From: Butyrivibrio sp.
GTDB taxonomy: Bacteria; Bacillota; Clostridia; Lachnospirales; Lachnospiraceae
NCBI GenBank assembly: GCA_023664865.1
Contig: JAMPEU010000003.1
Coordinates: 124,001 to 188,000 of the forward strand
Direction: 5' to 3'
Length of the DNA stretch: 64,000 nucleotides
Shown here piece by piece: positions 1 to 64,000 of this stretch. Made by a program: the position numbers and the translations under genes. A model generated the notes under the pieces. It was not told the origin of the DNA. It made no database searches and saw only the letters and a list, made by a program, of their open reading frames with translations. Numbering within the stretch: the first letter of the stretch is position 1; every line of letters starts with the position of its first letter.

Positions 1-44
1 AAGTTCCTCTTTTTATTAAAATGTTTAAGAAAGTTTTTCCAAAA

Positions 45-2066
45 CTATCTCTTAAGGTTGACAAGCTCTTCAAGCAGGGTATCCGAAACTGTGATAATTC
101 TGCTGTTTGCCTGGAAACCACGCTGCGTAGTAATCATTTCGGTAAACTCCGAAGACAAATCCACGTTGCTCATTTCCAGGACGCCGCTCTCCATCTTGCC
201 GTCGCCCTCGGTAATATCCGAACCGATTCCATCGAAATCACCGGAGTTCATGGTTGTCGAGTAAAGGTTGTTGCCCTGTTTGGAAAGGCCTGCCGCATTG
301 GCAAAGGTAGCTACCGCAATCTGTCCTAATACCTTAGACTGGTTGTTGTCATAGTAAGCTGTGATAGTACCGTCCTGGCCTACTTCCACGCCTGTCATTT
401 CTCCAACTTTCCTTCCTGCACCGTCTCCGTTCTCAGCGTCGCCGCTTGTCAAAGACGCCGTAGTCTTACCGCCGTTGTTCAGGTTCAGCACCTGTGAAAA
501 GTCAATATCAATATCCGTAAAGTGCGTCAGCGCTATGGTCTCGCCACGTCTCGAGGTAGCCGATTCGCTAAAGTCCAGCACTACCGAATCGGTATCCGGA
601 TTGCCGACATATGCAAATTTACCGTCGTCAGTATTAAATACAAGTTTATTTCCCGTGTACTTATAAGTCTTGGTAATCTGTGCCTGACCGTCCGGTGCTA
701 CTGTCTGCGGCACATATGTCGTATTGTCAGTATTACTAAGCCCGTATGCCTCTAATTGTGTAATGTTGTCTCCTTGGAAATAACCTTTATCCTTTTGATA
801 CGTAGCATCCACCAACGCATTAAAGTTCTGTGTAAATACCATCTCAATCGAACCGTCCGCATTAACTTTTATGTCGTCAACGGTTACGCCCTTAAACGAT
901 TTCTCTAATACAGACTGCCACTTCGTTTTATCCGGCGGATTTTCATTCAGCGTCACCTGATTGTTGGCGCTATCCTGCCCATAGTAGCAATAATTAGTAA
1001 CGGAAGTGTTCGTATTAGCCGTATCTACCGCATAGATAAGGTTGAAGTTAGGAGCCTGCAGCTCATTCTTGGACAGCTTGATGGTTCCTTTAACCGTTAC
1101 CGGTGACCCCGCTGTAATTGGATCTCCCTGATTCAGATTGGCAATGCTGGTGGTTGTCGCCGCATTGACAAGCTGGTTGCTGGAATATCCGTCCAATATG
1201 TTTGCCGCATTATACTTCATTGAATATGTTCCTGTGCCAGCATCATATGCCGCTGTCTCAAGAAGCTGATACAACTGTGTAGTTTCAATCTCCTGCTGGG
1301 TTCCGAATGTCGCAACTTCGTTAATGCTGCTTAAGTTATATAACGTAACCAAAGATACGCCGTCAGAATCCATAATATCATCAAGCTGTACATAATACTC
1401 TCCGTCAGCGTCGAGATTATGGATACTGAACTTAGCATTATAGGAATAACCCAGATTATCATATAATGTCAAACTAACAAATCTTCCTGACGTGCTGCTG
1501 GTATTAGGATCATGCTTATCAACGATGCCTGTCATAATCGCCTTGGTAGTAGACTCCGGCGGATATGTCAGATTGGTCTCGTTCATAATCCTTAAGGCAG
1601 ATACGGTATTAGGAATAACCTCGCCTGACTCTTCATCAACCTGCCAGCCCATGACAGTATAGCCTGTAGAAGACATAACCAGATTGCCCGCGCCGTCGAT
1701 TGTAAAAGAACCGTCTCTTGTGAAGAAGTTCTGTGAACCGTTGTTTACGATGAAAAAGGAATCGCCTGTAATCATGATATCAAACGGGTTGTTGGTAGAC
1801 TGTGCAGAACCCTGCGTCGTAATTGATGTAGAGATTGCTGCCGTCTTAGCTCCTAAACCTATCTGTCTGGCATTGATACCGCCCCTGCCTGTTGAAGCGT
1901 TTGCGCCAGACGCCGCCTGCGTCGTCTGGTACAGCAAATCGCTGAATACCATAGACTGTGATTTGTAAGATGTTGTATTTACGTTTGCGATGTTATTACC
2001 AATAACATCCATTCTTGTCTGGTGCGTCCTAAGACCTGCTACACCAGAGAAAAGTGATCTCATCAT
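45..2066 (-). CDS. flgE: Flagellar hook protein FlgE
   Basis: The protein (673 aa) is the hook subunit, polymerised outside the cell between rod and filament. The N-terminus has the rod/hook signature (MDVIGNNIANVNTTSYK, about residues 19-35). The C-terminus has the matching coiled-coil segment (FTEMITTQRGFQANSRII) and ends in LVNLKR. The roughly 500 residues between are variable, FlaE-like, Thr/Asn/Asp-rich surface-domain sequence. It is longer than Bacillus FlgE (about 260 aa), so the extra mass is in the exposed domain. The start is supported by AGGAGG nine bases upstream of ATGATG. It is the last flagellar gene fully inside the window; the operon probably continues past position 1. Confidence 0.95.
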   Translation of the reverse strand: MMRSLFSGVAGLRTHQTRMDVIGNNIANVNTTSYKSQSMVFSDLLYQTTQAASGANASTGRGGINARQIGLGAKTAAISTSITTQGSAQSTNNPFDIMITGDSFFIVNNGSQNFFTRDGSFTIDGAGNLVMSSTGYTVMGWQVDEESGEVIPNTVSALRIMNETNLTYPPESTTKAIMTGIVDKHDPNTSSTSGRFVSLTLYDNLGYSYNAKFSIHNLDADGEYYVQLDDIMDSDGVSLVTLYNLSSINEVATFGTQQEIETTQLYQLLETAAYDAGTGTYSMKYNAANILDGYSSNQLVNAATTTSIANLNQGDPITAGSPVTVKGTIKLSKNELQAPNFNLIYAVDTANTNTSVTNYCYYGQDSANNQVTLNENPPDKTKWQSVLEKSFKGVTVDDIKVNADGSIEMVFTQNFNALVDATYQKDKGYFQGDNITQLEAYGLSNTDNTTYVPQTVAPDGQAQITKTYKYTGNKLVFNTDDGKFAYVGNPDTDSVVLDFSESATSRRGETIALTHFTDIDIDFSQVLNLNNGGKTTASLTSGDAENGDGAGRKVGEMTGVEVGQDGTITAYYDNNQSKVLGQIAVATFANAAGLSKQGNNLYSTTMNSGDFDGIGSDITEGDGKMESGVLEMSNVDLSSEFTEMITTQRGFQANSRIITVSDTLLEELVNLKR

Positions 2067-2148
2067 AATGAATGACCTCCTTGTTGGGTGACGCGCCCGT
2101 TCTCGTTCCTTCTGTCATTCGGGAACATAAGCCTCCTTAAAGGTCCGG

Positions 2149-2556
2149 CTATATAATAACGGCTCCGTCGATATTTGTGTATACGTTTTCGTCTGCGTCT
2201 GTCTGATCCATTGCCGTGATTACCGTGTTATTCGGTACATTCACGATAAAAGCAAGCGAATCGACAATAACTAATGAATCTTGTATTCCTTTCGCACCGG
2301 CTCTCTCCGCCCCCAGATTCAGGCGTTCCACCTGTTCTTTGGTAAGCTCGATGTTTCTGTCAGCCAGCCTGCTTGCCGCATGTTTGGAGAACTTTACTTC
2401 TTTAGTCTCCGTTCCTATCGTCTTCTGTGATAAGATATCCTGAAACTTAAGTCCGTCAGACGTCTTATCGTCCGGAATACGACTGCCGCGGTTGTTTTTT
2501 AAATACTGCTCCTGTACCTGCCCGATGGAAAGAAATTGATTATTCTGAATCTTCAT
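2149..2556 (-). CDS. Flagellar operon protein (TIGR02530-like, unnamed)
   Basis: This 135-aa protein belongs, by recall of the family, to the small flagellar operon proteins found between flgD and flgE in Bacillus and clostridia. Visible features are a polar N-terminus, the segment FSKHAASRLADRNIELTKEQ (about 56-75), and a C-terminal half ending with VITAMDQ and an acidic tail. There is no signal peptide or membrane segment. A strong AAGGAGG-type ribosome site precedes the ATG. Position between the hook cap and hook genes suggests a role in hook assembly or its control; the exact function is not known to me. Confidence 0.8.
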   Translation of the reverse strand: MKIQNNQFLSIGQVQEQYLKNNRGSRIPDDKTSDGLKFQDILSQKTIGTETKEVKFSKHAASRLADRNIELTKEQVERLNLGAERAGAKGIQDSLVIVDSLAFIVNVPNNTVITAMDQTDADENVYTNIDGAVII

Positions 2557-2589
2557 AACCTTTCTCCTCCTTGAGATTACTGTGTATCC

Positions 2590-3375
2590 TTACTCTACGG
2601 CTTCTGTTTCGCTTCCTGCGTCGTTATCTTCATCAGTGTCTTCGCCATCTTCGGTCTTGTCGTCCTTATCAGTCTTATCAGCGCCTTCGGTCTTATCAAT
2701 GTTTTCGCCTTTTTCAGCCTCGTTAGCCTTACTCTCTTCATCAGCTAATTTCAGCTCTTCGATTCTGTCTACGAGCTTCTTAAGACCTGATACATACTCG
2801 TCTGTGATGAACTTCTTCTCATAATCAGACATGTTCTGGTATGTCTCATTCACCTTCATTACTAATTCTGCATCGTCAATAGTAAGAAGCGCATATGCCG
2901 TAAGTTTATTGTAAGCGTTGATAAATTCTGCTCCCTTAGCATAAGCCTCCAGATATTTTTGGTCTGCTACGGTATTCAAATCATCCATTGAATACAGTTC
3001 TCCGTTGATGGACAAATATGCCTTATTAGCTTCATAGACAACATAGTCTACATTTCCCTGTACTGTAACCGTCCTGCCTGCGCTGTCCGTTACATCCACA
3101 AGCACCGTCTGGCCTACTAAAGTTGATGCTCTTGCCAGTTCCAAAGAAGCGCTCATGTTCTGCATCTGCTCAAGTTCTGAGAATGTAGCGTACTGTGAGA
3201 TATATTCCGTATTGGAAGTAGGCTCCAAAGGATCCTGATATTTCATCTGCGCTACCAGAAGTTGTAAAAACTGGTCTTTGTCTACCGTGGAGTTGCTCTT
3301 TTTGCTGTTTTCCTTAGCTAAAGACGCTGCTGAATTAGACTCAACAAGTTTACCGTCTTCTACTTTTCCTATCAT
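2590..3375 (-). CDS. flgD: Flagellar hook assembly (cap) protein FlgD
   Basis: FlgD caps the growing hook and is needed for FlgE polymerisation. The conserved FlgD_N region is clear: DKDQFLQLLVAQMKYQDPLE, then NTEYISQYATFSELEQMQNM, within about residues 35-75. A short FlgD Ig-like part follows (LVGQTVLVDV...GNVDYVV). The C-terminal 130 residues are unusual: a helical segment, then a very acidic tail rich in Glu/Asp/Lys. I chose the ATG at 3375 (261 aa) because GGAG lies eight bases upstream; an in-frame ATG seven codons earlier has no better ribosome site. It lies just downstream of fliK in the operon. Confidence 0.9.
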   Translation of the reverse strand: MIGKVEDGKLVESNSAASLAKENSKKSNSTVDKDQFLQLLVAQMKYQDPLEPTSNTEYISQYATFSELEQMQNMSASLELARASTLVGQTVLVDVTDSAGRTVTVQGNVDYVVYEANKAYLSINGELYSMDDLNTVADQKYLEAYAKGAEFINAYNKLTAYALLTIDDAELVMKVNETYQNMSDYEKKFITDEYVSGLKKLVDRIEELKLADEESKANEAEKGENIDKTEGADKTDKDDKTEDGEDTDEDNDAGSETEAVE

Positions 3376-3428
3376 ATGTCTTACTCCTTTCTGCATATAG
3401 GTTTATGCTATATGCCTTGAATGTGCCG

Positions 3429-5000
3429 TTATGCCGTGTAGTCTACCGTGCTGCCGTTCTGTGCCATCATCTGTGCCGCGAGCCTTTCGTCGTCTTCCAT
3501 ATCCTCGGGAAGCTCTTCCATATTAAGCTCGTTTAAGTTGATTCTTCTGCGGTTCTTCTTAGCATCTGCGCCCTCGCCGGATTTCTCTTCATTTCCTGCG
3601 AAATTCTGGTTAAAACGATAATCTGCTACAGCGACCTCAACTGCATCAACCTTTAAGCCCTGCTCGTCAAACTGTGTCCTAAGCTGTACTAACTGACTTT
3701 CGATGGCTGCTTTTACCGCCTCATTCTGAGTCGTAAACTGTGCTGTGATTATACCGTCTTTTGCCGTAATCTGTATATTCACGTTTCCAAGGCTTGCCGG
3801 ATGCAGCTGCAATTCCAGTTCCTGTACATCCGCTTTCAGATTAAGTTTCATGTACTCACCTATCTGATTCATGATGTCGTCTACGTCAATATAACGTTCA
3901 ACTAACGGCTGTTCCTGTATAACCTCGCCCATTGTCGGCTGTTCTACGGGAGTCTGCATCATCATATTCGATGTGTTTCCTTCCCCTTTGTCATTACCCT
4001 GAGCCTCTCTTCCGGACTGTCTGTTCTCGGCTCCTGTCTGAATTTCAGCTTTTGCCGTAACTTCTTCCTTTGAGTTCTCCTCACCGGTAACATCATCAAC
4101 CGCCACTTTGACTTTCACAGTCTCGCCGTCCTTATGGACCGTCACGGTATAGTCTTTTGAACCATCCAGTTTGTCAAGCTCCATATCGTCTGTTTTGCTG
4201 CCCGCATTTACTAATGCGCCCTGAACTTGAATATTCTGCGGAACTTCTTCGGCATCAGTCTCTACTACCGCCATGTCTGCAAGAAGGGTGTTAAGTTCTT
4301 CTTCCGAAAGCCCCAGACTCGTCTGCAATTCCTCCATAGTCATCGATACCTCTTCTAAGAGGTTCTGCAGATGTCCGTAAAGTTCACCGTCGGTTAAAAT
4401 AGACAGATGGTCTTCATTTCCCGATATTTCTACAAGAAGCTGTTTCATATTATCAGGATCAAGCAGCTGAAATGCGCTTAAGCCCAAGACCGCCATCGCT
4501 TCTTCGACTTCTTCAGGCGTAACCTCCATCTCTTGCGCAACTTCTTCGACCAACTTCTCGCCGGCTTCGTCCACCGCTTCCTTCTGCTCGTCAGACGCTT
4601 TACCATCAGAAACCTTGTCTGCAGCCTTCTCGCCTTCCACAGCCTTGCCCCCATCATCGCCTTCGATGGTCTTGTCATCAGCCTTTTTTGCTGCATCATT
4701 CCCACTGTTTTTCGCCTCAACAGTATTCTTTGCTGTACCCTGAGACTCTTTTACCATGCCCGCCTGAGTGACTCCGGTTGACATGACAGTGGTATTCATG
4801 GCTCCTTTTGCGGTAGCTGAAACCGTAACCGTCTGCGCACCTGATTGGTTCTCAGACTGTAAGTTCACACGACTCATCACCATGCCGAAACTATCGTCCG
4901 CGCCATCTTTACGACCATCCGACATCCCTGCTGTCTGTGCCGTCTGGTTCACAATATTGATAAGCACATTCAAATTGTTGTTTACAGGTAAGCTTGCCAT
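3429..5000 (-). CDS. fliK: Flagellar hook-length control protein FliK
   Basis: FliK is a secreted ruler that sets hook length and switches export specificity. The 523-aa protein has the family's two-part plan. The N-terminal two thirds is a low-complexity, Gln/Thr/Glu/Lys-rich ruler region. The C-terminal Flg_hook domain (about residues 375-470) contains LELQLHPASLGNVNIQITAK and the conserved AIESQLVQLRTQFDEQGLKV. The tail is charged (KKNRRRINL...). A good GGAGG-type site precedes ATG. It is separated from upstream ylxF by about 535 bp that hold two large palindromes, which may divide the operon. Confidence 0.92.
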   Translation of the reverse strand: MASLPVNNNLNVLINIVNQTAQTAGMSDGRKDGADDSFGMVMSRVNLQSENQSGAQTVTVSATAKGAMNTTVMSTGVTQAGMVKESQGTAKNTVEAKNSGNDAAKKADDKTIEGDDGGKAVEGEKAADKVSDGKASDEQKEAVDEAGEKLVEEVAQEMEVTPEEVEEAMAVLGLSAFQLLDPDNMKQLLVEISGNEDHLSILTDGELYGHLQNLLEEVSMTMEELQTSLGLSEEELNTLLADMAVVETDAEEVPQNIQVQGALVNAGSKTDDMELDKLDGSKDYTVTVHKDGETVKVKVAVDDVTGEENSKEEVTAKAEIQTGAENRQSGREAQGNDKGEGNTSNMMMQTPVEQPTMGEVIQEQPLVERYIDVDDIMNQIGEYMKLNLKADVQELELQLHPASLGNVNIQITAKDGIITAQFTTQNEAVKAAIESQLVQLRTQFDEQGLKVDAVEVAVADYRFNQNFAGNEEKSGEGADAKKNRRRINLNELNMEELPEDMEDDERLAAQMMAQNGSTVDYTA

Positions 5001-5036
5001 TTACCTTCCTCCTTCCTTTAGTTTTCAAGGTTCTAT

Positions 5037-5160
5037 GCCTTTCGGCTTTTACTTTTATATAAAGCGTGTAATCACGCAATATATACTACATAAAATATAC
5101 TACATTATATATATCGTTAATTCAGGCGGTTTTATTTAGCCCAATATACTAAAAAACTTA
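5037..5160 (-). promoter_or_regulatory. AT-rich leader upstream of fliK with small hairpins
   Basis: The bases between palindrome A and fliK are very AT-rich. They contain two copies of TGTAGTATAT (minus strand), a TATAAT-like box and the small inverted repeat GCGTG-TAAT-CACGC near 5064-5077. This could be an internal promoter and leader for fliK-flgD-flgE, but I cannot pair the TATAAT-like box with a convincing -35, and no sigma-28 site (TAAA...GCCGATAA) is evident. Confidence 0.3.
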
Positions 5161-5179
5161 CTATTCAGAGTCGTCGGGG

Positions 5180-5312
5180 GCATGAACTCATATGTTTTCA
5201 TGAGTGGCACGCTCTCGCTCCGTGGAAAATCGCAGCGGTACTAAGCTCGAAAAAACCTCGCTAAGTACCGGCGTTTTCCAAGGACCACTCACAAAAACAT
5301 ATGAGTTCATGC
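5180..5312 (-). repeat. Palindromic element A (dispersed palindrome family)
   Basis: A 133-bp imperfect palindrome. The outer arms GCATGAACTCATATG... and its complement pair over about 19 bases with no mismatch, then the family core follows: GGAAAATCGCAGCGGTACTAAG facing CTAAGTACCGGCGTTTTCC. The apical loop is shorter than in other copies. Read on the minus strand it has the side hairpin CACGGAGCGAGAGCGTG (GC stem, GAGA loop). It lies inside the flagellar operon next to copy B, in opposite orientation. Confidence 0.85.
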
Positions 5313-5336
5313 CTATATAGGCTGTGAATATTTCCA

Positions 5337-5490
5337 AGCGACATGGACTCATATATTTCCTCTTGAGTCCCTTGGAAAACGCCGGTACTTAGTGAAAAAG
5401 CCAGCTTTACGGCTTTTGAGCTTAGTACCGCTGCGATTTTCCACGGAGCGAGAGCGTGGCTCAAGTGGAAACATATGAGTCCATGTCGCT
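5337..5490 (+). repeat. Palindromic element B (dispersed palindrome family)
   Basis: A 154-bp palindrome running from AGCGACATGGACTCATAT to ATATGAGTCCATGTCGCT. The core is TTGGAAAACGCCGGTACTTA ... CTTAGTACCGCTGCGATTTT, with the GAGCGAGAGCG side hairpin on the plus strand. It is inverted relative to copy A 25 bp away, so the pair could also fold into one longer structure. Any mRNA spanning ylxF to fliK would carry both. Confidence 0.88.
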
Positions 5491-5535
5491 CCTATACATT
5501 CATGCCGCACCCTCACCCTCACCCTACATTATGAT

Positions 5536-6399
5536 TTACTCCGGATCCATTATCCTCGTCAGCCTCGCCGCAAATTCCGCATCCATCGCCGCCAATATAT
5601 TCCCCCTTGCGCTCGTGCTAAGCTGCATAAGTATCTTCGCCGCAAGTTCGGGATCTCCGGTCATATTTTCAAGTATCTTTGCCGCCGCCGCCGGATCCAT
5701 ATCCGCAAACGGCTGCGCGTAATCCTGCAGTTCCGTGCTTACCTGCGCCTGCTCTACTACCTGCTTATACAGATATTCCGCATATGTCGGATCTATCTCT
5801 TCATAATATTTACGGTATTCTTCCGCTCCCGGTCCGTTCTCCGCATATATTACTTCCTGATAGAACTCTGTCCTGATTCTGTCAAAGTCCACCTGCGCAT
5901 CTTCAAATGTCTGCAGCCTTTCAACTTCCGCCCTCAGTTCTTCTATGGTCTGCGCGTCTACTCCGCTTAACGACTGCGCCCTCTCAAGTTCAAGCTCAAG
6001 CTCCGTGATATAATCTACCGCATCCCTTAGGCTGGTATATCCGCCGTATGATTCCTCGTCGTTAGTCGTAACAACATTTTCCGTTGGCAGCAGCTTATTG
6101 ATTACCGGCACATCCTTGATTACGGGAGCCAGTATGTTAGAGCCGAATCCGCCCACGTCCAGTTTGATAAGCACGCAGAGTATCGCTATCCAGATAACCA
6201 CAATGATAAGCGTTACGAAGAATACCGGCAGGCCGCCCGCGTCTTCGTCAAGTTCCGCCTCCTGCGCCGCGATTTCCTTTGCCCGCTGTTTCGCTTCTTT
6301 CTTCTGCGCCTTCTGATCTTTTTTTAATTTATTGCGTTCTTCCTTAAGTCTTTTTTTCTCTGCATCGGTGTCTACAACACTATTTAACATATCCGCCAT
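5536..6399 (-). CDS. ylxF: Flagellar protein YlxF / MotE-like (MgtE N-domain-like)
   Basis: This 287-aa protein occupies the ylxF position between fliJ and fliK. Order of parts: a highly charged Lys/Glu N-terminal helix (about 13-50), one membrane segment (LPVFFVTLIIVVIWIAILCV, about 57-76), a periplasmic-side coiled coil (about 120-165), and a C-terminal MgtE-N-like helical domain with PAAAAKILENMTGDPELAAK. Related proteins act as chaperone-like partners of the stator or export apparatus; its role here is inferred from position and architecture. ATG at 6399 follows GAAAGGGG; an alternative ATG is three codons later. Confidence 0.75.
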   Translation of the reverse strand: MADMLNSVVDTDAEKKRLKEERNKLKKDQKAQKKEAKQRAKEIAAQEAELDEDAGGLPVFFVTLIIVVIWIAILCVLIKLDVGGFGSNILAPVIKDVPVINKLLPTENVVTTNDEESYGGYTSLRDAVDYITELELELERAQSLSGVDAQTIEELRAEVERLQTFEDAQVDFDRIRTEFYQEVIYAENGPGAEEYRKYYEEIDPTYAEYLYKQVVEQAQVSTELQDYAQPFADMDPAAAAKILENMTGDPELAAKILMQLSTSARGNILAAMDAEFAARLTRIMDPE

Positions 6400-6420
6400 T
6401 GTATGCCGTGCCCCTTTCTA

Positions 6421-6867
6421 TCATGAGTCCTTCTGCCCGTAAGTATAGCTTACCAACTCATCTACTTCCTTGCTCTCCTGTGCGTTAATCTCATGCACAA
6501 ACTCTTCAAACGCTTTTTCCCGCAGCTTTTCCTGCATCTTGCGTTCTTTCATTATCTCCTCTAACTTCACCCTGGCGGCCTCCACAATGTCTTCCGCCTT
6601 CTTTATGTTAAGCTTTTGGAGTTCAATAAACTCATCCATCCTTGCCAGAGCATATTCATTATCACGAAGGCTCTGCACCTTAAGCGTCTCCTGCCGCAGT
6701 TTCCTGCCCTCTTCCAGATAGCCCTTTTTCCTATTATAGAGTACGCTAAGCTTCTCCTCTTCTTCCATGAGCCTGCGCTGCGCCTGACCAAGCTCCATCT
6801 TCGCCTGAGTCTCCATCTGGTTCTTGATATTCAGTATGCTCTGCATTCTGTATACGAACTTCGCCAT
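6421..6867 (-). CDS. fliJ: Flagellar export chaperone FliJ
   Basis: A 148-aa, almost wholly alpha-helical, Lys/Glu/Gln-rich protein typical of FliJ, the stalk-like coiled coil that couples the FliI ATPase ring to the export gate. It begins MAKFVYRMQSILNIKNQMET, matching the FliJ N-terminus, and lies immediately downstream of fliI (21 bp). Length matches the family (about 147 aa in Bacillus). No cysteine or membrane segment is present. Confidence 0.88.
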   Translation of the reverse strand: MAKFVYRMQSILNIKNQMETQAKMELGQAQRRLMEEEEKLSVLYNRKKGYLEEGRKLRQETLKVQSLRDNEYALARMDEFIELQKLNIKKAEDIVEAARVKLEEIMKERKMQEKLREKAFEEFVHEINAQESKEVDELVSYTYGQKDS

Positions 6868-6888
6868 ATATTTAAACTCCCAACCGCC

Positions 6889-8208
6889 TTATGCGAACAA
6901 GCCCTTAAGAAGTTCAAGTTCCTGCTCGTAATCCAGTTTAGCGTCTACTTCCTGCATGAGGTACTCATTTACCGCATCTATTTTTTCTATCGCATAATCT
7001 ATGTTTGGATTGCTCCCGCTCTTATACGCGCCGATATTGATAAGGTCTTCGGCCTCATTATAAGTCGCAAGCACATTCTTAAGCTTGCCTGCCGCCAGCT
7101 TGTGTTCCTTGGGAACTATCTGGCTCATACATCTGGAAATGCTCTGCAGTACGTCTATTGCAGGATAATGGTTCTTATGCGCCAGTTTCCTGTCCAGCAT
7201 TATATGTCCGTCCAGGATGCTTCTCGCCGTATCGGTAATCGGCTCATTAAAATCATCACCATCTACCAGTACCGTGTACAGCCCAGTTATGGAACCCTTA
7301 TCCGAACGCCCTGCACGCTCTAAAAGCTTGGGCATCTCGGAATATACGCTGGGCGGATAGCCCCTCGATACAGGCGGCTCGCCGCTCGCCAAGCCTATCT
7401 CCCTCTGTGCCATTGAGAAACGCGTAAGGGAATCCATCATCAGCAGCACGTCCCTGCCCTGGTCTCTGAAATACTCCGCAATCGCTGTGGCTGTCTGCGC
7501 CGCTTTCTTTCTCTCCATCGCGGGCTTATCGGAAGTAGCGACTACTACGACCGAACGCTTCATGCCCTCCGGACCTAAGTCTCTCTCGATAAACTCCCTG
7601 ACCTCCCTGCCCCGCTCACCTATCAGGGCGATTACATTTATATCAGCTTTAGTATTGCGTGCAAACATTCCCATTAGGGTAGACTTTCCAACGCCTGAAC
7701 CTGCAAAAATGCCAATCCTCTGTCCTTTGCCGACTGTCATAAGCCCGTCTACCGCTTTAACCCCGAGAGGCAGCACCTCGTCTATAATCTCCCTTGACAT
7801 GGCATCCGGCGGATTTGCCTCCATCGGATAATTTACCATCTGCTCATCGTCCATATCCACGTCTTCGCACCTGCCAAGGCCATCGAGGACTTTTCCCAAA
7901 AGCGCGTTACTTACATGTACCGACAACGGCATCTTCATATTCTCAACTACGCAGCCGCTCCCTATCCCTTCGGTTTTTTCATAAGGCATGAGCAGCGTCT
8001 TTCTTTCTTTAAAACCGACAACCTCCGATATGATGGGCGCAAGGGCATTGTCTTTCGGATAAATCTTACACAAATCTCCGAGCCTTGCCTCCGGTCCTGC
8101 AGACTCTATCGTAAGTCCGACGACATTCTCCACGCGTCCCATGCTCTTAAAAAAGGTATCGTCCACAACCGTACCGTATTTTGAAAAATCTATAGCTACA
8201 TTTACCAT
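6889..8208 (-). CDS. fliI: Flagellum-specific export ATPase FliI
   Basis: FliI (439 aa) is the ATPase of the flagellar type III export apparatus, related to the F1 beta subunit. Visible motifs: Walker A AGSGVGKST (about 169-177), Walker B LLMMD (about 255-259), and the ATPase signature PPSVYSEMPKLLERAGR. The N-terminal beta-barrel domain precedes it, and the C-terminal domain ends DAKLDYEQELELLKGLFA. Length equals that of Bacillus FliI. It starts four bases after the fliH stop, so translation is probably coupled. Confidence 0.96.
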   Translation of the reverse strand: MVNVAIDFSKYGTVVDDTFFKSMGRVENVVGLTIESAGPEARLGDLCKIYPKDNALAPIISEVVGFKERKTLLMPYEKTEGIGSGCVVENMKMPLSVHVSNALLGKVLDGLGRCEDVDMDDEQMVNYPMEANPPDAMSREIIDEVLPLGVKAVDGLMTVGKGQRIGIFAGSGVGKSTLMGMFARNTKADINVIALIGERGREVREFIERDLGPEGMKRSVVVVATSDKPAMERKKAAQTATAIAEYFRDQGRDVLLMMDSLTRFSMAQREIGLASGEPPVSRGYPPSVYSEMPKLLERAGRSDKGSITGLYTVLVDGDDFNEPITDTARSILDGHIMLDRKLAHKNHYPAIDVLQSISRCMSQIVPKEHKLAAGKLKNVLATYNEAEDLINIGAYKSGSNPNIDYAIEKIDAVNEYLMQEVDAKLDYEQELELLKGLFA

Positions 8209-8211
8209 AAT

Positions 8212-9093
8212 TTATCCCTCAAAAGACAGCAGTTTAAGTTTCCTTGTAAGCTCGTCAAGCTGCGTACCCACGCCGCAGTCAAAAATTCCGCCGTCTGTCT
8301 CAATCAGACATTCGTTTTTACGCAGGGTAATGTCTTCGACTACCTCTAACACGCCGCGGCCGCCGACCGCACCTTCCGAAAGCAGTTTCTTCTGCATATT
8401 GACGTATGGGTAATCATCCGCGGATACATGCACAATAAAAGTCCTGCTACTTTCCACTTTCCGTAAAGTGGACTCAATTAAGTGTACCAGGATATTTCTT
8501 TCATTTTCCAATTCAGTATGAAAAACATGATTATACACAGCAGTAAGCGTGTCGATGAACTTAGGTTCGAGTTCGTCTATTAAGCTGTTGTACTCTTCTT
8601 CCAACATCTTTCGCTCTTCTTCAAGTTCCCTTCGCATCATGTCAGCCTGCTCTTGGGCTGAGGCAAGGCCATCGCTGTATCCCTGCCTTTTCGCGTCTTC
8701 GAGTACAGACCTTTTCTGAGCTTCTATCTCCGCCATCGCCGACTGCTTCATCTGCTCAATCTCGGCTCTTGCCGCTTCTAACTCGGCAGCTGCCTCGGCG
8801 CGCAGTTCCTCCGGCGTAGGACCGTTATTCACTTCTTCAGACGCCCTTAAAAGCGCCCCCTCTTCACCGTCTCTGTCATATAACAGCGCATCTATCTGTT
8901 CACCGCCGATTCCGCCTGTGAAACCTTCATCTTGTGAATCATCGCCGGAAAGGGCAGCGTTTCTTCTGCGCTCTTCCTCCCTGGCTTCCATCTCTTCACG
9001 CCTTTTTTCCATAATCGCGTTACTGTCAATAACCCACTTATCGTCCTCCTGCACTGCTACCCAGCCGGCTTTATATATATTCGACCTAGACAA
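8212..9093 (-). CDS. fliH: Flagellar export regulator FliH (TTG start)
   Basis: FliH (293 aa) binds FliI and regulates its ATPase. The N-terminus (SNIYKAGWVAVQEDDKWVI) is followed by a long Glu/Ala-rich coiled coil (about 105-180) and a C-terminal V-ATPase-E-like domain ending TQLDELTRKLKLL. The likely start is TTG at 9093, inside the last codons of fliG (8-bp overlap), with GGAGG eleven bases upstream; the next ATG would remove 27 residues including the conserved N-terminus. The overlap suggests translational coupling to fliG. Confidence 0.9.
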   Translation of the reverse strand: MSRSNIYKAGWVAVQEDDKWVIDSNAIMEKRREEMEAREEERRRNAALSGDDSQDEGFTGGIGGEQIDALLYDRDGEEGALLRASEEVNNGPTPEELRAEAAAELEAARAEIEQMKQSAMAEIEAQKRSVLEDAKRQGYSDGLASAQEQADMMRRELEEERKMLEEEYNSLIDELEPKFIDTLTAVYNHVFHTELENERNILVHLIESTLRKVESSRTFIVHVSADDYPYVNMQKKLLSEGAVGGRGVLEVVEDITLRKNECLIETDGGIFDCGVGTQLDELTRKLKLLSFEG

Positions 9094-10102
9094 TTATCTC
9101 GTCACCTCCACCTCTGGAGATAACGATTTCTGCAGAATCTTCCAGCTTTCTGATAATATTTACAATCTTCTGCTGAGCCTCTTCTACATCTTTCATGCGG
9201 ACAGGTCCCATGAACTCCATATCTTCCTTAATCATAACTGCCAGACGTTTCGACAGGTTATTGAAGATAGCGTTCTGTACTTCCTCATTGGAACCTTTAA
9301 GCGCGATTGCAAGGTCACTGTTATCAACATCACGAAGTACACGCTGTATAGCCCTGTCGTCCAGAAGCAGGATGTCTTCAAATACGAACATCTTCTTCCT
9401 GATTTCATCAGCAAGCTCGGGTTCTTCGATTTCCATAGTCTCCATGATATGTTTCTCTGTACCACGGTCTACGGTATTCAAAATTTCTACGATTGCATCT
9501 ACACCGCCAATAATGGTGTAATCCTGATTCGCCAAAGATGCCAGCTTGGATTCCAAAACTTTCTCGACCTCCTTGATAACATCGGGACTCGTTCTGTCCA
9601 TAACCGCAATACGCTTCGCTACGTCTGCCTGCCGGTCAGGAGACAGCGCTGAAATAATCAGCGCTGACTGCGCCGGTGCAAGGTATGACAAAATAAGCGC
9701 AATTGTCTGCGGGTGTTCATCTTGAATAAAGTTAAGCAGCTGTGATGGGTCGGTCTTTCTTACAAACTCAAACGGCTTAACCTGTAATGACGCTGTAAGT
9801 TTACCAATTACATCCTTAGCGCGTTCAGAGCCGAATGATTTCTCCAAAATCTCTGTGGCATAACCGATACCGCCCTCGGCAATATACTGCTGCGCCAGAC
9901 ACACCTGATAAAACTCGCTCATGACTTCTTCTTTCAGCTTCGGCGTAATCGTTCTGGTATTTGCGATTTCCAAAGTAAGCTCTTCTATTTCATCTTCTTT
10001 TAGGTGTTTAAAGATTGTCGCCGACCTCTCCGGTCCGAGCGCAATCAACAATATAGCCGCCTTTTGCACTCCGGTGACTTTCTCATCAGAAACCTTTTGC
10101 AT
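9086..10102 (-). CDS. fliG: Flagellar motor switch protein FliG
   Basis: FliG (338 aa) is the rotor protein that contacts the MotA stator and binds FliF and FliM. The FliM-binding EHPQ motif is at residues 129-132 (DEHPQTIALILSYL). The C-terminal charged torque helix region is present (LSKRLAVMIKEDMEFMGPVR). Length equals Bacillus FliG (338). It lies five bases after fliF. Confidence 0.97.
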   Translation of the reverse strand: MQKVSDEKVTGVQKAAILLIALGPERSATIFKHLKEDEIEELTLEIANTRTITPKLKEEVMSEFYQVCLAQQYIAEGGIGYATEILEKSFGSERAKDVIGKLTASLQVKPFEFVRKTDPSQLLNFIQDEHPQTIALILSYLAPAQSALIISALSPDRQADVAKRIAVMDRTSPDVIKEVEKVLESKLASLANQDYTIIGGVDAIVEILNTVDRGTEKHIMETMEIEEPELADEIRKKMFVFEDILLLDDRAIQRVLRDVDNSDLAIALKGSNEEVQNAIFNNLSKRLAVMIKEDMEFMGPVRMKDVEEAQQKIVNIIRKLEDSAEIVISRGGGDEIIV

Positions 10103-10107
10103 TACTT

Positions 10108-11718
10108 TTACCCCCAGTCCTCATTTAACCAATTTCGCAGCAGATTAGCCACTGCTTCCGGATTTTCATCCACAAATTTATTAATGAGCTTAGCAGTTTC
10201 TGTCTCTTCTTCCATAGCAATGTCCACTAACTGAGTATCCGGTGTAGACTGTAGCAGGTTCTCTACAGAAAGCTCTTCCTCTTCGTCTTCATGTTTCTCG
10301 CCGCGCATGCTTCTAAGTACGACAAACGCAAGCAGTCCAAGAATAACTATGATTAATACAATCTGTAAAACATCTGTCGCTTTGATTCCCGAACCTTCGT
10401 CGTCAAAGAAAACATTTTCCGTATAGGCTACCAGCGCGATATTGCTTGCACTGATACCTGACGCCTGCGCAACTATATTTAACAAATCCTCGTCCACTTC
10501 CATCTTGGTACGCGACCTGTTATTAAGCTTATATTCTTCCCAGGTAACGCCGTCTAAGAGCCCCTGCGCCCTGACGTCCTCTTCATTTATTACATTATAA
10601 TTTATCGCCGATACAGATATTGACGAGCGCGAATAATTAATATTGCCTGTCGCACTCTCAGTAGTAGTAATCCTCTCATTCGGCAGAAATTGACGGCTGC
10701 TCTCTGTTACCGACGCCGTAGAAGTATTATTATCCCGCAGTTCATATGTAGTATCGTCATCATTAGAGTCGGTTCCCGGAACGCCGCCGATACCGCTCTC
10801 ATTCACGGACTCATATAATTCCTCGTTTGCCAGCACGCCCTGATCCTGTCCTTCGGCAGGAGTATATTCATGGTATACCTCTGTGGTATTATCAAATACC
10901 AATACAAGATTAGTAGCGACCTCGATATTATCAAACTCATTCGTGCCCATCAAAGCCTGTTTTACTTTACCGGTGACAAGATTCTCAGCCTCCGCCTTCA
11001 CGGATAACTGCCCCGTAGCAACGCCTGCAATCGAAGTTTCCGCCGCGCCTGAGAACAGTAGTTTGCCTTTGTTGTCAAGAATCACGATATTGTCTGTCGT
11101 CTTATTACCAAGTCCCGCCGCTACCGCGCGCGCGATACCCGCCGCAGTCTCCGAATTTATTTCCGAATTTAACTTAAGGGATACTGTAGCAGAAGCCTCC
11201 TCCTGCGAATCAATCAGCGTTCCCGTATTTTCAGGAACATCCAGCATAACGGTGGCGCTGTCAACTATGTCAAGCGGCTCTAAAATGTCTTTTATCAGGT
11301 GTTCTTCCATGTATACAATATAGCGCCTCTGCCTGTCGGACTCAGTAGATGAAAAACCGCCGCTTTCTACATCGTCAATGCCAAATCCTGATGTAGTAAT
11401 ACTGTTGGAGCTTAAAAGCCATATAGCGTCCGTCTGCTGGCTTTTAAGTATTCTGAATGTCAAGCCGTCGTCCGAAGCTTCATACTTTAAACCCTCTTCA
11501 TCAAGCAAATCCCTGACGCTTGCCGCCTGCGCCGCGTCCTCACATTGTTTTAATAACACATACTCAGGTTTAGTAAGCACGCTTACTATTATCACAATGG
11601 CAAGCACCGCAGCAGAAAGCACTACTACAATCAAGGTCTTCTGCTTTGAGGTGAAACGGTTCCACCAGCCCAATATTTTATTGCCTAATTCTTTTAACTT
11701 CTCTATTATACCATCCAC
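10108..11718 (-). CDS. fliF: Flagellar MS-ring protein FliF
   Basis: FliF (536 aa) forms the membrane-embedded MS ring. It has two membrane segments: KTLIVVVLSAAVLAIVIIVS near residues 27-46 and VLQIVLIIVILGLLAFVVL near 445-463. Between them are the YscJ/FliF ring-building motifs (EEGLKYEASDDGLTFRI; RYIVYMEEHLIKDILEPLD). The C-terminal tail is acidic and ends NPEAVANLLRNWLNEDW, the FliG-binding peptide. It is the usual neighbour of fliE and fliG. Confidence 0.96.
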   Translation of the reverse strand: MDGIIEKLKELGNKILGWWNRFTSKQKTLIVVVLSAAVLAIVIIVSVLTKPEYVLLKQCEDAAQAASVRDLLDEEGLKYEASDDGLTFRILKSQQTDAIWLLSSNSITTSGFGIDDVESGGFSSTESDRQRRYIVYMEEHLIKDILEPLDIVDSATVMLDVPENTGTLIDSQEEASATVSLKLNSEINSETAAGIARAVAAGLGNKTTDNIVILDNKGKLLFSGAAETSIAGVATGQLSVKAEAENLVTGKVKQALMGTNEFDNIEVATNLVLVFDNTTEVYHEYTPAEGQDQGVLANEELYESVNESGIGGVPGTDSNDDDTTYELRDNNTSTASVTESSRQFLPNERITTTESATGNINYSRSSISVSAINYNVINEEDVRAQGLLDGVTWEEYKLNNRSRTKMEVDEDLLNIVAQASGISASNIALVAYTENVFFDDEGSGIKATDVLQIVLIIVILGLLAFVVLRSMRGEKHEDEEEELSVENLLQSTPDTQLVDIAMEEETETAKLINKFVDENPEAVANLLRNWLNEDWG

Positions 11719-11756
11719 GACTGTTATTTCTCCTTACGTATTCCTTATACGATTGA

Positions 11757-12083
11757 TTATATCTGCATCTGCATAAGTTCTTTATAAGCATCCAATAACT
11801 TATCCCTTATAGCAACCGTGTACTGCAGCGCCGTGTATGCCTTCTGCAGCGCGATTGTTAAGTCATGGGTATTTTCAGTCTCTCCCAGCGCCCACTTAAT
11901 CTCCTCATTCTCTGCATCTGAAAGGAAACTGTTGGTAGTATTTATATTATCAATAGCAGTTCCCAGAAAATCATTAAAACTCGTATCAACATATGTATCC
12001 GGTTTGGTAATAGATGAATTTTTCGCAGCCTCTTTTACCGCTCCTGACGACAGATTACGAATTGCCGTAATATCAAAATTCAT
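11757..12083 (-). CDS. fliE: Flagellar hook-basal body complex protein FliE
   Basis: FliE (108 aa) joins the MS ring to the rod. The C-terminal half carries the family signature: HDLTIALQKAYTALQYTVAI followed by RDKLLDAYKELMQMQI. The N-terminal part is polar and flexible. Length is typical. It sits between flgC and fliF as in Bacillus. Confidence 0.93.
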   Translation of the reverse strand: MNFDITAIRNLSSGAVKEAAKNSSITKPDTYVDTSFNDFLGTAIDNINTTNSFLSDAENEEIKWALGETENTHDLTIALQKAYTALQYTVAIRDKLLDAYKELMQMQI

Positions 12084-12139
12084 TTCACTCTCTCCTCTGA
12101 CTATATATACTATCTAATAATCTTCTTAATGCCCGGTGC

Positions 12140-12586
12140 TTAACCGTTCAGTATCTCAAGCCCCTTAGTGGCAATGTTCTTGCTCGCCGTAAACGCCGTG
12201 GAGTTCGCCTCATAAGCGCGGCTTGCGTCAATCAGGTTCGTCATTTCCGTTATGGTAGAGACGTTAGGATAAGTAACATATCCGTTCTCATCCGCATCGG
12301 GGTGCGACGGGTCATATACCATATTCATCTCCGTCCATGTATCCTCATAAACGCCCGATACTTTAACGCCAGTTCCCGAATAACGGTCTCTCGCCGTATT
12401 TAACACATGGCGGAAAGGCGTCTGTGAATTTTTCTCCTCAAACACGACCACCTTCCTGCGGTAAGGCGTGCCGTCCTCGGTACGCGTAGTATTCTGGTTG
12501 GCTATATTGCCGGCGATTATATCCATGCGGTATCTCTCCGCCGTCATGCCGGTAGCATTAATATCAAAAGAAGTAAATAATCCCAT
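12140..12586 (-). CDS. flgC: Flagellar basal-body rod protein FlgC
   Basis: FlgC (148 aa) is a proximal rod subunit. The N-terminal rod signature is visible (MTAERYRMDIIAGNIANQNT, about 14-33), followed by RTEDGTPYRRKVVVF. The C-terminal helix has YVTYPNVSTITEMTNLIDAS and RAYEANSTAFTASK, diagnostic of FlgC. AGGAGAATGAG precedes the start. It is the second gene of the operon. Confidence 0.96.
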   Translation of the reverse strand: MGLFTSFDINATGMTAERYRMDIIAGNIANQNTTRTEDGTPYRRKVVVFEEKNSQTPFRHVLNTARDRYSGTGVKVSGVYEDTWTEMNMVYDPSHPDADENGYVTYPNVSTITEMTNLIDASRAYEANSTAFTASKNIATKGLEILNG

Positions 12587-12621
12587 ATCTCATTCTCCTT
12601 TATTTATTTCATAAATCTCCC

Positions 12622-13020
12622 CTATTTCATAACAAGCTGCAGATTCTTAAATTCCTGCGCTATGCTCATTTCCAGGCCTTGATATGTAATCTGGTTCTTC
12701 GCAAGGTACACGCCTTCCGTATCTATATCCACGTTATTGCCGTCGAGACGATACGAAAAGCCCGAATAATCCGTATAACATATCGGATTCAGGCGGCTCA
12801 ATTTGATATTGGACACTCTGGTATCCATCGGAGTATATCTGGAATTCTTCAGAGCGTGCGCAAGCTGTGACTCAAAATCGACGTCCTGCCTCTTATATCC
12901 GGGCGTATCCACATTAGATATATTGTTGGAAATTGCGTCATTACGCAGCCACGAAGCATCCGCCGCTTTATCAAGCACATTTATGTAGTCATATGCGTTT
13001 GTGTTAATCAATGCGCTCAT
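12622..13020 (-). CDS. flgB: Flagellar basal-body rod protein FlgB
   Basis: FlgB (132 aa) is a proximal rod subunit and the first gene of this operon. Motifs: LRNDAISNNISNVDTPGYKR (about 25-44) and the C-terminal VYLAKNQITYQGLEMSIAQE helix. A strong AGGAGGG site lies eight bases upstream of the ATG. Upstream are a sigma-A-type promoter and the codY terminator. Confidence 0.96.
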   Translation of the reverse strand: MSALINTNAYDYINVLDKAADASWLRNDAISNNISNVDTPGYKRQDVDFESQLAHALKNSRYTPMDTRVSNIKLSRLNPICYTDYSGFSYRLDGNNVDIDTEGVYLAKNQITYQGLEMSIAQEFKNLQLVMK

Positions 13021-13117
13021 TGCATACCCTCCTTCATAATTATATATATTTTTAAAAAACCTTAAAAATCAGTAAAAATAATTCCACTGACAAGTACCCT
13101 AAAATAATTCCTAATAA

Positions 13118-13146
13118 ATTATAAGGTCAAATTAGAAAAAAAACAA
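13118..13146 (-). promoter_or_regulatory. Sigma-A-type promoter for the flagellar operon
   Basis: On the minus strand TTGTTT (13141-13146) is followed by a 17-bp spacer and a perfect TATAAT (13118-13123). This predicts a transcript start near 13111 and a leader of about 90 nt before flgB. About 35-75 bases further upstream is a TTTTTCAAGAAAA motif resembling the CodY consensus (AATTTTCWGAAAATT) but with an extra base. No sigma-28 site is evident. Confidence 0.65.
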
Positions 13147-13215
13147 GGGATATGGAGAAAAAACAAAGAAAATTTTTAACTTTTCTTGAAAAATTTGCAT
13201 AATGTGGCAAAATAT

Positions 13216-13264
13216 AAAAAGGATTTGTAACGGCAATGACTGCTGCCATGTTATAAATCCTTTT
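13216..13264 (-). terminator. Intrinsic terminator of codY
   Basis: The minus strand reads AAAGGATTTATAAC, an 18-base loop, then GTTACAAATCCTTTTT. This is a stem of about 14 bp with one mismatch, ending in a T run. It starts 28 bases after the codY stop and separates codY from the flgB promoter. Confidence 0.85.
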
Positions 13265-13291
13265 ATCTTAGACCATTCCTTTGTCTTTATT

Positions 13292-14077
13292 CTATTGTCT
13301 CAACTGTCGTTTAAGCCGCTCTACCTCGTCGTATACAAAATCGTTGACGACCTTGATATATGTTCCTTTCATCCCCGACGAACGCGACTCTATGATGCCG
13401 GCGCTTTCAAATTTACGTATGGCATTTACAATGACTGAACGCGTAATTCCCGCCTTATCGGCTATCTTACTCGCAACCAGAATGCCTTCCATGCCGTTTA
13501 GCTCATCGAAAATGTGGGTAATCGCCTCCATCTCTGACTGCGAAAGCGTGCCTATCGCAGACTTAACTACCGCAATCTTGCGATTCTCTTCAGCGCTTTC
13601 CTCGTTCACAGCCCTGAGCATCTCCAGCCCGACCACAGTCATACCGTACTCACACAGTATTATATCGTCGATATCATACTTCTTGTCGCATTTGTATACA
13701 AAAAGCGTCCCCAGCCTCTCACCTGAAATCTCAATCGGTGAGATAATCGCCTCAAACCTCTTCGTATCAACGTTTTCAAAGCCCAATGTTTCCAGATTAA
13801 CATTCTCCTTAGTTGAAAGAACTGAAAGCAGCCTCTCATTCAGCATGGGATCAATAAACCCGCCCACATGGTCGATAATCAGCTCGGTCAGAGATTCGAC
13901 TTTATCCAAATCCCCTATGCCGAGCACCTTCCCCTTCCTGCTTATTACTAACACATTTGAATCGAGAATTTCTTTAAGAATATCACAGATATCATTAAAA
14001 ACAACCTTGACCGAACTGTTATTATGGAGAAGTTTACCTATTTTTCTGGTTTTATCCAGTAATTGTACACTACTCAT
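13292..14077 (-). CDS. codY: GTP-sensing pleiotropic repressor CodY
   Basis: CodY represses nutrient-acquisition, biosynthetic and often motility genes when branched-chain amino acids and GTP are plentiful. The 261-aa protein starts MSSVQLLDKTRKIGKLLHNN, the canonical N-terminus, so I placed the start at 14077 with GAAAGG upstream rather than at the in-frame codon 18 residues earlier. The N-terminal GAF domain (about 1-155) is followed by a winged helix at the C-terminus with ASKIADKAGITRSVIVNAIR and ESAGIIESRSSGMKGTYIK. It lies directly upstream of the flagellar operon, as in Bacillus. Confidence 0.96.
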   Translation of the reverse strand: MSSVQLLDKTRKIGKLLHNNSSVKVVFNDICDILKEILDSNVLVISRKGKVLGIGDLDKVESLTELIIDHVGGFIDPMLNERLLSVLSTKENVNLETLGFENVDTKRFEAIISPIEISGERLGTLFVYKCDKKYDIDDIILCEYGMTVVGLEMLRAVNEESAEENRKIAVVKSAIGTLSQSEMEAITHIFDELNGMEGILVASKIADKAGITRSVIVNAIRKFESAGIIESRSSGMKGTYIKVVNDFVYDEVERLKRQLRQ

Positions 14078-14121
14078 TTTTTTGCCTTTCGATTTACTAC
14101 CAAAACATGTAACATGAGTAT

Positions 14122-14150
14122 ATTGTAACACCTTTTTTTATAGATTACAA
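14122..14150 (-). promoter_or_regulatory. Sigma-A-type promoter for codY
   Basis: The minus strand has TTGTAA (14145-14150), a 17-bp spacer and TACAAT (14122-14127), preceded by TGT, an extended -10. The predicted start is about 38 nt before the codY ATG. Just upstream (14151-14175) is TTTTTTCAAGAAA, nearly the same motif as upstream of the flgB promoter; possible autoregulatory CodY site. Confidence 0.6.
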
Positions 14151-14197
14151 TATTTTTTCAAGAAATAAACCTGAAATATCTTGAAAATCGTAGAAAA

Positions 14198-16288
14198 TTA
14201 TCCATTTTTGGAAAAATCAGGCTCCTTCGCGTTCTCCACGTATGAGCAGTCCTCTTTAGCGCATACCAGCTTATTTCCTTTTTGCAGCATGATAGTGCCG
14301 CATTTAGGGCATTTTTTGTCCACAGGCTTCTGCCATACCATGAAATCGCACTCCGGATTGTCTATACAGCCGTAATACTTCCTGCCTTTCTTGGTCTTTT
14401 TCACTACAATATCCTTGCCGCAGTTAGGACACGCGACGCCTGTCTTTTCATAATAAGGCTTGGTATTCTTACAGTCAGGGAAACCCGGACAGGCGAGGAA
14501 CTTGCCGAAACGGCTGTACTTGATTACCATCTGCCTTCCGCAGTATTCGCACACTTCATCGGATACTTCGTCCTCGATGTCCACCTCTCCAAGCTCCGCT
14601 TCCGCCTTCTCCACTGCCTCTTTTAAATCAGGGTAAAAGTTGGATATAACCGTCTTCCACTTGACTTTGCCGTCGGCTATTCCATCAAGCAGGCCTTCCA
14701 TCGCCGCCGTGAAATTCACATCCACAATCGTCGGAAACGCTTCCTTCATGATATTGTTTACCGCTTCGCCAAGCTCCGTCACATACAGATTCTTATTTTC
14801 TTTTACAATATAATGCCTTGCCAAAATCGTAGTGATGGTAGGCGCATAAGTGCTGGGACGCCCGATGCCAAGTTCCTCTAAGGCATGCACCAGCGAAGCC
14901 TCCGTATAATGCGGCGCAGGCTGCGTGAAATGCTGTTTTTCCTCAAAAGACTCAAAATCCAGCCTCGTATATTCATCTATTCCCTTAACTAAAGTATTGC
15001 TTTCCTCTTTATCCTCATCGTCATGATAAACCTTAAGAAAACCGTCAAACTTAAGCTTGGAGGCCGCCACGGTGAAACGCTGGCCTTCCGCGTCGATTTT
15101 AACGGAAGTGGTCTCATATACCGCAGACGCCATACGGCTTGCCGTAAAACGCTTCCAAATAAGCTGATACAGACGGAACTGGTCCCTTGAAAGCGAGTCC
15201 TTCATCTCAGCCGGAGTCCTGTTGATATCAGTCGGACGGATAGCTTCATGCGCATCCTGAATCTTCTGCGAATTTTTCTTCTTATCACCGACGACAGTCA
15301 CACTGTACCTGCTGCCGAAATTAATCGAAATATATTTCTTCGCCATAGCCTCTGCTTCATCCGAAATCCTCGTGGAATCGGTACGCAGATATGTGATTAA
15401 ACCCACCGTGCCGCTACCCTTAATATCTATGCCTTCATATAACTGCTGCGCTAAGCGCATAGTCTTCTGCGTGGAAAAATTCAGAGTCTTGCTCGCTTCC
15501 TGCTGCAATGTCGAAGTCGTAAACGGCAGCGGAGCCTTCTTCGTCTTCTCGCTTTTCTTAACCTCAGTCACCTTATATTTGGCACGATATAGCTTATCCT
15601 CTATCTCCCTTAACTCCTTTTTGGAAGAAATCTCCTTCTTCCCATAGGGAGTGCCGTAGTACCTTGCCACGAGCGGCTTCTTCTCGCCCGGAATGGAAAA
15701 TACGGCGTCTAAAGTCCAGTATTCTTCCGGAATGAACGCATTAATCTCCTCTTCCCTGTCACAGATAATCCTTAACGCCACAGACTGAACGCGTCCGGCG
15801 CTTAAGCCCCTCTTTACTTTCGCCCAAAGCAGCGGAGAAATCTTATAGCCCACCATGCGGTCAAGACAGCGCCTTGCCTGCTGCGCGTCTACCAAATCCA
15901 TGTCGATTTCCCTTGCGTTTTTCAAAGATTCTTTGACGGCATTCTGGGTAATTTCATTAAACGTAATACGATATACCTTCTTGCCTTCAAGCTTAAGCGC
16001 CTGCATAAGATGCCATGAAATCGCTTCGCCCTCGCGGTCAGGGTCGGTTGCGAGATACACTTTATCCGCCTTTTTCACTTCTTTGCGAAGTTCGGCAAGC
16101 AGCTCGCCCTTCCCCCTGATTGTAATGTATTTGGGTTCAAAATCATGCTCAAAGTCGATGCCCATCTGACTCCTGGGCAGGTCGCGCACATGACCGTTGC
16201 TCGCAGCCACTTCATAGTTTGCTCCAAGAAATTTTTTAATTGTCTTCACCTTTGCCGGTGATTCCACGATTACAAGATATTTCGCCAT
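14198..16288 (-). CDS. topA: DNA topoisomerase I
   Basis: TopA relaxes negative supercoils behind RNA polymerase. The 696-aa type IA enzyme starts MAKYLVIVESPAKVKTIKKF (TOPRIM), with AGGGG seven bases upstream; an in-frame codon 15 residues earlier is less likely. TOPRIM acidic motif DPDREGE is near residues 82-88. The catalytic tyrosine is in LITYLRTDS (about Tyr300). Three C-terminal four-cysteine zinc ribbons follow (CEYCGRQ, CPNCGKD, CPKCGTI). It is upstream of codY on the same strand, resembling the Bacillus dprA-topA-codY neighbourhood. Confidence 0.97.
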   Translation of the reverse strand: MAKYLVIVESPAKVKTIKKFLGANYEVAASNGHVRDLPRSQMGIDFEHDFEPKYITIRGKGELLAELRKEVKKADKVYLATDPDREGEAISWHLMQALKLEGKKVYRITFNEITQNAVKESLKNAREIDMDLVDAQQARRCLDRMVGYKISPLLWAKVKRGLSAGRVQSVALRIICDREEEINAFIPEEYWTLDAVFSIPGEKKPLVARYYGTPYGKKEISSKKELREIEDKLYRAKYKVTEVKKSEKTKKAPLPFTTSTLQQEASKTLNFSTQKTMRLAQQLYEGIDIKGSGTVGLITYLRTDSTRISDEAEAMAKKYISINFGSRYSVTVVGDKKKNSQKIQDAHEAIRPTDINRTPAEMKDSLSRDQFRLYQLIWKRFTASRMASAVYETTSVKIDAEGQRFTVAASKLKFDGFLKVYHDDEDKEESNTLVKGIDEYTRLDFESFEEKQHFTQPAPHYTEASLVHALEELGIGRPSTYAPTITTILARHYIVKENKNLYVTELGEAVNNIMKEAFPTIVDVNFTAAMEGLLDGIADGKVKWKTVISNFYPDLKEAVEKAEAELGEVDIEDEVSDEVCEYCGRQMVIKYSRFGKFLACPGFPDCKNTKPYYEKTGVACPNCGKDIVVKKTKKGRKYYGCIDNPECDFMVWQKPVDKKCPKCGTIMLQKGNKLVCAKEDCSYVENAKEPDFSKNG

Positions 16289-16390
16289 ATCGATTCCCCT
16301 GTCCATACATATATATGAATCTAACTTATACATTTATTAACGCTCAACACTATACACCAATTTTTTAAAGGTTGCAAGAAAAAAATAAAA

Positions 16391-16424
16391 ATAAGGACAC
16401 TTACACCTTTAAGTGAATGTCCTT
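16391..16424 (-). terminator. Intrinsic terminator after the Rpn-family gene
   Basis: The minus strand reads AAGGACATTCAC, a short loop, GTGTAAGTGTCCTT, then a T-rich tail (TTTTTATTTTTTT). It is almost the same sequence as the hairpin at 17802-17835. Confidence 0.8.
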
Positions 16425-16487
16425 ATGCTAAATACATAGCTGCCAGCTCCCTAACGCCGGCTTTACCATACTATTATTATACCCAGG

Positions 16488-17471
16488 CTATAGCTTAAAC
16501 TCCCGAAACAACTGCTCCTGATACTCAGGATTTTTTAGCGCGTTCTGCAAATCATCGGTACGATTCTGTTCAAGAAGAATGAGGGTTAGCCGGTTGGCGC
16601 GGTCTATGCCTTGTTCTATTCCCTGTTCTATGCCTTGTTCTATTCCCTGTTCTATTCCTTGTTCTATTCCCTGTTCCCTGCCTTCTTCCCGCAATGAGTT
16701 CTCATATTTTTTAATGTCAAATTTTTCCAAAAGCATACCCACTACCTCCGCGCGGTTATTCTTTAAAAATTCTGATAAAATGTTATGTTCAATACAGTAA
16801 TCTATTGCAGCGTTCAAAGCTTCCTGTCGGTCAGCGTACTTGACAATGTACTGTCTGCATATGTCCACGAACTCTGCATATTCACTAAGCACCTTACATT
16901 TTTCCATCAGCTCTTTATTGTGTCCATAATTAATATTGAGCATACGCACAGACAGCTCTACCCCTGCATCGCCCTTTCTTTTTTCAAAAGCGTCTGACAG
17001 GCGCAACGTCTGTTCTTCCGAAATATCCTTCTCACCATTGTAAAAGACAACACATTGCGGCGTCGGCAAAGTAATGAGCTTCGTACCGTAGAGGCTTTCT
17101 TTCGCTTCTTCAACCAGTTTCTGATATTCCCCTGCCAGATAGATTAAGAACCGCACAGGCATATTGGGGTTCAGCGTACTCTGATGCTCATATAAATTCA
17201 GCGTGCCTGCCACAATAAAAGCAAGGTCATTCTTCATTACCATATAGACCGCGCCTTCGAGTGTCACTATCCGAAGCGCCGAAGCGTCATGGTAATCCGT
17301 TCCGTTCAAGGCATTGTACAACTCAAGAAGCGCTTCCCTGTCTTTCTCGAACAAAAGCCTGAACACCCTGTCCTTTATGTTTCTGCTTACCTTTTTTCTT
17401 CCAAGCCAGTACCTCCAGCCTGATTGAAAAATACTTCTTCCCCTTGCGCCTTTTCTCTTTTCATTCTGCAT
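16488..17471 (-). CDS. Rpn family PD-(D/E)XK nuclease / putative transposase 1
   Basis: A 327-aa member of the Rpn/YhgA-like family, whose studied members promote RecA-independent recombination or act in phage defence. The N-terminal 30 residues are basic. The nuclease domain starts near KVSRNIKDRVFRLLFEKD and holds the PD-(D/E)XK-like residues DLAFIVAGTLNLYEHQST (E-x-Q variant, about 105-122). A helical region follows. The C-terminus contains six tandem copies of a five-residue EQGI(E/D) unit coded by 15-bp repeats at about 16607-16680, a site prone to slippage. A GGAGG site seven bases before ATG supports the start. Two relatives occur in this window. No terminal inverted repeats were seen, so mobility of its own is not shown. 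Confidence 0.8.
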   Translation of the reverse strand: MQNEKRKGARGRSIFQSGWRYWLGRKKVSRNIKDRVFRLLFEKDREALLELYNALNGTDYHDASALRIVTLEGAVYMVMKNDLAFIVAGTLNLYEHQSTLNPNMPVRFLIYLAGEYQKLVEEAKESLYGTKLITLPTPQCVVFYNGEKDISEEQTLRLSDAFEKRKGDAGVELSVRMLNINYGHNKELMEKCKVLSEYAEFVDICRQYIVKYADRQEALNAAIDYCIEHNILSEFLKNNRAEVVGMLLEKFDIKKYENSLREEGREQGIEQGIEQGIEQGIEQGIEQGIDRANRLTLILLEQNRTDDLQNALKNPEYQEQLFREFKL

Positions 17472-17694
17472 ATATTATCCTCCCATTTACTATCGGCAGG
17501 ATATGAAAATACAGAATTCAGACACGCAATTCGGTTTCAGATACAAAAGCCGATTTCATGCACGCCTTAGTACACCTCGTCGTATCCCTGCACACTCTCC
17601 CATTCCTGCCATATTCATTTAACCTCTAAGAAAATCTGACAGAAACTGTCTGAATGTGCGTAATACGCACCCATAGAATTTTCCTGATAACTAT

Positions 17695-17723
17695 ATAATA
17701 ATTGATATAAAATTATTTGTCAA
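17695..17723 (-). promoter_or_regulatory. Sigma-A-type promoter for Rpn gene 1
   Basis: The minus strand has a consensus TTGACA (17718-17723), 17-bp spacer and TATTAT (17695-17700). The leader would be about 215 nt and includes the perfect palindrome GTGCGTAATACGCAC (17656-17670). Apart from this and the terminator below, I see no gene in 17472-17851. Confidence 0.7.
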
Positions 17724-17801
17724 TCATTTTTCTACTTTTTGCCGTAATTTTTTTGCCATGGAATTTTGGCTGTGAAACGTAAAATCCGACCCATAATATA
17801 A

Positions 17802-17835
17802 TAAGGACACCCACCTCTTTAAGTGAATGTCCTTA
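17802..17835 (-). terminator. Intrinsic terminator at the end of the pilus gene cluster
   Basis: The minus strand reads AAGGACATTCAC, loop, GTGGGTGTCCTTA, then an AT-rich tail. It lies 17 bases after the stop of the 1694-aa surface-protein gene and closes the leftward pilus transcript. It duplicates the hairpin at 16391. Confidence 0.7.
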
Positions 17836-17851
17836 ATTTTAATACCTTATA

Positions 17852-20800
17852 TTATTCAAGCAAGAACAGCTGCGCCCTGCTTAATGTGACTGAATCGCTG
17901 CCGATAGGTTCCTGCAGTTTTCCAAACTTGTTGAAATGCGACTGCACAACGATATAAATATCCGCATTAACACTATTGCCGTCATCCCTAAGCGATACAA
18001 CCGGCGCCTTTATCTTATATACCTTGCCCGGTACGAGGTCAAGCCCCGACGTAATCGGAACAGATACGAGCTGGTTCTGTTCTACCGTCCATAACTCGGA
18101 AGTAAACCGCGTGGCTTTTACAATCTTGCCACCCACATTTATCTCAACTCCGCTTATGTTATCCTCATAGTAGAAATCAAGCGTCACATCTTTTCTAAAT
18201 GCAAGGTTAGGTTCGGTTACTTTAAAGTATACGTCTACGGTATCGCCTAATACGCCTTTGCTGTCTATTGCGCCCTCTGCCTCTTCTGACTCCTTAATCT
18301 CCTCATCATAAGGAATACATATGCTTTCAGCGTCCGCGGCATCATCTGACAGACCTGCTACAATCGTAACCTTCGGGTTTTTAACTCCTACGCTGTACGC
18401 TTCCATAAGCGCGTTTACGAAAAGCTTGCAGTCCACAACTCCTGTCTCACTGTCCGAAGGCTCAACTCCGGGATCGCCAATCGAATAAGGATAGTACGTC
18501 GCGCCTATATAAAATACATTGCCCTTACTATAAATATAGTAGTTATTCGCTGCGTCCTTATCAGAAACCCCATAACTTGTATCGCCGCTCATTGAACCAT
18601 TGCCCAAAGTGTACCATGCCGTTACGTCCGTAGCAGCGTCTGAGAGTCCATTAGAAGATAAATCCAGTGTATAATCCACTATACTTACATTCTTGCCGAG
18701 AGAAACTTTCGATGTATTAGCCACTTCATACGGATAGTGGGAAATCGCACCGTCGTTTACCTTCGTTGCAGTTAAGGAACTCAGCTCATAAAACATATTC
18801 GAATCCAGATCACTGTATTTATAAAATTCCACATCAGACGGTTTGTCTTTGCCGAGGCTATTATAAGTCCTCATCTCCGTCTGTCCAAGTTTCTCCCTGT
18901 CAAGCTGCATCCTTCCATCCGATGCCGCCGCGCTTGAAACTAACACTCCCCTGCCTTCTGAAATGTACTTATCCACATACCACTCCACATTGTAATTCGT
19001 AGTCGAGGTAGTAACCGGAACAGACAAGTTACATTCAGGTCCAAAGCCCAATACCAGCACATCTACATTAGAGAGATATTCAGGATTCAGCTTAATCATA
19101 TCTGCAAGCTCTTCTGCCGTCATGGTAGTTATGTCAAATTTCGTATTAGTCAAGCCTTCCGCAACCGTCAGATAATGTCCAAGCATGGACGTATCCGACA
19201 TCAATTCATATGCCGCCTGCAGATTATAGCTTGTTTCATTCTCTACAGCGTCTTCTCCTACTATCTGCACGACGCGGACAGGCATCTCTTTAGAATCTGA
19301 ACCGCGATCTATGTTGAAATATCCTGTAATGGCATCCCTGCGGGAAGGATTATACGTATCAAATACTTCCAGTTTCCACGGAATGCTGCCCCGCTCCGGA
19401 GTAGTGGCAAATTCCACTATAACCAGTCCGCCGCCGATAGCCACATCGCCCGTCATTTCCTCCGAGTCAGCAAATCTGCCGTCCTGATTCATATCCATAT
19501 AAAATCTCGTATCTAAATTATCGCCCGTAGCCTTATATGGAATATATGCGCGGTACTTACCATCTGCATCAGCAGAAACCGTCTGTACAACAACCTTCTC
19601 GACAATCTTTCCTTTATCACCCGTCTTTACCTGATAATCGCTGTCATTCACCTGCGCCAGAGCATTCTTATCATCAAATACAATCTCAGGTCTGTAATAA
19701 TTAATCTGTCCTGCAAATAGCGCAGTATTCATATGTACGTCAGCGATGGTATAAATATAATCCTCATAATCATCAATCGCATTTACCAAGAACCTATACA
19801 TATTCGAGTCTTCATCAATATAATCGGTATTGATGGCATTTGCGCCCACATCTTTTGCCGTTTTATCCTTAAAGAAATCGTTCTCGACGACAATCGGATA
19901 TCCCGCTTCCATAAAGTCAAGCAGAGCGTTCATCTTCTGTGGCGTTATATCTATTCCCTCATAACGCTGCCCTGAACCCGCGGCATCACCGTCTTTACTG
20001 TATACTATGCCACTGACTAAATCATTATATGCGGTTTTATTATCCCTGTAATTCAGGTTCTGCCCATCCAAGCCTATGAATACCATCTGGTATATGGCAT
20101 TAATATCACTCTGCTCGCCCGAAAACTGCGCAACAGACTCGGTCGTCACAGAAATATCTATAAGCCGTGTGCTTCTTAAAATCTGCTGCCCTGAACCCGA
20201 GGCTTTTGCCTTTTTCCAGAATAAAATCGAATTTCTCCCTTTACTATCATCCCTCTGGTTCAGGTCGCTCTCCCCTGTGGTAGGCTGGAGTTCAAGCACC
20301 GCAAAATTCCTGAACTCGCTCATAAAGCCTTGTGCATAATTGATTATGTACTGGATAGCCATAGCCCTGCTGGGCTGGGGAATATTGCTGTTATTCCTGT
20401 CATTTTCTATATCGATAGCAGCTTTTACCTCTTTATATCCATCAGGAGACTCATCTAACCCTCCATCTTCAAATGGCGTGGCAAAATTGTCTCTGTCAAT
20501 AAATTTGCCTGCCTTCGTAACATAAATATTATTATGCACCCAGTTCTCATTACCCTGATAAGGCGAGACTCCATATACTGCTCCTGCATTATCCGCATTA
20601 CCCAGCATGTCTGTTATATTTTCATCCATATCAAAAAAGAATGAATATAAATCCGTAATCATTAAGATGCTTGCAAGTTTCTGATAAATATGACCTGTAT
20701 AATTCTTCTCGTCTGAAACCGAACCGCCTGTGGATACACCATAATCCACAATTACCGGCAGCATCTCATTAACTGCACGATCAATAATCTCGAATGCTCT

Positions 20801-22936
20801 CTGTTCCGCCATATCTTCATTGCCGGATAAGTAGCCGGAGTCCTCAATATATATTAAATCTGCATTTGCAACATCATCATAACCTACATCGGCTGCCGAC
20901 TTGACATTTATCTGAATATTAAGTCCGTTGTCTTCAAATACATACTTCTTCAATAAATCTTCGCTGTAGCAGCGGAAATATGTAGGGGCGTTGTATACTG
21001 CAATTTCCTTCCCATTATTGGAACTCACTATGTTATGCGTACCACCTTCACCGACATAAACATATTCTCCGCCCTCTGCATCTATCTTACCAGTGTCATT
21101 TGTTGTTTCCGCATCGTCTAACAGCATTATTTCAGGCTCTATGTCTGGTACAATATCATATTGACCTTTACCTGGCATATAAAGATCTGCTATCGGCTCA
21201 TCGCCTCGAATATACGCAAAGTCAAGTACAAAATATTCTATGGATACGGACTCTTCTTCAATGTCATTACCTGAAACTGTTGAATCCGAGTCTGTTCCTG
21301 CTCCTACATTTTGCAGAACCGAATCCTGTGCCGCAGTTGGATCTGTATTTGGCAACGTTGCCGTATCTGTTGATGTCGTGTCCGTCGATGTCGTGTCCGT
21401 CGATGTCGTATCCGTTGATGTCGTGTCTGTTGATGTCGTGTCTGTCGATGTCGTATCCGTTGATGTCGTATCCGTTGATGTCGTATCCGTTGATGTCGTG
21501 TCTGTCGATGTCGTGTCCGTTGATGTCGTGTCCGTTGATGTCGTATCCGTTGATGTCGTATCCGTTGATGTCGTATCCGTTGATGTCGTAGATGAATCAG
21601 TCAAATTTTGAGTTTGAGGCAAATTTAAATCATCAACTCCATTAAACTTCACCCAACCCAAATTGGATACATTATAAGCAACTACTTTTTCGCCATTGTT
21701 GGATAACGAAACTGCTCCTGTCAGCATATCATCTACCAGAGCATTGTCCGACTGCGCAGCTGGCGTTGACTCTAATGTTGATGTCGTCGTTGTCGAAGTC
21801 GGTGTATTCGACGTTTGTGTTGTCGTATTTGATGTCGTTTCCACTGACGTTGACTCTGACGTAGATGTCGTAGTTGTTGAAGTTGATGCATCCGACGGTG
21901 GCGTTGTCGTCATGTCTGTTGATGTTGTATCTGCCAATGGTGTATCTGTCGATGTTGTATCTGTCGATGTTGTATCGGTCGATGTAGTTCCGACTGATAT
22001 CGGATCTGGTGTCAGCGTAGTTGTGTCTACCAATGTAGGTACAGCCTGAGTAGTAGATGCAGGTGCAACTACTGCGGGTACATCATCATCTTCATCATCA
22101 ACATCGGGCAGCATTCCATTATTTATCCGCCCACAATACTCAAAAATGCCATTATCGCGGCGCAGATATACCGCGCGACCTTCATTCTCACGCAAAAAGG
22201 CCTTTAACTTACTTTCTTTTTCCTCATCTCCCGAATTATAAACAGCAGAATCCATTGAATATATTTCGAAACCTTCCGTAGCATTACCTACATAACTAAA
22301 AACAGCATCGGAATGCGCCTCTAACCTTGTAGCCGCAGTAGCCTCTAATGGTACATATGCTCCATTTCCATTGGTTGCCGGCACTATTTCACCGTAAATA
22401 ATTGTTCTATATTTTTTTTCAAAGTTATCTTTATCATTATCCCACTTCTCGCCATCATAAATTTTAGTCCAGCCGCTTCCGCCTGTCAGGCTTTCTTCAT
22501 ACATAGGAGCATACCCTGAACCGAGGGCTCCCGCTTTCGCTATTCTGGCTTCATACGTTCTTAAATCTTTGCTATAATCAGTAATCTCATCAATACTGCT
22601 CTCGATAACCGTCGCCTTGAAAATCTCCGCAAGATCCTTTTCCAGAGAAGACTGTCCGCTTGTAAGATAGCCTATCGTGCCGGAAGGATCATTTTCATCA
22701 TACCCCGCAACAATATCCAGAATGACAAAAGCCTCCCCGCTGCCGTGGTCTTTTAGAGCCTCTGAGACTCCGCTCAACCGCTCCGCCTCGACAGGAACCG
22801 ATACTTTTACAGCATTCCAAATCAACGTCGCCGTGATTGCAAGTACAAGCACGGAAGCAATCGTTGACATGATAAGCTTCTTGCCTACCTTCGGCTTTGC
22901 TATGTAATTTTTCCTGTTCTTTTTCGGTTTGTTCAT
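17852..22936 (-). CDS. Large membrane-anchored surface protein (DUF5057-like) with TTSTD repeats
   Basis: A 1694-aa protein with a basic cytoplasmic N-terminus and one membrane segment (LIMSTIASVLVLAITATLIW, about 21-40), so most of it should lie outside the membrane. By recall it resembles DUF5057 proteins encoded beside pilin genes in Lachnospiraceae. A Thr/Ser/Asp-rich linker between about residues 300 and 530 includes 15 tandem TTSTD units coded by 15-bp repeats. The C-terminal 1100 residues look like folded beta-rich domains, with a metal- or polysaccharide-binding feel (many DxDxDG-type stretches such as DMNQDGRFADSEE), but I recognise no catalytic motif. It is the last gene of the pilus cluster, 44 bp after a large prepilin gene, so it may be a pilus-associated adhesin or assembly factor (inference). 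Confidence 0.75.
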   Translation of the reverse strand: MNKPKKNRKNYIAKPKVGKKLIMSTIASVLVLAITATLIWNAVKVSVPVEAERLSGVSEALKDHGSGEAFVILDIVAGYDENDPSGTIGYLTSGQSSLEKDLAEIFKATVIESSIDEITDYSKDLRTYEARIAKAGALGSGYAPMYEESLTGGSGWTKIYDGEKWDNDKDNFEKKYRTIIYGEIVPATNGNGAYVPLEATAATRLEAHSDAVFSYVGNATEGFEIYSMDSAVYNSGDEEKESKLKAFLRENEGRAVYLRRDNGIFEYCGRINNGMLPDVDDEDDDVPAVVAPASTTQAVPTLVDTTTLTPDPISVGTTSTDTTSTDTTSTDTPLADTTSTDMTTTPPSDASTSTTTTSTSESTSVETTSNTTTQTSNTPTSTTTTSTLESTPAAQSDNALVDDMLTGAVSLSNNGEKVVAYNVSNLGWVKFNGVDDLNLPQTQNLTDSSTTSTDTTSTDTTSTDTTSTDTTSTDTTSTDTTSTDTTSTDTTSTDTTSTDTTSTDTTSTDTTSTDTTSTDTTSTDTATLPNTDPTAAQDSVLQNVGAGTDSDSTVSGNDIEEESVSIEYFVLDFAYIRGDEPIADLYMPGKGQYDIVPDIEPEIMLLDDAETTNDTGKIDAEGGEYVYVGEGGTHNIVSSNNGKEIAVYNAPTYFRCYSEDLLKKYVFEDNGLNIQINVKSAADVGYDDVANADLIYIEDSGYLSGNEDMAEQRAFEIIDRAVNEMLPVIVDYGVSTGGSVSDEKNYTGHIYQKLASILMITDLYSFFFDMDENITDMLGNADNAGAVYGVSPYQGNENWVHNNIYVTKAGKFIDRDNFATPFEDGGLDESPDGYKEVKAAIDIENDRNNSNIPQPSRAMAIQYIINYAQGFMSEFRNFAVLELQPTTGESDLNQRDDSKGRNSILFWKKAKASGSGQQILRSTRLIDISVTTESVAQFSGEQSDINAIYQMVFIGLDGQNLNYRDNKTAYNDLVSGIVYSKDGDAAGSGQRYEGIDITPQKMNALLDFMEAGYPIVVENDFFKDKTAKDVGANAINTDYIDEDSNMYRFLVNAIDDYEDYIYTIADVHMNTALFAGQINYYRPEIVFDDKNALAQVNDSDYQVKTGDKGKIVEKVVVQTVSADADGKYRAYIPYKATGDNLDTRFYMDMNQDGRFADSEEMTGDVAIGGGLVIVEFATTPERGSIPWKLEVFDTYNPSRRDAITGYFNIDRGSDSKEMPVRVVQIVGEDAVENETSYNLQAAYELMSDTSMLGHYLTVAEGLTNTKFDITTMTAEELADMIKLNPEYLSNVDVLVLGFGPECNLSVPVTTSTTNYNVEWYVDKYISEGRGVLVSSAAASDGRMQLDREKLGQTEMRTYNSLGKDKPSDVEFYKYSDLDSNMFYELSSLTATKVNDGAISHYPYEVANTSKVSLGKNVSIVDYTLDLSSNGLSDAATDVTAWYTLGNGSMSGDTSYGVSDKDAANNYYIYSKGNVFYIGATYYPYSIGDPGVEPSDSETGVVDCKLFVNALMEAYSVGVKNPKVTIVAGLSDDAADAESICIPYDEEIKESEEAEGAIDSKGVLGDTVDVYFKVTEPNLAFRKDVTLDFYYEDNISGVEINVGGKIVKATRFTSELWTVEQNQLVSVPITSGLDLVPGKVYKIKAPVVSLRDDGNSVNADIYIVVQSHFNKFGKLQEPIGSDSVTLSRAQLFLLE
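21365..21594. repeat. 15-bp tandem repeat coding TTSTD
   Basis: Fifteen consecutive copies of a 15-bp unit (plus strand GATGTCGTRTCYGTY) code (TTSTD)n in the surface protein. Copies differ only at synonymous positions. A shorter related run of three to four units is at about 21925-21995. Copy number should be able to change without frameshift because the unit is a multiple of three. Confidence 0.95.
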
Positions 22937-22980
22937 TTTATCACCCTATTCCTAATATTGCATGCTAAGCGCATGATTTC

Positions 22981-25900
22981 TTATGGTTTCAAGCTCCAAT
23001 TTCTTGCACCCTCTGTAAGGGTTAATATCGTTTCTTCATCGCCACAATATACCGTCAACGTGTAGACTTTCCTAGCCGCATCATATGAGCAGGTCGCTTT
23101 GTTGCATTGTATCCATTTTGCTTGATTAGGATCATTACCCTTATATGCAATCGACATATTCGGCGTAACTGTCTGTGGCGCGCCGCTCTTTATGTTATCT
23201 AAGTTAAAGCCAAAAGCACCATTATATGTCTGTGTAAAGGCATCTTGCGTCGGCAATGGAATATAAGCCTGTACTGGCACAACCGCTCCCTTTATTTTTA
23301 TTTGGGCATTGCCGGTTGTCTTAACGCTTGATACTGAAGTGCTGCCGTTTGCCGCATAATACTCATCTATGTCTCCTATACCTATCTTTGTCCACTTAGT
23401 TCCGCCTGCATCACACTTATACTTTCCTGCCGACAGCTCTATGTTTCCCCAGAAAGAATCCTTAAACGTATAGAAAATTTCTATCACATAATAGTCGTCG
23501 CCTTTTGTTCCATACCATTGGCACGTCATGTCGGAAACCGTAACATACTTCGCGCTATTGGCACCCTTTTCATAAACCTTGAGCGTCGGTTTTTCTTTGG
23601 CATGCTGCAGGGAACTATCTTTCAAATTAAAATATTTAGTAAATCCATTTCCGCTTGTATCGGATGGCAGCGGGAAATACGTTTCTCCTCCAAACGTATT
23701 ATTTTGGTCAGCAGCAATGAAAGCATCCGCCGCTTCTGTGCCAACGCCCATATTGCCGCCTTCTATCGTGAAATGAACAGTGCTGTTTTCTCTAGTATAG
23801 CACTTCTTAACACCATACTCAGGCTCATAATTCTTCCAATATATCTCCTTATAACTTGAATCCGCATCTGGATCATTCGCATATTCTATATAAGGAACAT
23901 AATGATAAGTTCCTGCCGCAGACATTGGATTATTATTTCCATCTAAATTAACCTGCAGATCCTTGATATTTTTTATGGAAGCAAAATTCAAATTCCCATA
24001 TCTTTCGTTCCCCTTATAGTTTCCGTCCTTCTCGTCACGTCCATAGATAAACTCCCAATTCTTAGGATCATCGCCTTCGCCCCTGTATACTTTATAAAAA
24101 ACATACTGATTTAGAACCTCATCTCTCGCATTACTTATATTTACCAGAGGACACGATACTGTAGCGCCACCATTAGCGGCATAAATCGTATCTATTATTA
24201 AAGGTGTACCCACATCACACTCCTCACCCTTATATTTATATCCAAGCTGCGGCGACCTAAGCAAAAATGATTTCTGCTCTGTTGAAGGATATTTTGTTCC
24301 TATATATTCGCCTTTGCTGTTTAAATTGTTTTCATACTCAGCTTTAACTTCAGCTACTACCGAATCATCAATATGCTTTTTCGGATCTAAAACCTGAATT
24401 GAAATGTAGTAATCCTTACCTATATCTTTCAAACCGAAAAAGTCAGGTGTAAAAGCCACACTTAGACCATGCGTATTAAAGCATATTACCATATCATCTT
24501 CCATAGGTGCATTAGGATCTTCCTTAATTCTGGCAACTGTCATGAAATAACCCTGAGCACCTGAATTGAAGTCAGAAGCATTTATTATATTAAGTGTAGT
24601 CTTCCTTCCATACCGTATTTCTCCACCGTCACTAAGCTTTCCTCTTTCACTATCTTTCACCTTCAGCGTAATACTCTTCGTCACCGGTGCCCGCGTACTG
24701 AGTGCGCCGGGTGCGGCATATAGCCTGTTATAGTCATTGCCCGTTATGGACAACAACGACGTCGCCTGTATTGTCACTTCCTGGCCGGGCTGCGCACTTG
24801 CGTCAATGGTAAACTGCGCTTTGCCATGGTCGCTTGATGTCATTGTACAGATATTGTCGCCCTTTATTATCTTCCATGCGTATAAGCCATTTTCATCTTT
24901 TACCACGTATTTATCTATGGTTACGGGATCGCCGCATTTATCGCAGGTAATTCCGAGTCCGGTTCCGATTAGCGTAGCGGTTATGGTAATATCCGAACCC
25001 GCAGAGATTTCCAACGGTCCGTTTTCCGAACTGCTGTCATTCTCAGTCTTAGCCAAATTTATATCCTTAGCCCTCTTTACCTGTACTACCGCCTCTGCCG
25101 TAGCATGCGTTCCATTGGAATCCACGGCATTCGAGGTAACCCTGACCGTGAACTGTGCAGCCATCTCTGCCGAGGAAATATGTATAACTCCGTTCTTATC
25201 GTCTGTAAAACCTGTATCCGCTGCCGTAGGGTTATAAGCCGAATTATCTGTATCCGGCACAATCGTCCATGTCACGCTCTTGTCAAGAATATTTTTGCCC
25301 TCAAATACCGGCGTGGAAAAACGATAATCCTCATTCGGCTCCAAAGTTACCAGCGGATCTTTAATCCTTATCCTAAGTTCAACAGACCTGTCAATTTCCA
25401 AATCGAGTTCGTTTACCAGCACCTTATTGCGGATGGTAATGTTATTGGAAGTTTCATAAAGCCTGTTATTATACTCATATTTTATCGAAATGCTTACGAC
25501 GCGTTTCTCTTCCACCTGTGAGAGGTCCACGTTGAACTCCTTGACAAACTCCGCCAGCACGACTCTGTCGCTCTCGGGGAAACTCAGTGAGTCAATTTCC
25601 GCCTCTGAAAAATAAAGCCGTTCTTCATCTTTATCATAATAAATCTGGTAGTTTTTATTGCCATTGCCTAAGGGATTGCCGCCTGCGTCCGTAGCCGTCT
25701 CAAACACTAAGTTGCCTTCACCGTCTTTTACCTGATTGCCGTCCTCGTCTATTTTAACCTTTCTTTCGCCATTATAGAGGGTAAGGCATTTATCTTCTAT
25801 ATCCTTCGTAAAGTCTGCGTCTTTCAGCACCTGCTCGGTATCGCCGTCAGCCGTATATCCTACATAGTTCACGCTCCTGGTAGTATCAATGATTACATCT

Positions 25901-26073
25901 GAAATCTGGTTCATGGCAAGCTGTGATTCCTGCTGCACTACGATTTCCGTATTGGACGCCGCGTAGCTTTTGGAGCTTGAGACTATGAATCCCGTAAGCG
26001 CCGCCGTGACTATAGACAGTATAACCATGCCGATAAGCAGCTCCACTATCGTAAAGCCTTTCTGATTATTCAT
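22981..26073 (-). CDS. Very large prepilin-like protein (PilW/GspJ type) with Ig-like domains
   Basis: About 1030 aa. It begins MNNQKGFTIVELLIGMVILS, a class III (type IV prepilin) signal with cleavage after the Gly of QKG and Glu at mature position 5; I chose this start because AGAGGAAAC precedes it, ten codons after an earlier in-frame ATG. The hydrophobic helix is followed by a PilW-like segment, then a huge extracellular part with Ig-like (Big-type) sequences such as DKSVTWTIVPDTDNSAYNPT. Ordinary minor pilins are 150-250 aa, so this is a prepilin helix fused to an adhesin-sized domain set. It lies between a small prepilin and the surface protein. Confidence 0.85.
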   Translation of the reverse strand: MNNQKGFTIVELLIGMVILSIVTAALTGFIVSSSKSYAASNTEIVVQQESQLAMNQISDVIIDTTRSVNYVGYTADGDTEQVLKDADFTKDIEDKCLTLYNGERKVKIDEDGNQVKDGEGNLVFETATDAGGNPLGNGNKNYQIYYDKDEERLYFSEAEIDSLSFPESDRVVLAEFVKEFNVDLSQVEEKRVVSISIKYEYNNRLYETSNNITIRNKVLVNELDLEIDRSVELRIRIKDPLVTLEPNEDYRFSTPVFEGKNILDKSVTWTIVPDTDNSAYNPTAADTGFTDDKNGVIHISSAEMAAQFTVRVTSNAVDSNGTHATAEAVVQVKRAKDINLAKTENDSSSENGPLEISAGSDITITATLIGTGLGITCDKCGDPVTIDKYVVKDENGLYAWKIIKGDNICTMTSSDHGKAQFTIDASAQPGQEVTIQATSLLSITGNDYNRLYAAPGALSTRAPVTKSITLKVKDSERGKLSDGGEIRYGRKTTLNIINASDFNSGAQGYFMTVARIKEDPNAPMEDDMVICFNTHGLSVAFTPDFFGLKDIGKDYYISIQVLDPKKHIDDSVVAEVKAEYENNLNSKGEYIGTKYPSTEQKSFLLRSPQLGYKYKGEECDVGTPLIIDTIYAANGGATVSCPLVNISNARDEVLNQYVFYKVYRGEGDDPKNWEFIYGRDEKDGNYKGNERYGNLNFASIKNIKDLQVNLDGNNNPMSAAGTYHYVPYIEYANDPDADSSYKEIYWKNYEPEYGVKKCYTRENSTVHFTIEGGNMGVGTEAADAFIAADQNNTFGGETYFPLPSDTSGNGFTKYFNLKDSSLQHAKEKPTLKVYEKGANSAKYVTVSDMTCQWYGTKGDDYYVIEIFYTFKDSFWGNIELSAGKYKCDAGGTKWTKIGIGDIDEYYAANGSTSVSSVKTTGNAQIKIKGAVVPVQAYIPLPTQDAFTQTYNGAFGFNLDNIKSGAPQTVTPNMSIAYKGNDPNQAKWIQCNKATCSYDAARKVYTLTVYCGDEETILTLTEGARNWSLKP

Positions 26074-26132
26074 GCAGTTTCCTCTTTCCCTTAATTTCCT
26101 CATGATACACCATGCCTTTCCGTGACCTGATA

Positions 26133-26684
26133 TCAGTTATTCACTCCTGCCGTAACGCTGACTTTCCCGGTCAATCCCACTAATTCGATTGTATATTTGC
26201 GGGTGCCGCCCACTACTATAAAGCCTGTATATACATCATCTTCACCCGTCGCGCCCGGTTTCTTGCTGGGCTTAAATGCGCCGGAGCCTCTGTCAAAAGC
26301 TATAAAAATTGACTTTGTACCATCTAATTCATCATATGTGCGGGTGCCGCTGTTGCTGCTGTCTTTAGTATAGGAGACATACACCTTCGCATTGCTGATT
26401 TTTTCAGCATCTTTGGACTGCCAATCGTCGCCTTCCTTAATCCACTGTCTGGCATAAATGCACTGATTGGAAGAGTCTCTGTAGATTTCCAGCGCGGCGT
26501 CGCTTTTCCCCATGGCATTGACCTTGCACTGTGAAATCGCATTTTTTATATCATTGGCGCAGGTCTTGGCATTCGCGCCGAACACCATGTAAATCGAGAA
26601 AAAGACTCCACCGGACAATATCACCATAATTGCAATCACGATTATTATCTCTACCAAAGAATAACCCTTATTGTCCTGTTTCAT
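26133..26684 (-). CDS. Prepilin-like minor pilin (GspH/FimT type)
   Basis: A 183-aa minor pilin. The N-terminus MKQDNKGYSLVEIIIVIAIM has the class III signal: cleavage after NKG, Glu at mature position 5, then a hydrophobic helix. Size and position fit GspH/FimT-like minor pilins that initiate pilus assembly. AGGAGAGG precedes the ATG. It lies between two larger prepilin genes. Confidence 0.9.
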   Translation of the reverse strand: MKQDNKGYSLVEIIIVIAIMVILSGGVFFSIYMVFGANAKTCANDIKNAISQCKVNAMGKSDAALEIYRDSSNQCIYARQWIKEGDDWQSKDAEKISNAKVYVSYTKDSSNSGTRTYDELDGTKSIFIAFDRGSGAFKPSKKPGATGEDDVYTGFIVVGGTRKYTIELVGLTGKVSVTAGVNN

Positions 26685-26696
26685 GATTAACCTCTC

Positions 26697-29153
26697 CTAT
26701 TTCTTAATCCAGTTCGAGTAACGTACAATCTGCGATAAATTGATATCCAGCGTTCCAGACGCGTCCACTTTGGAAGTCTCTGTGACTTCTTCCGAAAGCA
26801 TTCCGTCTCCGTTTTGGAAGAAACCCATCACCGTATTCGGGCTGCCCTCTTTAAGCGGGGTGTTAAGCACTTTATAGACATTGCTCTTATCCCTGTTTAT
26901 CACTACGTTATTGGCGATTGTCACCTTGCCCTGCGCTATAATCAAGCCGGTAAAATTACTCGTGATAGTCACATTCCCGCCAGTCACCGCACTATTAGGG
27001 GCAAGTGGATTATAATTCTTGTCTGTCGCCACGATAAGCCTTATCTTACTGTCTGTGGGCGTATAGTCATTCCTGTTGGTTATTACCGCTTTATACCCAT
27101 CCGCTGTCGTGACTTCAAAAACGCCGTCGCTTATCAGTGATACATAGTCCGGATCATTGAAAATCTTATCTACTTCATCCCATCTGATTATGCTGTCAAA
27201 CACATTCTGATTTTCCCCCGGCACGCCGCCATCATTCGCCTTCGTCAAATCCCTGCAAAGAGAGGTATAATCGAGTTCAATCTCTGCCGCACGATCCATC
27301 GTTTGCGTCTTATCCCAAGTATTGTCAACCTCTTTAGAATTATCATCGTTTATCTCTATATCCGGATAACCAATCGCCGGAACGCCTTCATCGGCTCCTT
27401 CGCCTTCTTCTTCCGGGATTTCCATCGCATACAAAGTCGGATTCCCCAGTACATCGCTTACTACGCTGTTGCCAAGTATCGTATACTTTGTGTTCTCAGC
27501 TCCATACTCTCCAAGAATTATGCCGCCCGTGGCGTATTTGTCGAAATATTTGTCAAGCGCCTCTTTATTGGTATTAAAATTATAATACGCTTGGAAATAT
27601 TCGGCTGCGTTCTCCTCGTCCATAACCAGATAATAATATACCAATTGTTTATTTTTATCTTCCGTGCTGTTATACTGCGCATGCACTTCACGAATATTAT
27701 CGCTGCTGCTCACGCCGAAATCACTGAGTTTCTTATTGCCAAGTTTATATATAGGTTTGTCAAAAGCAAATTTTTGAAAAGTATGTTCTTCACTGTCCCC
27801 AAAATCACCATTTTCATATTTAATCAACTGAGCATAAAGTTCTGTATCCAACGGATTCCGTCCGATTACCGACTTGCCGTCCAATATGCCTATGCACTCC
27901 GCCGGCACCAGATACGCAACCTGGTCTCCCTTAACCGCTATGGACTCACCCATAAGTATAGGCGGATTATCCTTGCTTTCATCCATCAGCTCGCTGCCTG
28001 TAGTCCGATGCTGGCCTATATAGGCGCGTCCCGCTAACATCAGTTTCGTAATGCTGCTCATATCCACTGTGGCGCTCTTTCCATTTATCAGGATTGCGCT
28101 GCTCTTATCCGCCGCTACGCTATCTCCCTCCACAAGCCCGGTATCCGTGTGCCAGCCGAAACCGTAGTATTCCCCTTTCAGGGTAGCCGTGCTGCCCGTT
28201 CCCGCGAGAATCAAATCATTGGCTACGTAAGTCTTGCCGTCCAGACTCAAAGTTCCGCTGGTAATGTCAAGCCCCGCCGCATACACTTCATTATCGGCAT
28301 TGGTCGAGCCGTGTACTATAAAGCCCGCCGTCGGTCCGTCCACTTTGATATCCCCTTTGGAAATGACATATCTGCCGTTATTGACCGTCAGCGAAGTTGC
28401 CGTGCGCACGTTAATTCCGCCCGTGCCGTCGCTGTCTCCGGCATATAAGCTGCCGTCTATGGTAGAAGAACCTAATGTTGATACGATTCCGTTATTGGCA
28501 ATCAACGCATAATCATATAAATCATCAATATTGCCATTCTGGTAAAACACCAGCTTAGGCACGTCTATGCAGATGTCCGTATTGACAATCGACACATAGC
28601 CGTTTTCATCAGTATAGGACACCCTGATATTATGCAGTATCAGGCTGGAATTATTGACAATCTCCATCTTAGGCGGATATGCATAGTTATCCCACTCAGT
28701 CAGATCTACGCCGTTATTGAATAAATCTTCATCAATATAAGACTTAAGCACATCCCTGTTGTAACAGCTGCTGTCCGTGGGAGATTTCAGGCTGCCAACC
28801 AATGCGTCCAGATAGCTTGTGGTAAATCTGGCAAAACGGCTGCCCTCGTCTCCGTCGTTATCCCAGTTCTGCATAACTTCCTGATAACTACGGCTTATAG
28901 CGGCGGACGCCTCATGCTGCATGCCCGCCATTATCTGCTCCACAACCGTCTCGGAAGAATAGAAACTGTTCTTATTCCTGATATCGGCAAATTTAATCAT
29001 GTAGTTCACATATGACGCCCACATAATCGTGCTTGCCAGAATGGATATCAGCGCAATCGCAATAATGACAAGAATAATCGCCGAACCCCTGTTATCCTTC
29101 CCTAACGCCCTATTCTTTTTTTGCTGGTTTGTCAAGTTTTTTCCGTTTTTCAT
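26697..29153 (-). CDS. Large PilX/GspK-like pilin-family protein
   Basis: An 818-aa protein with a polar lead and DNRGSAIILVIIAIALISIL, a pilin-like helix preceded by NRG. Mature position 5 is hydrophobic, not Glu, as in GspK/PilX-type tip pilins. The extracellular part has many short beta repeats with VDGSLYAGDSDGTGGINV-like glycine/Asn content, suggesting a beta-helix. It overlaps the upstream prepilin gene stop by one base and is 12 bp from the next gene, so expression is likely coupled. A tip adhesin is one possibility (inference). Confidence 0.8.
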   Translation of the reverse strand: MKNGKNLTNQQKKNRALGKDNRGSAIILVIIAIALISILASTIMWASYVNYMIKFADIRNKNSFYSSETVVEQIMAGMQHEASAAISRSYQEVMQNWDNDGDEGSRFARFTTSYLDALVGSLKSPTDSSCYNRDVLKSYIDEDLFNNGVDLTEWDNYAYPPKMEIVNNSSLILHNIRVSYTDENGYVSIVNTDICIDVPKLVFYQNGNIDDLYDYALIANNGIVSTLGSSTIDGSLYAGDSDGTGGINVRTATSLTVNNGRYVISKGDIKVDGPTAGFIVHGSTNADNEVYAAGLDITSGTLSLDGKTYVANDLILAGTGSTATLKGEYYGFGWHTDTGLVEGDSVAADKSSAILINGKSATVDMSSITKLMLAGRAYIGQHRTTGSELMDESKDNPPILMGESIAVKGDQVAYLVPAECIGILDGKSVIGRNPLDTELYAQLIKYENGDFGDSEEHTFQKFAFDKPIYKLGNKKLSDFGVSSSDNIREVHAQYNSTEDKNKQLVYYYLVMDEENAAEYFQAYYNFNTNKEALDKYFDKYATGGIILGEYGAENTKYTILGNSVVSDVLGNPTLYAMEIPEEEGEGADEGVPAIGYPDIEINDDNSKEVDNTWDKTQTMDRAAEIELDYTSLCRDLTKANDGGVPGENQNVFDSIIRWDEVDKIFNDPDYVSLISDGVFEVTTADGYKAVITNRNDYTPTDSKIRLIVATDKNYNPLAPNSAVTGGNVTITSNFTGLIIAQGKVTIANNVVINRDKSNVYKVLNTPLKEGSPNTVMGFFQNGDGMLSEEVTETSKVDASGTLDINLSQIVRYSNWIKK

Positions 29154-30643
29154 CAGTTATTCTTACTTCCTTCTATTCTTACCAAGCGCAGTGATTCAGG
29201 GAAATCCTCGTCACACGCGCCCTGTTTATAGATGCTGACTTCTATGTCAAAAATAACCTCTGTTATTTTATCGCTCCTGATATTGGTTTCGCCTGTTCCG
29301 CGGAACTTAGTCCCTGCAAGCCCGAAGACGTTTACGCCTGTACTGTCTCCCAAGTCCGAGCCATTAAACAGATATTTAACATGGGACTTAATATCGCCAT
29401 CTTCTTTTTCCACCTCGTAGGTAGGCATCTTTCCATCCGCCGGCCTTGTCACACCGCCCGCATAAGTCGAATTAACCAGATTCATGCCCAGGTTAGTCCT
29501 GATTGCGGTATTTTTTAAATCACCTGACGAATCCTTAATATTCACATTCACCTTATATTGTTTCTCCGCAATATCAAGCTGCGAGTCAGACAATACGGGT
29601 TTCTGGTTTCCGTCGGCGTCAAGCTCGCTTGACATCTCGACCTGTTTCACGATAAATATCTGAAACGGTTTGCCGGATTTATTGTCGATGATTATATTAT
29701 CCGTCCACTCAGGAGTATTCACCTTCGCCTCATAGAACGGATAATAGAAAAGGTAGAAATTACCGCTGGTTATATCCATGCCGCAGGGAGTGTACGGATC
29801 GGAATCATCTCCCGTAACTATAATGGTCTTCGATGTTACGCCATCTGTACATTCATATTCAATCTTAATTTTAGCATTGCAGTAATCGACTTCTATTTCA
29901 TTGCCGTCCTCATCCTTTTCCGTCTTAGTTTCTTTATCTATATCAAGCGTAATGGTGCGTTTCACACTGCCGCCCATATTTTTAAAGATATTAAAGGAAA
30001 AATCTTCCTTTACCTTATTCCCCTCCGCATCAATCTTATCCGGCAGCGCGTCGGGATCTGTAAGCCCGAAACTATTCTGGATTTCACTAAGCGCATCTTT
30101 AGTCGTGTCCATACTCTGTATATAGCTGCCATCCCTGCCTTTGACTACGCTGCCCGGCTGCGCCAGACCGTAAGAGGTGTTCAGCGCATTGTCATGCTTA
30201 TTGTTGGAATCATCGCTTTTCAGGTTTCCTTCCTTATATACGGACGCGTCTAACTTAATCAAGGCATCATACTCCACATTCTGGATTCTGACATCCTCCA
30301 TTGTGAAATAATATATGCCCGCCGCCTCATCCGTATTGTCAGTGTCTATAGCGGCGCTGCCCCTTACAAGCGAATTGTCTATCACATAAAACCCATCCTC
30401 CGGATGCGCAAACTGCTCCTTCAGCTCGTCAATGTTATACGCCTTCAAGCCTTCCATGATGTCCTGCGCTACCGTAGTCGCGCGCTGCAGCCTTCTGGAA
30501 TTGCCGTTCATGCGTGATGATGATATGAATGAGCGGGTAAAAGGAACAATGATAATCGCAAGGACGATTACCGCAATAAGCAGCTCTATCAACGAAAAAC
30601 CCGCGTTCTTATTCAGTTGTACCTTCGTATTATGTCGCTCCAT
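29153..30643 (-). CDS. Large prepilin-like protein (PilV/GspI type)
   Basis: A 496-aa prepilin. The signal is LNKNAGFSLIELLIAVIVLA, with cleavage after NAG and Glu at mature position 5. The first 60 residues after the helix resemble PilV (TTVAQDIMEGLKAYNIDELK). The remaining 350 residues are an added extracellular region with no recognised domain. It is next to pilO upstream and the PilX-like gene downstream, in the standard minor-pilin order V-X-H-W. Confidence 0.85.
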   Translation of the reverse strand: MERHNTKVQLNKNAGFSLIELLIAVIVLAIIIVPFTRSFISSSRMNGNSRRLQRATTVAQDIMEGLKAYNIDELKEQFAHPEDGFYVIDNSLVRGSAAIDTDNTDEAAGIYYFTMEDVRIQNVEYDALIKLDASVYKEGNLKSDDSNNKHDNALNTSYGLAQPGSVVKGRDGSYIQSMDTTKDALSEIQNSFGLTDPDALPDKIDAEGNKVKEDFSFNIFKNMGGSVKRTITLDIDKETKTEKDEDGNEIEVDYCNAKIKIEYECTDGVTSKTIIVTGDDSDPYTPCGMDITSGNFYLFYYPFYEAKVNTPEWTDNIIIDNKSGKPFQIFIVKQVEMSSELDADGNQKPVLSDSQLDIAEKQYKVNVNIKDSSGDLKNTAIRTNLGMNLVNSTYAGGVTRPADGKMPTYEVEKEDGDIKSHVKYLFNGSDLGDSTGVNVFGLAGTKFRGTGETNIRSDKITEVIFDIEVSIYKQGACDEDFPESLRLVRIEGSKNN

Positions 30644-30683
30644 ATTGCTACCTCTTTGCCCTGTTTTTGTTCATATAACTTGC

Positions 30684-31502
30684 TTATTCAGCCGTTTCTC
30701 CGCCTTCTCCTTCTTCCGCGCCTTCCATATCCTCCACATCCGGCAGATTAGCCTCGCTGTTGATTACAATCGTGCCGAAGATATTGTCTGTTCCAAGCAG
30801 GACTGCCGAGAAGTTAGGCTGTACATACGGTTTATCCTGATCCGGCACCAGATACATATTCAATGTCGTCGAACCTACCAAAAGCCCGGTCGAGGTATCG
30901 AATGACGCAGTAAGCGAGTCAATCGCTACGCGGTTCGTCTGGTTACAGATATGCTGTATGCTCCTCTTAAGCCCTTCGTATGAAACCGTATAATTATATG
31001 TAGCCTGCCTGTTGCGCAGCATACCCGTGGTGCTGGTCGGATCATTAGTCTGCGTCGGCGCCTCTGCCGCCACCTCGTCCTCAACGCCAAGCACATCGCC
31101 TTCGCCCAGACCATATGTATACTCACGCTCTGTCTGCGCCGTATCCACGGTAAAATCCACATCGCTTACCAGGCTGATGCTGATGCTGTTAAGCTCCATC
31201 GGAGAAATGATTTCCTGATTAATGCCCAGCAGGATAACGTCTTCCTCACGCACGTCTACCGGGAATACCTGATAGATATCGTCTATCGCATTAAGCATCC
31301 TCTCCATCTCGGTCTCGTAGAAACCCTGATTCTGCTGCTTATTCTGCAAATCATTTATCTGCTGCTGCAGCTTGACATTCTGCGCCACCAAGTCTTCGGT
31401 TTTTTCCTGATAACTGCTGAATACGTAGAAATAGGTGAGCGCCACCGCTAATACTCCTACCACTATCATAATAATCATGACATCTCTTTTTGATACTTTC
31501 AT
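30684..31502 (-). CDS. pilO: Type IV pilus alignment protein PilO-like
   Basis: A 272-aa inner-membrane protein with one N-terminal membrane segment (VMIIMIVVGVLAVALTYFYV, about 8-27), a coiled coil (KLQQQINDLQNKQQNQG, about 44-60) and a ferredoxin-like C-terminal domain. This is the PilO plan; PilO pairs with PilN to link the PilM ring to the pilus. An acidic C-terminus (EDMEGAEEGEGGETAE) is unusual. It lies 12 bp after pilMN. Confidence 0.8.
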   Translation of the reverse strand: MKVSKRDVMIIMIVVGVLAVALTYFYVFSSYQEKTEDLVAQNVKLQQQINDLQNKQQNQGFYETEMERMLNAIDDIYQVFPVDVREEDVILLGINQEIISPMELNSISISLVSDVDFTVDTAQTEREYTYGLGEGDVLGVEDEVAAEAPTQTNDPTSTTGMLRNRQATYNYTVSYEGLKRSIQHICNQTNRVAIDSLTASFDTSTGLLVGSTTLNMYLVPDQDKPYVQPNFSAVLLGTDNIFGTIVINSEANLPDVEDMEGAEEGEGGETAE

Positions 31503-31514
31503 CTGCGCTCCCCC

Positions 31515-33215
31515 CTATTCCGACACGACGTCGCCGATATCTACGCCATGGATAATCGGCATATATGCTGCCGTAACTGAAAATTCCACTACCGATGTAT
31601 TGCTTTCATCGTCGCTTTCCGTCTCCGTTATGGACGCTACCGTAACGCTTGTCGGAATCAGACTCTTAAAGGTACGCAGCTGCTCTACCGTCGCCGCCGC
31701 CTCGCTCTTGGTACTGACCTGCATGGAAATAGTAATCTGAGTCCAGTTGGTATTAAATGAAACCACGCTTACGTCCGAGGGAAGTTTCTGCTCAAGCTCC
31801 ACGAAAAACTCATACAATGAGTCATTCTGGCTCTCTGTCGCCGAGTACATCGCCTCAGCTATATCATACTTCGTCTGCACGTCCAGATAATCATTATATA
31901 CATCCATAATCGGCATCATCTCTTTAACCGTATGGTTAAGCTCCACATTCGTTACGTTTGCCTCCATATATGTAAGCATCGAATAGCCCGTCATGCCGCC
32001 CGCTGCAGCCAGACATGCCACCAGAAACAGTGCGCCGATAACGATAAACTTATTGCCGTCGCCTTTTGCCGCCGGAGCGCCTTCGCCCTTTTTACCGGCC
32101 TTGCCAGACTTGCCAGACTTCGACTCCTCGCGTTTCTTAAATCCCACGGAACCCATTGACGCGCCGATGCACGCCAGATACTCGCCGAAGAACTTATCCT
32201 TAAAAAACTTCTCCAAATTCAAACCGCTTATCCGCTTAATATACTTAACCGGATAATGTACTTCCCTGCTAAGCAGTTCCGCCATTCCCAAGAAGTTCGC
32301 GCCCATACCTGTAAGCATCACTTCCTCTATGGGACTGTCCGAATTTCTTGAGGCGTAATAATCTATAACCCTGACGATACCGTTGACAACCGGAACCAAA
32401 GCGTCGGTTACGTTTCTCTGCGCCGCCTCTTCCACTGAAAGGGGAGCTCCCGCGCCCGCTGCGTCCTCGCCTTCCGATAGGTCTATACACTGATACTTCT
32501 CCACGATGCCGACCGCCTGACGTATACTGCGGATATTTCCCCACGCCACGCTCTCCATAACCGCCTGCAGCGCGTCTTCTACGCCGTAGCCGACATTTCT
32601 CGTAAAAGCAATCGTCTGGTCTTTAACAACCATTATCATCGTAGAACGCTCATCTATCTTCGCAATCAGGTGCGTACCCGTGGCACACTCGCCCTTAACC
32701 ACCTGATACAGGCTGTTGCCGACATAATCAATCGAGACAACTTCCATCCTCATCGCCGAGGCAAGCGCATAATACCCTTCCAAAATCGACGCCGGAATCG
32801 CCAGCACGAGGAGCTTATACTGCTGCCCGCCTTTTTTCTCCCCTATCGTCTCTAAGATGGTGTATGCCAGCTCATACTCGGATAAATCCACCGGGAAATA
32901 ATCCGAGGCGTTAGCCCTTACCACGTCTTTTATTCTGTTCTCTTTTACAAAAGGAATTACAACTTCACGGGTAGCTATCTTCGTAGAAGTTATGGAAAAG
33001 ACTACTTTCCTTGTTTTGATTTTATGTTCGCGGATTGCGTCGTTAATCGCCTGAACATAATGTGAATCAACCTGAATCGCCCCGTCATTCATAACTCCTT
33101 CTACCGTCTGCACGGTAAAACTCTTAAAAACCTTGGGGGTTTTGGTGTTATAGGATACTTCACAAACCCTTGTCAGTGAATACCCTATCTCAATACTGAG
33201 AACTCTGCTCGCCAT
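31515..33215 (-). CDS. pilM: PilM-PilN fusion, type IV pilus assembly ATPase-like/alignment protein
   Basis: A 566-aa protein that fuses two usual pilus genes. Residues 1-360 are an actin-like ASKHA fold (PilM): MASRVLSIEIGYSLTRVCEV at the start and VMLTGMGANFLGMAELLSRE later. A Lys/Gly/Ser-rich linker (KSGKSGKAGKKGEGAPAAKG) leads to a membrane segment (KFIVIGALFLVACLAAAGG) and a PilN-like periplasmic region. In most bacteria PilM and PilN are separate and bind through the PilN N-terminus, so fusion fixes that contact. GGAG eight bases before ATG 33215 selects this start. Confidence 0.85.
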   Translation of the reverse strand: MASRVLSIEIGYSLTRVCEVSYNTKTPKVFKSFTVQTVEGVMNDGAIQVDSHYVQAINDAIREHKIKTRKVVFSITSTKIATREVVIPFVKENRIKDVVRANASDYFPVDLSEYELAYTILETIGEKKGGQQYKLLVLAIPASILEGYYALASAMRMEVVSIDYVGNSLYQVVKGECATGTHLIAKIDERSTMIMVVKDQTIAFTRNVGYGVEDALQAVMESVAWGNIRSIRQAVGIVEKYQCIDLSEGEDAAGAGAPLSVEEAAQRNVTDALVPVVNGIVRVIDYYASRNSDSPIEEVMLTGMGANFLGMAELLSREVHYPVKYIKRISGLNLEKFFKDKFFGEYLACIGASMGSVGFKKREESKSGKSGKAGKKGEGAPAAKGDGNKFIVIGALFLVACLAAAGGMTGYSMLTYMEANVTNVELNHTVKEMMPIMDVYNDYLDVQTKYDIAEAMYSATESQNDSLYEFFVELEQKLPSDVSVVSFNTNWTQITISMQVSTKSEAAATVEQLRTFKSLIPTSVTVASITETESDDESNTSVVEFSVTAAYMPIIHGVDIGDVVSE

Positions 33216-33423
33216 AAGTTTGTCTCCTTTTAATTGCGGACTTTTCATTTGTCCTGTCTATCTATCCGCGCCGCTTACGCAGCTGCCATGCAGCCCTGCC
33301 GCATTTTACCGCCATCGGCGCAATAAACCTGCCGGTATTCCAAGCAGGTGTCTATTCTTCTTCAAGTCAAAATTCAAAAGCTTTCAAAATTGCACGTTTA
33401 AACTTCTAACTACCATATTCAAT

Positions 33424-34176
33424 TCAAAAAAATCCGAAATACCAGTCTAGTATGCGGTTGCCCCACAACATCGAGATAAATACTCCCATTGAGAGGTACG
33501 GCCCCATCGCAAGAGTGTGGCTAACGCCGCTTATCTTCATTCTTGCTACATGTATGACTGCGCCGAGTACGCAGCCTATTACAAATGCTAAAATAATCAG
33601 TTTCCAGCCTAATACCAGTCCACAAGCCGCCATCAGCTTGACGTCGCCGCCGCCGATGCCCCTGCCTTTGCTGGCATAATAAATCACGGCTAGAAATGCA
33701 CTGACACTAATGAGGCCAATCAGGTAATTCAGCCAATCAGTATAATCGGTTACTACCCTGATTAGCCCCAATGTCAGTATGAAAATATTGATTCCAAGCG
33801 GAATCTCATAAGTCCTGAAATCAATCACGCTAAGAACAATCAGCGCGGATGCAAGCAGACAGTAGAGTAGGGAATCTACGTTTGCCCCATTAACCAGCAC
33901 GATTACCACATACAAAACGCCGTTCGCAGCCTCCACTAACGGATACTGCACGGACAATTTTGCTTTGCACTTGCGGCATCTGCCTTTTAGGAAAAGGTAG
34001 CTGAAGAGCGGTACTAAGTCGTACCACTCCAGCTTGTACCCACACGCCATGCAATGCGACCTTACCTTAACAATATCTTCCTTCTTCGGAATCCTGTATA
34101 TACATACATTCAGGAAACTCCCGATTACAATCCCGTACAGGAATATGATTATGTAAAAAAGTACCGTCATCAGCAT
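33424..34176 (-). CDS. pilD: Type IV prepilin peptidase PilD
   Basis: A 250-aa polytopic membrane aspartyl protease that cleaves prepilin leaders and methylates the new N-terminus. Catalytic residues are visible: Asp119 in VIDFRTYEIP and Asp178 in the GGGD motif (RGIGGGDVKLMA). The N-terminal domain has the two CxxC pairs (Cys42/45 and 67/70) typical of the bifunctional enzyme, and the FLNVCIYRIP signature. It should process the five prepilins encoded here. Confidence 0.95.
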   Translation of the reverse strand: MLMTVLFYIIIFLYGIVIGSFLNVCIYRIPKKEDIVKVRSHCMACGYKLEWYDLVPLFSYLFLKGRCRKCKAKLSVQYPLVEAANGVLYVVIVLVNGANVDSLLYCLLASALIVLSVIDFRTYEIPLGINIFILTLGLIRVVTDYTDWLNYLIGLISVSAFLAVIYYASKGRGIGGGDVKLMAACGLVLGWKLIILAFVIGCVLGAVIHVARMKISGVSHTLAMGPYLSMGVFISMLWGNRILDWYFGFF

Positions 34177-34239
34177 GATGTAAAATCCTTTGCATTGTTA
34201 ATGTGCATCTTGGTTATTTCATTCAGTTTAGTTTTAAAT

Positions 34240-34626
34240 TTAAGTAGTTCATATCAAGTGTTGTAATTGACCGTTGTAGTCAAGTGCCATAATACTGTCT
34301 CGTACCGCCTCGCGGTATTACTACAGTGCCAGTACCGTATAACACATGCGCTGTTAGCTTGCTGTAAAGCCGTGGCTTGTCAGCGTGTGTGCAGCACTGG
34401 TGTGCCGGTAGGCGGTAATGCTGATAGCTTACTGCCGTGGCACCTCTGTGCTGCTATGCTGTATACTAATAGCTTACTGCTGTGGCACTTCTGTGCTGTT
34501 ATACCGCAATGCTATTGTTTACTGCTGCGGCACTTGTATGCTCAGCTTGCTGCTGTTAAGCTTGTGGCTTAGCAGCCGCTGTAGCTTACTGCCGTGGCAC
34601 TTGTGTTATGTAAGGCTACCAGGATA
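34240..34626. repeat. Degenerate 45-bp direct repeats between pilA and pilD
   Basis: About 390 bp with no plausible gene. The plus strand holds TAGCTTACTGCYGTGGCAC at 34425, 34470 and 34582, with a weaker copy near 34516. The first three are spaced about 45 bp; related shorter fragments (GCCGTGGCTTGT, GTGCCAGTACC) lie to the left. The region is more GC-rich than other intergenic DNA here. It directly follows the pilA stop, so it would be the 3' end of the pilA transcript. I see no CRISPR spacer pattern. Confidence 0.75.
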
Positions 34627-35109
34627 CTATTCTGGAAGTTTACCTGCGCTGTCAACACCCTTTGTTGTTATATGCCATGTGTTAGTACCCTTACCAGTAG
34701 CAGGATCCTTCGCATCATACACTAATTTTATTTCAATATCAGCACCCACATACCCACTGGACTGAAGTTTAGATGTACTGTTACCACTACCATCAAAATC
34801 ATCGGATGTCAGCTGTCCTGCATTTTGGAGTTGAGTTCTCAAGTCTGCAGATACATTAAGTGTATTAACGTTAGTACCTGATGTCACTGTATAAGTCTCG
34901 GTCGTCTTAAGTGCAATATCCGGATCTGCTGCCAGAACCTGCAGACTGTTAATGAACTCTACCACTGTCTGCGTATCTGATGCAACTCTTGACTTCTCAA
35001 CATATTTCAGGTACTGAGGTGCAAGAACTGCGATGAGGATTACCATGATGGCGATAACGATAATCAACTCAACCAATGAAAAACCTTTGTTATTCATTTC
35101 CTTTTTCAT
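34627..35109 (-). CDS. pilA: Major type IV pilin PilA
   Basis: A 160-aa prepilin. The start MKKEMNNKGFSLVELIIVIA is chosen because AGGAGAG lies just upstream. Cleavage after NKG leaves Phe1 and Glu5, then the long hydrophobic alpha1 helix. The globular part is about 110 residues, with Thr/Asn/Ser-rich sequence and no cysteine pair. Size, own promoter and own strong ribosome site suggest it is the major subunit. Confidence 0.92.
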   Translation of the reverse strand: MKKEMNNKGFSLVELIIVIAIMVILIAVLAPQYLKYVEKSRVASDTQTVVEFINSLQVLAADPDIALKTTETYTVTSGTNVNTLNVSADLRTQLQNAGQLTSDDFDGSGNSTSKLQSSGYVGADIEIKLVYDAKDPATGKGTNTWHITTKGVDSAGKLPE

Positions 35110-35134
35110 ATTTATCTCTCCTTTTCTTATAAGA

Positions 35135-35212
35135 AATATTTTGGTGTACTTAGACACCTTTTGTTTATCTTAATCGCGGCTGTTCCCTACATCTTCGCCA
35201 GCCACGGTTAAT
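35135..35212 (-). promoter_or_regulatory. Structured 5' leader of pilA
   Basis: The predicted pilA leader holds nested inverted repeats on the minus strand: GGCTG...CAGCC flanked by TTAA...TTAA (about 35170-35210), then GGTGT-CTAAGT-ACACC (35149-35164). I do not recognise a c-di-GMP riboswitch core. It may be a stabilising leader or an undescribed regulator. Confidence 0.35.
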
Positions 35213-35217
35213 TCATG

Positions 35218-35248
35218 GTTATATTTTTAATAAGGCAAAGCCTGTCAA
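35218..35248 (-). promoter_or_regulatory. Probable promoter of pilA
   Basis: A consensus TTGACA (35243-35248, minus strand) overlaps the stop region of the upstream small gene. A -10 of AATATA (17-bp spacing) or TATAAC (19-bp spacing) follows. This would give pilA its own transcript separate from the accessory genes upstream. Confidence 0.5.
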
Positions 35249-35490
35249 CAATTGATATACTCATATAAAGCATCTTTTCCACCATCCAGTTCATTATCAC
35301 ATGCCTCACATAAATATCCATTTGTTTCAAAGAATAATCTTGTTTCTACATCTGACAAAAGCTTATAAAGTTCCATTCCCAGCAGCATTTTATACGCATC
35401 TTCATAATTTATATTTTGCCTTTTCATTAAATGCTTTGTTAATGTCACAACACACATTCCTGTTGTGGTCACAATCTTGCTTTCTTTCAC
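35245..35490 (-). CDS. Small DUF3791-like protein
   Basis: An 81-aa protein, probably of the DUF3791 type that is often encoded next to DUF3990 genes. Visible: TTTGMCVVTLTKHLMKRQNI, then EDAYKMLLGMELYKLL, and a Cys/Glu-rich C-terminus (YLCEACDNELDGGKDALYEY). Many such genes sit in toxin-antitoxin-like trios. It starts 4 bp after the DUF3990 stop, so the two are an operon. The family call is from memory and could be wrong. Confidence 0.6.
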   Translation of the reverse strand: MKESKIVTTTGMCVVTLTKHLMKRQNINYEDAYKMLLGMELYKLLSDVETRLFFETNGYLCEACDNELDGGKDALYEYINC

Positions 35491-35494
35491 GGTG

Positions 35495-36055
35495 TTACCT
35501 CCAGTCTATTGTTTTCATTTCTACAATAAGCCTGTCTGCCACTTCCTGTTTCCCTATATAGTATTGTATTCCCAAATTCTCGGTCTCAAGATTGTCCAGT
35601 AATATCCTTTTGGCAGCATCTGAACCGGTCTTACCATACAAACCATCCCAATAGGCTTTTAAACAGAATACCGTATCATCGTCAGCCGTAGGTCCAATCA
35701 CCATATCATAATCATGTGGCATACCACCTTTTTCTCTGCATAACAAAACAAAACTAAGCCATTCCAGGTCAGGTTGATAAAATATTTTTAACTTCAGGTG
35801 TTCTGCATAATCGGCATCCAATATTATCTCATATAGTTTCTCGGAAAAGTCATCAGCATTTTTCCCCCTGCTCCTTCTTATTGCCTCCCTATATTTTTTA
35901 TGCATCATTCCAATTGCCTGACTTTTTGAAACAGCCATATAAAAGCCCCTGCCAAAATCCTTCCTTTCTTTCCCTAACTGTACATCTACTTTCTGTATTT
36001 GTGATACGGTGCCATGATACAAGGTTGTTTTAAGATTGTAAGACATATTGTTCAA
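35495..36055 (-). CDS. DUF3990 family protein, ADP-ribosyltransferase-like fold (toxin candidate)
   Basis: A 186-aa protein beginning MNNMSYNLKTTLYHGTVSQI. The motif LYHGT...GKERKDFGRGFYMAVSKSQA is typical of DUF3990, whose fold is related to ADP-ribosyltransferases (the HG-T and the FG-GFY-t pattern). It lies between two DUF3791-like small genes and overlaps the upstream one by 26 bp. A toxin role is inferred from this arrangement, not shown by the sequence. Confidence 0.7.
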   Translation of the reverse strand: MNNMSYNLKTTLYHGTVSQIQKVDVQLGKERKDFGRGFYMAVSKSQAIGMMHKKYREAIRRSRGKNADDFSEKLYEIILDADYAEHLKLKIFYQPDLEWLSFVLLCREKGGMPHDYDMVIGPTADDDTVFCLKAYWDGLYGKTGSDAAKRILLDNLETENLGIQYYIGKQEVADRLIVEMKTIDWR

Positions 36056-36248
36056 TCTCCCTTACCATTTCATCACTTGTCATGCTGTCAAATATATCAG
36101 GACATTCTGCAACATAGTTTAATATCTCATATTGTTTATCTAACATTAAAAAATCATCTATTGAAATATTATGTTTTTCGCAATAATTTTCAGTCACTAA
36201 ATACATAAGAAATATTGTATTGTTCAGTCTCTTTTCTGACATATTCAT
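36030..36248 (-). CDS. Small DUF3791-like protein (antitoxin candidate)
   Basis: A 72-aa acidic protein (MNMSEKRLNNTIFLMYLVTE...VREIEQYVLQS) resembling the DUF3791 pattern: an N-terminal hydrophobic helix, NISIDDFLML, then a C-terminal IEQYV segment. It overlaps the DUF3990 gene start and has an AAAGGAT site and its own -10 region upstream, so it heads the three-gene module. Short acidic first genes overlapping a toxin gene are typical antitoxins; this is inference. Confidence 0.6.
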   Translation of the reverse strand: MNMSEKRLNNTIFLMYLVTENYCEKHNISIDDFLMLDKQYEILNYVAECPDIFDSMTSDEMVREIEQYVLQS

Positions 36249-36283
36249 ATCCTTTCAGGAGTTTTGCTCATAAACTGATTACT

Positions 36284-36329
36284 AATACTATTATATCATA
36301 TCATATCCAGATACATATTTCTAATTCTT
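36284..36329 (-). promoter_or_regulatory. Promoter/operator copy 1 of the toxin-antitoxin region
   Basis: The minus strand has TGATATAATAG (extended -10, TATAAT at 36290-36295) 42 nt before the 72-aa gene. The surrounding 46 bp are almost identical to the 40-bp sequence upstream of dinJ at 36893-36932, differing by a 5-bp indel and a few substitutions. Confidence 0.6.
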
Positions 36330-36436
36330 GAGTTTCCCCAGTTTCTTTCCCGCTTTCTCCTCGCACAATTCAACCAGCTTAACCTTCAATGCCGCTAATT
36401 TTTCTTGGACAATTGGGGAATAAATATTTTATACAT
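36321..36436 (-). pseudogene. Frameshifted remnant of a small toxin-like gene
   Basis: An ATG at 36436 starts MYKIF, then the frame must shift by one base to continue YSPIVQEKLAALKVKLVE and KAGKKLGKLKN before a TAG at 36321. MYKIFYSPIVQEKL resembles the start of RelE/ParE-type toxins. The start overlaps the end of the preceding 57-aa gene, the usual antitoxin-toxin arrangement. Sequence is too short (about 38 codons) to assign a family firmly. Confidence 0.35.
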
Positions 36437-36602
36437 GCTCCACTCCCAGATTCTTTCTTAGCTGCCCCGAATTAATTCCGTCTCCTGTCTTCATTCGTTT
36501 TTCAGATTCCACCAAATCCGACCTTATTTTTTGCCACGCAGCAGCTTTCCTTTTCTGTCTTGAGTATTCCATTACATTGTCAACATATATCTTATATTTC
36601 AT
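36429..36602 (-). CDS. Small antitoxin-like protein, 57 aa
   Basis: ATG overlaps the dinJ stop. The product MKYKIYVDNVMEYSRQKRKA continues through AAWQKIRSDLVESEKRMKTG to GQLRKNLGVEHV. The ESE...GDGI...LRKNLG pattern is like the C-terminal toxin-neutralising helix of small RelB-type antitoxins. Its putative partner downstream is frameshifted. It could also be a decayed reading frame; supporting points are the overlap at both ends and codon use like its neighbours. Confidence 0.45.
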   Translation of the reverse strand: MKYKIYVDNVMEYSRQKRKAAAWQKIRSDLVESEKRMKTGDGINSGQLRKNLGVEHV

Positions 36603-36870
36603 CTAACGCCTTTCTTAACTCTCTTAAGTCTGTATACCCTTTTACATTCGGATCCCTAGCAATCCTATTCCCTTCCGCTATCGCCGCCAGTGTCACGTCA
36701 TTCGGAATGTCCGGTTCCATTAGAAACGGTATGTCATTTTCCCAAATTGTCCGTTCTAAAAACAGATTGACCGCCATATTCATACTTAAGCCAAGTTCTT
36801 CAAATATACTCTCTGCCGCCTCTTTTACTTCTTTATCTACTTGTATGTTAAAAGTTACTTGAGTCGCCAT
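36592..36870 (-). CDS. dinJ: RelB/DinJ family antitoxin
   Basis: A 92-aa ribbon-helix-helix antitoxin. MATQVTFNIQVDKEVKEAAE and SIFEELGLSMNMAVNLFLER match RelB/DinJ: a beta strand, then the HH motif with LGLSMNMAVN. I chose ATG 36870 because GGAG lies nine bases upstream; an ATG five codons earlier overlaps that ribosome site. RelB/DinJ proteins bind their promoter and a YafQ/RelE toxin. No full toxin gene follows; a small gene and a frameshifted remnant do. Confidence 0.85.
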   Translation of the reverse strand: MATQVTFNIQVDKEVKEAAESIFEELGLSMNMAVNLFLERTIWENDIPFLMEPDIPNDVTLAAIAEGNRIARDPNVKGYTDLRELRKALDEI

Positions 36871-36892
36871 ACTACCCAGCTCCATTTTATAT

Positions 36893-36932
36893 AATACTAT
36901 TATACTATATCCAGACAGAAATTTCTAATTCT
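36893..36932 (-). promoter_or_regulatory. Promoter/operator copy 2, upstream of dinJ
   Basis: TATAAT on the minus strand (36899-36904) gives a short leader to the dinJ start at 36870. The 40-bp block AATACTATTATAC...TTTCTAATTCT repeats the block at 36284-36329. A DinJ-type repressor could bind both (inference). Confidence 0.55.
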
Positions 36933-36933
36933 A

Positions 36934-37233
36934 TTACAAAAAATATTGGTACGCCTGATAATATCTGTTAATCTGTTCTCCTGTGCAGTCAAGCTTATGC
37001 TCTCCGCGATAATCCTCCAGCACTTCTTTACTTATTAATAACTCTGGCAGTACATGGGCGTTTTTAGTATCTGCCATTGTAAGCTGCGTATACTGTATCG
37101 CCCTGTCCAGAAACATACTCTGCTTATCCGACTCAGGCGGAAATTTCAATGCGCGCTTTACTTCATTTCCAATATTTACCATTTGCTGCGCAAGGGACAG
37201 TTCAAACCATTTTTCACTTAAAACTGTATCCAC
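36934..37233 (-). CDS. Hypothetical helical protein
   Basis: About 99 aa (from GTG 37233; a TTG two codons earlier is also possible). The ribosome site is GAGGTG eight bases before the GTG. The sequence is helix-rich, with SLAQQMVNIGNEVKRALKF and FLDRAIQYTQLTMADTKN, and no recognised catalytic motif. It overlaps the end of the DUF5674-like gene by 16 bp, so they are translated together. Function unknown. Confidence 0.65.
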   Translation of the reverse strand: MDTVLSEKWFELSLAQQMVNIGNEVKRALKFPPESDKQSMFLDRAIQYTQLTMADTKNAHVLPELLISKEVLEDYRGEHKLDCTGEQINRYYQAYQYFL

Positions 37234-37574
37234 TTGCAAATCACCTCTGTCGCCTTTGCCCTGATATCCTCATCTAATATCCCCATTCCGCCTCGTGGGA
37301 AACCGTGAACCTGATTATTATGGATATTTATAAATGAGTCATATTCCAAGATTTCATCCATCGTCTGATTTTCCAGCCACAAATTAAAGCCCCACATATC
37401 AGTTTCTTTTGAGCCGCACTGTTCTTTCAAGTAATCGGCAAGCTCATAGTGCATCTCCGCGTCCAGCGCAACCAGCTCTTTATCTAAATCCACAACGCCT
37501 TTCACAAATCCATTTATGAATGAATTTATCTCGCCAAGCTCTTTAATTGTATGCTTTTTATCCAGAATAACCAT
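37218..37574 (-). CDS. DUF5674-like protein
   Basis: A 118-aa protein. The conserved part is YELADYLKEQCGSKETDMWG, FNLWLENQTMDEILEYDSFI and INIHNNQVHGFPRGG, which matches my memory of DUF5674 (small proteins common beside short antitoxin-like genes). It follows a 46-aa acidic gene by 8 bp. A toxin-like role is possible but unproven. Confidence 0.6.
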   Translation of the reverse strand: MVILDKKHTIKELGEINSFINGFVKGVVDLDKELVALDAEMHYELADYLKEQCGSKETDMWGFNLWLENQTMDEILEYDSFINIHNNQVHGFPRGGMGILDEDIRAKATEVICKWIQF

Positions 37575-37582
37575 TCTTGCGC

Positions 37583-37723
37583 CTATCCCCAGACTTCTTC
37601 ATGGGAATACAACTCTCCTCTTTCAATCTCCTGCTTAGCCTCTCGTATAGCCTCTACTTCATCAGGCAACGGTGCATCTTCTTCCACAACCAAATCCGTA
37701 ATCTTAATTGGATACTGTCGCAT
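37583..37723 (-). CDS. Small acidic protein, 46 aa (antitoxin-like)
   Basis: Reads MRQYPIKITDLVVEEDAPLP then DEVEAIREAKQEIERGELYS and HEEVWG. The EAIREAKQEIERGE..S.EEV pattern is the typical C-terminal helix of short antitoxins. A separate 24-codon frame (37704-37778, with a good AAGGTGAT site) overlaps its start and may be a leader or the broken front of the same gene. It sits 8 bp before the DUF5674-like gene. Confidence 0.5.
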   Translation of the reverse strand: MRQYPIKITDLVVEEDAPLPDEVEAIREAKQEIERGELYSHEEVWG

Positions 37724-37802
37724 TTCTATATTTCTTCTCCAATCTGTCGCATACAGCATTAAAGTCTTTCTTTAACATTTAAATCACCTTGTATGATTTT
37801 TA

Positions 37803-38741
37803 CTACCCAAAGTTAAAACTAAGCTGTTTATAACTTTCTTCTGTTTCATTTTGCTCCAAAGCAGAATATACTCTTTTCAATATCGGCTTTCCATTTTTGT
37901 CCCCTCTAATTGGCACTCCGCCATGTTTCAAAAAGAAAGTATTCCCTTCTGCTGTGGGCTTATTTACTCCATATTCCACGACAAATAATGGCTTTTTGTT
38001 TTTCAGGCTTTGTTCGCCTGCATTAAATGTTCCGCCTTCCATTCCGGATTCTATTAAAATCATAGCATCTGCTAATCCAATTATCGTATTATTACGTTTC
38101 ATAGCATTTGCCGCAGACCATGTAAGGTTAGGCAAAAATTGAGAAACAAACAAATGGTTCTTGTCGTTAAGAAGTTCTTTCACTTCACCTTTAATTCGAT
38201 TTTTCAATATACCTTCCACTATTACAAAAATTGTATCCCCGCCTGCTTGAAGGGCTGCCATATGTGCAGTAATGTCTACGCCTTTTGCATATCCACTCAC
38301 AACCGTAATGCCATCTGAAGATAACTGTCTTGCTGAACTGTGAGTTATCCTTATTCCTGATTCAGAGACTTTTCTTGAACCGGTAAACCCAACACATTTA
38401 TTCTTCAACAAATTATAATTTCCCTTGTAAAATAATACGGCTGGAACATTCCCCATATCCAATTTTCTAAGCCTTGTCGGATAATTATCATCACCTATCC
38501 AACACATATCAGCTTCATCTTTATATAATTGTTCTTGCAAAATCAGGGCTTTTTCCTTGCTCTCGTAAATATTTCTTGCTACCTCCTGATTTATCCCCAT
38601 AGAACACATTATCTGCTGGCTATCACAAATCTCGCTGAGCGAATACGGCAAACCACTTACAATATACTTACTAATTCTCCTTAGGGTACCATCTCCGGAA
38701 CCCTTGGCTATTATTACTCTCAAAACATCGCAATTTATCAT
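37803..38741 (-). CDS. DprA/Smf-like protein paired with a PRTase
   Basis: A 312-aa Rossmann-fold DprA/Smf relative. Conserved parts: GFTGSRKVSESGIRITHSSA, VVSGYAKGVDITAHMAALQA, AANAMKRNNTIIGLADAMIL, and MEGGTFNAGEQSLKNKKPLF. DprA normally loads RecA on incoming single-stranded DNA. This copy has no C-terminal winged-helix domain like that of the canonical dprA at 44833 and is only about 30% alike by eye. Its ATG overlaps the stop of the phosphoribosyltransferase gene (ATGA), so the two are a translational pair. DprA-like/PRTase pairs have been discussed as conflict or defence genes (memory, unverified). Confidence 0.8.
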   Translation of the reverse strand: MINCDVLRVIIAKGSGDGTLRRISKYIVSGLPYSLSEICDSQQIMCSMGINQEVARNIYESKEKALILQEQLYKDEADMCWIGDDNYPTRLRKLDMGNVPAVLFYKGNYNLLKNKCVGFTGSRKVSESGIRITHSSARQLSSDGITVVSGYAKGVDITAHMAALQAGGDTIFVIVEGILKNRIKGEVKELLNDKNHLFVSQFLPNLTWSAANAMKRNNTIIGLADAMILIESGMEGGTFNAGEQSLKNKKPLFVVEYGVNKPTAEGNTFFLKHGGVPIRGDKNGKPILKRVYSALEQNETEESYKQLSFNFG

Positions 38742-39601
38742 ATATTATCACTATCCTTTAAAGATTTCACGCAAACAACACCGAAAACCATTCTAGCGCC
38801 CATTTCTTTAAGAAAGCTTGCATATTGCCACATTGTTGTACCAGACTGATATAAATCATCAATTACTATTACATTTTTACCTCTTACATTCTTATCAATT
38901 TGTACATTACCATTATAATAAATTTCTCTCCAAACCGTAACTTTATCTGCTATCGAAAGCTGTTTCATTTGAGGTTTATCACATTTCAGTTCGGCATTTA
39001 TAAATGAAATGCCCATGCGATGTGCAATTTCATCTGCTAACAACCACGCTAATTTCCCTTTTCCTGATTCTGATGCCGGCATAGGAGATAAATACCAATC
39101 ATCTCTATTGTTAATAGGTATATATTTACAATTATCCATCATTTTATTGATTATAATATCAGCATATTTCGCCCGTTCTGATCGGCTTAAATTACTAATG
39201 TTATATTTCAACTCATATTCAGCTTTCCCAATCTCCGTTCTGCCATTTCCATAAACAAGGTCAAAATTAAAATCTGAGGCAATGCAATAATCTAACTCAT
39301 CATCAAAATACGGAGATATATTTTTATTTAAATATAGCCATAAAACATCCTGTGTCACACCAATACACCAATTCATAAAGCTTTTTACAACATTCTGATC
39401 ATAACGCCCTTCCGGCAGCCACAAACTACTGTATGTTTCACTCCGTTTCCATTTTGTCGGGCTATCATTTTCAAACATTGGAAAAAAGAAATTAATAAGT
39501 CTAACATATTTATTATTTGTTGATATATTATATGATGCATCAGCATTTTCATAAATAGTAACCCAAAATTCACTTCTTTCCCTTTTATATTGATATTTCA
39601 A
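38738..39601 (-). CDS. ComF-like phosphoribosyltransferase-domain protein
   Basis: A 287-aa protein. The C-terminal half is a PRTase domain resembling ComFC: LSPMPASESGKGKLAWLLAD, then KCDKPQMKQLSIADKVTVWR, and the PRPP loop NVIVIDDLYQSGTTMWQYAS (about 246-265). The N-terminal 150 residues are not recognised. It starts with TTG at 39601, seven bases after AAGGAG and 15 bp after the pilC stop, so it should be co-transcribed with pilC. Its partner is the overlapping DprA-like gene. Confidence 0.8.
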   Translation of the reverse strand: MKYQYKRERSEFWVTIYENADASYNISTNNKYVRLINFFFPMFENDSPTKWKRSETYSSLWLPEGRYDQNVVKSFMNWCIGVTQDVLWLYLNKNISPYFDDELDYCIASDFNFDLVYGNGRTEIGKAEYELKYNISNLSRSERAKYADIIINKMMDNCKYIPINNRDDWYLSPMPASESGKGKLAWLLADEIAHRMGISFINAELKCDKPQMKQLSIADKVTVWREIYYNGNVQIDKNVRGKNVIVIDDLYQSGTTMWQYASFLKEMGARMVFGVVCVKSLKDSDNI

Positions 39602-39616
39602 ACCTTTTCTCCTTTG

Positions 39617-40831
39617 TTATAGGTTATCCAATGCCGAGTACATCGTAACCATAGGTGCCAGAACCGCCCCAATCAGCAATCCGACAATGCCCGCCAGCAC
39701 AATGATAATCATCGGCTCCATAGCCGCCATCAACGACTGTACCGCCAGCTCCACTTCTTCTTCGTAATAATCAGCCAGCCTATCCAGCATCTCTTCCGTG
39801 GAACCTGCCTCTTCACCGATTCGTATCATATGATACACCATCGGTGGGAAAATCCCCGCTGCCTGTAACGGCTGCGACAACGGCGCGCCGACCATAATCT
39901 CCTGCACGGCATTTTTCAACGCCTCTTTAAACCATATATTCGTCATTGTATCCGACACGATATCCACTGCCTCTATCAACGGCACACCCGCACTAAGCAG
40001 CGTACTCAACGTCCTCGCCATCAACGCCGCCGCACTTTTTGTAACCAGATTCTGCACCGCCGGTATCTTCAACTGCAATTTGCCAAAAAGGTGCTTGCCC
40101 ATATTTGTTTTTGCAAAAGCCCTTACTGCAAAGACAATCGCAATAATGACCGGCACGAGTATGTACCAATACGACTGTATAAATTCGCTCATTGCCACGA
40201 CCGCAAGCGTGATGCCCGGCAGCTCCGTATCCAACTGCTCAAACATTTCCATGTATGAAGGGATAACCACTACCAGCATGACTACAACTACCGCCACCGC
40301 AACAACTGCGACTACGATAGGGTAAATCATCGCTTTTTTAATGAGCGCCTTGGTCTTAGCCGAACGCTCAAACTGGACCGCCATACGCTCCATGGAGATT
40401 TCCAAGCTGCCGGATGCCTCTCCGGCTCTCGCCATCTGCACCATCAGCTCTGTGAATACTTTCGGGTGTTTCGCAAGGGAGTCTCCGAATGTCTCGCCCT
40501 TCTCAACGTCCGCCCTAACGGCGTACAACGCCGCCTGCATCTTTTTATTCTCGGTTGACTCAGCGAGCATGTTCAGCGCGTCGATAATCGTTACGCCCGC
40601 GCGCGTAATACTCGCAAACTGTCTACAGAATACGCCCAAGTCTCTAGGTGTCGGCTTGCCCCCGATGTCGAAGTTGATGTCCTTAGTCATGACATTCTGC
40701 TCGGTCACTTCGAGTACAATCAAGCCCTGATTTTTTAACTCTCTTACAACTTGGTCTTCGCTGTTGCCCTCTCTTGAGCCTTTTATCTCTTTTCCGCTTT
40801 TATCAATGGCAACGTATCCCCAATCCGCCAT
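39617..40831 (-). CDS. pilC: Type IV pilus inner-membrane platform protein PilC
   Basis: A 404-aa T2SF/PilC family protein. Two homologous cytoplasmic domains (FCRQFASITRAGVTIIDALN and ALMARTLSTLLSAGVPLIEA) alternate with membrane segments near residues 170-190, 220-240 and 375-395. It begins with the usual N-terminal segment and ends GAVLAPMVTMYSALDNL. It couples PilB and PilT to pilin insertion. GGAGG lies eight bases before the ATG; a consensus promoter is about 215 bp upstream. Confidence 0.95.
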   Translation of the reverse strand: MADWGYVAIDKSGKEIKGSREGNSEDQVVRELKNQGLIVLEVTEQNVMTKDINFDIGGKPTPRDLGVFCRQFASITRAGVTIIDALNMLAESTENKKMQAALYAVRADVEKGETFGDSLAKHPKVFTELMVQMARAGEASGSLEISMERMAVQFERSAKTKALIKKAMIYPIVVAVVAVAVVVVMLVVVIPSYMEMFEQLDTELPGITLAVVAMSEFIQSYWYILVPVIIAIVFAVRAFAKTNMGKHLFGKLQLKIPAVQNLVTKSAAALMARTLSTLLSAGVPLIEAVDIVSDTMTNIWFKEALKNAVQEIMVGAPLSQPLQAAGIFPPMVYHMIRIGEEAGSTEEMLDRLADYYEEEVELAVQSLMAAMEPMIIIVLAGIVGLLIGAVLAPMVTMYSALDNL

Positions 40832-40957
40832 GAGCGAACCTCCATTATCTCTTATTTGGTGTTTCTATTTATGTATCTATTTATTATTTATGTAACTATT
40901 ATTTACGTATTTATGTTTATTGCCTGCAGTTGCAAACACTTTATGCCGCTAGTTGCA

Positions 40958-41005
40958 TAGCGGTTACATAATTGTTATGTTTAATTGCTTTAACGCTAAC
41001 CGCTA
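40958..41005 (-). promoter_or_regulatory. Hairpin in the pilC leader
   Basis: The long leader (about 210 nt) holds the perfect 9-bp inverted repeat TAGCGGTTA/TAACCGCTA (40958-40966 and 40997-41005), followed by an AT-rich stretch with repeated TAAATA. It does not match either c-di-GMP riboswitch class that I know. Confidence 0.4.
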
Positions 41006-41049
41006 CAAATTGCAAATTTATAGCGAAAAGAAGAAATATAATTGAAATT

Positions 41050-41078
41050 ATTATACTATTTTTGTCCCAAAGATGCAA
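41050..41078 (-). promoter_or_regulatory. Sigma-A-type promoter of the pilC operon
   Basis: TTGCAT (41073-41078), 17-bp spacer, TATAAT (41050-41055), minus strand. A run of nine C (nine G on the transcribed side) at 41085-41093 begins six bases upstream of the -35. The rest of 41094-41261 holds two small inverted repeats (41115-41135 and 41186-41202). Confidence 0.7.
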
Positions 41079-41112
41079 GCCTTACCCCCCCCCGAAACAT
41101 TCAGCATATTCC

Positions 41113-41136
41113 ACAAAAATTGCCTGCAATTTTTTG
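41113..41136 (-). terminator. Possible terminator after the Rpn fragment
   Basis: AAAAATTGC/GCAATTTTT with a very short loop and flanking A/T runs on both sides. It lies about 130 bp after the stop at 41262 and before the pilC promoter. Confidence 0.4.
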
Positions 41137-41261
41137 CTTTTTTGCATAATTACAACTGATATTAAATCAATTTCTTAAGATTGCAGGCGATATCAAATCG
41201 CCTTTTTTGACATTACACATGTTATTGAATCATTGATGGGGCATTGGGCTTCGGATTTGAG

Positions 41262-41669
41262 TCAGTTTCTTACTTTATAACGTTTCTTGGCATGTGCCTT
41301 TAATACTTTCCTAGAGTCCTTATAATACTTATTTACCTGTTCTTTTGATATATTCCGGTATTCTTCGTTCCTTATAACAGCCTGATGCACCGCATCAAGG
41401 CTTGGCAGCAGCAGGCTCAGCGAAAATACGAGGGCGCGCAAGCCCTCTTCTCTGCCTTTTTCTATTCCTTTTTCTATTCCTTTTTCTATCCCTTCTTCCA
41501 GCCCTTCTGCTCTTCCTTCCATTCTGCCATCTTCAATAAGCTCTTTAAGCGCTTTGCACATATCCACTTTACCGTCCTTTCCATAATAATCGTCTTTTGT
41601 TTCTATCAGTTCTGCCGCATTGGTGTACTGCGCCACTACGTCATAGGCGTCAATAATACTCTTCCGCAT
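41262..41669 (-). CDS. C-terminal fragment-like Rpn-family protein
   Basis: A 135-aa protein that aligns only with the C-terminal third of the upstream Rpn-family gene. It has KVDMCKALKELIEDGRMEGR, then tandem GIEK units (EEGIEKGIEKGIEKGREEG), and a helical tail. The PD-(D/E)XK core is missing. It overlaps the upstream gene by 20 bp and has an AGGAAAG site. It is either a tandem duplication reduced to the tail or an internal-start product kept as a gene. Confidence 0.55.
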   Translation of the reverse strand: MRKSIIDAYDVVAQYTNAAELIETKDDYYGKDGKVDMCKALKELIEDGRMEGRAEGLEEGIEKGIEKGIEKGREEGLRALVFSLSLLLPSLDAVHQAVIRNEEYRNISKEQVNKYYKDSRKVLKAHAKKRYKVRN

Positions 41670-42615
41670 ACTTTCCTGCGCTTTCCAACGCTATATCAAA
41701 CTTCTCTGCACATTTTTGTATAATGGTTTCCTTAGATAACCCTAATTCCTGGCATGTTTGAATTAGTATGCGTATACCCTTTTCTATGCCAGCCGCTATA
41801 CCTTCAGTTCTTCCAGCTGCCATGCCCTCTTCATATCCTTCAAGTCTCATATCCTCAAACGCTTTACACATATCATATCTCTCCTTTCCGTTTTCTTCGG
41901 TTTTAAAATTTTCCGATATCCTTATGTTCGCTACTACTTCAAGCATATCCTTTGTTTCACTGTCTATATTACTGTATGCTTCTTTGTTCTCTTCCATAAC
42001 TTGCTTAAACCTCTCCTTGTCCTTTGAATACCTGACTGCCTCAAACACCTGTCTTAAACCAGTGCGGTACTCGTTAAAAGTATCATGTTCCTGACAGTCA
42101 TATAAATTAATTTTGTAGTTCGTCACGTATTCTTTTAATTCATCGTCAATGTCCAGTAAGTCATACAGGCATCTTGCCCCATCCCACTTGTGTTCGTTCC
42201 CGAAATATACCACCAGCGTAATAATGGGTGCGAACTTCTCGTCCTTCTTTATCCCTGAAAGGTACTCGTCCTTGCCTTTTAAATCCCTCGAAACTTTATG
42301 CCGCCGTTTCTTTTGCTTCCATTGTTTTCGATAGCCAATGCCATCTGAAAGAATATTACGCAGCACCATCTGGTAATCGACGTAGTTCTGGTTCTCCACT
42401 ACAAGTATGTGGAGTTTCCTGCCTTTCCAGGTACGTGCCTTGTCCACGACCGTCTTATTGTTTCCACTTCCCGTACTTACAATCTGCGAGTCTTCCGGCT
42501 CCAGCTCTTCCGGTTTTACAACCTGTGTTCCTTTGAATAATGCTCCGTTTATCTGGTCTGCAAACCTTGCGTTGTCGTCCAGATAATCAAACTGATAATC
42601 GTCTTTTCTCCCCAT
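41650..42615 (-). CDS. Rpn family PD-(D/E)XK nuclease / putative transposase 2
   Basis: A 321-aa Rpn-family protein. The core shows GRKLHILVVENQNYVDYQMV (E-x-Q nuclease motif, about 84-103), with IITLVVYFGNEHKWDGARCL after it. The C-terminal region has DMCKAFEDMRLEGYEEGMAA and glycine/glutamate repeats. A GGGAGG site precedes the ATG. It lies between pilB and pilC, together with a tail fragment, so it probably inserted within the pilus cluster. Confidence 0.8.
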   Translation of the reverse strand: MGRKDDYQFDYLDDNARFADQINGALFKGTQVVKPEELEPEDSQIVSTGSGNNKTVVDKARTWKGRKLHILVVENQNYVDYQMVLRNILSDGIGYRKQWKQKKRRHKVSRDLKGKDEYLSGIKKDEKFAPIITLVVYFGNEHKWDGARCLYDLLDIDDELKEYVTNYKINLYDCQEHDTFNEYRTGLRQVFEAVRYSKDKERFKQVMEENKEAYSNIDSETKDMLEVVANIRISENFKTEENGKERYDMCKAFEDMRLEGYEEGMAAGRTEGIAAGIEKGIRILIQTCQELGLSKETIIQKCAEKFDIALESAGKYAEEYY

Positions 42616-42773
42616 CAGTCGTCCTCCCTTATTTTATTGTCCATATAAGGGATTCAGATTCCATGACGTGAAAAAAGATTTTCCAGAAATTAAGACTCCC
42701 AGATATGTTTAGTTAATCATAACATAGTTGATGCAATTTTGTAAAGTAGAATTTTAAAATATTTAAAATCTAA

Positions 42774-42960
42774 TAACAGTTCAGCCCTCAGGCGGCATGG
42801 ACGCATATGTTTCTCCGCCGAGGTCCTTAAAAAACGCCGGTAGTTGGTGAAAAAGACGCAAAGCGGCTTTTGAACTTAGTACCGCTGCGTTTTTTACGGA
42901 ATGAGAGTGTGCCTCAAGGAGAAACATATGCGTCCATACCGCCTGAGGGCTGAACTGTTA
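42774..42960 (+). repeat. Palindromic element C (dispersed palindrome family)
   Basis: A 187-bp palindrome. The outer 22 bases TAACAGTTCAGCCCTCAGGC-GG pair exactly with the right end. The arms continue with GCATATGTTTCTCC, then the core AACGCCGGTAGTTGGTGAAA and CTTAGTACCGCTGCG. The side hairpin on the plus strand is TACGGAATGAGAGTGTG (covarying AT/GT stem, GAGA loop). It lies between pilB's terminator and the Rpn gene. Confidence 0.92.
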
Positions 42961-42967
42961 AAAAACG

Positions 42968-43011
42968 TAAAAAACGCCAAGTGCGATAAAATCACTTCCG
43001 CACTCGGCGTT
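42968..43011 (-). terminator. Intrinsic terminator of pilB
   Basis: The minus strand reads AACGCCGAGTGCG, 13-base loop, CGCACTTGGCGTT, then a TTTTT tail. The stem has 13 bp with one mismatch. It lies 16 bases after the pilB stop and next to palindrome C. Confidence 0.88.
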
Positions 43012-43026
43012 CCTAAAAATCAAGCA

Positions 43027-44721
43027 TTATGAGTCAAACGATACCTTAATCATTTCATTGACCGACGTAATTCCCGCCAACACATAGTCGGTCGCGCACA
43101 TACGCAAGGTGTGCATGCCTTCAACGAGCGCTTTTTCTTTGATGTCTTCTGCGCTCCCGTTCTTACTGATAATACTTCTTAAAGGCTGTGTCATTTCCAT
43201 AATCTCATATACGCCGATTCGGCCTTTATAACCTGTGCCGTCGCATCTCGGGCAGCCGCCGGGAGCGTATATTGTGATATCCTCATCAGGTTTTTTGTTT
43301 AGCAGTTCAAGTTCATCGGCATCGGCTTTTTTCGCCTTTTTACATTCAGGGCACAAGCGGCGCACCAGACGCTGTGCAATAACTCCGATAGTGGAGTCTG
43401 CAATCAAATACGGCTCAATACCCATATCTTCAAGACGTGTAATCGTACTTGCCGCCGAGTTGGTATGCAGGGTAGATACAACCAAGTGTCCTGTGATGGA
43501 TGCCTGGACCGCTATGCTTGCCGTTTCCTGGTCACGAATCTCACCAATCATGATTATATCCGGATCCTGACGCAGAATGGAACGCAGCGCGCTGGCAAAG
43601 GTCAGGTTGGCTTTCGGATTAACCTGAACCTGATTGATTCCGTCGATATTTGCCTCTACGGGATCCTCTACCGTGATAATATTAACATCTTCTCTGTTTA
43701 ATTCGCTGAGCGCGGTATAAAGCGTGGTAGACTTACCGCTGCCGGTAGGTCCCGTTACCAGAAGGATGCCGTGAGGGTTCTGTAAAATATGGTCGAATTT
43801 CTTCATATCCGCAGGTCCCAATCCCAACTGGCTCTTCTCTTTGGTAAGCGCATTCTTGGAAGTAAGACGCATAACCACTTTTTCGCCGTATACCGTAGGA
43901 AGGATTGATACACGGATATCAAATTCCTGACGGTCTACAACCTGTGTGATACGTCCGTCCTGCGGCTTTCTTTTTTCCGCAATATCCATGCCGCCGATAA
44001 TCTTAATTCTTGCCACCATTGCCGGAAGGAGCCTGATGCTGTAAGTTGCCTTTTCATACAAGGCGCCGTCAATCCTGTAACGTATGCGCACCTGACGCTC
44101 CATCGGCTCGATATGTATATCAGACGCCCTTTGTCTGACCGCCTGTTCAATCATGCCTTTAACCAGCTGTACAATCGGAGAATTGTTGACGTCTTCGCTG
44201 TACATGTCTTCCTGTTCCACCATCTGGCTTTCTTTTTCCTTGGCATACTCTTCCAGCGCGGAATTAACTTCGGTATTCCCATAATATTTATCCAGCGCAA
44301 GCATGATGCTGCGGGTAGTCGAAACCACCGGCTCCACTTGGAGGTTCGTAATGATATTTACATCGTCAATCGCCGCCATGTCCATCGGATCCGCCATCGC
44401 CACACGAAGTATGTTCATGTTGTCCGGTGAATATTCAAACGGAATCATTTTGTTTTTCTTTAATACGTTGACGGGAATAAGGGAAATCACGTTTTCCTCA
44501 ATCGTAACGTTTTGAAGGTCAATAGTGCTAAGATTAAGCTGGCTGCTCAAGGCGCGCACAATATTTTCTTCCGTTACAAGGCCTTCGTCTACAAGTGTCT
44601 CTCCGAGCTTGCGTCCGCTGCCTTTCTGTAGCTGCAATCCTCTCTCTAACTGCTCTTCCGATATAACGCCACTATTTACGAGAACGTCTCCAAGACGCAG
44701 TTTTTTCCTACTGCTCTCCAT
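43027..44721 (-). CDS. pilB: Type IV pilus assembly ATPase PilB
   Basis: A 564-aa GspE/PilB extension ATPase. Walker A GPTGSGKST is at 324-332; Asp-box/Walker B IMIGEIRD at 390-397; the tetracysteine zinc motif is Cys457, Cys460, Cys490 and Cys493. The N-terminus (about 7-60) has two MshEN-like repeats (LRLGDVLVNSGVISEEQLER and RKLGETLVDEGLVTEENIVR), a fold that binds c-di-GMP in MshE. Whether it binds here is not shown. It lies 111 bp after dprA. Confidence 0.95.
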   Translation of the reverse strand: MESSRKKLRLGDVLVNSGVISEEQLERGLQLQKGSGRKLGETLVDEGLVTEENIVRALSSQLNLSTIDLQNVTIEENVISLIPVNVLKKNKMIPFEYSPDNMNILRVAMADPMDMAAIDDVNIITNLQVEPVVSTTRSIMLALDKYYGNTEVNSALEEYAKEKESQMVEQEDMYSEDVNNSPIVQLVKGMIEQAVRQRASDIHIEPMERQVRIRYRIDGALYEKATYSIRLLPAMVARIKIIGGMDIAEKRKPQDGRITQVVDRQEFDIRVSILPTVYGEKVVMRLTSKNALTKEKSQLGLGPADMKKFDHILQNPHGILLVTGPTGSGKSTTLYTALSELNREDVNIITVEDPVEANIDGINQVQVNPKANLTFASALRSILRQDPDIIMIGEIRDQETASIAVQASITGHLVVSTLHTNSAASTITRLEDMGIEPYLIADSTIGVIAQRLVRRLCPECKKAKKADADELELLNKKPDEDITIYAPGGCPRCDGTGYKGRIGVYEIMEMTQPLRSIISKNGSAEDIKEKALVEGMHTLRMCATDYVLAGITSVNEMIKVSFDS

Positions 44722-44832
44722 AACGCATACCCCTTTTCCCTTATACTTGCCATATTTAATGCCGCTGCCTTACAATATGGCTCATAATAGATTTGCATAA
44801 ATTATATATTTATTTTACTCTTTTTTAACGCT

Positions 44833-45993
44833 TTACGCAAGATGGAAATAACTGTTTCCTGTCTGTCTAACTAATCCATATAAATTTAGTTTCATAAGCT
44901 GATTCAAAACCTCTGACAGCGGGATGTCGCGTCTGAATTTGGATAACATCTGTTCTTTTATAATTTCGGCAGACTTTGGAGTTTCTTCCAGCGTCTGCAT
45001 CAGTTCACTCTGAATATCTGTTAAAAACGTCGTTTGCGGCTTATTTTGAGTGTGTAATGCGGTCTGTGCGCGAGATATATTCTGTGTGTAAGGTGTGCTT
45101 TCCATAATCGTCTTTACAATATCCTGTGCAGATAACGCCAGTCCCGCGCCCTGTTGTATCAGGCGGTTACAGCCCTCGCTAAGCGCATCGGACGTCCTTC
45201 CGGGCAGGGCGTATACTTCCTTGCCCTGCTCCAATGCCATATCCACGGTAATTAATGTGCCGCTCCTTTTTTTGGATTCAATTACCAGCACGATATCCGC
45301 AAGCCCGCTTATAATGCGGTTTCTTGGCGGAAAAAGTGTGTTTTTCGGAGCTGTCCCCGGCGGATATTCCGAACACACTCCGCCCTGCATACAGAGTCTA
45401 TCGTATAGACGGCGGTTCTCATTCGGATAGCAGATATCCACGCCGCAGCCAAGGACGCCCAGCGAATATCCTCCTGTATCCAATGCCGCCATTTGCCCTA
45501 TTCCGTCTATCCCCCTCGCCATGCCGCTGATGACCTGTACTCCCATAATCGCAAGCTCACTCCCGAACTGCATCGCCATCTGTCTTCCGTATTCCGAGCA
45601 GTTCCTTGCGCCTATTATAGCTGCCGCCGGTTTGTCCTGCCCGGGGAGTTTCCCCTTATAATAAATCCCATATGGAGAATCCGGAATGTCCTTAAGCCTG
45701 TACGGATAATCCGCATGCCCTATGCAGGTAAATTTAATCTTTTTATCCGCAAGGGCGGCATATTCTTTGTCAATGTCAAAATTATTTCTTGAGTCCGCAA
45801 TCCTGTCGGCAAGTTTGGCTTTATTGCACGAGGGCGGCAGTACGCCTTCCATTTTTTCTCTTTTCATTCCATACAACGCCTCCGGCGTTCCAACCCGCCC
45901 AAGCATATGTCTGATTGTTTTTGCGCCAACGCCCTCAATGCTGTGCAGCCAGTGCGCATAAGGCAGGCTGTTGTCTTCTATTTTTATATCCAT
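44833..45993 (-). CDS. dprA: DNA-processing protein DprA (canonical)
   Basis: A 386-aa DprA/Smf protein that protects incoming single-stranded DNA and loads RecA. Parts: N-terminal HhH-like domain (LHSIEGVGAKTIRHMLGRVG), Rossmann core GARNCSEYGRQMAMQFGSEL, VQVISGMARGIDGIGQMAAL, the GxGxD-containing LGVLGCGVDICYPNENRRLY, PPRNRIISGLADIVLVIESK, and a C-terminal winged-helix (LEETPKSAEIIKEQMLSKF). It sits upstream of pilB and downstream of yifB, i.e. between pilus and recombination genes. Confidence 0.94.
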   Translation of the reverse strand: MDIKIEDNSLPYAHWLHSIEGVGAKTIRHMLGRVGTPEALYGMKREKMEGVLPPSCNKAKLADRIADSRNNFDIDKEYAALADKKIKFTCIGHADYPYRLKDIPDSPYGIYYKGKLPGQDKPAAAIIGARNCSEYGRQMAMQFGSELAIMGVQVISGMARGIDGIGQMAALDTGGYSLGVLGCGVDICYPNENRRLYDRLCMQGGVCSEYPPGTAPKNTLFPPRNRIISGLADIVLVIESKKRSGTLITVDMALEQGKEVYALPGRTSDALSEGCNRLIQQGAGLALSAQDIVKTIMESTPYTQNISRAQTALHTQNKPQTTFLTDIQSELMQTLEETPKSAEIIKEQMLSKFRRDIPLSEVLNQLMKLNLYGLVRQTGNSYFHLA

Positions 45994-46028
45994 TCTATAT
46001 TTTCCTTTCGTGTACTCATATTTTAAGT

Positions 46029-46231
46029 AATTGCAAAACTCAATATTTCACAACATGAGTTGCTCAATATATACAAAACATAAGTAAGGCGCTCTGCCGC
46101 CGTCGGTACTTAGGCACTGTTTTTTAGTGCCTTATGTACCGCTACTGGCGGCAATGCAGCGAAAGCGTGCCTTACGTTGTTTTGTATATATTGCGCAACG
46201 TGATATGTTAAATAACAATGGTTTTGCAATT
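46029..46231 (+). repeat. Palindromic element H (diverged family member)
   Basis: About 203 bp. The ends AATTGCAAAAC and GTTTTGCAATT pair, and the middle arms CAATATATACAAAACA pair with TGTTTTGTATATATTG. The core CGGTACTTAGGCACT ... AGTGCCTTATGTACCG keeps the GGTAC stem, and GCAGCGAAAGCGTGCC is the side hairpin (GAAA loop). Arms are AT-rich unlike most copies. It fills the 239-bp gap between yifB and dprA. Confidence 0.8.
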
Positions 46232-46232
46232 A

Positions 46233-47786
46233 TCATCCCATCTTCCCAAGCTCCGCCACCCTATAGCAAAGTGCCTCGGTCAGATGCCTCTCCCTGATAT
46301 CCGTATCTCCCGCCAAATCGGCAATGGTTCTTGCCACTTTTAAGACGCGGTGATAGCTCCTTGCCGTCAGATTGAGCTTATGGAAAAAGCTTTCCATCAG
46401 CCGTTCTTCGGACAATCCTAATTTACAGTGCCTGCGAATGTCTTCTACGCCCATATCGGCGTTGAAACGAAGCCTTGTTCCCTCGAAACGTTTCTGCTGA
46501 ATCTTTCTTGCCTCAAGGATGTGCTCGCGTATCTGTGCGCTGCTTTCCTTCCCCTTGCCGAAGGACAGCTCGGTCATTTTAAGGGCGGGCGCCTCTACGC
46601 AGATATCGATTCTGTCAAGTATAGGTCCTGATATCCGCTCCAGATATCTGTGTATCTCATAAGGAGTGCAGCTGCATCTGTGCATATCGGGGTAGTATCC
46701 GCATGGACACGGATTCATGGCTCCAACCAGCATAAAATCCGCCGGATATATGTAACTTCCGCTGTTTCTGGCTATCTGTATATGCCGATCCTCTAACGGC
46801 TGTCTTAAAATATCAATGGTTTCGCGCTTAAATTCCGGGAGTTCATCAAGAAAAAGCACGCCCCTATGGGCAAGCGTTATCATGCCCGGCAGCGGCATTT
46901 TGCCTCCGCCCGCTAACGCCTGTCTGGTTATGGTATGGTGCGGGGCTATGAACGGACGCCTCGTAATAAGCACGTCCTCATGGGAAAGCAGACCGGATAT
47001 GCTGTAAACTGCAGATACTTCCATGCTCTCTTCTAATGACATGGGCGGCAGAATGGTTGGAATCCTTTTGGCAATCATGGTTTTGCCGGAACCGGGCGGT
47101 CCGACGATAAGAAGGTGGTGGAAACCCGCCGCCGCTATCTGCGCCGCTCTTTTTACTCCTTCTTGTCCGTTTACCTCTGAAAAATCCAGCTCCGCATCAT
47201 TCAGGTTTCTTGCAAGCAGCGACTCTACATCTATCTTAGCAGGCAAAATCAGCTCATGCCGCATCTCCTCGTCCACACGCAGATAGGAAAGCACTTCTTT
47301 GATATCTGTGACTCCTATTACCTCAATGTCCTGCACGACCGCGCCCTCCGGGGCGTTTTCTCTGGGGAGGATACAGCGTTTCAAGCCCTGTCTTTTCGCC
47401 TCGGCGACTATGGGCAGCACTCCTTTTACCGGCTTGACTTCTCCGTTTAACCCCAGTTCGCCGATAACAAGCGTATTTTCCGCGCTATTTTGCGGAAGGT
47501 ATTCCAACGCGGTCAGAATACCGACAGCCACAGGCAAGTCAAACAATGCGCCCCCTTTATGTATATCCGCCGGAGACAGATTTACATTGATACTCATAGG
47601 CGGCAGCGGCATCCCTACATTCTTTAGGGCGACTTTGACGCGCTCCCTTGCCTCTCTGACCTCGCTGCCAAGCAGCCCCACCATTTGAAAACATGGCAGT
47701 CCTTTTGACGCATCCACCTCAACCTGAATCAGATAACTCCCGATTCCGTGAATTGCGCCCGATGTAATTGAACTAAACAAATACAT
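46233..47786 (-). CDS. yifB: YifB/ComM family Mg-chelatase-like AAA+ helicase
   Basis: A roughly 517-aa AAA+ protein. The N-terminal ChlI-like domain is followed by Walker A VGPPGSGKTMIAKRIP, Walker B VLFLDELPEF, and a C-terminal Mg_chelatase domain with a four-cysteine insertion (CPCGYYPDMHRCSC). ComM, the studied relative, promotes branch migration of donor DNA in natural transformation. The start is uncertain: ATG 47786 follows GGAGG by only two to three bases, while a TTG six bases later (MFSSITSGAIHGIG-like) has ideal spacing and matches the family N-terminus. Confidence 0.92.
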   Translation of the reverse strand: MYLFSSITSGAIHGIGSYLIQVEVDASKGLPCFQMVGLLGSEVREARERVKVALKNVGMPLPPMSINVNLSPADIHKGGALFDLPVAVGILTALEYLPQNSAENTLVIGELGLNGEVKPVKGVLPIVAEAKRQGLKRCILPRENAPEGAVVQDIEVIGVTDIKEVLSYLRVDEEMRHELILPAKIDVESLLARNLNDAELDFSEVNGQEGVKRAAQIAAAGFHHLLIVGPPGSGKTMIAKRIPTILPPMSLEESMEVSAVYSISGLLSHEDVLITRRPFIAPHHTITRQALAGGGKMPLPGMITLAHRGVLFLDELPEFKRETIDILRQPLEDRHIQIARNSGSYIYPADFMLVGAMNPCPCGYYPDMHRCSCTPYEIHRYLERISGPILDRIDICVEAPALKMTELSFGKGKESSAQIREHILEARKIQQKRFEGTRLRFNADMGVEDIRRHCKLGLSEERLMESFFHKLNLTARSYHRVLKVARTIADLAGDTDIRERHLTEALCYRVAELGKMG

Positions 47787-47960
47787 TTCCTCCTTTTTTA
47801 TATTTAGTTTGTACAAAACTTAGTACACCATTGAATTGACCGGCGATACGCCGCGATTCATACTATAGAATAATTCTTGATATGAACTATATATATTTAT
47901 AAATTCTTTAAACTATATCAAATTATACTTAAATTAACACTCTTAAATGAATATTCTGTA

Positions 47961-48113
47961 GGCGGCATGGATACATATGTTTCCTTTTGAGGCTCTTGGA
48001 AAACGCCGGTACTTAGTGAAAAAGACGCAAAGCGGCTTTTGAACTTAGTACCGCTGCGATTTTCCACGAAGCGAAAGCGTGCCTCAAATGGAAACATATG
48101 TATCCATGCCGTC
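47961..48113 (+). repeat. Palindromic element D (dispersed palindrome family)
   Basis: A 153-bp palindrome: GGCGGCATGGATACATATG ... CATATGTATCCATGCCGTCC. Core: GGAAAACGCCGGTACTTAGT ... ACTTAGTACCGCTGCGATTT. The apical loop GACGCAAAGCGG is the same as in C. Side hairpin CACGAAGCGAAAGCGTG, plus strand. A further ATATTCTG/CAGAATAT pair outside it reaches into the last codons of pilT. It lies between pilT and yifB. Confidence 0.9.
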
Positions 48114-48127
48114 CCAACAACCTCTTT

Positions 48128-49183
48128 TCAGAATATCTTACTCTGCATTCCGTCAGGATCAACCGCAAACTGAATCGCCATTTCCCTGTCGATTTTTCCT
48201 TCAAAGTATAACTGCGTAATGCTCTCGTCCATCGTAATCATTCCCATCTTACGGTTGGTCTGCATAACGGACACAAGCTGGTGCGATTTGCCCTCACGAA
48301 TCAGGTTCCTTACCGCATGGTTGGCGTGCATGACCTCGAATGCCGCCACACGCCCTCTTCCATCCATCGTAGGTATGAGCTGCTGTGAAATAACCGCCTC
48401 TAAAACATTCGCGAACTGTACGCGGATCTGCTGCTGCTGGTGCGGCGGGAAAACATCAATAACACGGTCAACCGTGCTTGCAGCACCGATGGTATGCAGC
48501 GTGGATAAAACAAGATGTCCTGTTTCAGCCGCGGTAATTGCCACGCTGATAGTCTCAAAATCACGCATCTCTCCTACCAGAATAACGTCAGGATCCTCAC
48601 GCAGTGCGGCACGCAGCGCGTTGGCGTAACTTTGCGAGTCCAGTCCGATTTCCCTCTGGTTTACCATTGACATTTTATGCTGGTGCAGATATTCGATAGG
48701 ATCTTCAAGCGTAATTACATGCGCATCCCTGTTATTATTTATTTTATCTATAATCGCCGCAAGCGTAGTGGATTTACCACTTCCGGTAGGCCCTGTAACA
48801 AGAATCAGCCCTCTTTTCCGCTCGTATAGATTGATAACCGATTCCGGAACGCCCAGCACTTCCGGAGCCGGCACCTGTGTGCTTACAAGACGCAGCGCCA
48901 TAGCGCAGGTTCCTCTCTGCTTATAGGCATTTACACGGTAACGTCCAAGTTCGGGGATGGAAAACGACATATCGTATTCTCCGCGTTCCTCAAAACGTTC
49001 CCGCTGAACCTCTGTCATAACTTCTAAAACTATCTCCAGCGTATCCGCCGGAAGCATTTTTGGATAATCCATTGTAACAAGGTTGCCGTTGACACGCATT
49101 TTAGGCGGCACGCCTACTGTTATATGTACGTCGGACGCTCCGGCGTCATGTGCAGTCCTCATAATCTCATTTATCGTCGGCAT
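48128..49183 (-). CDS. pilT: Type IV pilus retraction ATPase PilT
   Basis: A 351-aa PilT. Walker A GPTGSGKST at about 131-139, Asp-box/Walker B VILVGEMRDFETI, and the C-terminal PilT-specific motif AVRNLIREGKSHQLVSVMQT. It powers pilus retraction for twitching and DNA uptake. It lies after an HD-GYP gene (35 bp) and is the third gene of the sigK-HD-GYP-pilT set. Confidence 0.95.
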   Translation of the reverse strand: MPTINEIMRTAHDAGASDVHITVGVPPKMRVNGNLVTMDYPKMLPADTLEIVLEVMTEVQRERFEERGEYDMSFSIPELGRYRVNAYKQRGTCAMALRLVSTQVPAPEVLGVPESVINLYERKRGLILVTGPTGSGKSTTLAAIIDKINNNRDAHVITLEDPIEYLHQHKMSMVNQREIGLDSQSYANALRAALREDPDVILVGEMRDFETISVAITAAETGHLVLSTLHTIGAASTVDRVIDVFPPHQQQQIRVQFANVLEAVISQQLIPTMDGRGRVAAFEVMHANHAVRNLIREGKSHQLVSVMQTNRKMGMITMDESITQLYFEGKIDREMAIQFAVDPDGMQSKIF

Positions 49184-49218
49184 CTGTCAAACCCTTCTTT
49201 CTGCAACTTATATATCTA

Positions 49219-50367
49219 TCACTGTTCTGCCGCAATCTGCGTATCTTTCGCATAAACAGTTTCTCCGCTATTTATCCCCTGTCGTTTGAGCATATCCATA
49301 TCCATGACGTAGCGGTTATCCATCGTCTTCATAATATCTTTAATCTCCAGCCGCCTGTCATATGCACGGTTGCTTAGGTCAATCAGCCTGTTATCGCCAA
49401 AGGTAAGCACCAGTGGTTTAAGAATATTCGCCCTGTTCTCAACCAGCACAAGCGCCTTGGCTCCCGTAGAAAGCTCCACGCTGACGCCGGGGAAAAGAAT
49501 ATTGATGGAGTCAAGCAGCGCTTTTACCACTTTTTCATCAAAATACCTGTCGTTCTCCTGAAGGAATTTAATCGCTGCGACTTCGGAAGACGCTTCCACG
49601 GCATCAATCTGAACGGACGTCATAGTATCGAAAGTTTCCGCCACTGACAATATTTTAGCGCCTACAACCATTTTGGATATGTCGTTATCTTTGCCTTTTT
49701 TCAGACATTCCAGATTATTCTGCGACTGTACGCAGATGCGCTTGATATTCGGCGAGAGTGCAAACACCTGCTCAATCAGTCCAAAACCCGCTATTTCCGC
49801 CGCCTGGATTCTTTCTTTGTCGGCATCTTCCCATACGTCTTTAATCATGATTTCCTTAGGCGCGGAAAGCTTTCCGATATCGTGGACTACCGCGGAAGTA
49901 ACCGCATCAAGCTGTTCCGATACCGTAACGTTCATTGTATGCGCAATCAGCGCGCAAAGAATCGCCACATTCAGCGAGTGTTTATAAATATAATCGTCTT
50001 TACTGCGCAAATTCTGCATAAAGTTGATTTTTCTGTCCAAATGGCCGTAATTTCTGATGATATTAGAAGTAATCGCCTGTATTTTAGTCGAACGCGATTT
50101 TAACAGAATACTGTCCAGTTCTTCACGGATTGAAAACACGCAGATAGTCTGAAAACGCTCAAACTCAACATCGTCGCGCGTCATTGGCGGCACGGGTTCC
50201 GCAGGCTCCAACACAAAAATTCCAAGCAGTCCGAAGTTTTTAATGCTGTTGATGCCCTGAACCGTAAGTTTTGAGTCCCTTTCATACAAAAGAACGCCGT
50301 CTTTATTGTAAATAGGGCGGGCAAGCCGCATACCTGTCTTTAAGTCATCCCTTTTTACAAAAATCAT
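49219..50367 (-). CDS. HD-GYP-like protein with degenerate GYP motif
   Basis: A 382-aa protein with the N-terminal segment typical of HD-GYP c-di-GMP phosphodiesterases (DLKTGMRLARPIYNKDGVLL) and the HD pair in VVHDIGKLSAPKEIMI. The usual HHE...GYP region is replaced by RICVQSQNNLECLKKGKDND, so the metal-binding and substrate residues there are lost; FDTMTS is kept. It is probably a sensor/binder or an inactive relative rather than an active phosphodiesterase (inference). Position between sigK-like and pilT suggests pilus control. Confidence 0.85.
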   Translation of the reverse strand: MIFVKRDDLKTGMRLARPIYNKDGVLLYERDSKLTVQGINSIKNFGLLGIFVLEPAEPVPPMTRDDVEFERFQTICVFSIREELDSILLKSRSTKIQAITSNIIRNYGHLDRKINFMQNLRSKDDYIYKHSLNVAILCALIAHTMNVTVSEQLDAVTSAVVHDIGKLSAPKEIMIKDVWEDADKERIQAAEIAGFGLIEQVFALSPNIKRICVQSQNNLECLKKGKDNDISKMVVGAKILSVAETFDTMTSVQIDAVEASSEVAAIKFLQENDRYFDEKVVKALLDSINILFPGVSVELSTGAKALVLVENRANILKPLVLTFGDNRLIDLSNRAYDRRLEIKDIMKTMDNRYVMDMDMLKRQGINSGETVYAKDTQIAAEQ

Positions 50368-50392
50368 CGTGCTTTATCCTCCCGTTTATCTG

Positions 50393-51022
50393 CTAGCCAA
50401 AGCCCTCCCGCAGTTTTTCCAAAGCTTTTTTCTCTATTCTGGAAACATAACTTCTGGAAATTCCCAGATATTTGCCTATCTCCCGCTGCGTAATCTCGTG
50501 ACTGCCTTTAAGCCCGTAACGCATGGTTAGAATTTCCTTTTCGCGTTTATTCAACTTTTTATCCAATAGTCCGGATAAACATTTCAGATGTTCTTCCACT
50601 TCCATCTGCTCTATAATGTCAGGCTGTTCCTGTTCAATTATGTCCAACAGGTTAATTTCATTACCCTCTCTGTCCGTTCCAATCGGCTCATAAAGGGAGA
50701 CTTCCCTGGAAGTTTTCTTTTTTGCCCTAAGCAGCATCAGCAATTCGTTATCTATGCACCTTGAGGCGTATGTGCTGAGTTTTCCCTTGCCGGCGTCAAA
50801 AGAATCTATCGCTTTAATGAGTCCTATCGTTCCTGTTGATATCAAATCTTCCATGTCCTCATCAACGTTTTGATACTTTTTGGCAATGTGTGCCACCAGA
50901 CGAAGGTTATGTTCAATAAGCGTCTCTTTGGCAAGCTGCTTTAGCCTGCCGTCTCCTTCTTTTAACTGGCGCAGGTACGCGGCTTCTTCTTTCGCCGTCA
51001 GCGGTTGCTTAAATGTTTTCAA
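50393..51022 (-). CDS. sigK: Sigma-K-like RNA polymerase sigma factor
   Basis: A 209-aa sigma-70 family factor. Region 2: LIEHNLRLVAHIAKKYQNVD, DLISTGTIGLIKAIDSFDAG. Region 4: REIGKYLGISRSYVSRIEKK. It resembles sigma-K (mother-cell sporulation). The start is TTG at 51022 with GGGGG seven bases upstream, and a stop lies a few codons before it, so there is no N-terminal pro-sequence and processing by SpoIVFB would not be needed. The gene is uninterrupted. It heads an operon with HD-GYP-like and pilT genes, which is unusual. Confidence 0.88.
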   Translation of the reverse strand: MKTFKQPLTAKEEAAYLRQLKEGDGRLKQLAKETLIEHNLRLVAHIAKKYQNVDEDMEDLISTGTIGLIKAIDSFDAGKGKLSTYASRCIDNELLMLLRAKKKTSREVSLYEPIGTDREGNEINLLDIIEQEQPDIIEQMEVEEHLKCLSGLLDKKLNKREKEILTMRYGLKGSHEITQREIGKYLGISRSYVSRIEKKALEKLREGFG

Positions 51023-51121
51023 AAGAAGCCCCCAAAGTTCATTTACTTTATTCTATGACTTCGGGACAGTTCAAGTGCCTTTCCATAAAAATAAAAGTTT
51101 TGCAATGCCTTATTATGTAAT

Positions 51122-51150
51122 ATTATACAGGCATATTGCACAAAATTCAA
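51122..51150 (-). promoter_or_regulatory. Sigma-A-type promoter for the sigK-HD-GYP-pilT operon
   Basis: TTGAAT (51145-51150), 17-bp spacer, TATAAT (51122-51127), minus strand. The start would be near 51115, giving a leader of about 95 nt. A spore sigma-factor gene with a housekeeping-type promoter is unexpected; a sigma-E site may also exist but is not evident. Confidence 0.6.
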
Positions 51151-51195
51151 TACAATTTTGCATGAGTTAGTTGTGAAATTGTGAAATTGCCATGA

Positions 51196-51374
51196 GTTCA
51201 AGCTCACAGGCGGCATAGGCACATATGCTTCCCCTTGAGACACGCTCTCGCTCCGTGAAAAATCGCAGCGGTACTAAGTTCAAAAGCTAAAAGCAGCTTT
51301 TTCACTAAGTACCGGCGTTTTTCAAGGGTCTCTGCACGAAAGCATATGTGCCTATGCCGCCTGTGAGCTTGAAC
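51196..51374 (-). repeat. Palindromic element E (dispersed palindrome family)
   Basis: A 179-bp palindrome from GTTCAAGCTCACAGGCGGC to its complement. Middle arms contain GCACATATGCTT/AAGCATATGTGC. Core: AATCGCAGCGGTACTAAGTT ... ACTAAGTACCGGCGTTTTTC; apical AAAGC/GCTTT. Side hairpin (minus strand) CACGGAGCGAGAGCGTG. It ends 3 bases before the hemW stop and separates hemW from the sigK promoter. Confidence 0.92.
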
Positions 51375-51376
51375 AA

Positions 51377-52609
51377 TTACAATATGAACTCTGACATAAC
51401 GTAATTGCTTATATCGGTTCCATAGGGAGTGAGGCGGATGTGTCCGTCTACGGTAAGCAGCTTATCCTTCTGCATTTTCTCCAATGTCTTACCGTATATG
51501 TCCTCTATCGGCACTCCGAATTTCTTCTTAAATTCTGCTCTGTCTACGCCCGCTGTCAGGCGCAGTCCCAGAAACATAAATTCTTCCATCTGCTCAGTCT
51601 GGGTAAGATATTGAATGTCTTCTCCGAACCTTGTACGTGCCTCATTCAGATTCGTATCGCCAGCATGCGACGTATACGCATCGCCTAAATCGCCAGTCGG
51701 TCCCATAACCGCATCATACAAATCTCTTGATGATGTATCTTGTGACATCACCGCCGCGGCATAGTCCTTCATCACGCGTTTATTGCTCCAGCGCACCTCG
51801 TCTACAAGCGACGCCGCCCCCAGACCGAAACCTGCATAGCTGCCCCTAGTCCAATAACGCTTGTTATGAATACATTCAAAGCCTTCTTTGGCATAATTGG
51901 AAATCTCATATCTGTGATAGCCGTTATCTGAAAGCATCTTCGCCGTAAGCTCATACATCTGTCTGTCTTCCTCTTCCGTAGGAAATGCCAGCTCGCCGCG
52001 ATGCTCATAGAACCATGTGCCCTCTTCTACAATCAGGCTGTATGCCGAGATATGTTCCGGTTCAAGCGCTATAATCTTCTCAAGCGTCTTCCTATATGAC
52101 TCGCAGCTCTGCCCGGATATAGCCGATATTAAATCTACATTGATATTTTTAAAACCTAACTTCCTTGCCAGCTCATACGCATTAAGAAATGTCCGATAAT
52201 CATGAATTCTTCCCAGCGTCTTAAGCTCCTCATCATCGGCAGACTGCAGCCCTATACTCAACCTGTTCACTCCCGCATTAAGATAAGCTGTAAGTTTATC
52301 CCCCGTCACTGTGTCAGGGTTGACTTCTACCGTAATTTCGGGGTTTTTAGCAATGTTAAATCTGGATTTAACCGTATTTAAAAGTCTTTCTATCGACCTT
52401 CCTTCTAATATTGAAGGCGTTCCCCCGCCGACGAATATGGAAACCACTTGAAAGTCTTTATAAAATAACGATTGTTTTTCTATTTCCATAGTAAGCAGTT
52501 CGACATACCCTTCTCTTTCAGACTCTTCCGCTGCATAGGATAGGAAATCACAATATTTACACTTTCTTACGCAGAAAGGTATATGGAGATAAATGCTTAA
52601 ATCTTTCAT
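51377..52609 (-). CDS. hemW: Radical SAM heme chaperone HemW-like
   Basis: A 410-aa HemN/HemW family protein with the radical SAM cluster motif CVRKCKYC (Cys at about 13, 17 and 20) and the following GGGTPS motif. HemW inserts heme; true coproporphyrinogen oxidase HemN carries an extra Cys (CxxxCxxCxC), which is not present here (CKYCDF), so HemW is preferred. ATG 52609 overlaps the region after the lepA stop; a TTG two codons earlier is also possible. Usual neighbour downstream would be hrcA, which is absent here. Confidence 0.9.
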   Translation of the reverse strand: MKDLSIYLHIPFCVRKCKYCDFLSYAAEESEREGYVELLTMEIEKQSLFYKDFQVVSIFVGGGTPSILEGRSIERLLNTVKSRFNIAKNPEITVEVNPDTVTGDKLTAYLNAGVNRLSIGLQSADDEELKTLGRIHDYRTFLNAYELARKLGFKNINVDLISAISGQSCESYRKTLEKIIALEPEHISAYSLIVEEGTWFYEHRGELAFPTEEEDRQMYELTAKMLSDNGYHRYEISNYAKEGFECIHNKRYWTRGSYAGFGLGAASLVDEVRWSNKRVMKDYAAAVMSQDTSSRDLYDAVMGPTGDLGDAYTSHAGDTNLNEARTRFGEDIQYLTQTEQMEEFMFLGLRLTAGVDRAEFKKKFGVPIEDIYGKTLEKMQKDKLLTVDGHIRLTPYGTDISNYVMSEFIL

Positions 52610-52611
52610 AA

Positions 52612-54426
52612 TCAATCGTCGTCCAGCTTAAGAACGCTCATAAAGGCTTTCTGCGGAATTTCAACGTTTCCTATCTGGCGCATACGTTTTTTGCCTTCTT
52701 TTTGTTTCTCGAGCAGTTTCTTCTTGCGGGTGATATCTCCGCCGTAGCATTTGGCAAGGACGTCCTTGCGCATCGCCTTAACCGTTTCTCTGGCGATAAT
52801 CCTGCCGCCTACAGCCGCCTGAATCGGAATTTCAAAAAGGTGTCTGGGAATTTCTTCCTTGAGTTTCTCGCACATCTTCCTGCCCCGCTCATACGCGCTG
52901 TCAGAATGGACGATGAAGGAAAGCGCGTCCACTTCTTCATGATTGATAAGAATGTCCAGTTTGGCAAGCTTGGACTCCTCATAGCCTTTAAGTTCATAAT
53001 CAAAAGACGCATATCCTCTGGAACGCGATTTCAGCGCGTCGAAAAAATCATAGATAATCTCATTGAGCGGCAGCTCATATTTAAGCAGTGCGCGCGAACT
53101 TTCAATATATTCCGTGCTGATGTAGCGCCCCCTTCGCTCTTGGCATAACTGCATGATGGAACCGATAAATTCCGAAGTTACCATGATTTCAGCATCTACC
53201 ACAGGTTCTTCCATATATGCTATTTCGGAAGGATCGGGCAGATTGGAAGGGTTGGTCAGCTCTATCATTTCTCCGTTGGTCTTATGCACGCGGTATATTA
53301 CGCTGGGCGCAGTCGTTACCAAATCCAGATTGTATTCCCGCTCCAAGCGTTCCTGTATGATTTCCAGATGCAGAAGGCCTAAGAAACCGCAGCGGAAGCC
53401 AAATCCCAGCGCAATAGAAGTCTCAGGTTCATAGTTAAGCGAAGCGTCATTCAATTTAAGTTTCTCCAGGGCATCGCGCAAATCCGGATATTTAGCTCCG
53501 TCAGCCGGATACATTCCGCAGTACACCATCGAATTAACTTTCTTATAACCCGGGAGCGGCTCTTTGCAAGGATTAGTAACATCTGTTATTGTATCTCCAA
53601 CCGCGGTATCTTTGACATTTTTAATCGAGGCGGTCAGATATCCCACCATGCCTGCCGAAAGTTCTTCACATGGAATGAACTGCCCCGCTCCAAAATACCC
53701 GACTTCCACGACTTCAGCGGTTGCGCCTGTCGCCATCATTTTTATATTTGTCCCCTTACGCACCCTGCCGTCCATAACGCGGAAGAACACGATAACGCCC
53801 TTATATGAATCGTATATCGAATCAAAGATAAGCGCCTTCAAAGGCTTGTCCAAGCTGCCACAAGGCGCGGGAATCTTAGCCACTATCGCCTCAAGCACGT
53901 CTTCAATGCCTATTCCGTTCTTCGCGGAAATAAGGGGGGCGTCCTGCGCTTCTATCCCTATTACGTCCTCTATTTCGTTTTTTACCCGCTCAGGCTCTGC
54001 ACTCGGAAGGTCGATTTTATTAATAACAGGAAAAACGTCTAAGTCATGGTCAAGCGCTAAATATACATTCGCCAGCGTCTGCGCCTCTATGCCCTGAGCT
54101 GCGTCCACCACAAGAATCGCGCCGTCGCACGCCGCAAGGCTCCTGCTGACCTCATAGTTAAAGTCCACATGTCCGGGAGTGTCAATCAAATTAAAAATAT
54201 ACTCCTGTCCGTCATTCGCCTTATATATCGTGCGGACAGTCTGCGCCTTTATGGTAATGCCGCGCTCCCTCTCAAGCTCCATATTATCAAGGACCTGCGC
54301 CTGCATCTCCCTACTGGTTAAAAGCCCTGTCTTTTCTATAATTCTGTCGGCAAGCGTGGATTTGCCGTGGTCTATATGCGCAACGATGCAAAAATTCCTG
54401 ATTCTGCTTTGGTCTATAGCTGCCAT
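52612..54426 (-). CDS. lepA: Elongation factor 4 (LepA)
   Basis: A 604-aa ribosomal back-translocating GTPase. G1 AHIDHGKST (about 15-23), effector-region [14 protein letters not shown]3 DTPGHVDF, G4 [13 protein letters not shown], and the LepA C-terminal domain with [20 protein letters not shown]. Length is typical. A strong promoter (54464-54492) lies upstream; hemW follows directly. This lepA-hemW pair is conserved in Firmicutes. Confidence 0.98.
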
Positions 54427-54463
54427 TTTATTTATATGCCTTTCTTTATAATAATCTTTCTGT

Positions 54464-54492
54464 ATTATAGCAAATTACGGCAGTTATGGCAA
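54464..54492 (-). promoter_or_regulatory. Sigma-A-type promoter for lepA-hemW
   Basis: TTGCCA (54487-54492), 17-bp spacer, TATAAT (54464-54469), minus strand, with an extended -10 (TGC). The start would be about 30 nt before the lepA ATG, whose ribosome site is AAAGG. Confidence 0.7.
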
Positions 54493-54513
54493 ACTGCTTG
54501 GAACACTTGTTTT

Positions 54514-55599
54514 CTACGGATTACCCGCTTTAGACTTTCTTTCTGCTTCTGTCTCTTGAACAAGTTTTACCGCTTTGCGATAATCATCCACTGTAATGTC
54601 CTGAATTTCACATGCCTTCTCTAATGGCATATTCAATTTTTTCACTATATTGTCAATATCTAATATTAGTCTGCGTGAATCAGCATACTGACTACCTTCA
54701 TTCCATACCCTGTTCCATATCTTATCGGATTCCAGTTCCAAAATTACTCCGCCCATAATATTTCCCATCCTTTCCTTATAATCTTCATTTTCTTTCCCTA
54801 CATAATCTAAAATTCTTTGAGTCAATACGGCAAGTTCATAATACAGTCTTGGTTCATTTATGGAATTTCCTTCTATGGTAAGCTGCTTCTTAATATATTC
54901 ATACTCGCCTTTCAGCTTGCCTAAGATTTCATTCTTTCCAGCTTTTATATCTTTCTCATACCGAAGTACATAAAACGGTATAAGTATCAGAAGCCTTTTC
55001 TGAAACATCTCTTCTTTAGAAAAATTCTGTACCTGTAATACCGGTACTTCATACAGAACATTTTCCCCGCTTGGCATAACAATCTGCAGTTTTAGGACAT
55101 CTTTCTTTTCTATTCCCGGTCTTACACACACCATACAGGATTGAGGAAACCGAAAAATGAAAGGTTCTTTGTTTCTTTCCCCAAGTTTCTTTTTGAGTTC
55201 ATTAGTTAATATATTTCTTGTCTCTTCAATGGCAATCCTAAAATCATACTCTATCATGCGTATGACCATTAGCCCGTCATTAGTGCTCTGGCATTCTATA
55301 TGGTAAATCTTATCCCTTATCCTGAGCATTGCATCATTGATTACCTTGCCATCTAAGCTATGGTATTCATTCCTGCCATGAATAACCACTTCATCCTCGG
55401 CATAATCAACATGGAATACTTCATTAATCAACGCTACTGCAAGCATTGGGAATCTCTGCAGGAGCGTTTTGAATACGCTGTCGAAAATGTCAGTTGTATT
55501 CTCGTTTAGATTTTCCGCTGATTTTGAATCTGCTGCTTTGCTATCTCGGATATTGTCTGCAACAGTAAGTTTCTCGTGTTTCTTTCTTTTTTTCTCCAT
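54514..55599 (-). CDS. Rpn family PD-(D/E)XK nuclease / putative transposase 3
   Basis: A 361-aa Rpn-family protein. After a charged N-terminus the domain starts NTTDIFDSVFKTLLQRFPML and holds the nuclease motif LRIRDKIYHIECQSTNDGLM (D...E-x-Q; about 92-111). The rest is helical; the C-terminus is charged (QETEAERKSKAGNP). The ribosome site AGGAGG and a promoter (55746-55775) make it a stand-alone gene. It lies inside the normally conserved lepA-spoIIP interval, so it is probably an insertion. Confidence 0.8.
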   Translation of the reverse strand: MEKKRKKHEKLTVADNIRDSKAADSKSAENLNENTTDIFDSVFKTLLQRFPMLAVALINEVFHVDYAEDEVVIHGRNEYHSLDGKVINDAMLRIRDKIYHIECQSTNDGLMVIRMIEYDFRIAIEETRNILTNELKKKLGERNKEPFIFRFPQSCMVCVRPGIEKKDVLKLQIVMPSGENVLYEVPVLQVQNFSKEEMFQKRLLILIPFYVLRYEKDIKAGKNEILGKLKGEYEYIKKQLTIEGNSINEPRLYYELAVLTQRILDYVGKENEDYKERMGNIMGGVILELESDKIWNRVWNEGSQYADSRRLILDIDNIVKKLNMPLEKACEIQDITVDDYRKAVKLVQETEAERKSKAGNP

Positions 55600-55745
55600 A
55601 GTTTCCTCCTGTATCTTGCAGGAGTTTCTGTGAAAACCCCCGCTTTTTATTGTGTTTTGTTATTAGCATGGGATTTTCGATAGAGAATCTGCCATGAACA
55701 CAGGCGGTTTAGCCGCACTGCATATAGAAAATAACTGATAGACGT

Positions 55746-55775
55746 AGTATAACATATTTATGACCAGAAAAGCAA
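55746..55775 (-). promoter_or_regulatory. Promoter for Rpn gene 3
   Basis: TTGCTT (55770-55775), 18-bp spacer, TATACT (55746-55751), minus strand. The leader would be about 140 nt. The other bases of 55600-56022 hold only this promoter and the hairpin below. Confidence 0.55.
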
Positions 55776-55805
55776 TACCGGATTTGAATTCGTAGAAAGT
55801 GAAAC

Positions 55806-55834
55806 GAGCAGTTACCATTATAGATAACTGCCCG
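55806..55834 (-). terminator. Possible terminator of the GNAT gene
   Basis: The minus strand reads GGGCAGTTA, 9-base loop, TAACTGCTC, with GTTTCACTTT after it. It lies 190 bases after the GNAT stop. The T run is interrupted, so termination strength is uncertain. Confidence 0.45.
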
Positions 55835-56022
55835 TCAATGCTTTTATTCCTGATATGTATAATTTTGCTGCAAAACGTTTTTGTTTTCTAATGTCATATC
55901 CATATTAACCGTTCTCCTTACTTCTTTCATTTATATCTACAAATAGTGTTTCCTTATTGCACAATCCTATTATACCACAATATTAAATTTTTTCATTATG
56001 ATACCTATATATAAACTGGAAT

Positions 56023-56661
56023 TTATCCTCTTAACATTTTTCTCATTACAACCATGTTTTTTTCATGAACAAATGGAGTAAAGCCAACTTTCTCATAAAA
56101 ATGAATTGTTCCAGTAAAAGCTAAAACGTTAAATTGTTCTTGCTCTGTGGGGTAAGCTTCCACGAAATCATATCCCTCCTTCTCCGCATCCAAACATACC
56201 CGTTCAAGTAACTTGGTGGCTATCCCTCTGCCGCGATATTCAGGAGCTATTTCAAAACAGACAATGGATTTAATTTGCCCTTTCTTCTGACATTCGATAG
56301 GTTCTTCATCCGCAGGCACGTTGCCTAAATCAAAATCTCCCACACGATAATAATTCATTCTGTCATTGGCATTACACCACCCAACAGACAATCCATTTTC
56401 AAAAGCCAGATATCCCTGAATCTCGCCTGACCTCACCATTTGAACGGCTGATTCACGTAATGCCTTTTTCCAACCGTCTATCCCTCCACCATAACTTTCA
56501 GCCTTCCCCAGTAATTCTATACTAATCTGTTCTTTACTCATGTTAAACGCATTGCAATAGCACGGATAATAAGGTGAGCCGTCTGAAAAAGCACGATTAT
56601 CAAAAAAGTCAAAATATTCTTCCTCCAAATCTCGTGTTAACGCCTTAATCGTCAAATTCAT
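56023..56661 (-). CDS. GNAT family N-acetyltransferase
   Basis: A 212-aa GNAT protein. The acetyl-CoA-binding motif A is CFEIAPEYRGRGIATKLLER (about 133-152), followed by AEKEGYDFVEAYPTEQEQF and the C-terminal FYEKVGFTPFVHEKNMVVM. The substrate cannot be told. AGGAGG lies 11 bases before the ATG. It is inserted between spoIIP and lepA with the Rpn gene. Confidence 0.9.
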   Translation of the reverse strand: MNLTIKALTRDLEEEYFDFFDNRAFSDGSPYYPCYCNAFNMSKEQISIELLGKAESYGGGIDGWKKALRESAVQMVRSGEIQGYLAFENGLSVGWCNANDRMNYYRVGDFDLGNVPADEEPIECQKKGQIKSIVCFEIAPEYRGRGIATKLLERVCLDAEKEGYDFVEAYPTEQEQFNVLAFTGTIHFYEKVGFTPFVHEKNMVVMRKMLRG

Positions 56662-56837
56662 TTTCCGTTTACCTCCTCAAATGCCGATTTATCTGTCCTA
56701 CCACAACTTTCCATCTATTGTCCCCAGTCTAACATATCAAACTACCTACATCAAGTTTTTTCTTAACGCACTCGCCAAAATCCAAAACGCCAATACCAAT
56801 ATGCTCTCCCCAGAAATCTCGTACCAGTTCAGCCAAA

Positions 56838-56988
56838 GCGTCAGGGGCACATATGCTCACTGAAAAGGTCCTTGAAAGACGTCGGTACTTAGTGAAAAAG
56901 CTGCTTTTTAGCTTTTGAACTTAGTACCGCTACGCTCTTTCACGGAGCGAAAGCGCGCCTTTTCAGTGAGCATATGTGCCCCTGACGC
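56838..56988 (+). repeat. Palindromic element F (dispersed palindrome family)
   Basis: A 151-bp palindrome. The arms GCGTCAGGGGCACATATG and CTCACTGAAAAGG pair without mismatch over 31 bases. Core: GACGTCGGTACTTAGTGAAA ... GAACTTAGTACCGCTACGCT; apical AAAGCT/AGCTTT. Side hairpin CACGGAGCGAAAGCGCG, plus strand. Flanks GTTC and GAAC match the GTTCAGCC ends of copies C and G. It lies just after the spoIIP stop. Confidence 0.92.
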
Positions 56989-57016
56989 CCCCCGAACAGC
57001 ACGAGTTCCCTCACCC

Positions 57017-58378
57017 CTACTCCACATCCGGCTCATCCCCGATAAACACCAGATTAAGGATATGCGCCAGCGGCTCTATCGCGTTCATTATCTCTTCCAC
57101 GGTATTATTCTGCGCCCCCAGCTCAATAAGTATGGATTTAGGGCGCAGATGCAGATTATAGCGGTACGCTTTAAGATATATCCTTCTGGCAATCCCCGGA
57201 TAATACTCATTACTCGCTATCTGCAGCTGGAATGAAAAAGCAAGGTTGTCTTCAATATAGGGATTTTCCAGATATTCAATCGCCCCGTTTTTTGCCGTGC
57301 GGCTTAGACCGTTAAAAAACATAAACTGCGCCGTAGGTCTGCCCTGCAAATCCACAACCAGCTTTTTGTCTTCGGGCACAGCATCCCTATGCAAATCGAT
57401 AACCACTTCTATGGATGGATTATTTAATAACACCTGTTCTATTTCCGGCAGCGCGTTGCTGTAGGCATAATCACGCGACTCCGCATCATAGCTGACCGTA
57501 TGGTGTATGACGTTATAACCGTATTTGTCATGCAGTACCTGTGCAAGCTTATCGCCCGCCCCAACAATCGTAGTGGATTGGTCATTCGGCACTGAGTCCG
57601 CGAACGCCTCCTGTGAATGGGTATGATAGATTAAAATCTGCGGATTCTCGTTTCCGCCCTTCATGCGCATATCTTTTTCAAGCAGCTTATCCGCATCGAG
57701 GAGTTCCGCCCCTGCTTTCGTCGTCGAGTCTATGGCATAGAAAGCCTTTACCAGTTCCTCGTAGCTTTGCAGGTTCTCCCATCTGTAGCGGAACAACGGT
57801 TCCTCTATCTCATGGAAAACCGAATAGTCCGCACTCTGTTCTAAAGTCAGGGCATTTTCGTCCACGCTTTCCCCTATGCCTTGTTCCGCCTGAATTGTGC
57901 CATTTTCCGCCAAAAACGCATCTTCTAAGCTTTTATCGAGATGTATCGCATCGTCCCCATATTCCAGCGACTCCGCATCGATATCCTTCTTATCTTCGTC
58001 CGTGCCTTCAAGCAGGAGCAGTTCCTCATAGCTGCTCTCTCCCGTGGCAAGGAAAACATCTTCCCCGGATTCTTCCATACCGTAAAGCAGCACGGGAAAG
58101 TTATCCATTATGAGGCGCTCTATTATATTATAGCTGTAGCCTGCCTGTTCCGCCTCAATGGATGAGAGTCCCGGCAGATAGATATTCATTATCGACTGTT
58201 CAAGCCATTGCTGAACTTTACCGCTCTCCTCTTTTTTAGCACTATCAAAAGCGCGGTATGCCTCCCACATAAAAGACATGGCTGCCATAATGCACAAAAA
58301 CGCCAGTAAAATACGCAGGATACCGCGCCCTATATGAATCTGATTATTCTGTCTTAGCCGTAACAATCTTTTCCTCAT
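57017..58378 (-). CDS. spoIIP: Stage II sporulation protein P
   Basis: A 453-aa membrane-anchored amidase of the engulfment complex (SpoIID-SpoIIM-SpoIIP), which trims septal peptidoglycan. One N-terminal membrane segment (GILRILLAFLCIMAAMSFMW, about 19-38). The catalytic zinc motif HTHSQE is at 252-257. Other signatures: VGAGDKLAQVLHDKYGYNVI, VVIDLHRDAVPEDKKLVVDL and YLKAYRYNLHLRPKSILIEL. It is 63 bp after gpr. Confidence 0.95.
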   Translation of the reverse strand: MRKRLLRLRQNNQIHIGRGILRILLAFLCIMAAMSFMWEAYRAFDSAKKEESGKVQQWLEQSIMNIYLPGLSSIEAEQAGYSYNIIERLIMDNFPVLLYGMEESGEDVFLATGESSYEELLLLEGTDEDKKDIDAESLEYGDDAIHLDKSLEDAFLAENGTIQAEQGIGESVDENALTLEQSADYSVFHEIEEPLFRYRWENLQSYEELVKAFYAIDSTTKAGAELLDADKLLEKDMRMKGGNENPQILIYHTHSQEAFADSVPNDQSTTIVGAGDKLAQVLHDKYGYNVIHHTVSYDAESRDYAYSNALPEIEQVLLNNPSIEVVIDLHRDAVPEDKKLVVDLQGRPTAQFMFFNGLSRTAKNGAIEYLENPYIEDNLAFSFQLQIASNEYYPGIARRIYLKAYRYNLHLRPKSILIELGAQNNTVEEIMNAIEPLAHILNLVFIGDEPDVE

Positions 58379-58441
58379 ATATCATTTATATGCAGGATTA
58401 CGGTCCAGACATGCAGAAATGATTTAATGATACCGATAAGA

Positions 58442-59314
58442 TTAAGCTTTGGAAAGGTCCAGGGCTTTATTCAGCGCATCGCAGAGAATATGGGCGATTT
58501 GCTGTACCTGAAAATCTACGTCTTTACTTGTCACATACATATTGTTAAGCTCTGATAAGGCGCTTGGGTATTCGCCTATAGCGTCTCCCACGATTGTCGC
58601 GGCGTCTACTACGGTAGGAACTCCTATCGCCATGACCGGCACTTGAAGGCTCTCTTTGGTCAGCGCGTTTCTGTGGTTTCCAACGCCTGAACCCGGATGT
58701 ATGCCGGTATCAGTTATCTGTATGGTACGGTTTAAGCGTTTGGTTGACCTTGCGGCAAGCGCGTCTATAACGATAACCTGGTCGGGATGAGTCTGTTCAA
58801 TAACACCTTTTATTATTTCCGCCGATTCCATTCCGGTCTTCGCCATAACGCCCGGCACCAGACTGCTTACCATGTGCATTTTAGAGCAGTTGTACGCCAA
58901 TTTGCCATATTCCATTACGATATGTCTGTTGATAAAAAGATTATCCACTACATCCGGTCCCAATGAGTCTGCGGTTACGTCCCTGTTGCCTAAGCCTACC
59001 ACGAGAATCGACTTTTCTTTATCCGGCTCAGACAGCAGATTCCTTATCTCCCTTGCCAGAATATCGGAGATTTCCTGATGATAATCGTCTTCCGGTTCAA
59101 TCATGGCGGGAGCTTCCAGCGTCACATAGTTTCCCATAGGTTTGCCCATCGCCTTAGCGCCGTTCTTCGTTTCAATGATAACTTTAGTGATATGCACGTC
59201 ACTGTCCTTATCATAGTCTTCTTCTATTTTTACTCCGCGAATTTCATCTTCTTTTCCGTCAATACTTTCCTTAGCCTCTAACGCTAAGTCTGTTCTGACC
59301 TGAAACCAACCCAT
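58442..59314 (-). CDS. gpr: Germination protease GPR
   Basis: A 290-aa spore protease (peptidase family A25) that degrades small acid-soluble proteins at germination. Signatures: FQVRTDLALEAKESI at the N-terminus (short pro-region), VGLGNRDVTADSLGPDVVDN, and VIDALAARSTKRLNRTIQIT, plus GSGVGNHRNALTKESL. Its length is shorter than Bacillus GPR (about 370 aa) but usual for clostridia. It is divergent from rpsT, as in Bacillus. Confidence 0.95.
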   Translation of the reverse strand: MGWFQVRTDLALEAKESIDGKEDEIRGVKIEEDYDKDSDVHITKVIIETKNGAKAMGKPMGNYVTLEAPAMIEPEDDYHQEISDILAREIRNLLSEPDKEKSILVVGLGNRDVTADSLGPDVVDNLFINRHIVMEYGKLAYNCSKMHMVSSLVPGVMAKTGMESAEIIKGVIEQTHPDQVIVIDALAARSTKRLNRTIQITDTGIHPGSGVGNHRNALTKESLQVPVMAIGVPTVVDAATIVGDAIGEYPSALSELNNMYVTSKDVDFQVQQIAHILCDALNKALDLSKA

Positions 59315-59394
59315 ACCCTCATCCTCGTTTCTTCTTTCTGTGTTCTTAATTTATCATATGCAGTTAGCAAAGATTATGCAAATGTACGATATGG

Positions 59395-59580
59395 GTAACA
59401 GTTCAGCCATGCAGAAATGATTGTACAACTTGACTGTGGGAGCTTGCTCACTAAAGGCAAGTTGCACAATCATTTCTATAGGGCGGACGCCCGACATGAA
59501 ATAAGTTGCCAACCATAGAGTTATCTGTTTGTGAGAATATATATTTTGGCAACTTATGAATGACATGGCTGAACTGTTAC
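59395..59580. repeat. Branched palindromic element I (three-way-junction form)
   Basis: Outer arms GTAACAGTTCAGCCATG and CATGGCTGAACTGTTAC pair perfectly (17 bp). Inside are two separate hairpins: AGAAATGATTGT...ACAATCATTTCT (59412-59478) and ATAAGTTGCCA...TGGCAACTTAT (59500-59557). The outer GTTCAGCC ends are the same as in copies C and G, but the core is different. It lies between gpr and the rpsT promoter. Confidence 0.85.
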
Positions 59581-59621
59581 CTACATGGCTTTAGTTTTCG
59601 CAGAAAATTTAAAAATATGTA

Positions 59622-59650
59622 TTGACAGAAATTGTGACGTATTTTACAAT
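59622..59650 (+). promoter_or_regulatory. Sigma-A promoter of rpsT
   Basis: TTGACA (59622-59627), 17-bp spacer, TACAAT (59645-59650), plus strand. The transcript would start near 59657 with a leader of about 112 nt. Confidence 0.8.
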
Positions 59651-59664
59651 AATATCTGTGTTTC

Positions 59665-59693
59665 CATTAAAACGTCCGTGTCCGGATTTAATG
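59665..59693 (+). promoter_or_regulatory. Hairpin in the rpsT 5' leader
   Basis: CATTAAA-ACG-TCCG-TGTC-CGGA-TTTAATG folds as a stem of 7 plus 4 bp with a three-base bulge. A second weak stem GTAACT/AGTTAC lies at about 59718-59739. Ribosomal protein S20 autoregulates its mRNA in E. coli; this leader could do the same (inference). Confidence 0.4.
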
Positions 59694-59768
59694 AGACACT
59701 TTCCTTAAAAAGTAACTGTTTAATGCTTTCATAGTTACAAAAAAGATTATAATTAGGAGGTGTGCATC

Positions 59769-60032
59769 TTGGCTAATATCAAGTCTGCAAAGAAGAGGAT
59801 TTTAGTAAACAGAACAAAGGCTGAAAGAAATAAATCTATCAAATCCGGCGTTAAGACTTCTGTTAAAAAGGTAAATGCTGCTATTGCCGCTAACGACAAG
59901 GAGGCTGCAGCACAGGCATTGCTCGCTGCCACAGCTACCATTGATAAAGCCGCTTCTAAAGGCGTGTTCCATAAGAATACAGCTTCAAGAAAAGTATCAC
60001 GGCTGGCACAGGCAGTTAATAAGATGGCTTAA
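59769..60032 (+). CDS. rpsT: Ribosomal protein S20
   Basis: S20 (87 aa) binds 16S rRNA in the small subunit. The product ANIKSAKKRILVNRTKAERN and the Lys-rich, Ala-rich helices are diagnostic. The start is TTG at 59769, because AGGAGG lies eight bases upstream and the family begins MANIKSAKKR; a GTG three codons earlier overlaps the ribosome site. A non-ATG start is also known for E. coli rpsT (UUG) and lowers expression. It is followed by a terminator-like hairpin. Confidence 0.97.
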   Translation: MANIKSAKKRILVNRTKAERNKSIKSGVKTSVKKVNAAIAANDKEAAAQALLAATATIDKAASKGVFHKNTASRKVSRLAQAVNKMA

Positions 60033-60080
60033 GGCTGTAAATTTATCTTATTAATTATTATAAATTAAGAGAACTCATTA

Positions 60081-60113
60081 AAACAACTCATATTGTCCAG
60101 TGAGTTGTTTTTC
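60081..60113 (+). terminator. Intrinsic terminator between rpsT and the purF-like gene
   Basis: ACAACTCA (60083-60090), ten-base loop, TGAGTTGT (60101-60108), then a T run. Only 25 bases separate the end of the hairpin from the next ATG, with no room for a full promoter, so it may act as a partial terminator or attenuator. Confidence 0.75.
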
Positions 60114-60137
60114 GTTAAGGCAGAATGGAGGAATACA

Positions 60138-61544
60138 ATGGGTGGTTTTTTTGGCGTAGCTTCAAAGGAAGACTGTACATTTGATTTATTTTTTGGCACT
60201 GATTATCATTCCCATCTTGGGACAAGACGCGCCGGAATGGTGGTGTATGATAAGGAAAAGGGCTTTGACAGGGCTATACATAATATAGAAAATTCACCCT
60301 TTAGAACCAAATTCGATAAAGACGTAAACACTATGCACGGGCATATGGGAATAGGCTGTATATCCGACTATGAGCCGCAGCCGCTGATTATCCGTTCACA
60401 CCACGGCACATATGCCATTACGACAGTCGGCAGGATAAATAACAAAGACGAAATTGAAAAGATGCTCTTTAAGAGCGGGCATGCCCATTTCATGGAACTG
60501 AGCGGGGGCGAAATCAACGCCACGGAACTTGTCGCCGCCATAATCAACCAAAAAGACAATTTAATAGAGGGCCTGCAGTATGCGCAGGAGTTAATCGAAG
60601 GCTCCATGACTATACTGCTGATGACGCCCAAAGGCATATACGCCGCGAGGGACCGTTTAGGGCGCACCCCTGTGACAATCGGCAAGAAAAATAATGCCTG
60701 CTGCATTTCTTTTGAAAGCTTTGCTTACCTGAATCTCGGCTATAACGAGCATAGGGAGCTTGGTCCTGGCGAAATAGCGATAGTTACGCCGGAAGGCGCA
60801 AGAACGCTTATTAAAGCCGGCAATGAGATGAAAATATGCACGTTTCTGTGGATTTATTACGGCTATCCTTCCTCTTCTTACGAAGGCATCAGTGTGGAAA
60901 AAATGCGCTACAACTGCGGTTCCATGCTTGCCAAGCGCGACGATGCCAAGCCTGATATAGTGGCGGGAGTTCCAGACTCAGGAACCGCCCATGCAATCGG
61001 TTATGCCAACGAATCCGGCATTCCGTTTTCGCGGCCTTTTGTCAAATATACTCCCACTTGGCCGCGTTCATTCATGCCGACCATACAGAGCAAGCGCAAC
61101 CTTATTGCTAAAATGAAGCTTATTCCTGTGCATGACCTTATTAAAGACAGAAAACTTCTGCTGATTGACGATTCTATCGTACGCGGCACGCAGCTTCGTG
61201 AGACCACGGAATTTTTATATCAGAGCGGGGCAAAAGAGGTGCATATCCGTCCTGCATGTCCGCCGCTTTTATTCGGCTGTAAGTACCTGAATTTCTCACG
61301 CTCCACATCGGAAATGGAGCTGATTACGCGTCAGGTGATAAAAGATATAGAAGCAGATAATAAATATCCGAATCTGTCGGCTTATGCAGATCCGGATTCC
61401 ACGGAATATCATGTTATGCTGGAAAAAATAAGAGAGAAACTTAATTTCACTTCTCTGCGTTACCACCGTTTAGACGACATGATTGCCTCCGTAGGCATCG
61501 ACAAATCCAAACTGTGTACATATTGCTGGGACGGCCGCGAATAG
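60138..61544 (+). CDS. Amidophosphoribosyltransferase-like protein without N-terminal Cys
   Basis: A 468-aa protein with the plan of PurF: N-terminal class II glutamine amidotransferase domain and C-terminal PRTase. ATG 60138 follows GGAGG. The mature enzyme normally starts with Cys1 (MCGI); here the start is MGGFFGVASKEDC, so the nucleophile is replaced by Gly and glutaminase activity is unlikely. The PRPP loop LLLIDDSIVRGTQLRET (about 345-361) is intact. Other parts: VAGVPDSGTAHAIGYANESG and CTYCWDGRE at the end. It could use ammonia or have another role; a normal purF may exist elsewhere. Confidence 0.85.
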   Translation: MGGFFGVASKEDCTFDLFFGTDYHSHLGTRRAGMVVYDKEKGFDRAIHNIENSPFRTKFDKDVNTMHGHMGIGCISDYEPQPLIIRSHHGTYAITTVGRINNKDEIEKMLFKSGHAHFMELSGGEINATELVAAIINQKDNLIEGLQYAQELIEGSMTILLMTPKGIYAARDRLGRTPVTIGKKNNACCISFESFAYLNLGYNEHRELGPGEIAIVTPEGARTLIKAGNEMKICTFLWIYYGYPSSSYEGISVEKMRYNCGSMLAKRDDAKPDIVAGVPDSGTAHAIGYANESGIPFSRPFVKYTPTWPRSFMPTIQSKRNLIAKMKLIPVHDLIKDRKLLLIDDSIVRGTQLRETTEFLYQSGAKEVHIRPACPPLLFGCKYLNFSRSTSEMELITRQVIKDIEADNKYPNLSAYADPDSTEYHVMLEKIREKLNFTSLRYHRLDDMIASVGIDKSKLCTYCWDGRE

Positions 61545-61558
61545 CCGTCCTTTTTATT
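61529..61558 (+). terminator. Intrinsic terminator of the purF-like gene
   Basis: GGACGGC (61529-61535), loop containing the TAG stop, GCCGTCC (61544-61550), then TTTTTATT. The stem uses the last codons of the gene. The sufB-like gene converges from the other side 23 bp away. Confidence 0.85.
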
Positions 61559-61567
61559 CCTTAGATG

Positions 61568-62491
61568 CTATTGTTTGAGGAAACCGTTGATAATCTGCTC
61601 TTCCGCCTCCGCTTCCGTAAGCCCGAGCGTCATAAGCTTGATAATCTGTTCCCCTGCAATCTTGCCGATTGCCGCTTCATGTATAAGCGCGGCGTCTATG
61701 TCATTTGCCTCAAGCTGCGGAACCGCCAGTATCTTTGCCTTATCCATAATAATCGCGTCGCACTCGGTATGGCCGCTGCATGGCTTGTTTCCTATGATGC
61801 GGGAGTCAAACTTCTGGTATGACGTATCTTTTGCCACGGAACGCGAAACAACGTCAGCGCCCGCGCCCGCGCCGTTAAGCTCCACTTCATAACTGCTAAA
61901 CGCCTGCTGCTCCCCATGCGTCATAAGCCGCTCATGCACCACAAGGCGCGCTCCTTCCCCGACCTTCGCTATCGTCTTTCTATCAGTCGAGTCCACGCCC
62001 TTAATCTGCACCATTTCCATTTCCATGAAGCTGCCGTCTTCCATATAGACTTCCGTGACCGGATTTAAAATCCGCTTTCCCGCGCCGTCGCCTGAACCAT
62101 AATGTTTTTCGACATACTTTACCTTGGAATTTTTCCCCAGATAAAATCTGTGTATGCCATCATGCTGTGAATCCTGCCCGCCGCAGTTGTCTATGCCGCA
62201 GCCCGCTACGATTACCACGTCTGCATCCGCGCCTATATAAAAATCATTATACACTGTCTCCTTAATGCCGCTCTGGCTTAAAACGACAGGAATATGGACG
62301 CTCTCGTTCTTGGTCCCTTCTTTAATCCGAATGTCGATGCCGCTTTTATCCTGCTTGGAGGCGATATCGATATTTGCCGTGGTGTTCCTGCCCTCAAGCT
62401 GTCCGTTCGCGCGGATATTGTAAGCGCCTTCAGGTATTTTATGCAAATCCGCCACTTCTTCTAAGAGGCGTTTCTGTATTGTGTCAATCAT
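61568..62491 (-). CDS. SufB/SufD family Fe-S scaffold protein (SmsB-like)
   Basis: A 307-aa member of the SufB/SufD beta-helix family. The C-terminal signature is SSYEVELNGAGAGADVVSRS, SRIIGNKPCSGHTECDAIIM, then LEANDIDAALIHEAAIGKIA. It is shorter than SufB (about 465 aa), as in the minimal SmsCB system proposed to be ancestral. ATG 62491 overlaps the sufC stop by 8 bp with GGAGGG upstream. A Cys and a His/Glu pair (CSGHTE; LIHEAA) are available for cluster binding. Confidence 0.88.
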   Translation of the reverse strand: MIDTIQKRLLEEVADLHKIPEGAYNIRANGQLEGRNTTANIDIASKQDKSGIDIRIKEGTKNESVHIPVVLSQSGIKETVYNDFYIGADADVVIVAGCGIDNCGGQDSQHDGIHRFYLGKNSKVKYVEKHYGSGDGAGKRILNPVTEVYMEDGSFMEMEMVQIKGVDSTDRKTIAKVGEGARLVVHERLMTHGEQQAFSSYEVELNGAGAGADVVSRSVAKDTSYQKFDSRIIGNKPCSGHTECDAIIMDKAKILAVPQLEANDIDAALIHEAAIGKIAGEQIIKLMTLGLTEAEAEEQIINGFLKQ

Positions 62492-63248
62492 ATGCTTTTT
62501 TCCCTCCGTTTCCTTCATTTCCCGTACATGGATTTATCGCGGAGGGCGTTCCCAGAAGTTTGGGCAAAATCGCGTCCTTGTCCCCTTTATCGGCAATCCT
62601 GCCGTCCGCAATCACTACGATTTCGTCCGCTATATTCAAGATGCGTTCCTGATGCGAAATAATAAGGATAGAGCCGTTCCCGTTCTTTTTCTGCATCCTC
62701 TCAAAAACATGTATAAGATTCTGAAAGCTCCACAAATCAATCCCCGCCTCCGGCTCGTCGAATACGGAGAGCCTGCTGCTACGCGCCAAAAGCGTCGCAA
62801 TCTCAATGCGCTTAAGTTCTCCGCCTGAAAGGCTGGCGTTCACTTCGCGGTTGATATAATCCCTCGCGCAGAGTCCGACCTCGGAAAGATATTCGCAGGC
62901 GTCGGACGCGGACAGCTTTCTGCCCGACGCAATCCTAAGCAAATCAAGCACCTCAATGCCTTTGAACCTCACGGGCTGCTGAAAGGCAAAGCCTATCCCC
63001 ATGCCCGCGCGCTCCGTGATGCCCTTATCCGTAATGTCTACGCCGTCAAAATAAATCTGCCCCGAAGTCGGTTTCTCAATTCCCGCAATCAGCTTGGCAA
63101 GCGTGGACTTACCACTGCCGTTAGGTCCCGTAATCACCACGAACTTACGCTCGTCAATCGTTAAGCTGATATCGCGCACTATTTCCTTATGGCTGTTTTC
63201 TTTATCTTCATCTGACACTTCAAAAGATATATTCTTAAGCTCCAGCAT
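62484..63248 (-). CDS. sufC: SufC-like ABC ATPase (Fe-S cluster assembly)
   Basis: A 254-aa ABC ATPase. Walker A ITGPNGSGKSTLAKLI (about 39-54), ABC signature NASLSGGELKRIEIATLL, Walker B LSVFDEPEAGIDLWS. The E-A-G-I-D after the Walker B Asp is typical of SufC. It provides ATP hydrolysis for the SufB/D scaffold. No SufS or SufU gene is visible in this window. AGAGGTG precedes the ATG. Confidence 0.92.
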   Translation of the reverse strand: MLELKNISFEVSDEDKENSHKEIVRDISLTIDERKFVVITGPNGSGKSTLAKLIAGIEKPTSGQIYFDGVDITDKGITERAGMGIGFAFQQPVRFKGIEVLDLLRIASGRKLSASDACEYLSEVGLCARDYINREVNASLSGGELKRIEIATLLARSSRLSVFDEPEAGIDLWSFQNLIHVFERMQKKNGNGSILIISHQERILNIADEIVVIADGRIADKGDKDAILPKLLGTPSAINPCTGNEGNGGKKAYD

Positions 63249-63287
63249 GTTGCACCTCTATATCTATAGTATTTTCTTTGCTTATAT

Positions 63288-63317
63288 ATCATATCTCTTT
63301 TTGAGTGTGTGTGTAAA
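63288..63317 (-). promoter_or_regulatory. Promoter for sufC-sufB
   Basis: TTTACA (63312-63317), 18-bp spacer, TATGAT (63288-63293), minus strand. It starts just after palindrome G. Confidence 0.5.
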
Positions 63318-63351
63318 GAAGTTTGTGCAAAGTTTTTATAATATTATGGTG

Positions 63352-63527
63352 GTTCAGCCAGCGGCGGTATAGGCATATATACTTCCCCTTGAGGCACACT
63401 TTCGTTCCGTGGAAAATCGCAGCGGTACTAAGTTCAAAAGCTACAAAACAGCTTTTTCACTAAGTACCGGCGTTTTCCAAGGACCTCTGCGGGGAAGTAT
63501 ATATGCCTATACCGCCGCTGGCTGAAC
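63352..63527 (-). repeat. Palindromic element G (dispersed palindrome family)
   Basis: A 176-bp palindrome. Left end GTTCAGCCAGCGGCGGTATA and its complement at the right end pair without mismatch for 37 bases (through GGCATATATACTTCCCC). Core: AATCGCAGCGGTACTAAGTT ... CACTAAGTACCGGCGTTTTC. Side hairpin (minus strand) CACGGAACGAAAGTGTG with an AC/GT stem in place of GC/GC. It lies between the membrane-protein gene and sufC. Confidence 0.93.
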
Positions 63528-63545
63528 TTTGGCAACTTTTATATT

Positions 63546-64000
63546 TTATTCCAAATTCAACTTCTTCGTCATCATGTGAAGATTGATGAAGTACATCGCC
63601 ACCCCTATAATAATCGTGATAATCAATGTTAAATTCATGGTCGGGGACATCATGCCAAAAGCTGTGTATTTCCTGTTGTACGAAACGGTATTCAGCATTC
63701 TTCCATACATTGGCAAGATGGCTATAAACGACACAAGGATCTGCTGGATAAAATGTACCGCTATATATGCTGCTATGGCTCCAATAACACGGTGCTTTGC
63801 ATAAAGCTGTCCGAGTGAGACGCAGCCTAAAACCGTAATGATATTAGAAATCAATGACACCAGATAAAAAACAAGCATATACGCAACATACGCGCCGAGG
63901 CTTATTCCCATATAATCTTTAAAATTGTCAAACGCCAGCGCCATTGCCCTTGACATTTCCCTGCGCATGTCCGCAATATCAGCAGCGCTCTCACTGTTCT
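63546..64000 (-). CDS. Membrane protein, 5' end beyond the window
   Basis: The reading frame is open to the right edge, so the gene is cut. The visible 151 codons have four to five hydrophobic segments (GAYVAYMLVFYLVSLISNII; VIGAIAAYIAVHFIQQILVS; NLTLIITIIIGVAMYFINLH), with a positive inside segment. It resembles the C-terminal part of an ABC-2 type permease or similar integral membrane protein. The family cannot be assigned from this portion. It probably starts upstream of 63968, because there is no ribosome site at that ATG. Confidence 0.7.
   Translation of the reverse strand, partial: NSESAADIADMRREMSRAMALAFDNFKDYMGISLGAYVAYMLVFYLVSLISNIITVLGCVSLGQLYAKHRVIGAIAAYIAVHFIQQILVSFIAILPMYGRMLNTVSYNRKYTAFGMMSPTMNLTLIITIIIGVAMYFINLHMMTKKLNLE

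Follow-up and report, generated by a model that had tools for sequence, protein, structure and literature searches.

Bacterial MITEs such as QMITE2 of Coxiella, Chunjie and Correia are described, in the parts of the source that bear on the comparison, as elements of less than 500 bp with terminal inverted repeats (TIRs), a stem-loop fold, intergenic positions, many copies and truncated derivatives, and with direct target repeats around their younger copies (PMC10969869). The palindromes reported here share all of these properties. Unlike bacterial MITEs in general, they carry a core that is conserved across genera within species-specific arms, and they are further set apart by very long near-perfect arms, in-place inversions of the core and the absence of an IS relative among our findings. 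BOX and RUP of Streptococcus pneumoniae are likewise dispersed and have been proposed to move in trans, and BOX is modular with a module content that varies among strains; as far as the available part of its description goes, BOX is composed of boxA, boxC and boxB units that vary in number, not of a single palindrome with drifting arms, and it is set apart on that description (PMC3049150). YPAL, Efa-1 and bcr1 are also repeats of approximately 160-170 bp with a predicted stem-loop; compared by description, the sections of that report at hand do not describe arm turnover around a conserved core (PMC2267715).

Another precedent comes from inverted repeats that undergo template switching, for which arm homogenisation, paired substitutions and inversion of spacers or loops are likewise the described results; the portions of these studies drawn on here concern yeast coding genes and RNA genes, and the present case concerns a dispersed bacterial element family (PMC8604942, PMC8794818). 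We propose, at roughly two chances in three, that the palindromes of this Butyrivibrio genome form a new family of MITEs, in which the arms drift and are copied anew from one another while the core between them is under constraint. The preliminary description of this DNA had recognised no known REP, BIME or MITE family; no named family was matched here either, and yet the element bears the marks of a MITE in its TIRs and 8-bp target duplications. The palindromes are best read as a previously undescribed MITE family, a literature search that reached few subscription journals having found no description of it.

Palindromes of the window and their distribution

The window, that is, the whole 64-kb stretch analysed, contains eight long hairpins at all of the places originally claimed, and the covariance model matches all eight, seven with cmsearch scores of 141-184 bits and a variant (46055-46203) with 76 bits. 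Two copies folded alone gave z-scores of -15.3 and -13.4, with none of 200 shuffles as stable. Copies A (5157..5335, minus strand) and B (5335..5492, plus strand), first placed at 5180 and 5337, are two adjoining elements in opposite orientations; copy A is of the 145-nt apical type (cmsearch 5174-5318, 141.6 bits) with the end motifs CTTACTATTCAG on the left and CTGTGAATATTTCC on the right, and copy B scores 168.9 bits, its right-hand terminal motif not being recognised. Copy C (42773..42961, plus strand; cmsearch 42789-42945, 158.5 bits) has both terminal repeats, ATAACAGTTCAGCC and GGCTGAACTGTTAA, and flanks matching at six of eight positions, possibly an old target duplication. Copy D (46027..46233, plus strand), supported by cmsearch (46055-46203, 76 bits) and by its fold, belongs to a distinct subfamily, whose arms are different (TTGCTCAATATATACAAAACA). 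Copy E (47951..48136, plus strand; cmsearch 47959-48115, 184.3 bits, and fold) is flanked by genes with Mg_chelatase/ChlI and T2SSE domains; the same site in the sister species holds a copy with a different apical loop, and its place in a more distant species holds a similar core within unrelated arms. The outer arms are perfect over 35 bp in copy F (51196..51374, minus strand; cmsearch 51207-51363, 162.7 bits), which has no counterpart in the sister species, and over 37 bp in copy H (63352..63527, minus strand; cmsearch 63361-63518, 163.7 bits), of which the sister species keeps an arm remnant alone. Between them, copy G (56835..56991, plus strand, 162.7 bits) has an identical palindrome in the sister species within differing flanks. 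A related element at 59395..59580 (plus strand) has the same GTAACAGTTCAGCC terminal repeats around a different interior that lacks the conserved core.

The non-coding position of the palindromes was borne out: two genomes supplied 81 entries, which represent 80 distinct copies because one was entered twice, and not one of them lies within an ORF of at least 90 aa as called by a simple greedy rule. The element is approximately 190 bp long, with no coding sequence seen, and at least 150 copies were matched by the covariance model in the draft genome, every one of the 150 candidates scored up to a cap being a match, a copy number in keeping with a MITE. Some of the sequences behind the model are window copies, and the independent test therefore lies in searching the remainder of the genome and the relatives; copies proved abundant both in the genome and in the genus. 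The core stem was found in 38 of 40 genomes examined in the genus, this genome counted, and in eight genomes of the same family from five other genera. A plasmid search with a relative's element and a phage search with copy E returned no match. Rfam gave no match in the window, nor any at E values up to 1 in 42700-64000; for ten related loci nothing exceeded the gathering score, and three matches below it, all to microRNA families, were taken as chance matches of long hairpins. The claim that the outer arms vary freely holds between species, where the arms are wholly different around a conserved core, and fails within the genome, where the copies have a common outer-arm consensus, approximately GGCGGCATGGACnCATATGyTTCC; among 34 copies of this genome, 31 of 55 predicted pairs show a both-sided change.

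Ends, target duplications and candidate enzymes

Outside the arms lie terminal inverted repeats, GTAACAGTTCAGCC or GTTACTATTCACAG, which begin GTnAC; the GTTCAGCC often shared by the ends, as had been noticed at the outset, is part of them. The rule for the ends recognised both of them in 28 of 153 copies. Six of these 28 are flanked by an 8-bp target duplication with at most one mismatch, two of the duplications being exact, against 0.11 expected from mismatched pairings. The remaining 22 two-ended copies are without an 8-bp repeat at that threshold, and two of the six repeats (L227 and L166) are A+T-rich and simple. Repeats of other lengths are rare in the two-ended copies (none of 6 or 7 bp, one of 9 bp). 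At one site (L213) this genome has two copies of the target and the sister genome a single one; at another (L169) a 188-bp insertion with a precise junction shows no duplication beyond one base and has atypical ends. A 71-bp derivative without the core has a perfect TATCAAAT duplication. The end motifs themselves are far from random, with GTTCAGC in 47 of 304 flanks (0.6 expected) and a longer end rule satisfied by the left flank in 36 of 153 cases and by the right in 28 of 151, as against 1.5% of random 80-mers; a reversed-pattern control for the end motifs occurred nowhere in the genome. Since terminal inverted repeats and 8-bp target duplications are marks of a MITE, this short, non-coding sequence is assigned to that class, and in this genome it behaves as a non-autonomous transposable element (MITE). 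Among 45 loci taken from other genomes (some retrieved twice), a GT..AC inverted end was found in 24 and a duplication of 7 or 8 bp in none of these 24, so that transposition is shown for this genome only.

The palindromes were probably moved in trans by a DDE-type transposase. Of 20 IS66 loci examined in the bacterial family to which this genome belongs, one (L416) combines GTAAGCG ends with the 8-bp duplication CTTTTAAC. The present element ends in GTAAC or GTTAC, one class thus beginning GTAA and the other GTTA; agreement with IS66 extends over no more than four bases from the end, and the sequence further in is unlike the IS66 ends examined. This genome has no match to the IS66 transposase (PF03050); 40 of 100 genomes of the family do have one. 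An autonomous partner sharing the ends was not found by pattern search with both end types at up to one mismatch, in a draft assembly that may lack one. No transposase was recognised by eye among the genes beside five single end motifs, and in 20 stretches of other genomes around copies (16 with two copies) the genes in between seem, judged from their first residues, to be ordinary cellular ones. The preliminary description had named as contrary outcomes copies absent or random elsewhere in the genome and arms matching a described repeat family with a known transposase; copies proved abundant in the rest of the genome and in the genus, and no known transposase was matched in this genome for the two families searched.

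Paired arm changes and the conserved core

Paired base changes are the usual proof of a functional RNA structure. Comparison of orthologous loci with the sister species, as had been suggested, revealed both common and unshared sites, with a target duplication and arm changes among them. Of 39 shared sites, 24 were paired in one alignment (22 in the same orientation, 2 inverted), one (L039) holds an element in both genomes and was left unpaired, and 14 are much shorter in the sister genome; these 14 include one (L185:490) that does hold a sister element, truncated by the flank search, four arm remnants, two sites that look clean (L169 and L213) and a fragment (L209). At the 22 same-orientation sites, 53 of 593 arm pairs had changed on both sides, against 7.8 expected and 10-20 in slid controls; 49 of the 53 went from one Watson-Crick pair to another, and one-sided changes numbered 30. 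The arms diverge at 66 and 70 of 593 sites, approximately 11%, as compared with approximately 10% in the flanks (mean identity 90.3%), a rough neutral yardstick since it covers BLAST-aligned parts with coding sequence included. Both-sided changes are adjacent in 9 cases against 5.1 expected (p 0.04), a weak clustering that counts against our preferred explanation, under which several bases may change in one event. At two of the 24 shared sites the core is inverted in place within the same arms.

Paired arm changes and spacer inversion, both found here at orthologous sites, match the footprint that has been published for template switches from one repeat arm to the other during replication, and they lead us to that reading. 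The footprint suggests that the polymerase switches template inside the palindrome during replication; a mutation in one arm would then be either erased or copied to the opposite arm, and the spacer would occasionally come out inverted. It would thus be a mutational process, and not selection on the sequence of the arms, that for the most part keeps them complementary, and the arms would drift in pairs at about the background rate until they are unrelated between species. Two readings had been offered at first, copying of one arm from the other and selection for a hairpin. The former is favoured for the arms by paired changes that accumulate, per site, about as fast as changes in the flanks, and by cores inverted in place; the latter survives as some strand-specific constraint on the core and, weakly, on the arms.

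A core stem with a side hairpin is conserved within the genus and across five others. Of the 130 copies that could be parsed (23 of the 153 could not), 128 have a GNRA loop in this hairpin. Across 23 sequences from 20 genomes, 18 of 26 core pairs show both-sided change and 96.6% of cells are paired, compared with 29-48% in slid controls, the structure having been predicted from the same alignment as was scored. This conservation of sequence and structure across the genus and other genera indicates that the core is constrained in some way. The apical loop and extra hairpins of the core also differ between the two species at shared sites, module differences that most likely arise by ectopic recombination between copies. 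We speculate, with little confidence as yet, that the palindromes exemplify a kind of mobile element in which a strand-specific folded core would be the recognised and constrained part; ends and arms would be replaceable, arms would drift neutrally by self-copying, cores would flip and swap modules, the same core would sit in different arms in six genera, and arm covariation would come from mutation instead of selection.

That the palindromes act as a structured RNA or as a strand-specific single-stranded DNA structure, with pairing of arms and core selected and the changes compensatory, seems possible though doubtful as an account of the whole element; for the core it is compatible with template switching in the arms. 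The GNRA loop and the covariation of the core across species speak for it, as does an excess of G-T over A-C when read in core orientation (167 to 48 in outer and 126 to 26 in inner arms, or 99 to 48 and 60 to 26 without two largely wobble positions of 68 and 66 cells). The same excess among one-sided arm states at orthologous sites (20 to 6, p 0.009) is not predicted by plain template switching and counts against our preferred explanation. Selection for pairing should, we infer, slow paired changes; these instead are about as frequent per site as changes in the flanks, with few intermediates, and the arms diverge about as fast as the flanks. Further against a selected RNA, no Rfam family lies in the window, whole-core inversions are tolerated at two sites and no sense bias towards neighbouring genes is seen (22 sense and 42 antisense among 64 tandem cases, which include non-independent orthologs and one copy entered twice).

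Ectopic gene conversion among copies as the sole process, both arms being overwritten together by another copy, is the less likely of these two alternatives. The core length class differs by at least 10 nt at 10 of the 24 shared sites, from which copies also seem to exchange sequence, and such exchange alone could change both arms; outer arms can remain locus-specific, and the element at 56838 does not differ between the two species. Five sites, however, one of them (L245) of a rare apical type, have unchanged core pairs and nonetheless both-sided changes in 8 of 135 arm pairs; a donor tract would need to skip the core. A REP/RAYT- or IS200/IS605-like system, whose Y1 (HUH) transposase would recognise the hairpin as single-stranded DNA, would suit the hairpins, their intergenic placement, the inverted neighbouring pairs and the one insertion without target duplication; REPINs, too, are abundant palindromes in inverted pairs, far shorter than this element. 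We nevertheless hold it to be very improbable, because the element has 8-bp target duplications, which Y1 chemistry is not expected to produce, and because this genome gave no Y1_Tnp match (PF01797) in a search whose control was positive in 5 of 14 genomes.

If one arm is copied from the other, the paired changes seen here need not indicate a useful folded RNA. Many dispersed copies that can be compared site by site between species make the family a natural test bed for template switching that imitates selection, and it offers a calibration of covariation methods. We also considered whether the arms arose by inverted copying of the target flank, as two sites at which the sister genome keeps one arm with the element absent had prompted; this idea was rejected, since the family consensus is present in the arm at 63352 and deletion has left remnants at other sites.

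Structure and copy number

The preliminary description had placed eight palindromes (copies A-H) in the window; all were found where it located them, and all (8/8) were matched by a covariance model, the first version of which was built from 34 copies. In core orientation, the element runs inward from a terminal repeat, GTAACAGTTCAGCC or GTTACTATTCACAG, which forms its outermost part, through a long outer arm and a short paired segment to a stem (CGGTACTTAG / CTTAGTACCG) topped by a variable apical loop, of which there are two main types among the copies. The 3' side of the core stem carries a bulged mini-hairpin, GGAGCGAGAGCGTG; among the 130 copies that could be parsed (23 of the 153 could not), 128 have a GNRA-type loop there. 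Some copies have an extra hairpin, one of two kinds, at either of two set positions in the core (loci L252, L255-L257, L260, L261 and L244-L246, L248-L251, L253, L254, L258, L259; TAACAATAAGAATG..GTTTGTTTA, or GACCACTGCAAGTGGTC and its variants), and these copies combine it with differing arms.

The draft genome in which the window lies (G000; 3.82 Mb, 180 contigs) holds at least 150 copies, all 150 scored candidates from 1441 first-look places matching the model, and the sequences of 153 distinct copies were retrieved and inspected. The window's own 214-kb contig carries sixteen, a density that extrapolates to about 285 in G000, where at least five pairs of close-neighbour copies are inverted. 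None of the 81 entries examined (80 distinct copies) is inside an ORF of at least 90 aa, and the copies show no uniform orientation relative to adjacent genes (of 64 tandem cases, 22 are sense and 42 antisense, orthologs of both species not being independent). At G000:C22:1-131, G000:C37:3771-3861 and G000:C11:113947-114090, a contig terminates inside a copy or within a few bases of one, and the family may therefore break the draft assembly.

Change of the arms between sister species

We recovered 39 sites common to G000 and the genome of a sister species (G020), 24 of them with an alignable copy in both, and compared the arms at 22 same-orientation sites (593 arm pairs). The arms differ at 66/593 positions on one side and 70/593 on the other, close to the divergence of the flanks (mean identity 90.3% over BLAST-aligned parts, coding sequence included). 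Both bases of a pair have changed in 53 of the 593, against 7.8 expected if the two sides were independent and 10-20 when the partner is slid by 1-4 columns, and one-sided changes number 30; at five sites whose core pairs are unchanged, the arms have 8/135 both-sided changes. The arms have stayed collinear at the two other sites, L166/L114 and L179/L116, with the entire core inverted between them.

Two reports (PMC8604942, PMC8794818) describe arm homogenisation and spacer inversion as outcomes when a polymerase switches template from one arm of an inverted repeat to the other. If such switching erased a mutation in either arm, or copied it to the partner arm, about equally often, pairs would be expected to change at roughly the neutral rate of a single site, which matches the data here; compensatory selection would be expected to make pair change slower. 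Self-copying of the arms by template switching is a well-supported reading of this two-species comparison, and two features fit it poorly in its simple form, namely the excess of G-T over A-C among one-sided arm states (20 to 6, p 0.009) and the marginal clustering of both-sided changes (p 0.04).

In 10 of 24 shared sites the two species differ in core length class by at least 10 nt, owing to a different apical type or an additional hairpin, which suggests that copies swap parts of the core as well. Only arm remnants are present at four sister sites (wH and wD, the counterparts of window copies H and D; L155:6259; L038:1217), a pattern suggestive of deletion inside palindromes. Over the length of the element, copy G (56835..56991, + strand) is identical in both species.

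Core conservation and spread

Under strict filters, the first model matches 33 of 36 further genomes of the genus, and 24 genomes from other families gave no match. With a core-only model built on 23 sequences, matches occur in 38 of the 40 genomes searched within the genus, G000 included; G007 and G012, of the same genus and one of them estimated to be 100% complete, have no copy with either model. Among 146 genomes of the order, the core-only model matches 10 under strict filters, namely G000, a second genome of the genus, and eight same-family genomes from five other genera, and it finds none in five listed same-family genomes. At the eight loci of these other genera (one per genome), core and side hairpin are recognisable and the arms show no relation to the arms of the window copies; within the genus, too, arms are unrelated between species. 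In a more distant species, with flanks about 74% identical, an element with a near-identical core and unrelated arms occupies the place of copy E (47951..48136, + strand), which would be either a single old insertion whose arms have been replaced or the product of two separate insertions. Both-sided changes occur in 18 of 26 core pairs (23 sequences, 20 genomes), and 96.6% of core cells are paired against 29-48% when slid, with the structure predicted from the same alignment. A strand-specific constraint on the core is likely. Several JAMPHJ records, among them L081, L087 and L088, are titled Muribaculaceae bacterium and belong by kinship to the window's genus; the titles look wrong.

Termini, target duplications and assignment as a MITE

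Terminal repeats together with target duplications characterise MITEs mobilised by a DDE-type transposase. In the flanks of the 153 copies, the two end motifs occur immediately beyond the model on either side, far more often than in shuffled sequence, and a longer end rule holds in 36/153 left and 28/151 right flanks, compared with 1.5% of random 80-mers. For 28 of the 153 copies, both ends could be assigned by rule; six of these are flanked, beyond the ends, by an 8-bp direct repeat with at most one mismatch, against 0.11 expected from mismatched pairings, and lengths of 6 or 7 bp give no comparable peak among the same 28. Of the six repeats, two consist of simple, A+T-rich sequence, and at the same tolerance the duplication is absent in 22 of the 28. 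At locus L213 the target is present once in the sister genome, at L169 the insertion has no target duplication, and among 45 loci examined in other genomes none of the 24 with GT..AC ends has one. A 71-bp core-less derivative, made of arms and terminal repeats (L434:1501-1571; G000:C115:1909-1979), has a perfect 8-bp duplication, TATCAAAT, and a second element with the same ends and another interior has a duplication matching 7 in 8.

We infer that the element was moved by a DDE-type transposase, and we class it as a MITE in G000, where tests for the structural features of such elements were positive. What sets it apart from described MITEs is a constrained core enclosed by arms that drift yet still match each other. 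Many MITEs have an autonomous relative; a limited search found none here, and of the two transposase families searched, Y1 and IS66, neither has a match in G000. Among 20 IS66 loci examined from the same bacterial family, one has GTAA ends and an 8-bp repeat, but the element's ends differ from those of that locus after four bases.

An element of different interior with the palindromes' GTAACAGTTCAGCC terminal repeats lies at 59395-59580 of the window, and similar end pairs, about 172 bp apart, recur elsewhere in G000. A second palindrome family, at L156 (G000:C114, near 213419-213627) and L133:1035-1120, has the shared centre CGGGG..GCCT.AAAAGC.GGTAAGTC.CCCC between variable arms, and in G000 it bears CTGTCACGAGTTCA-type ends.
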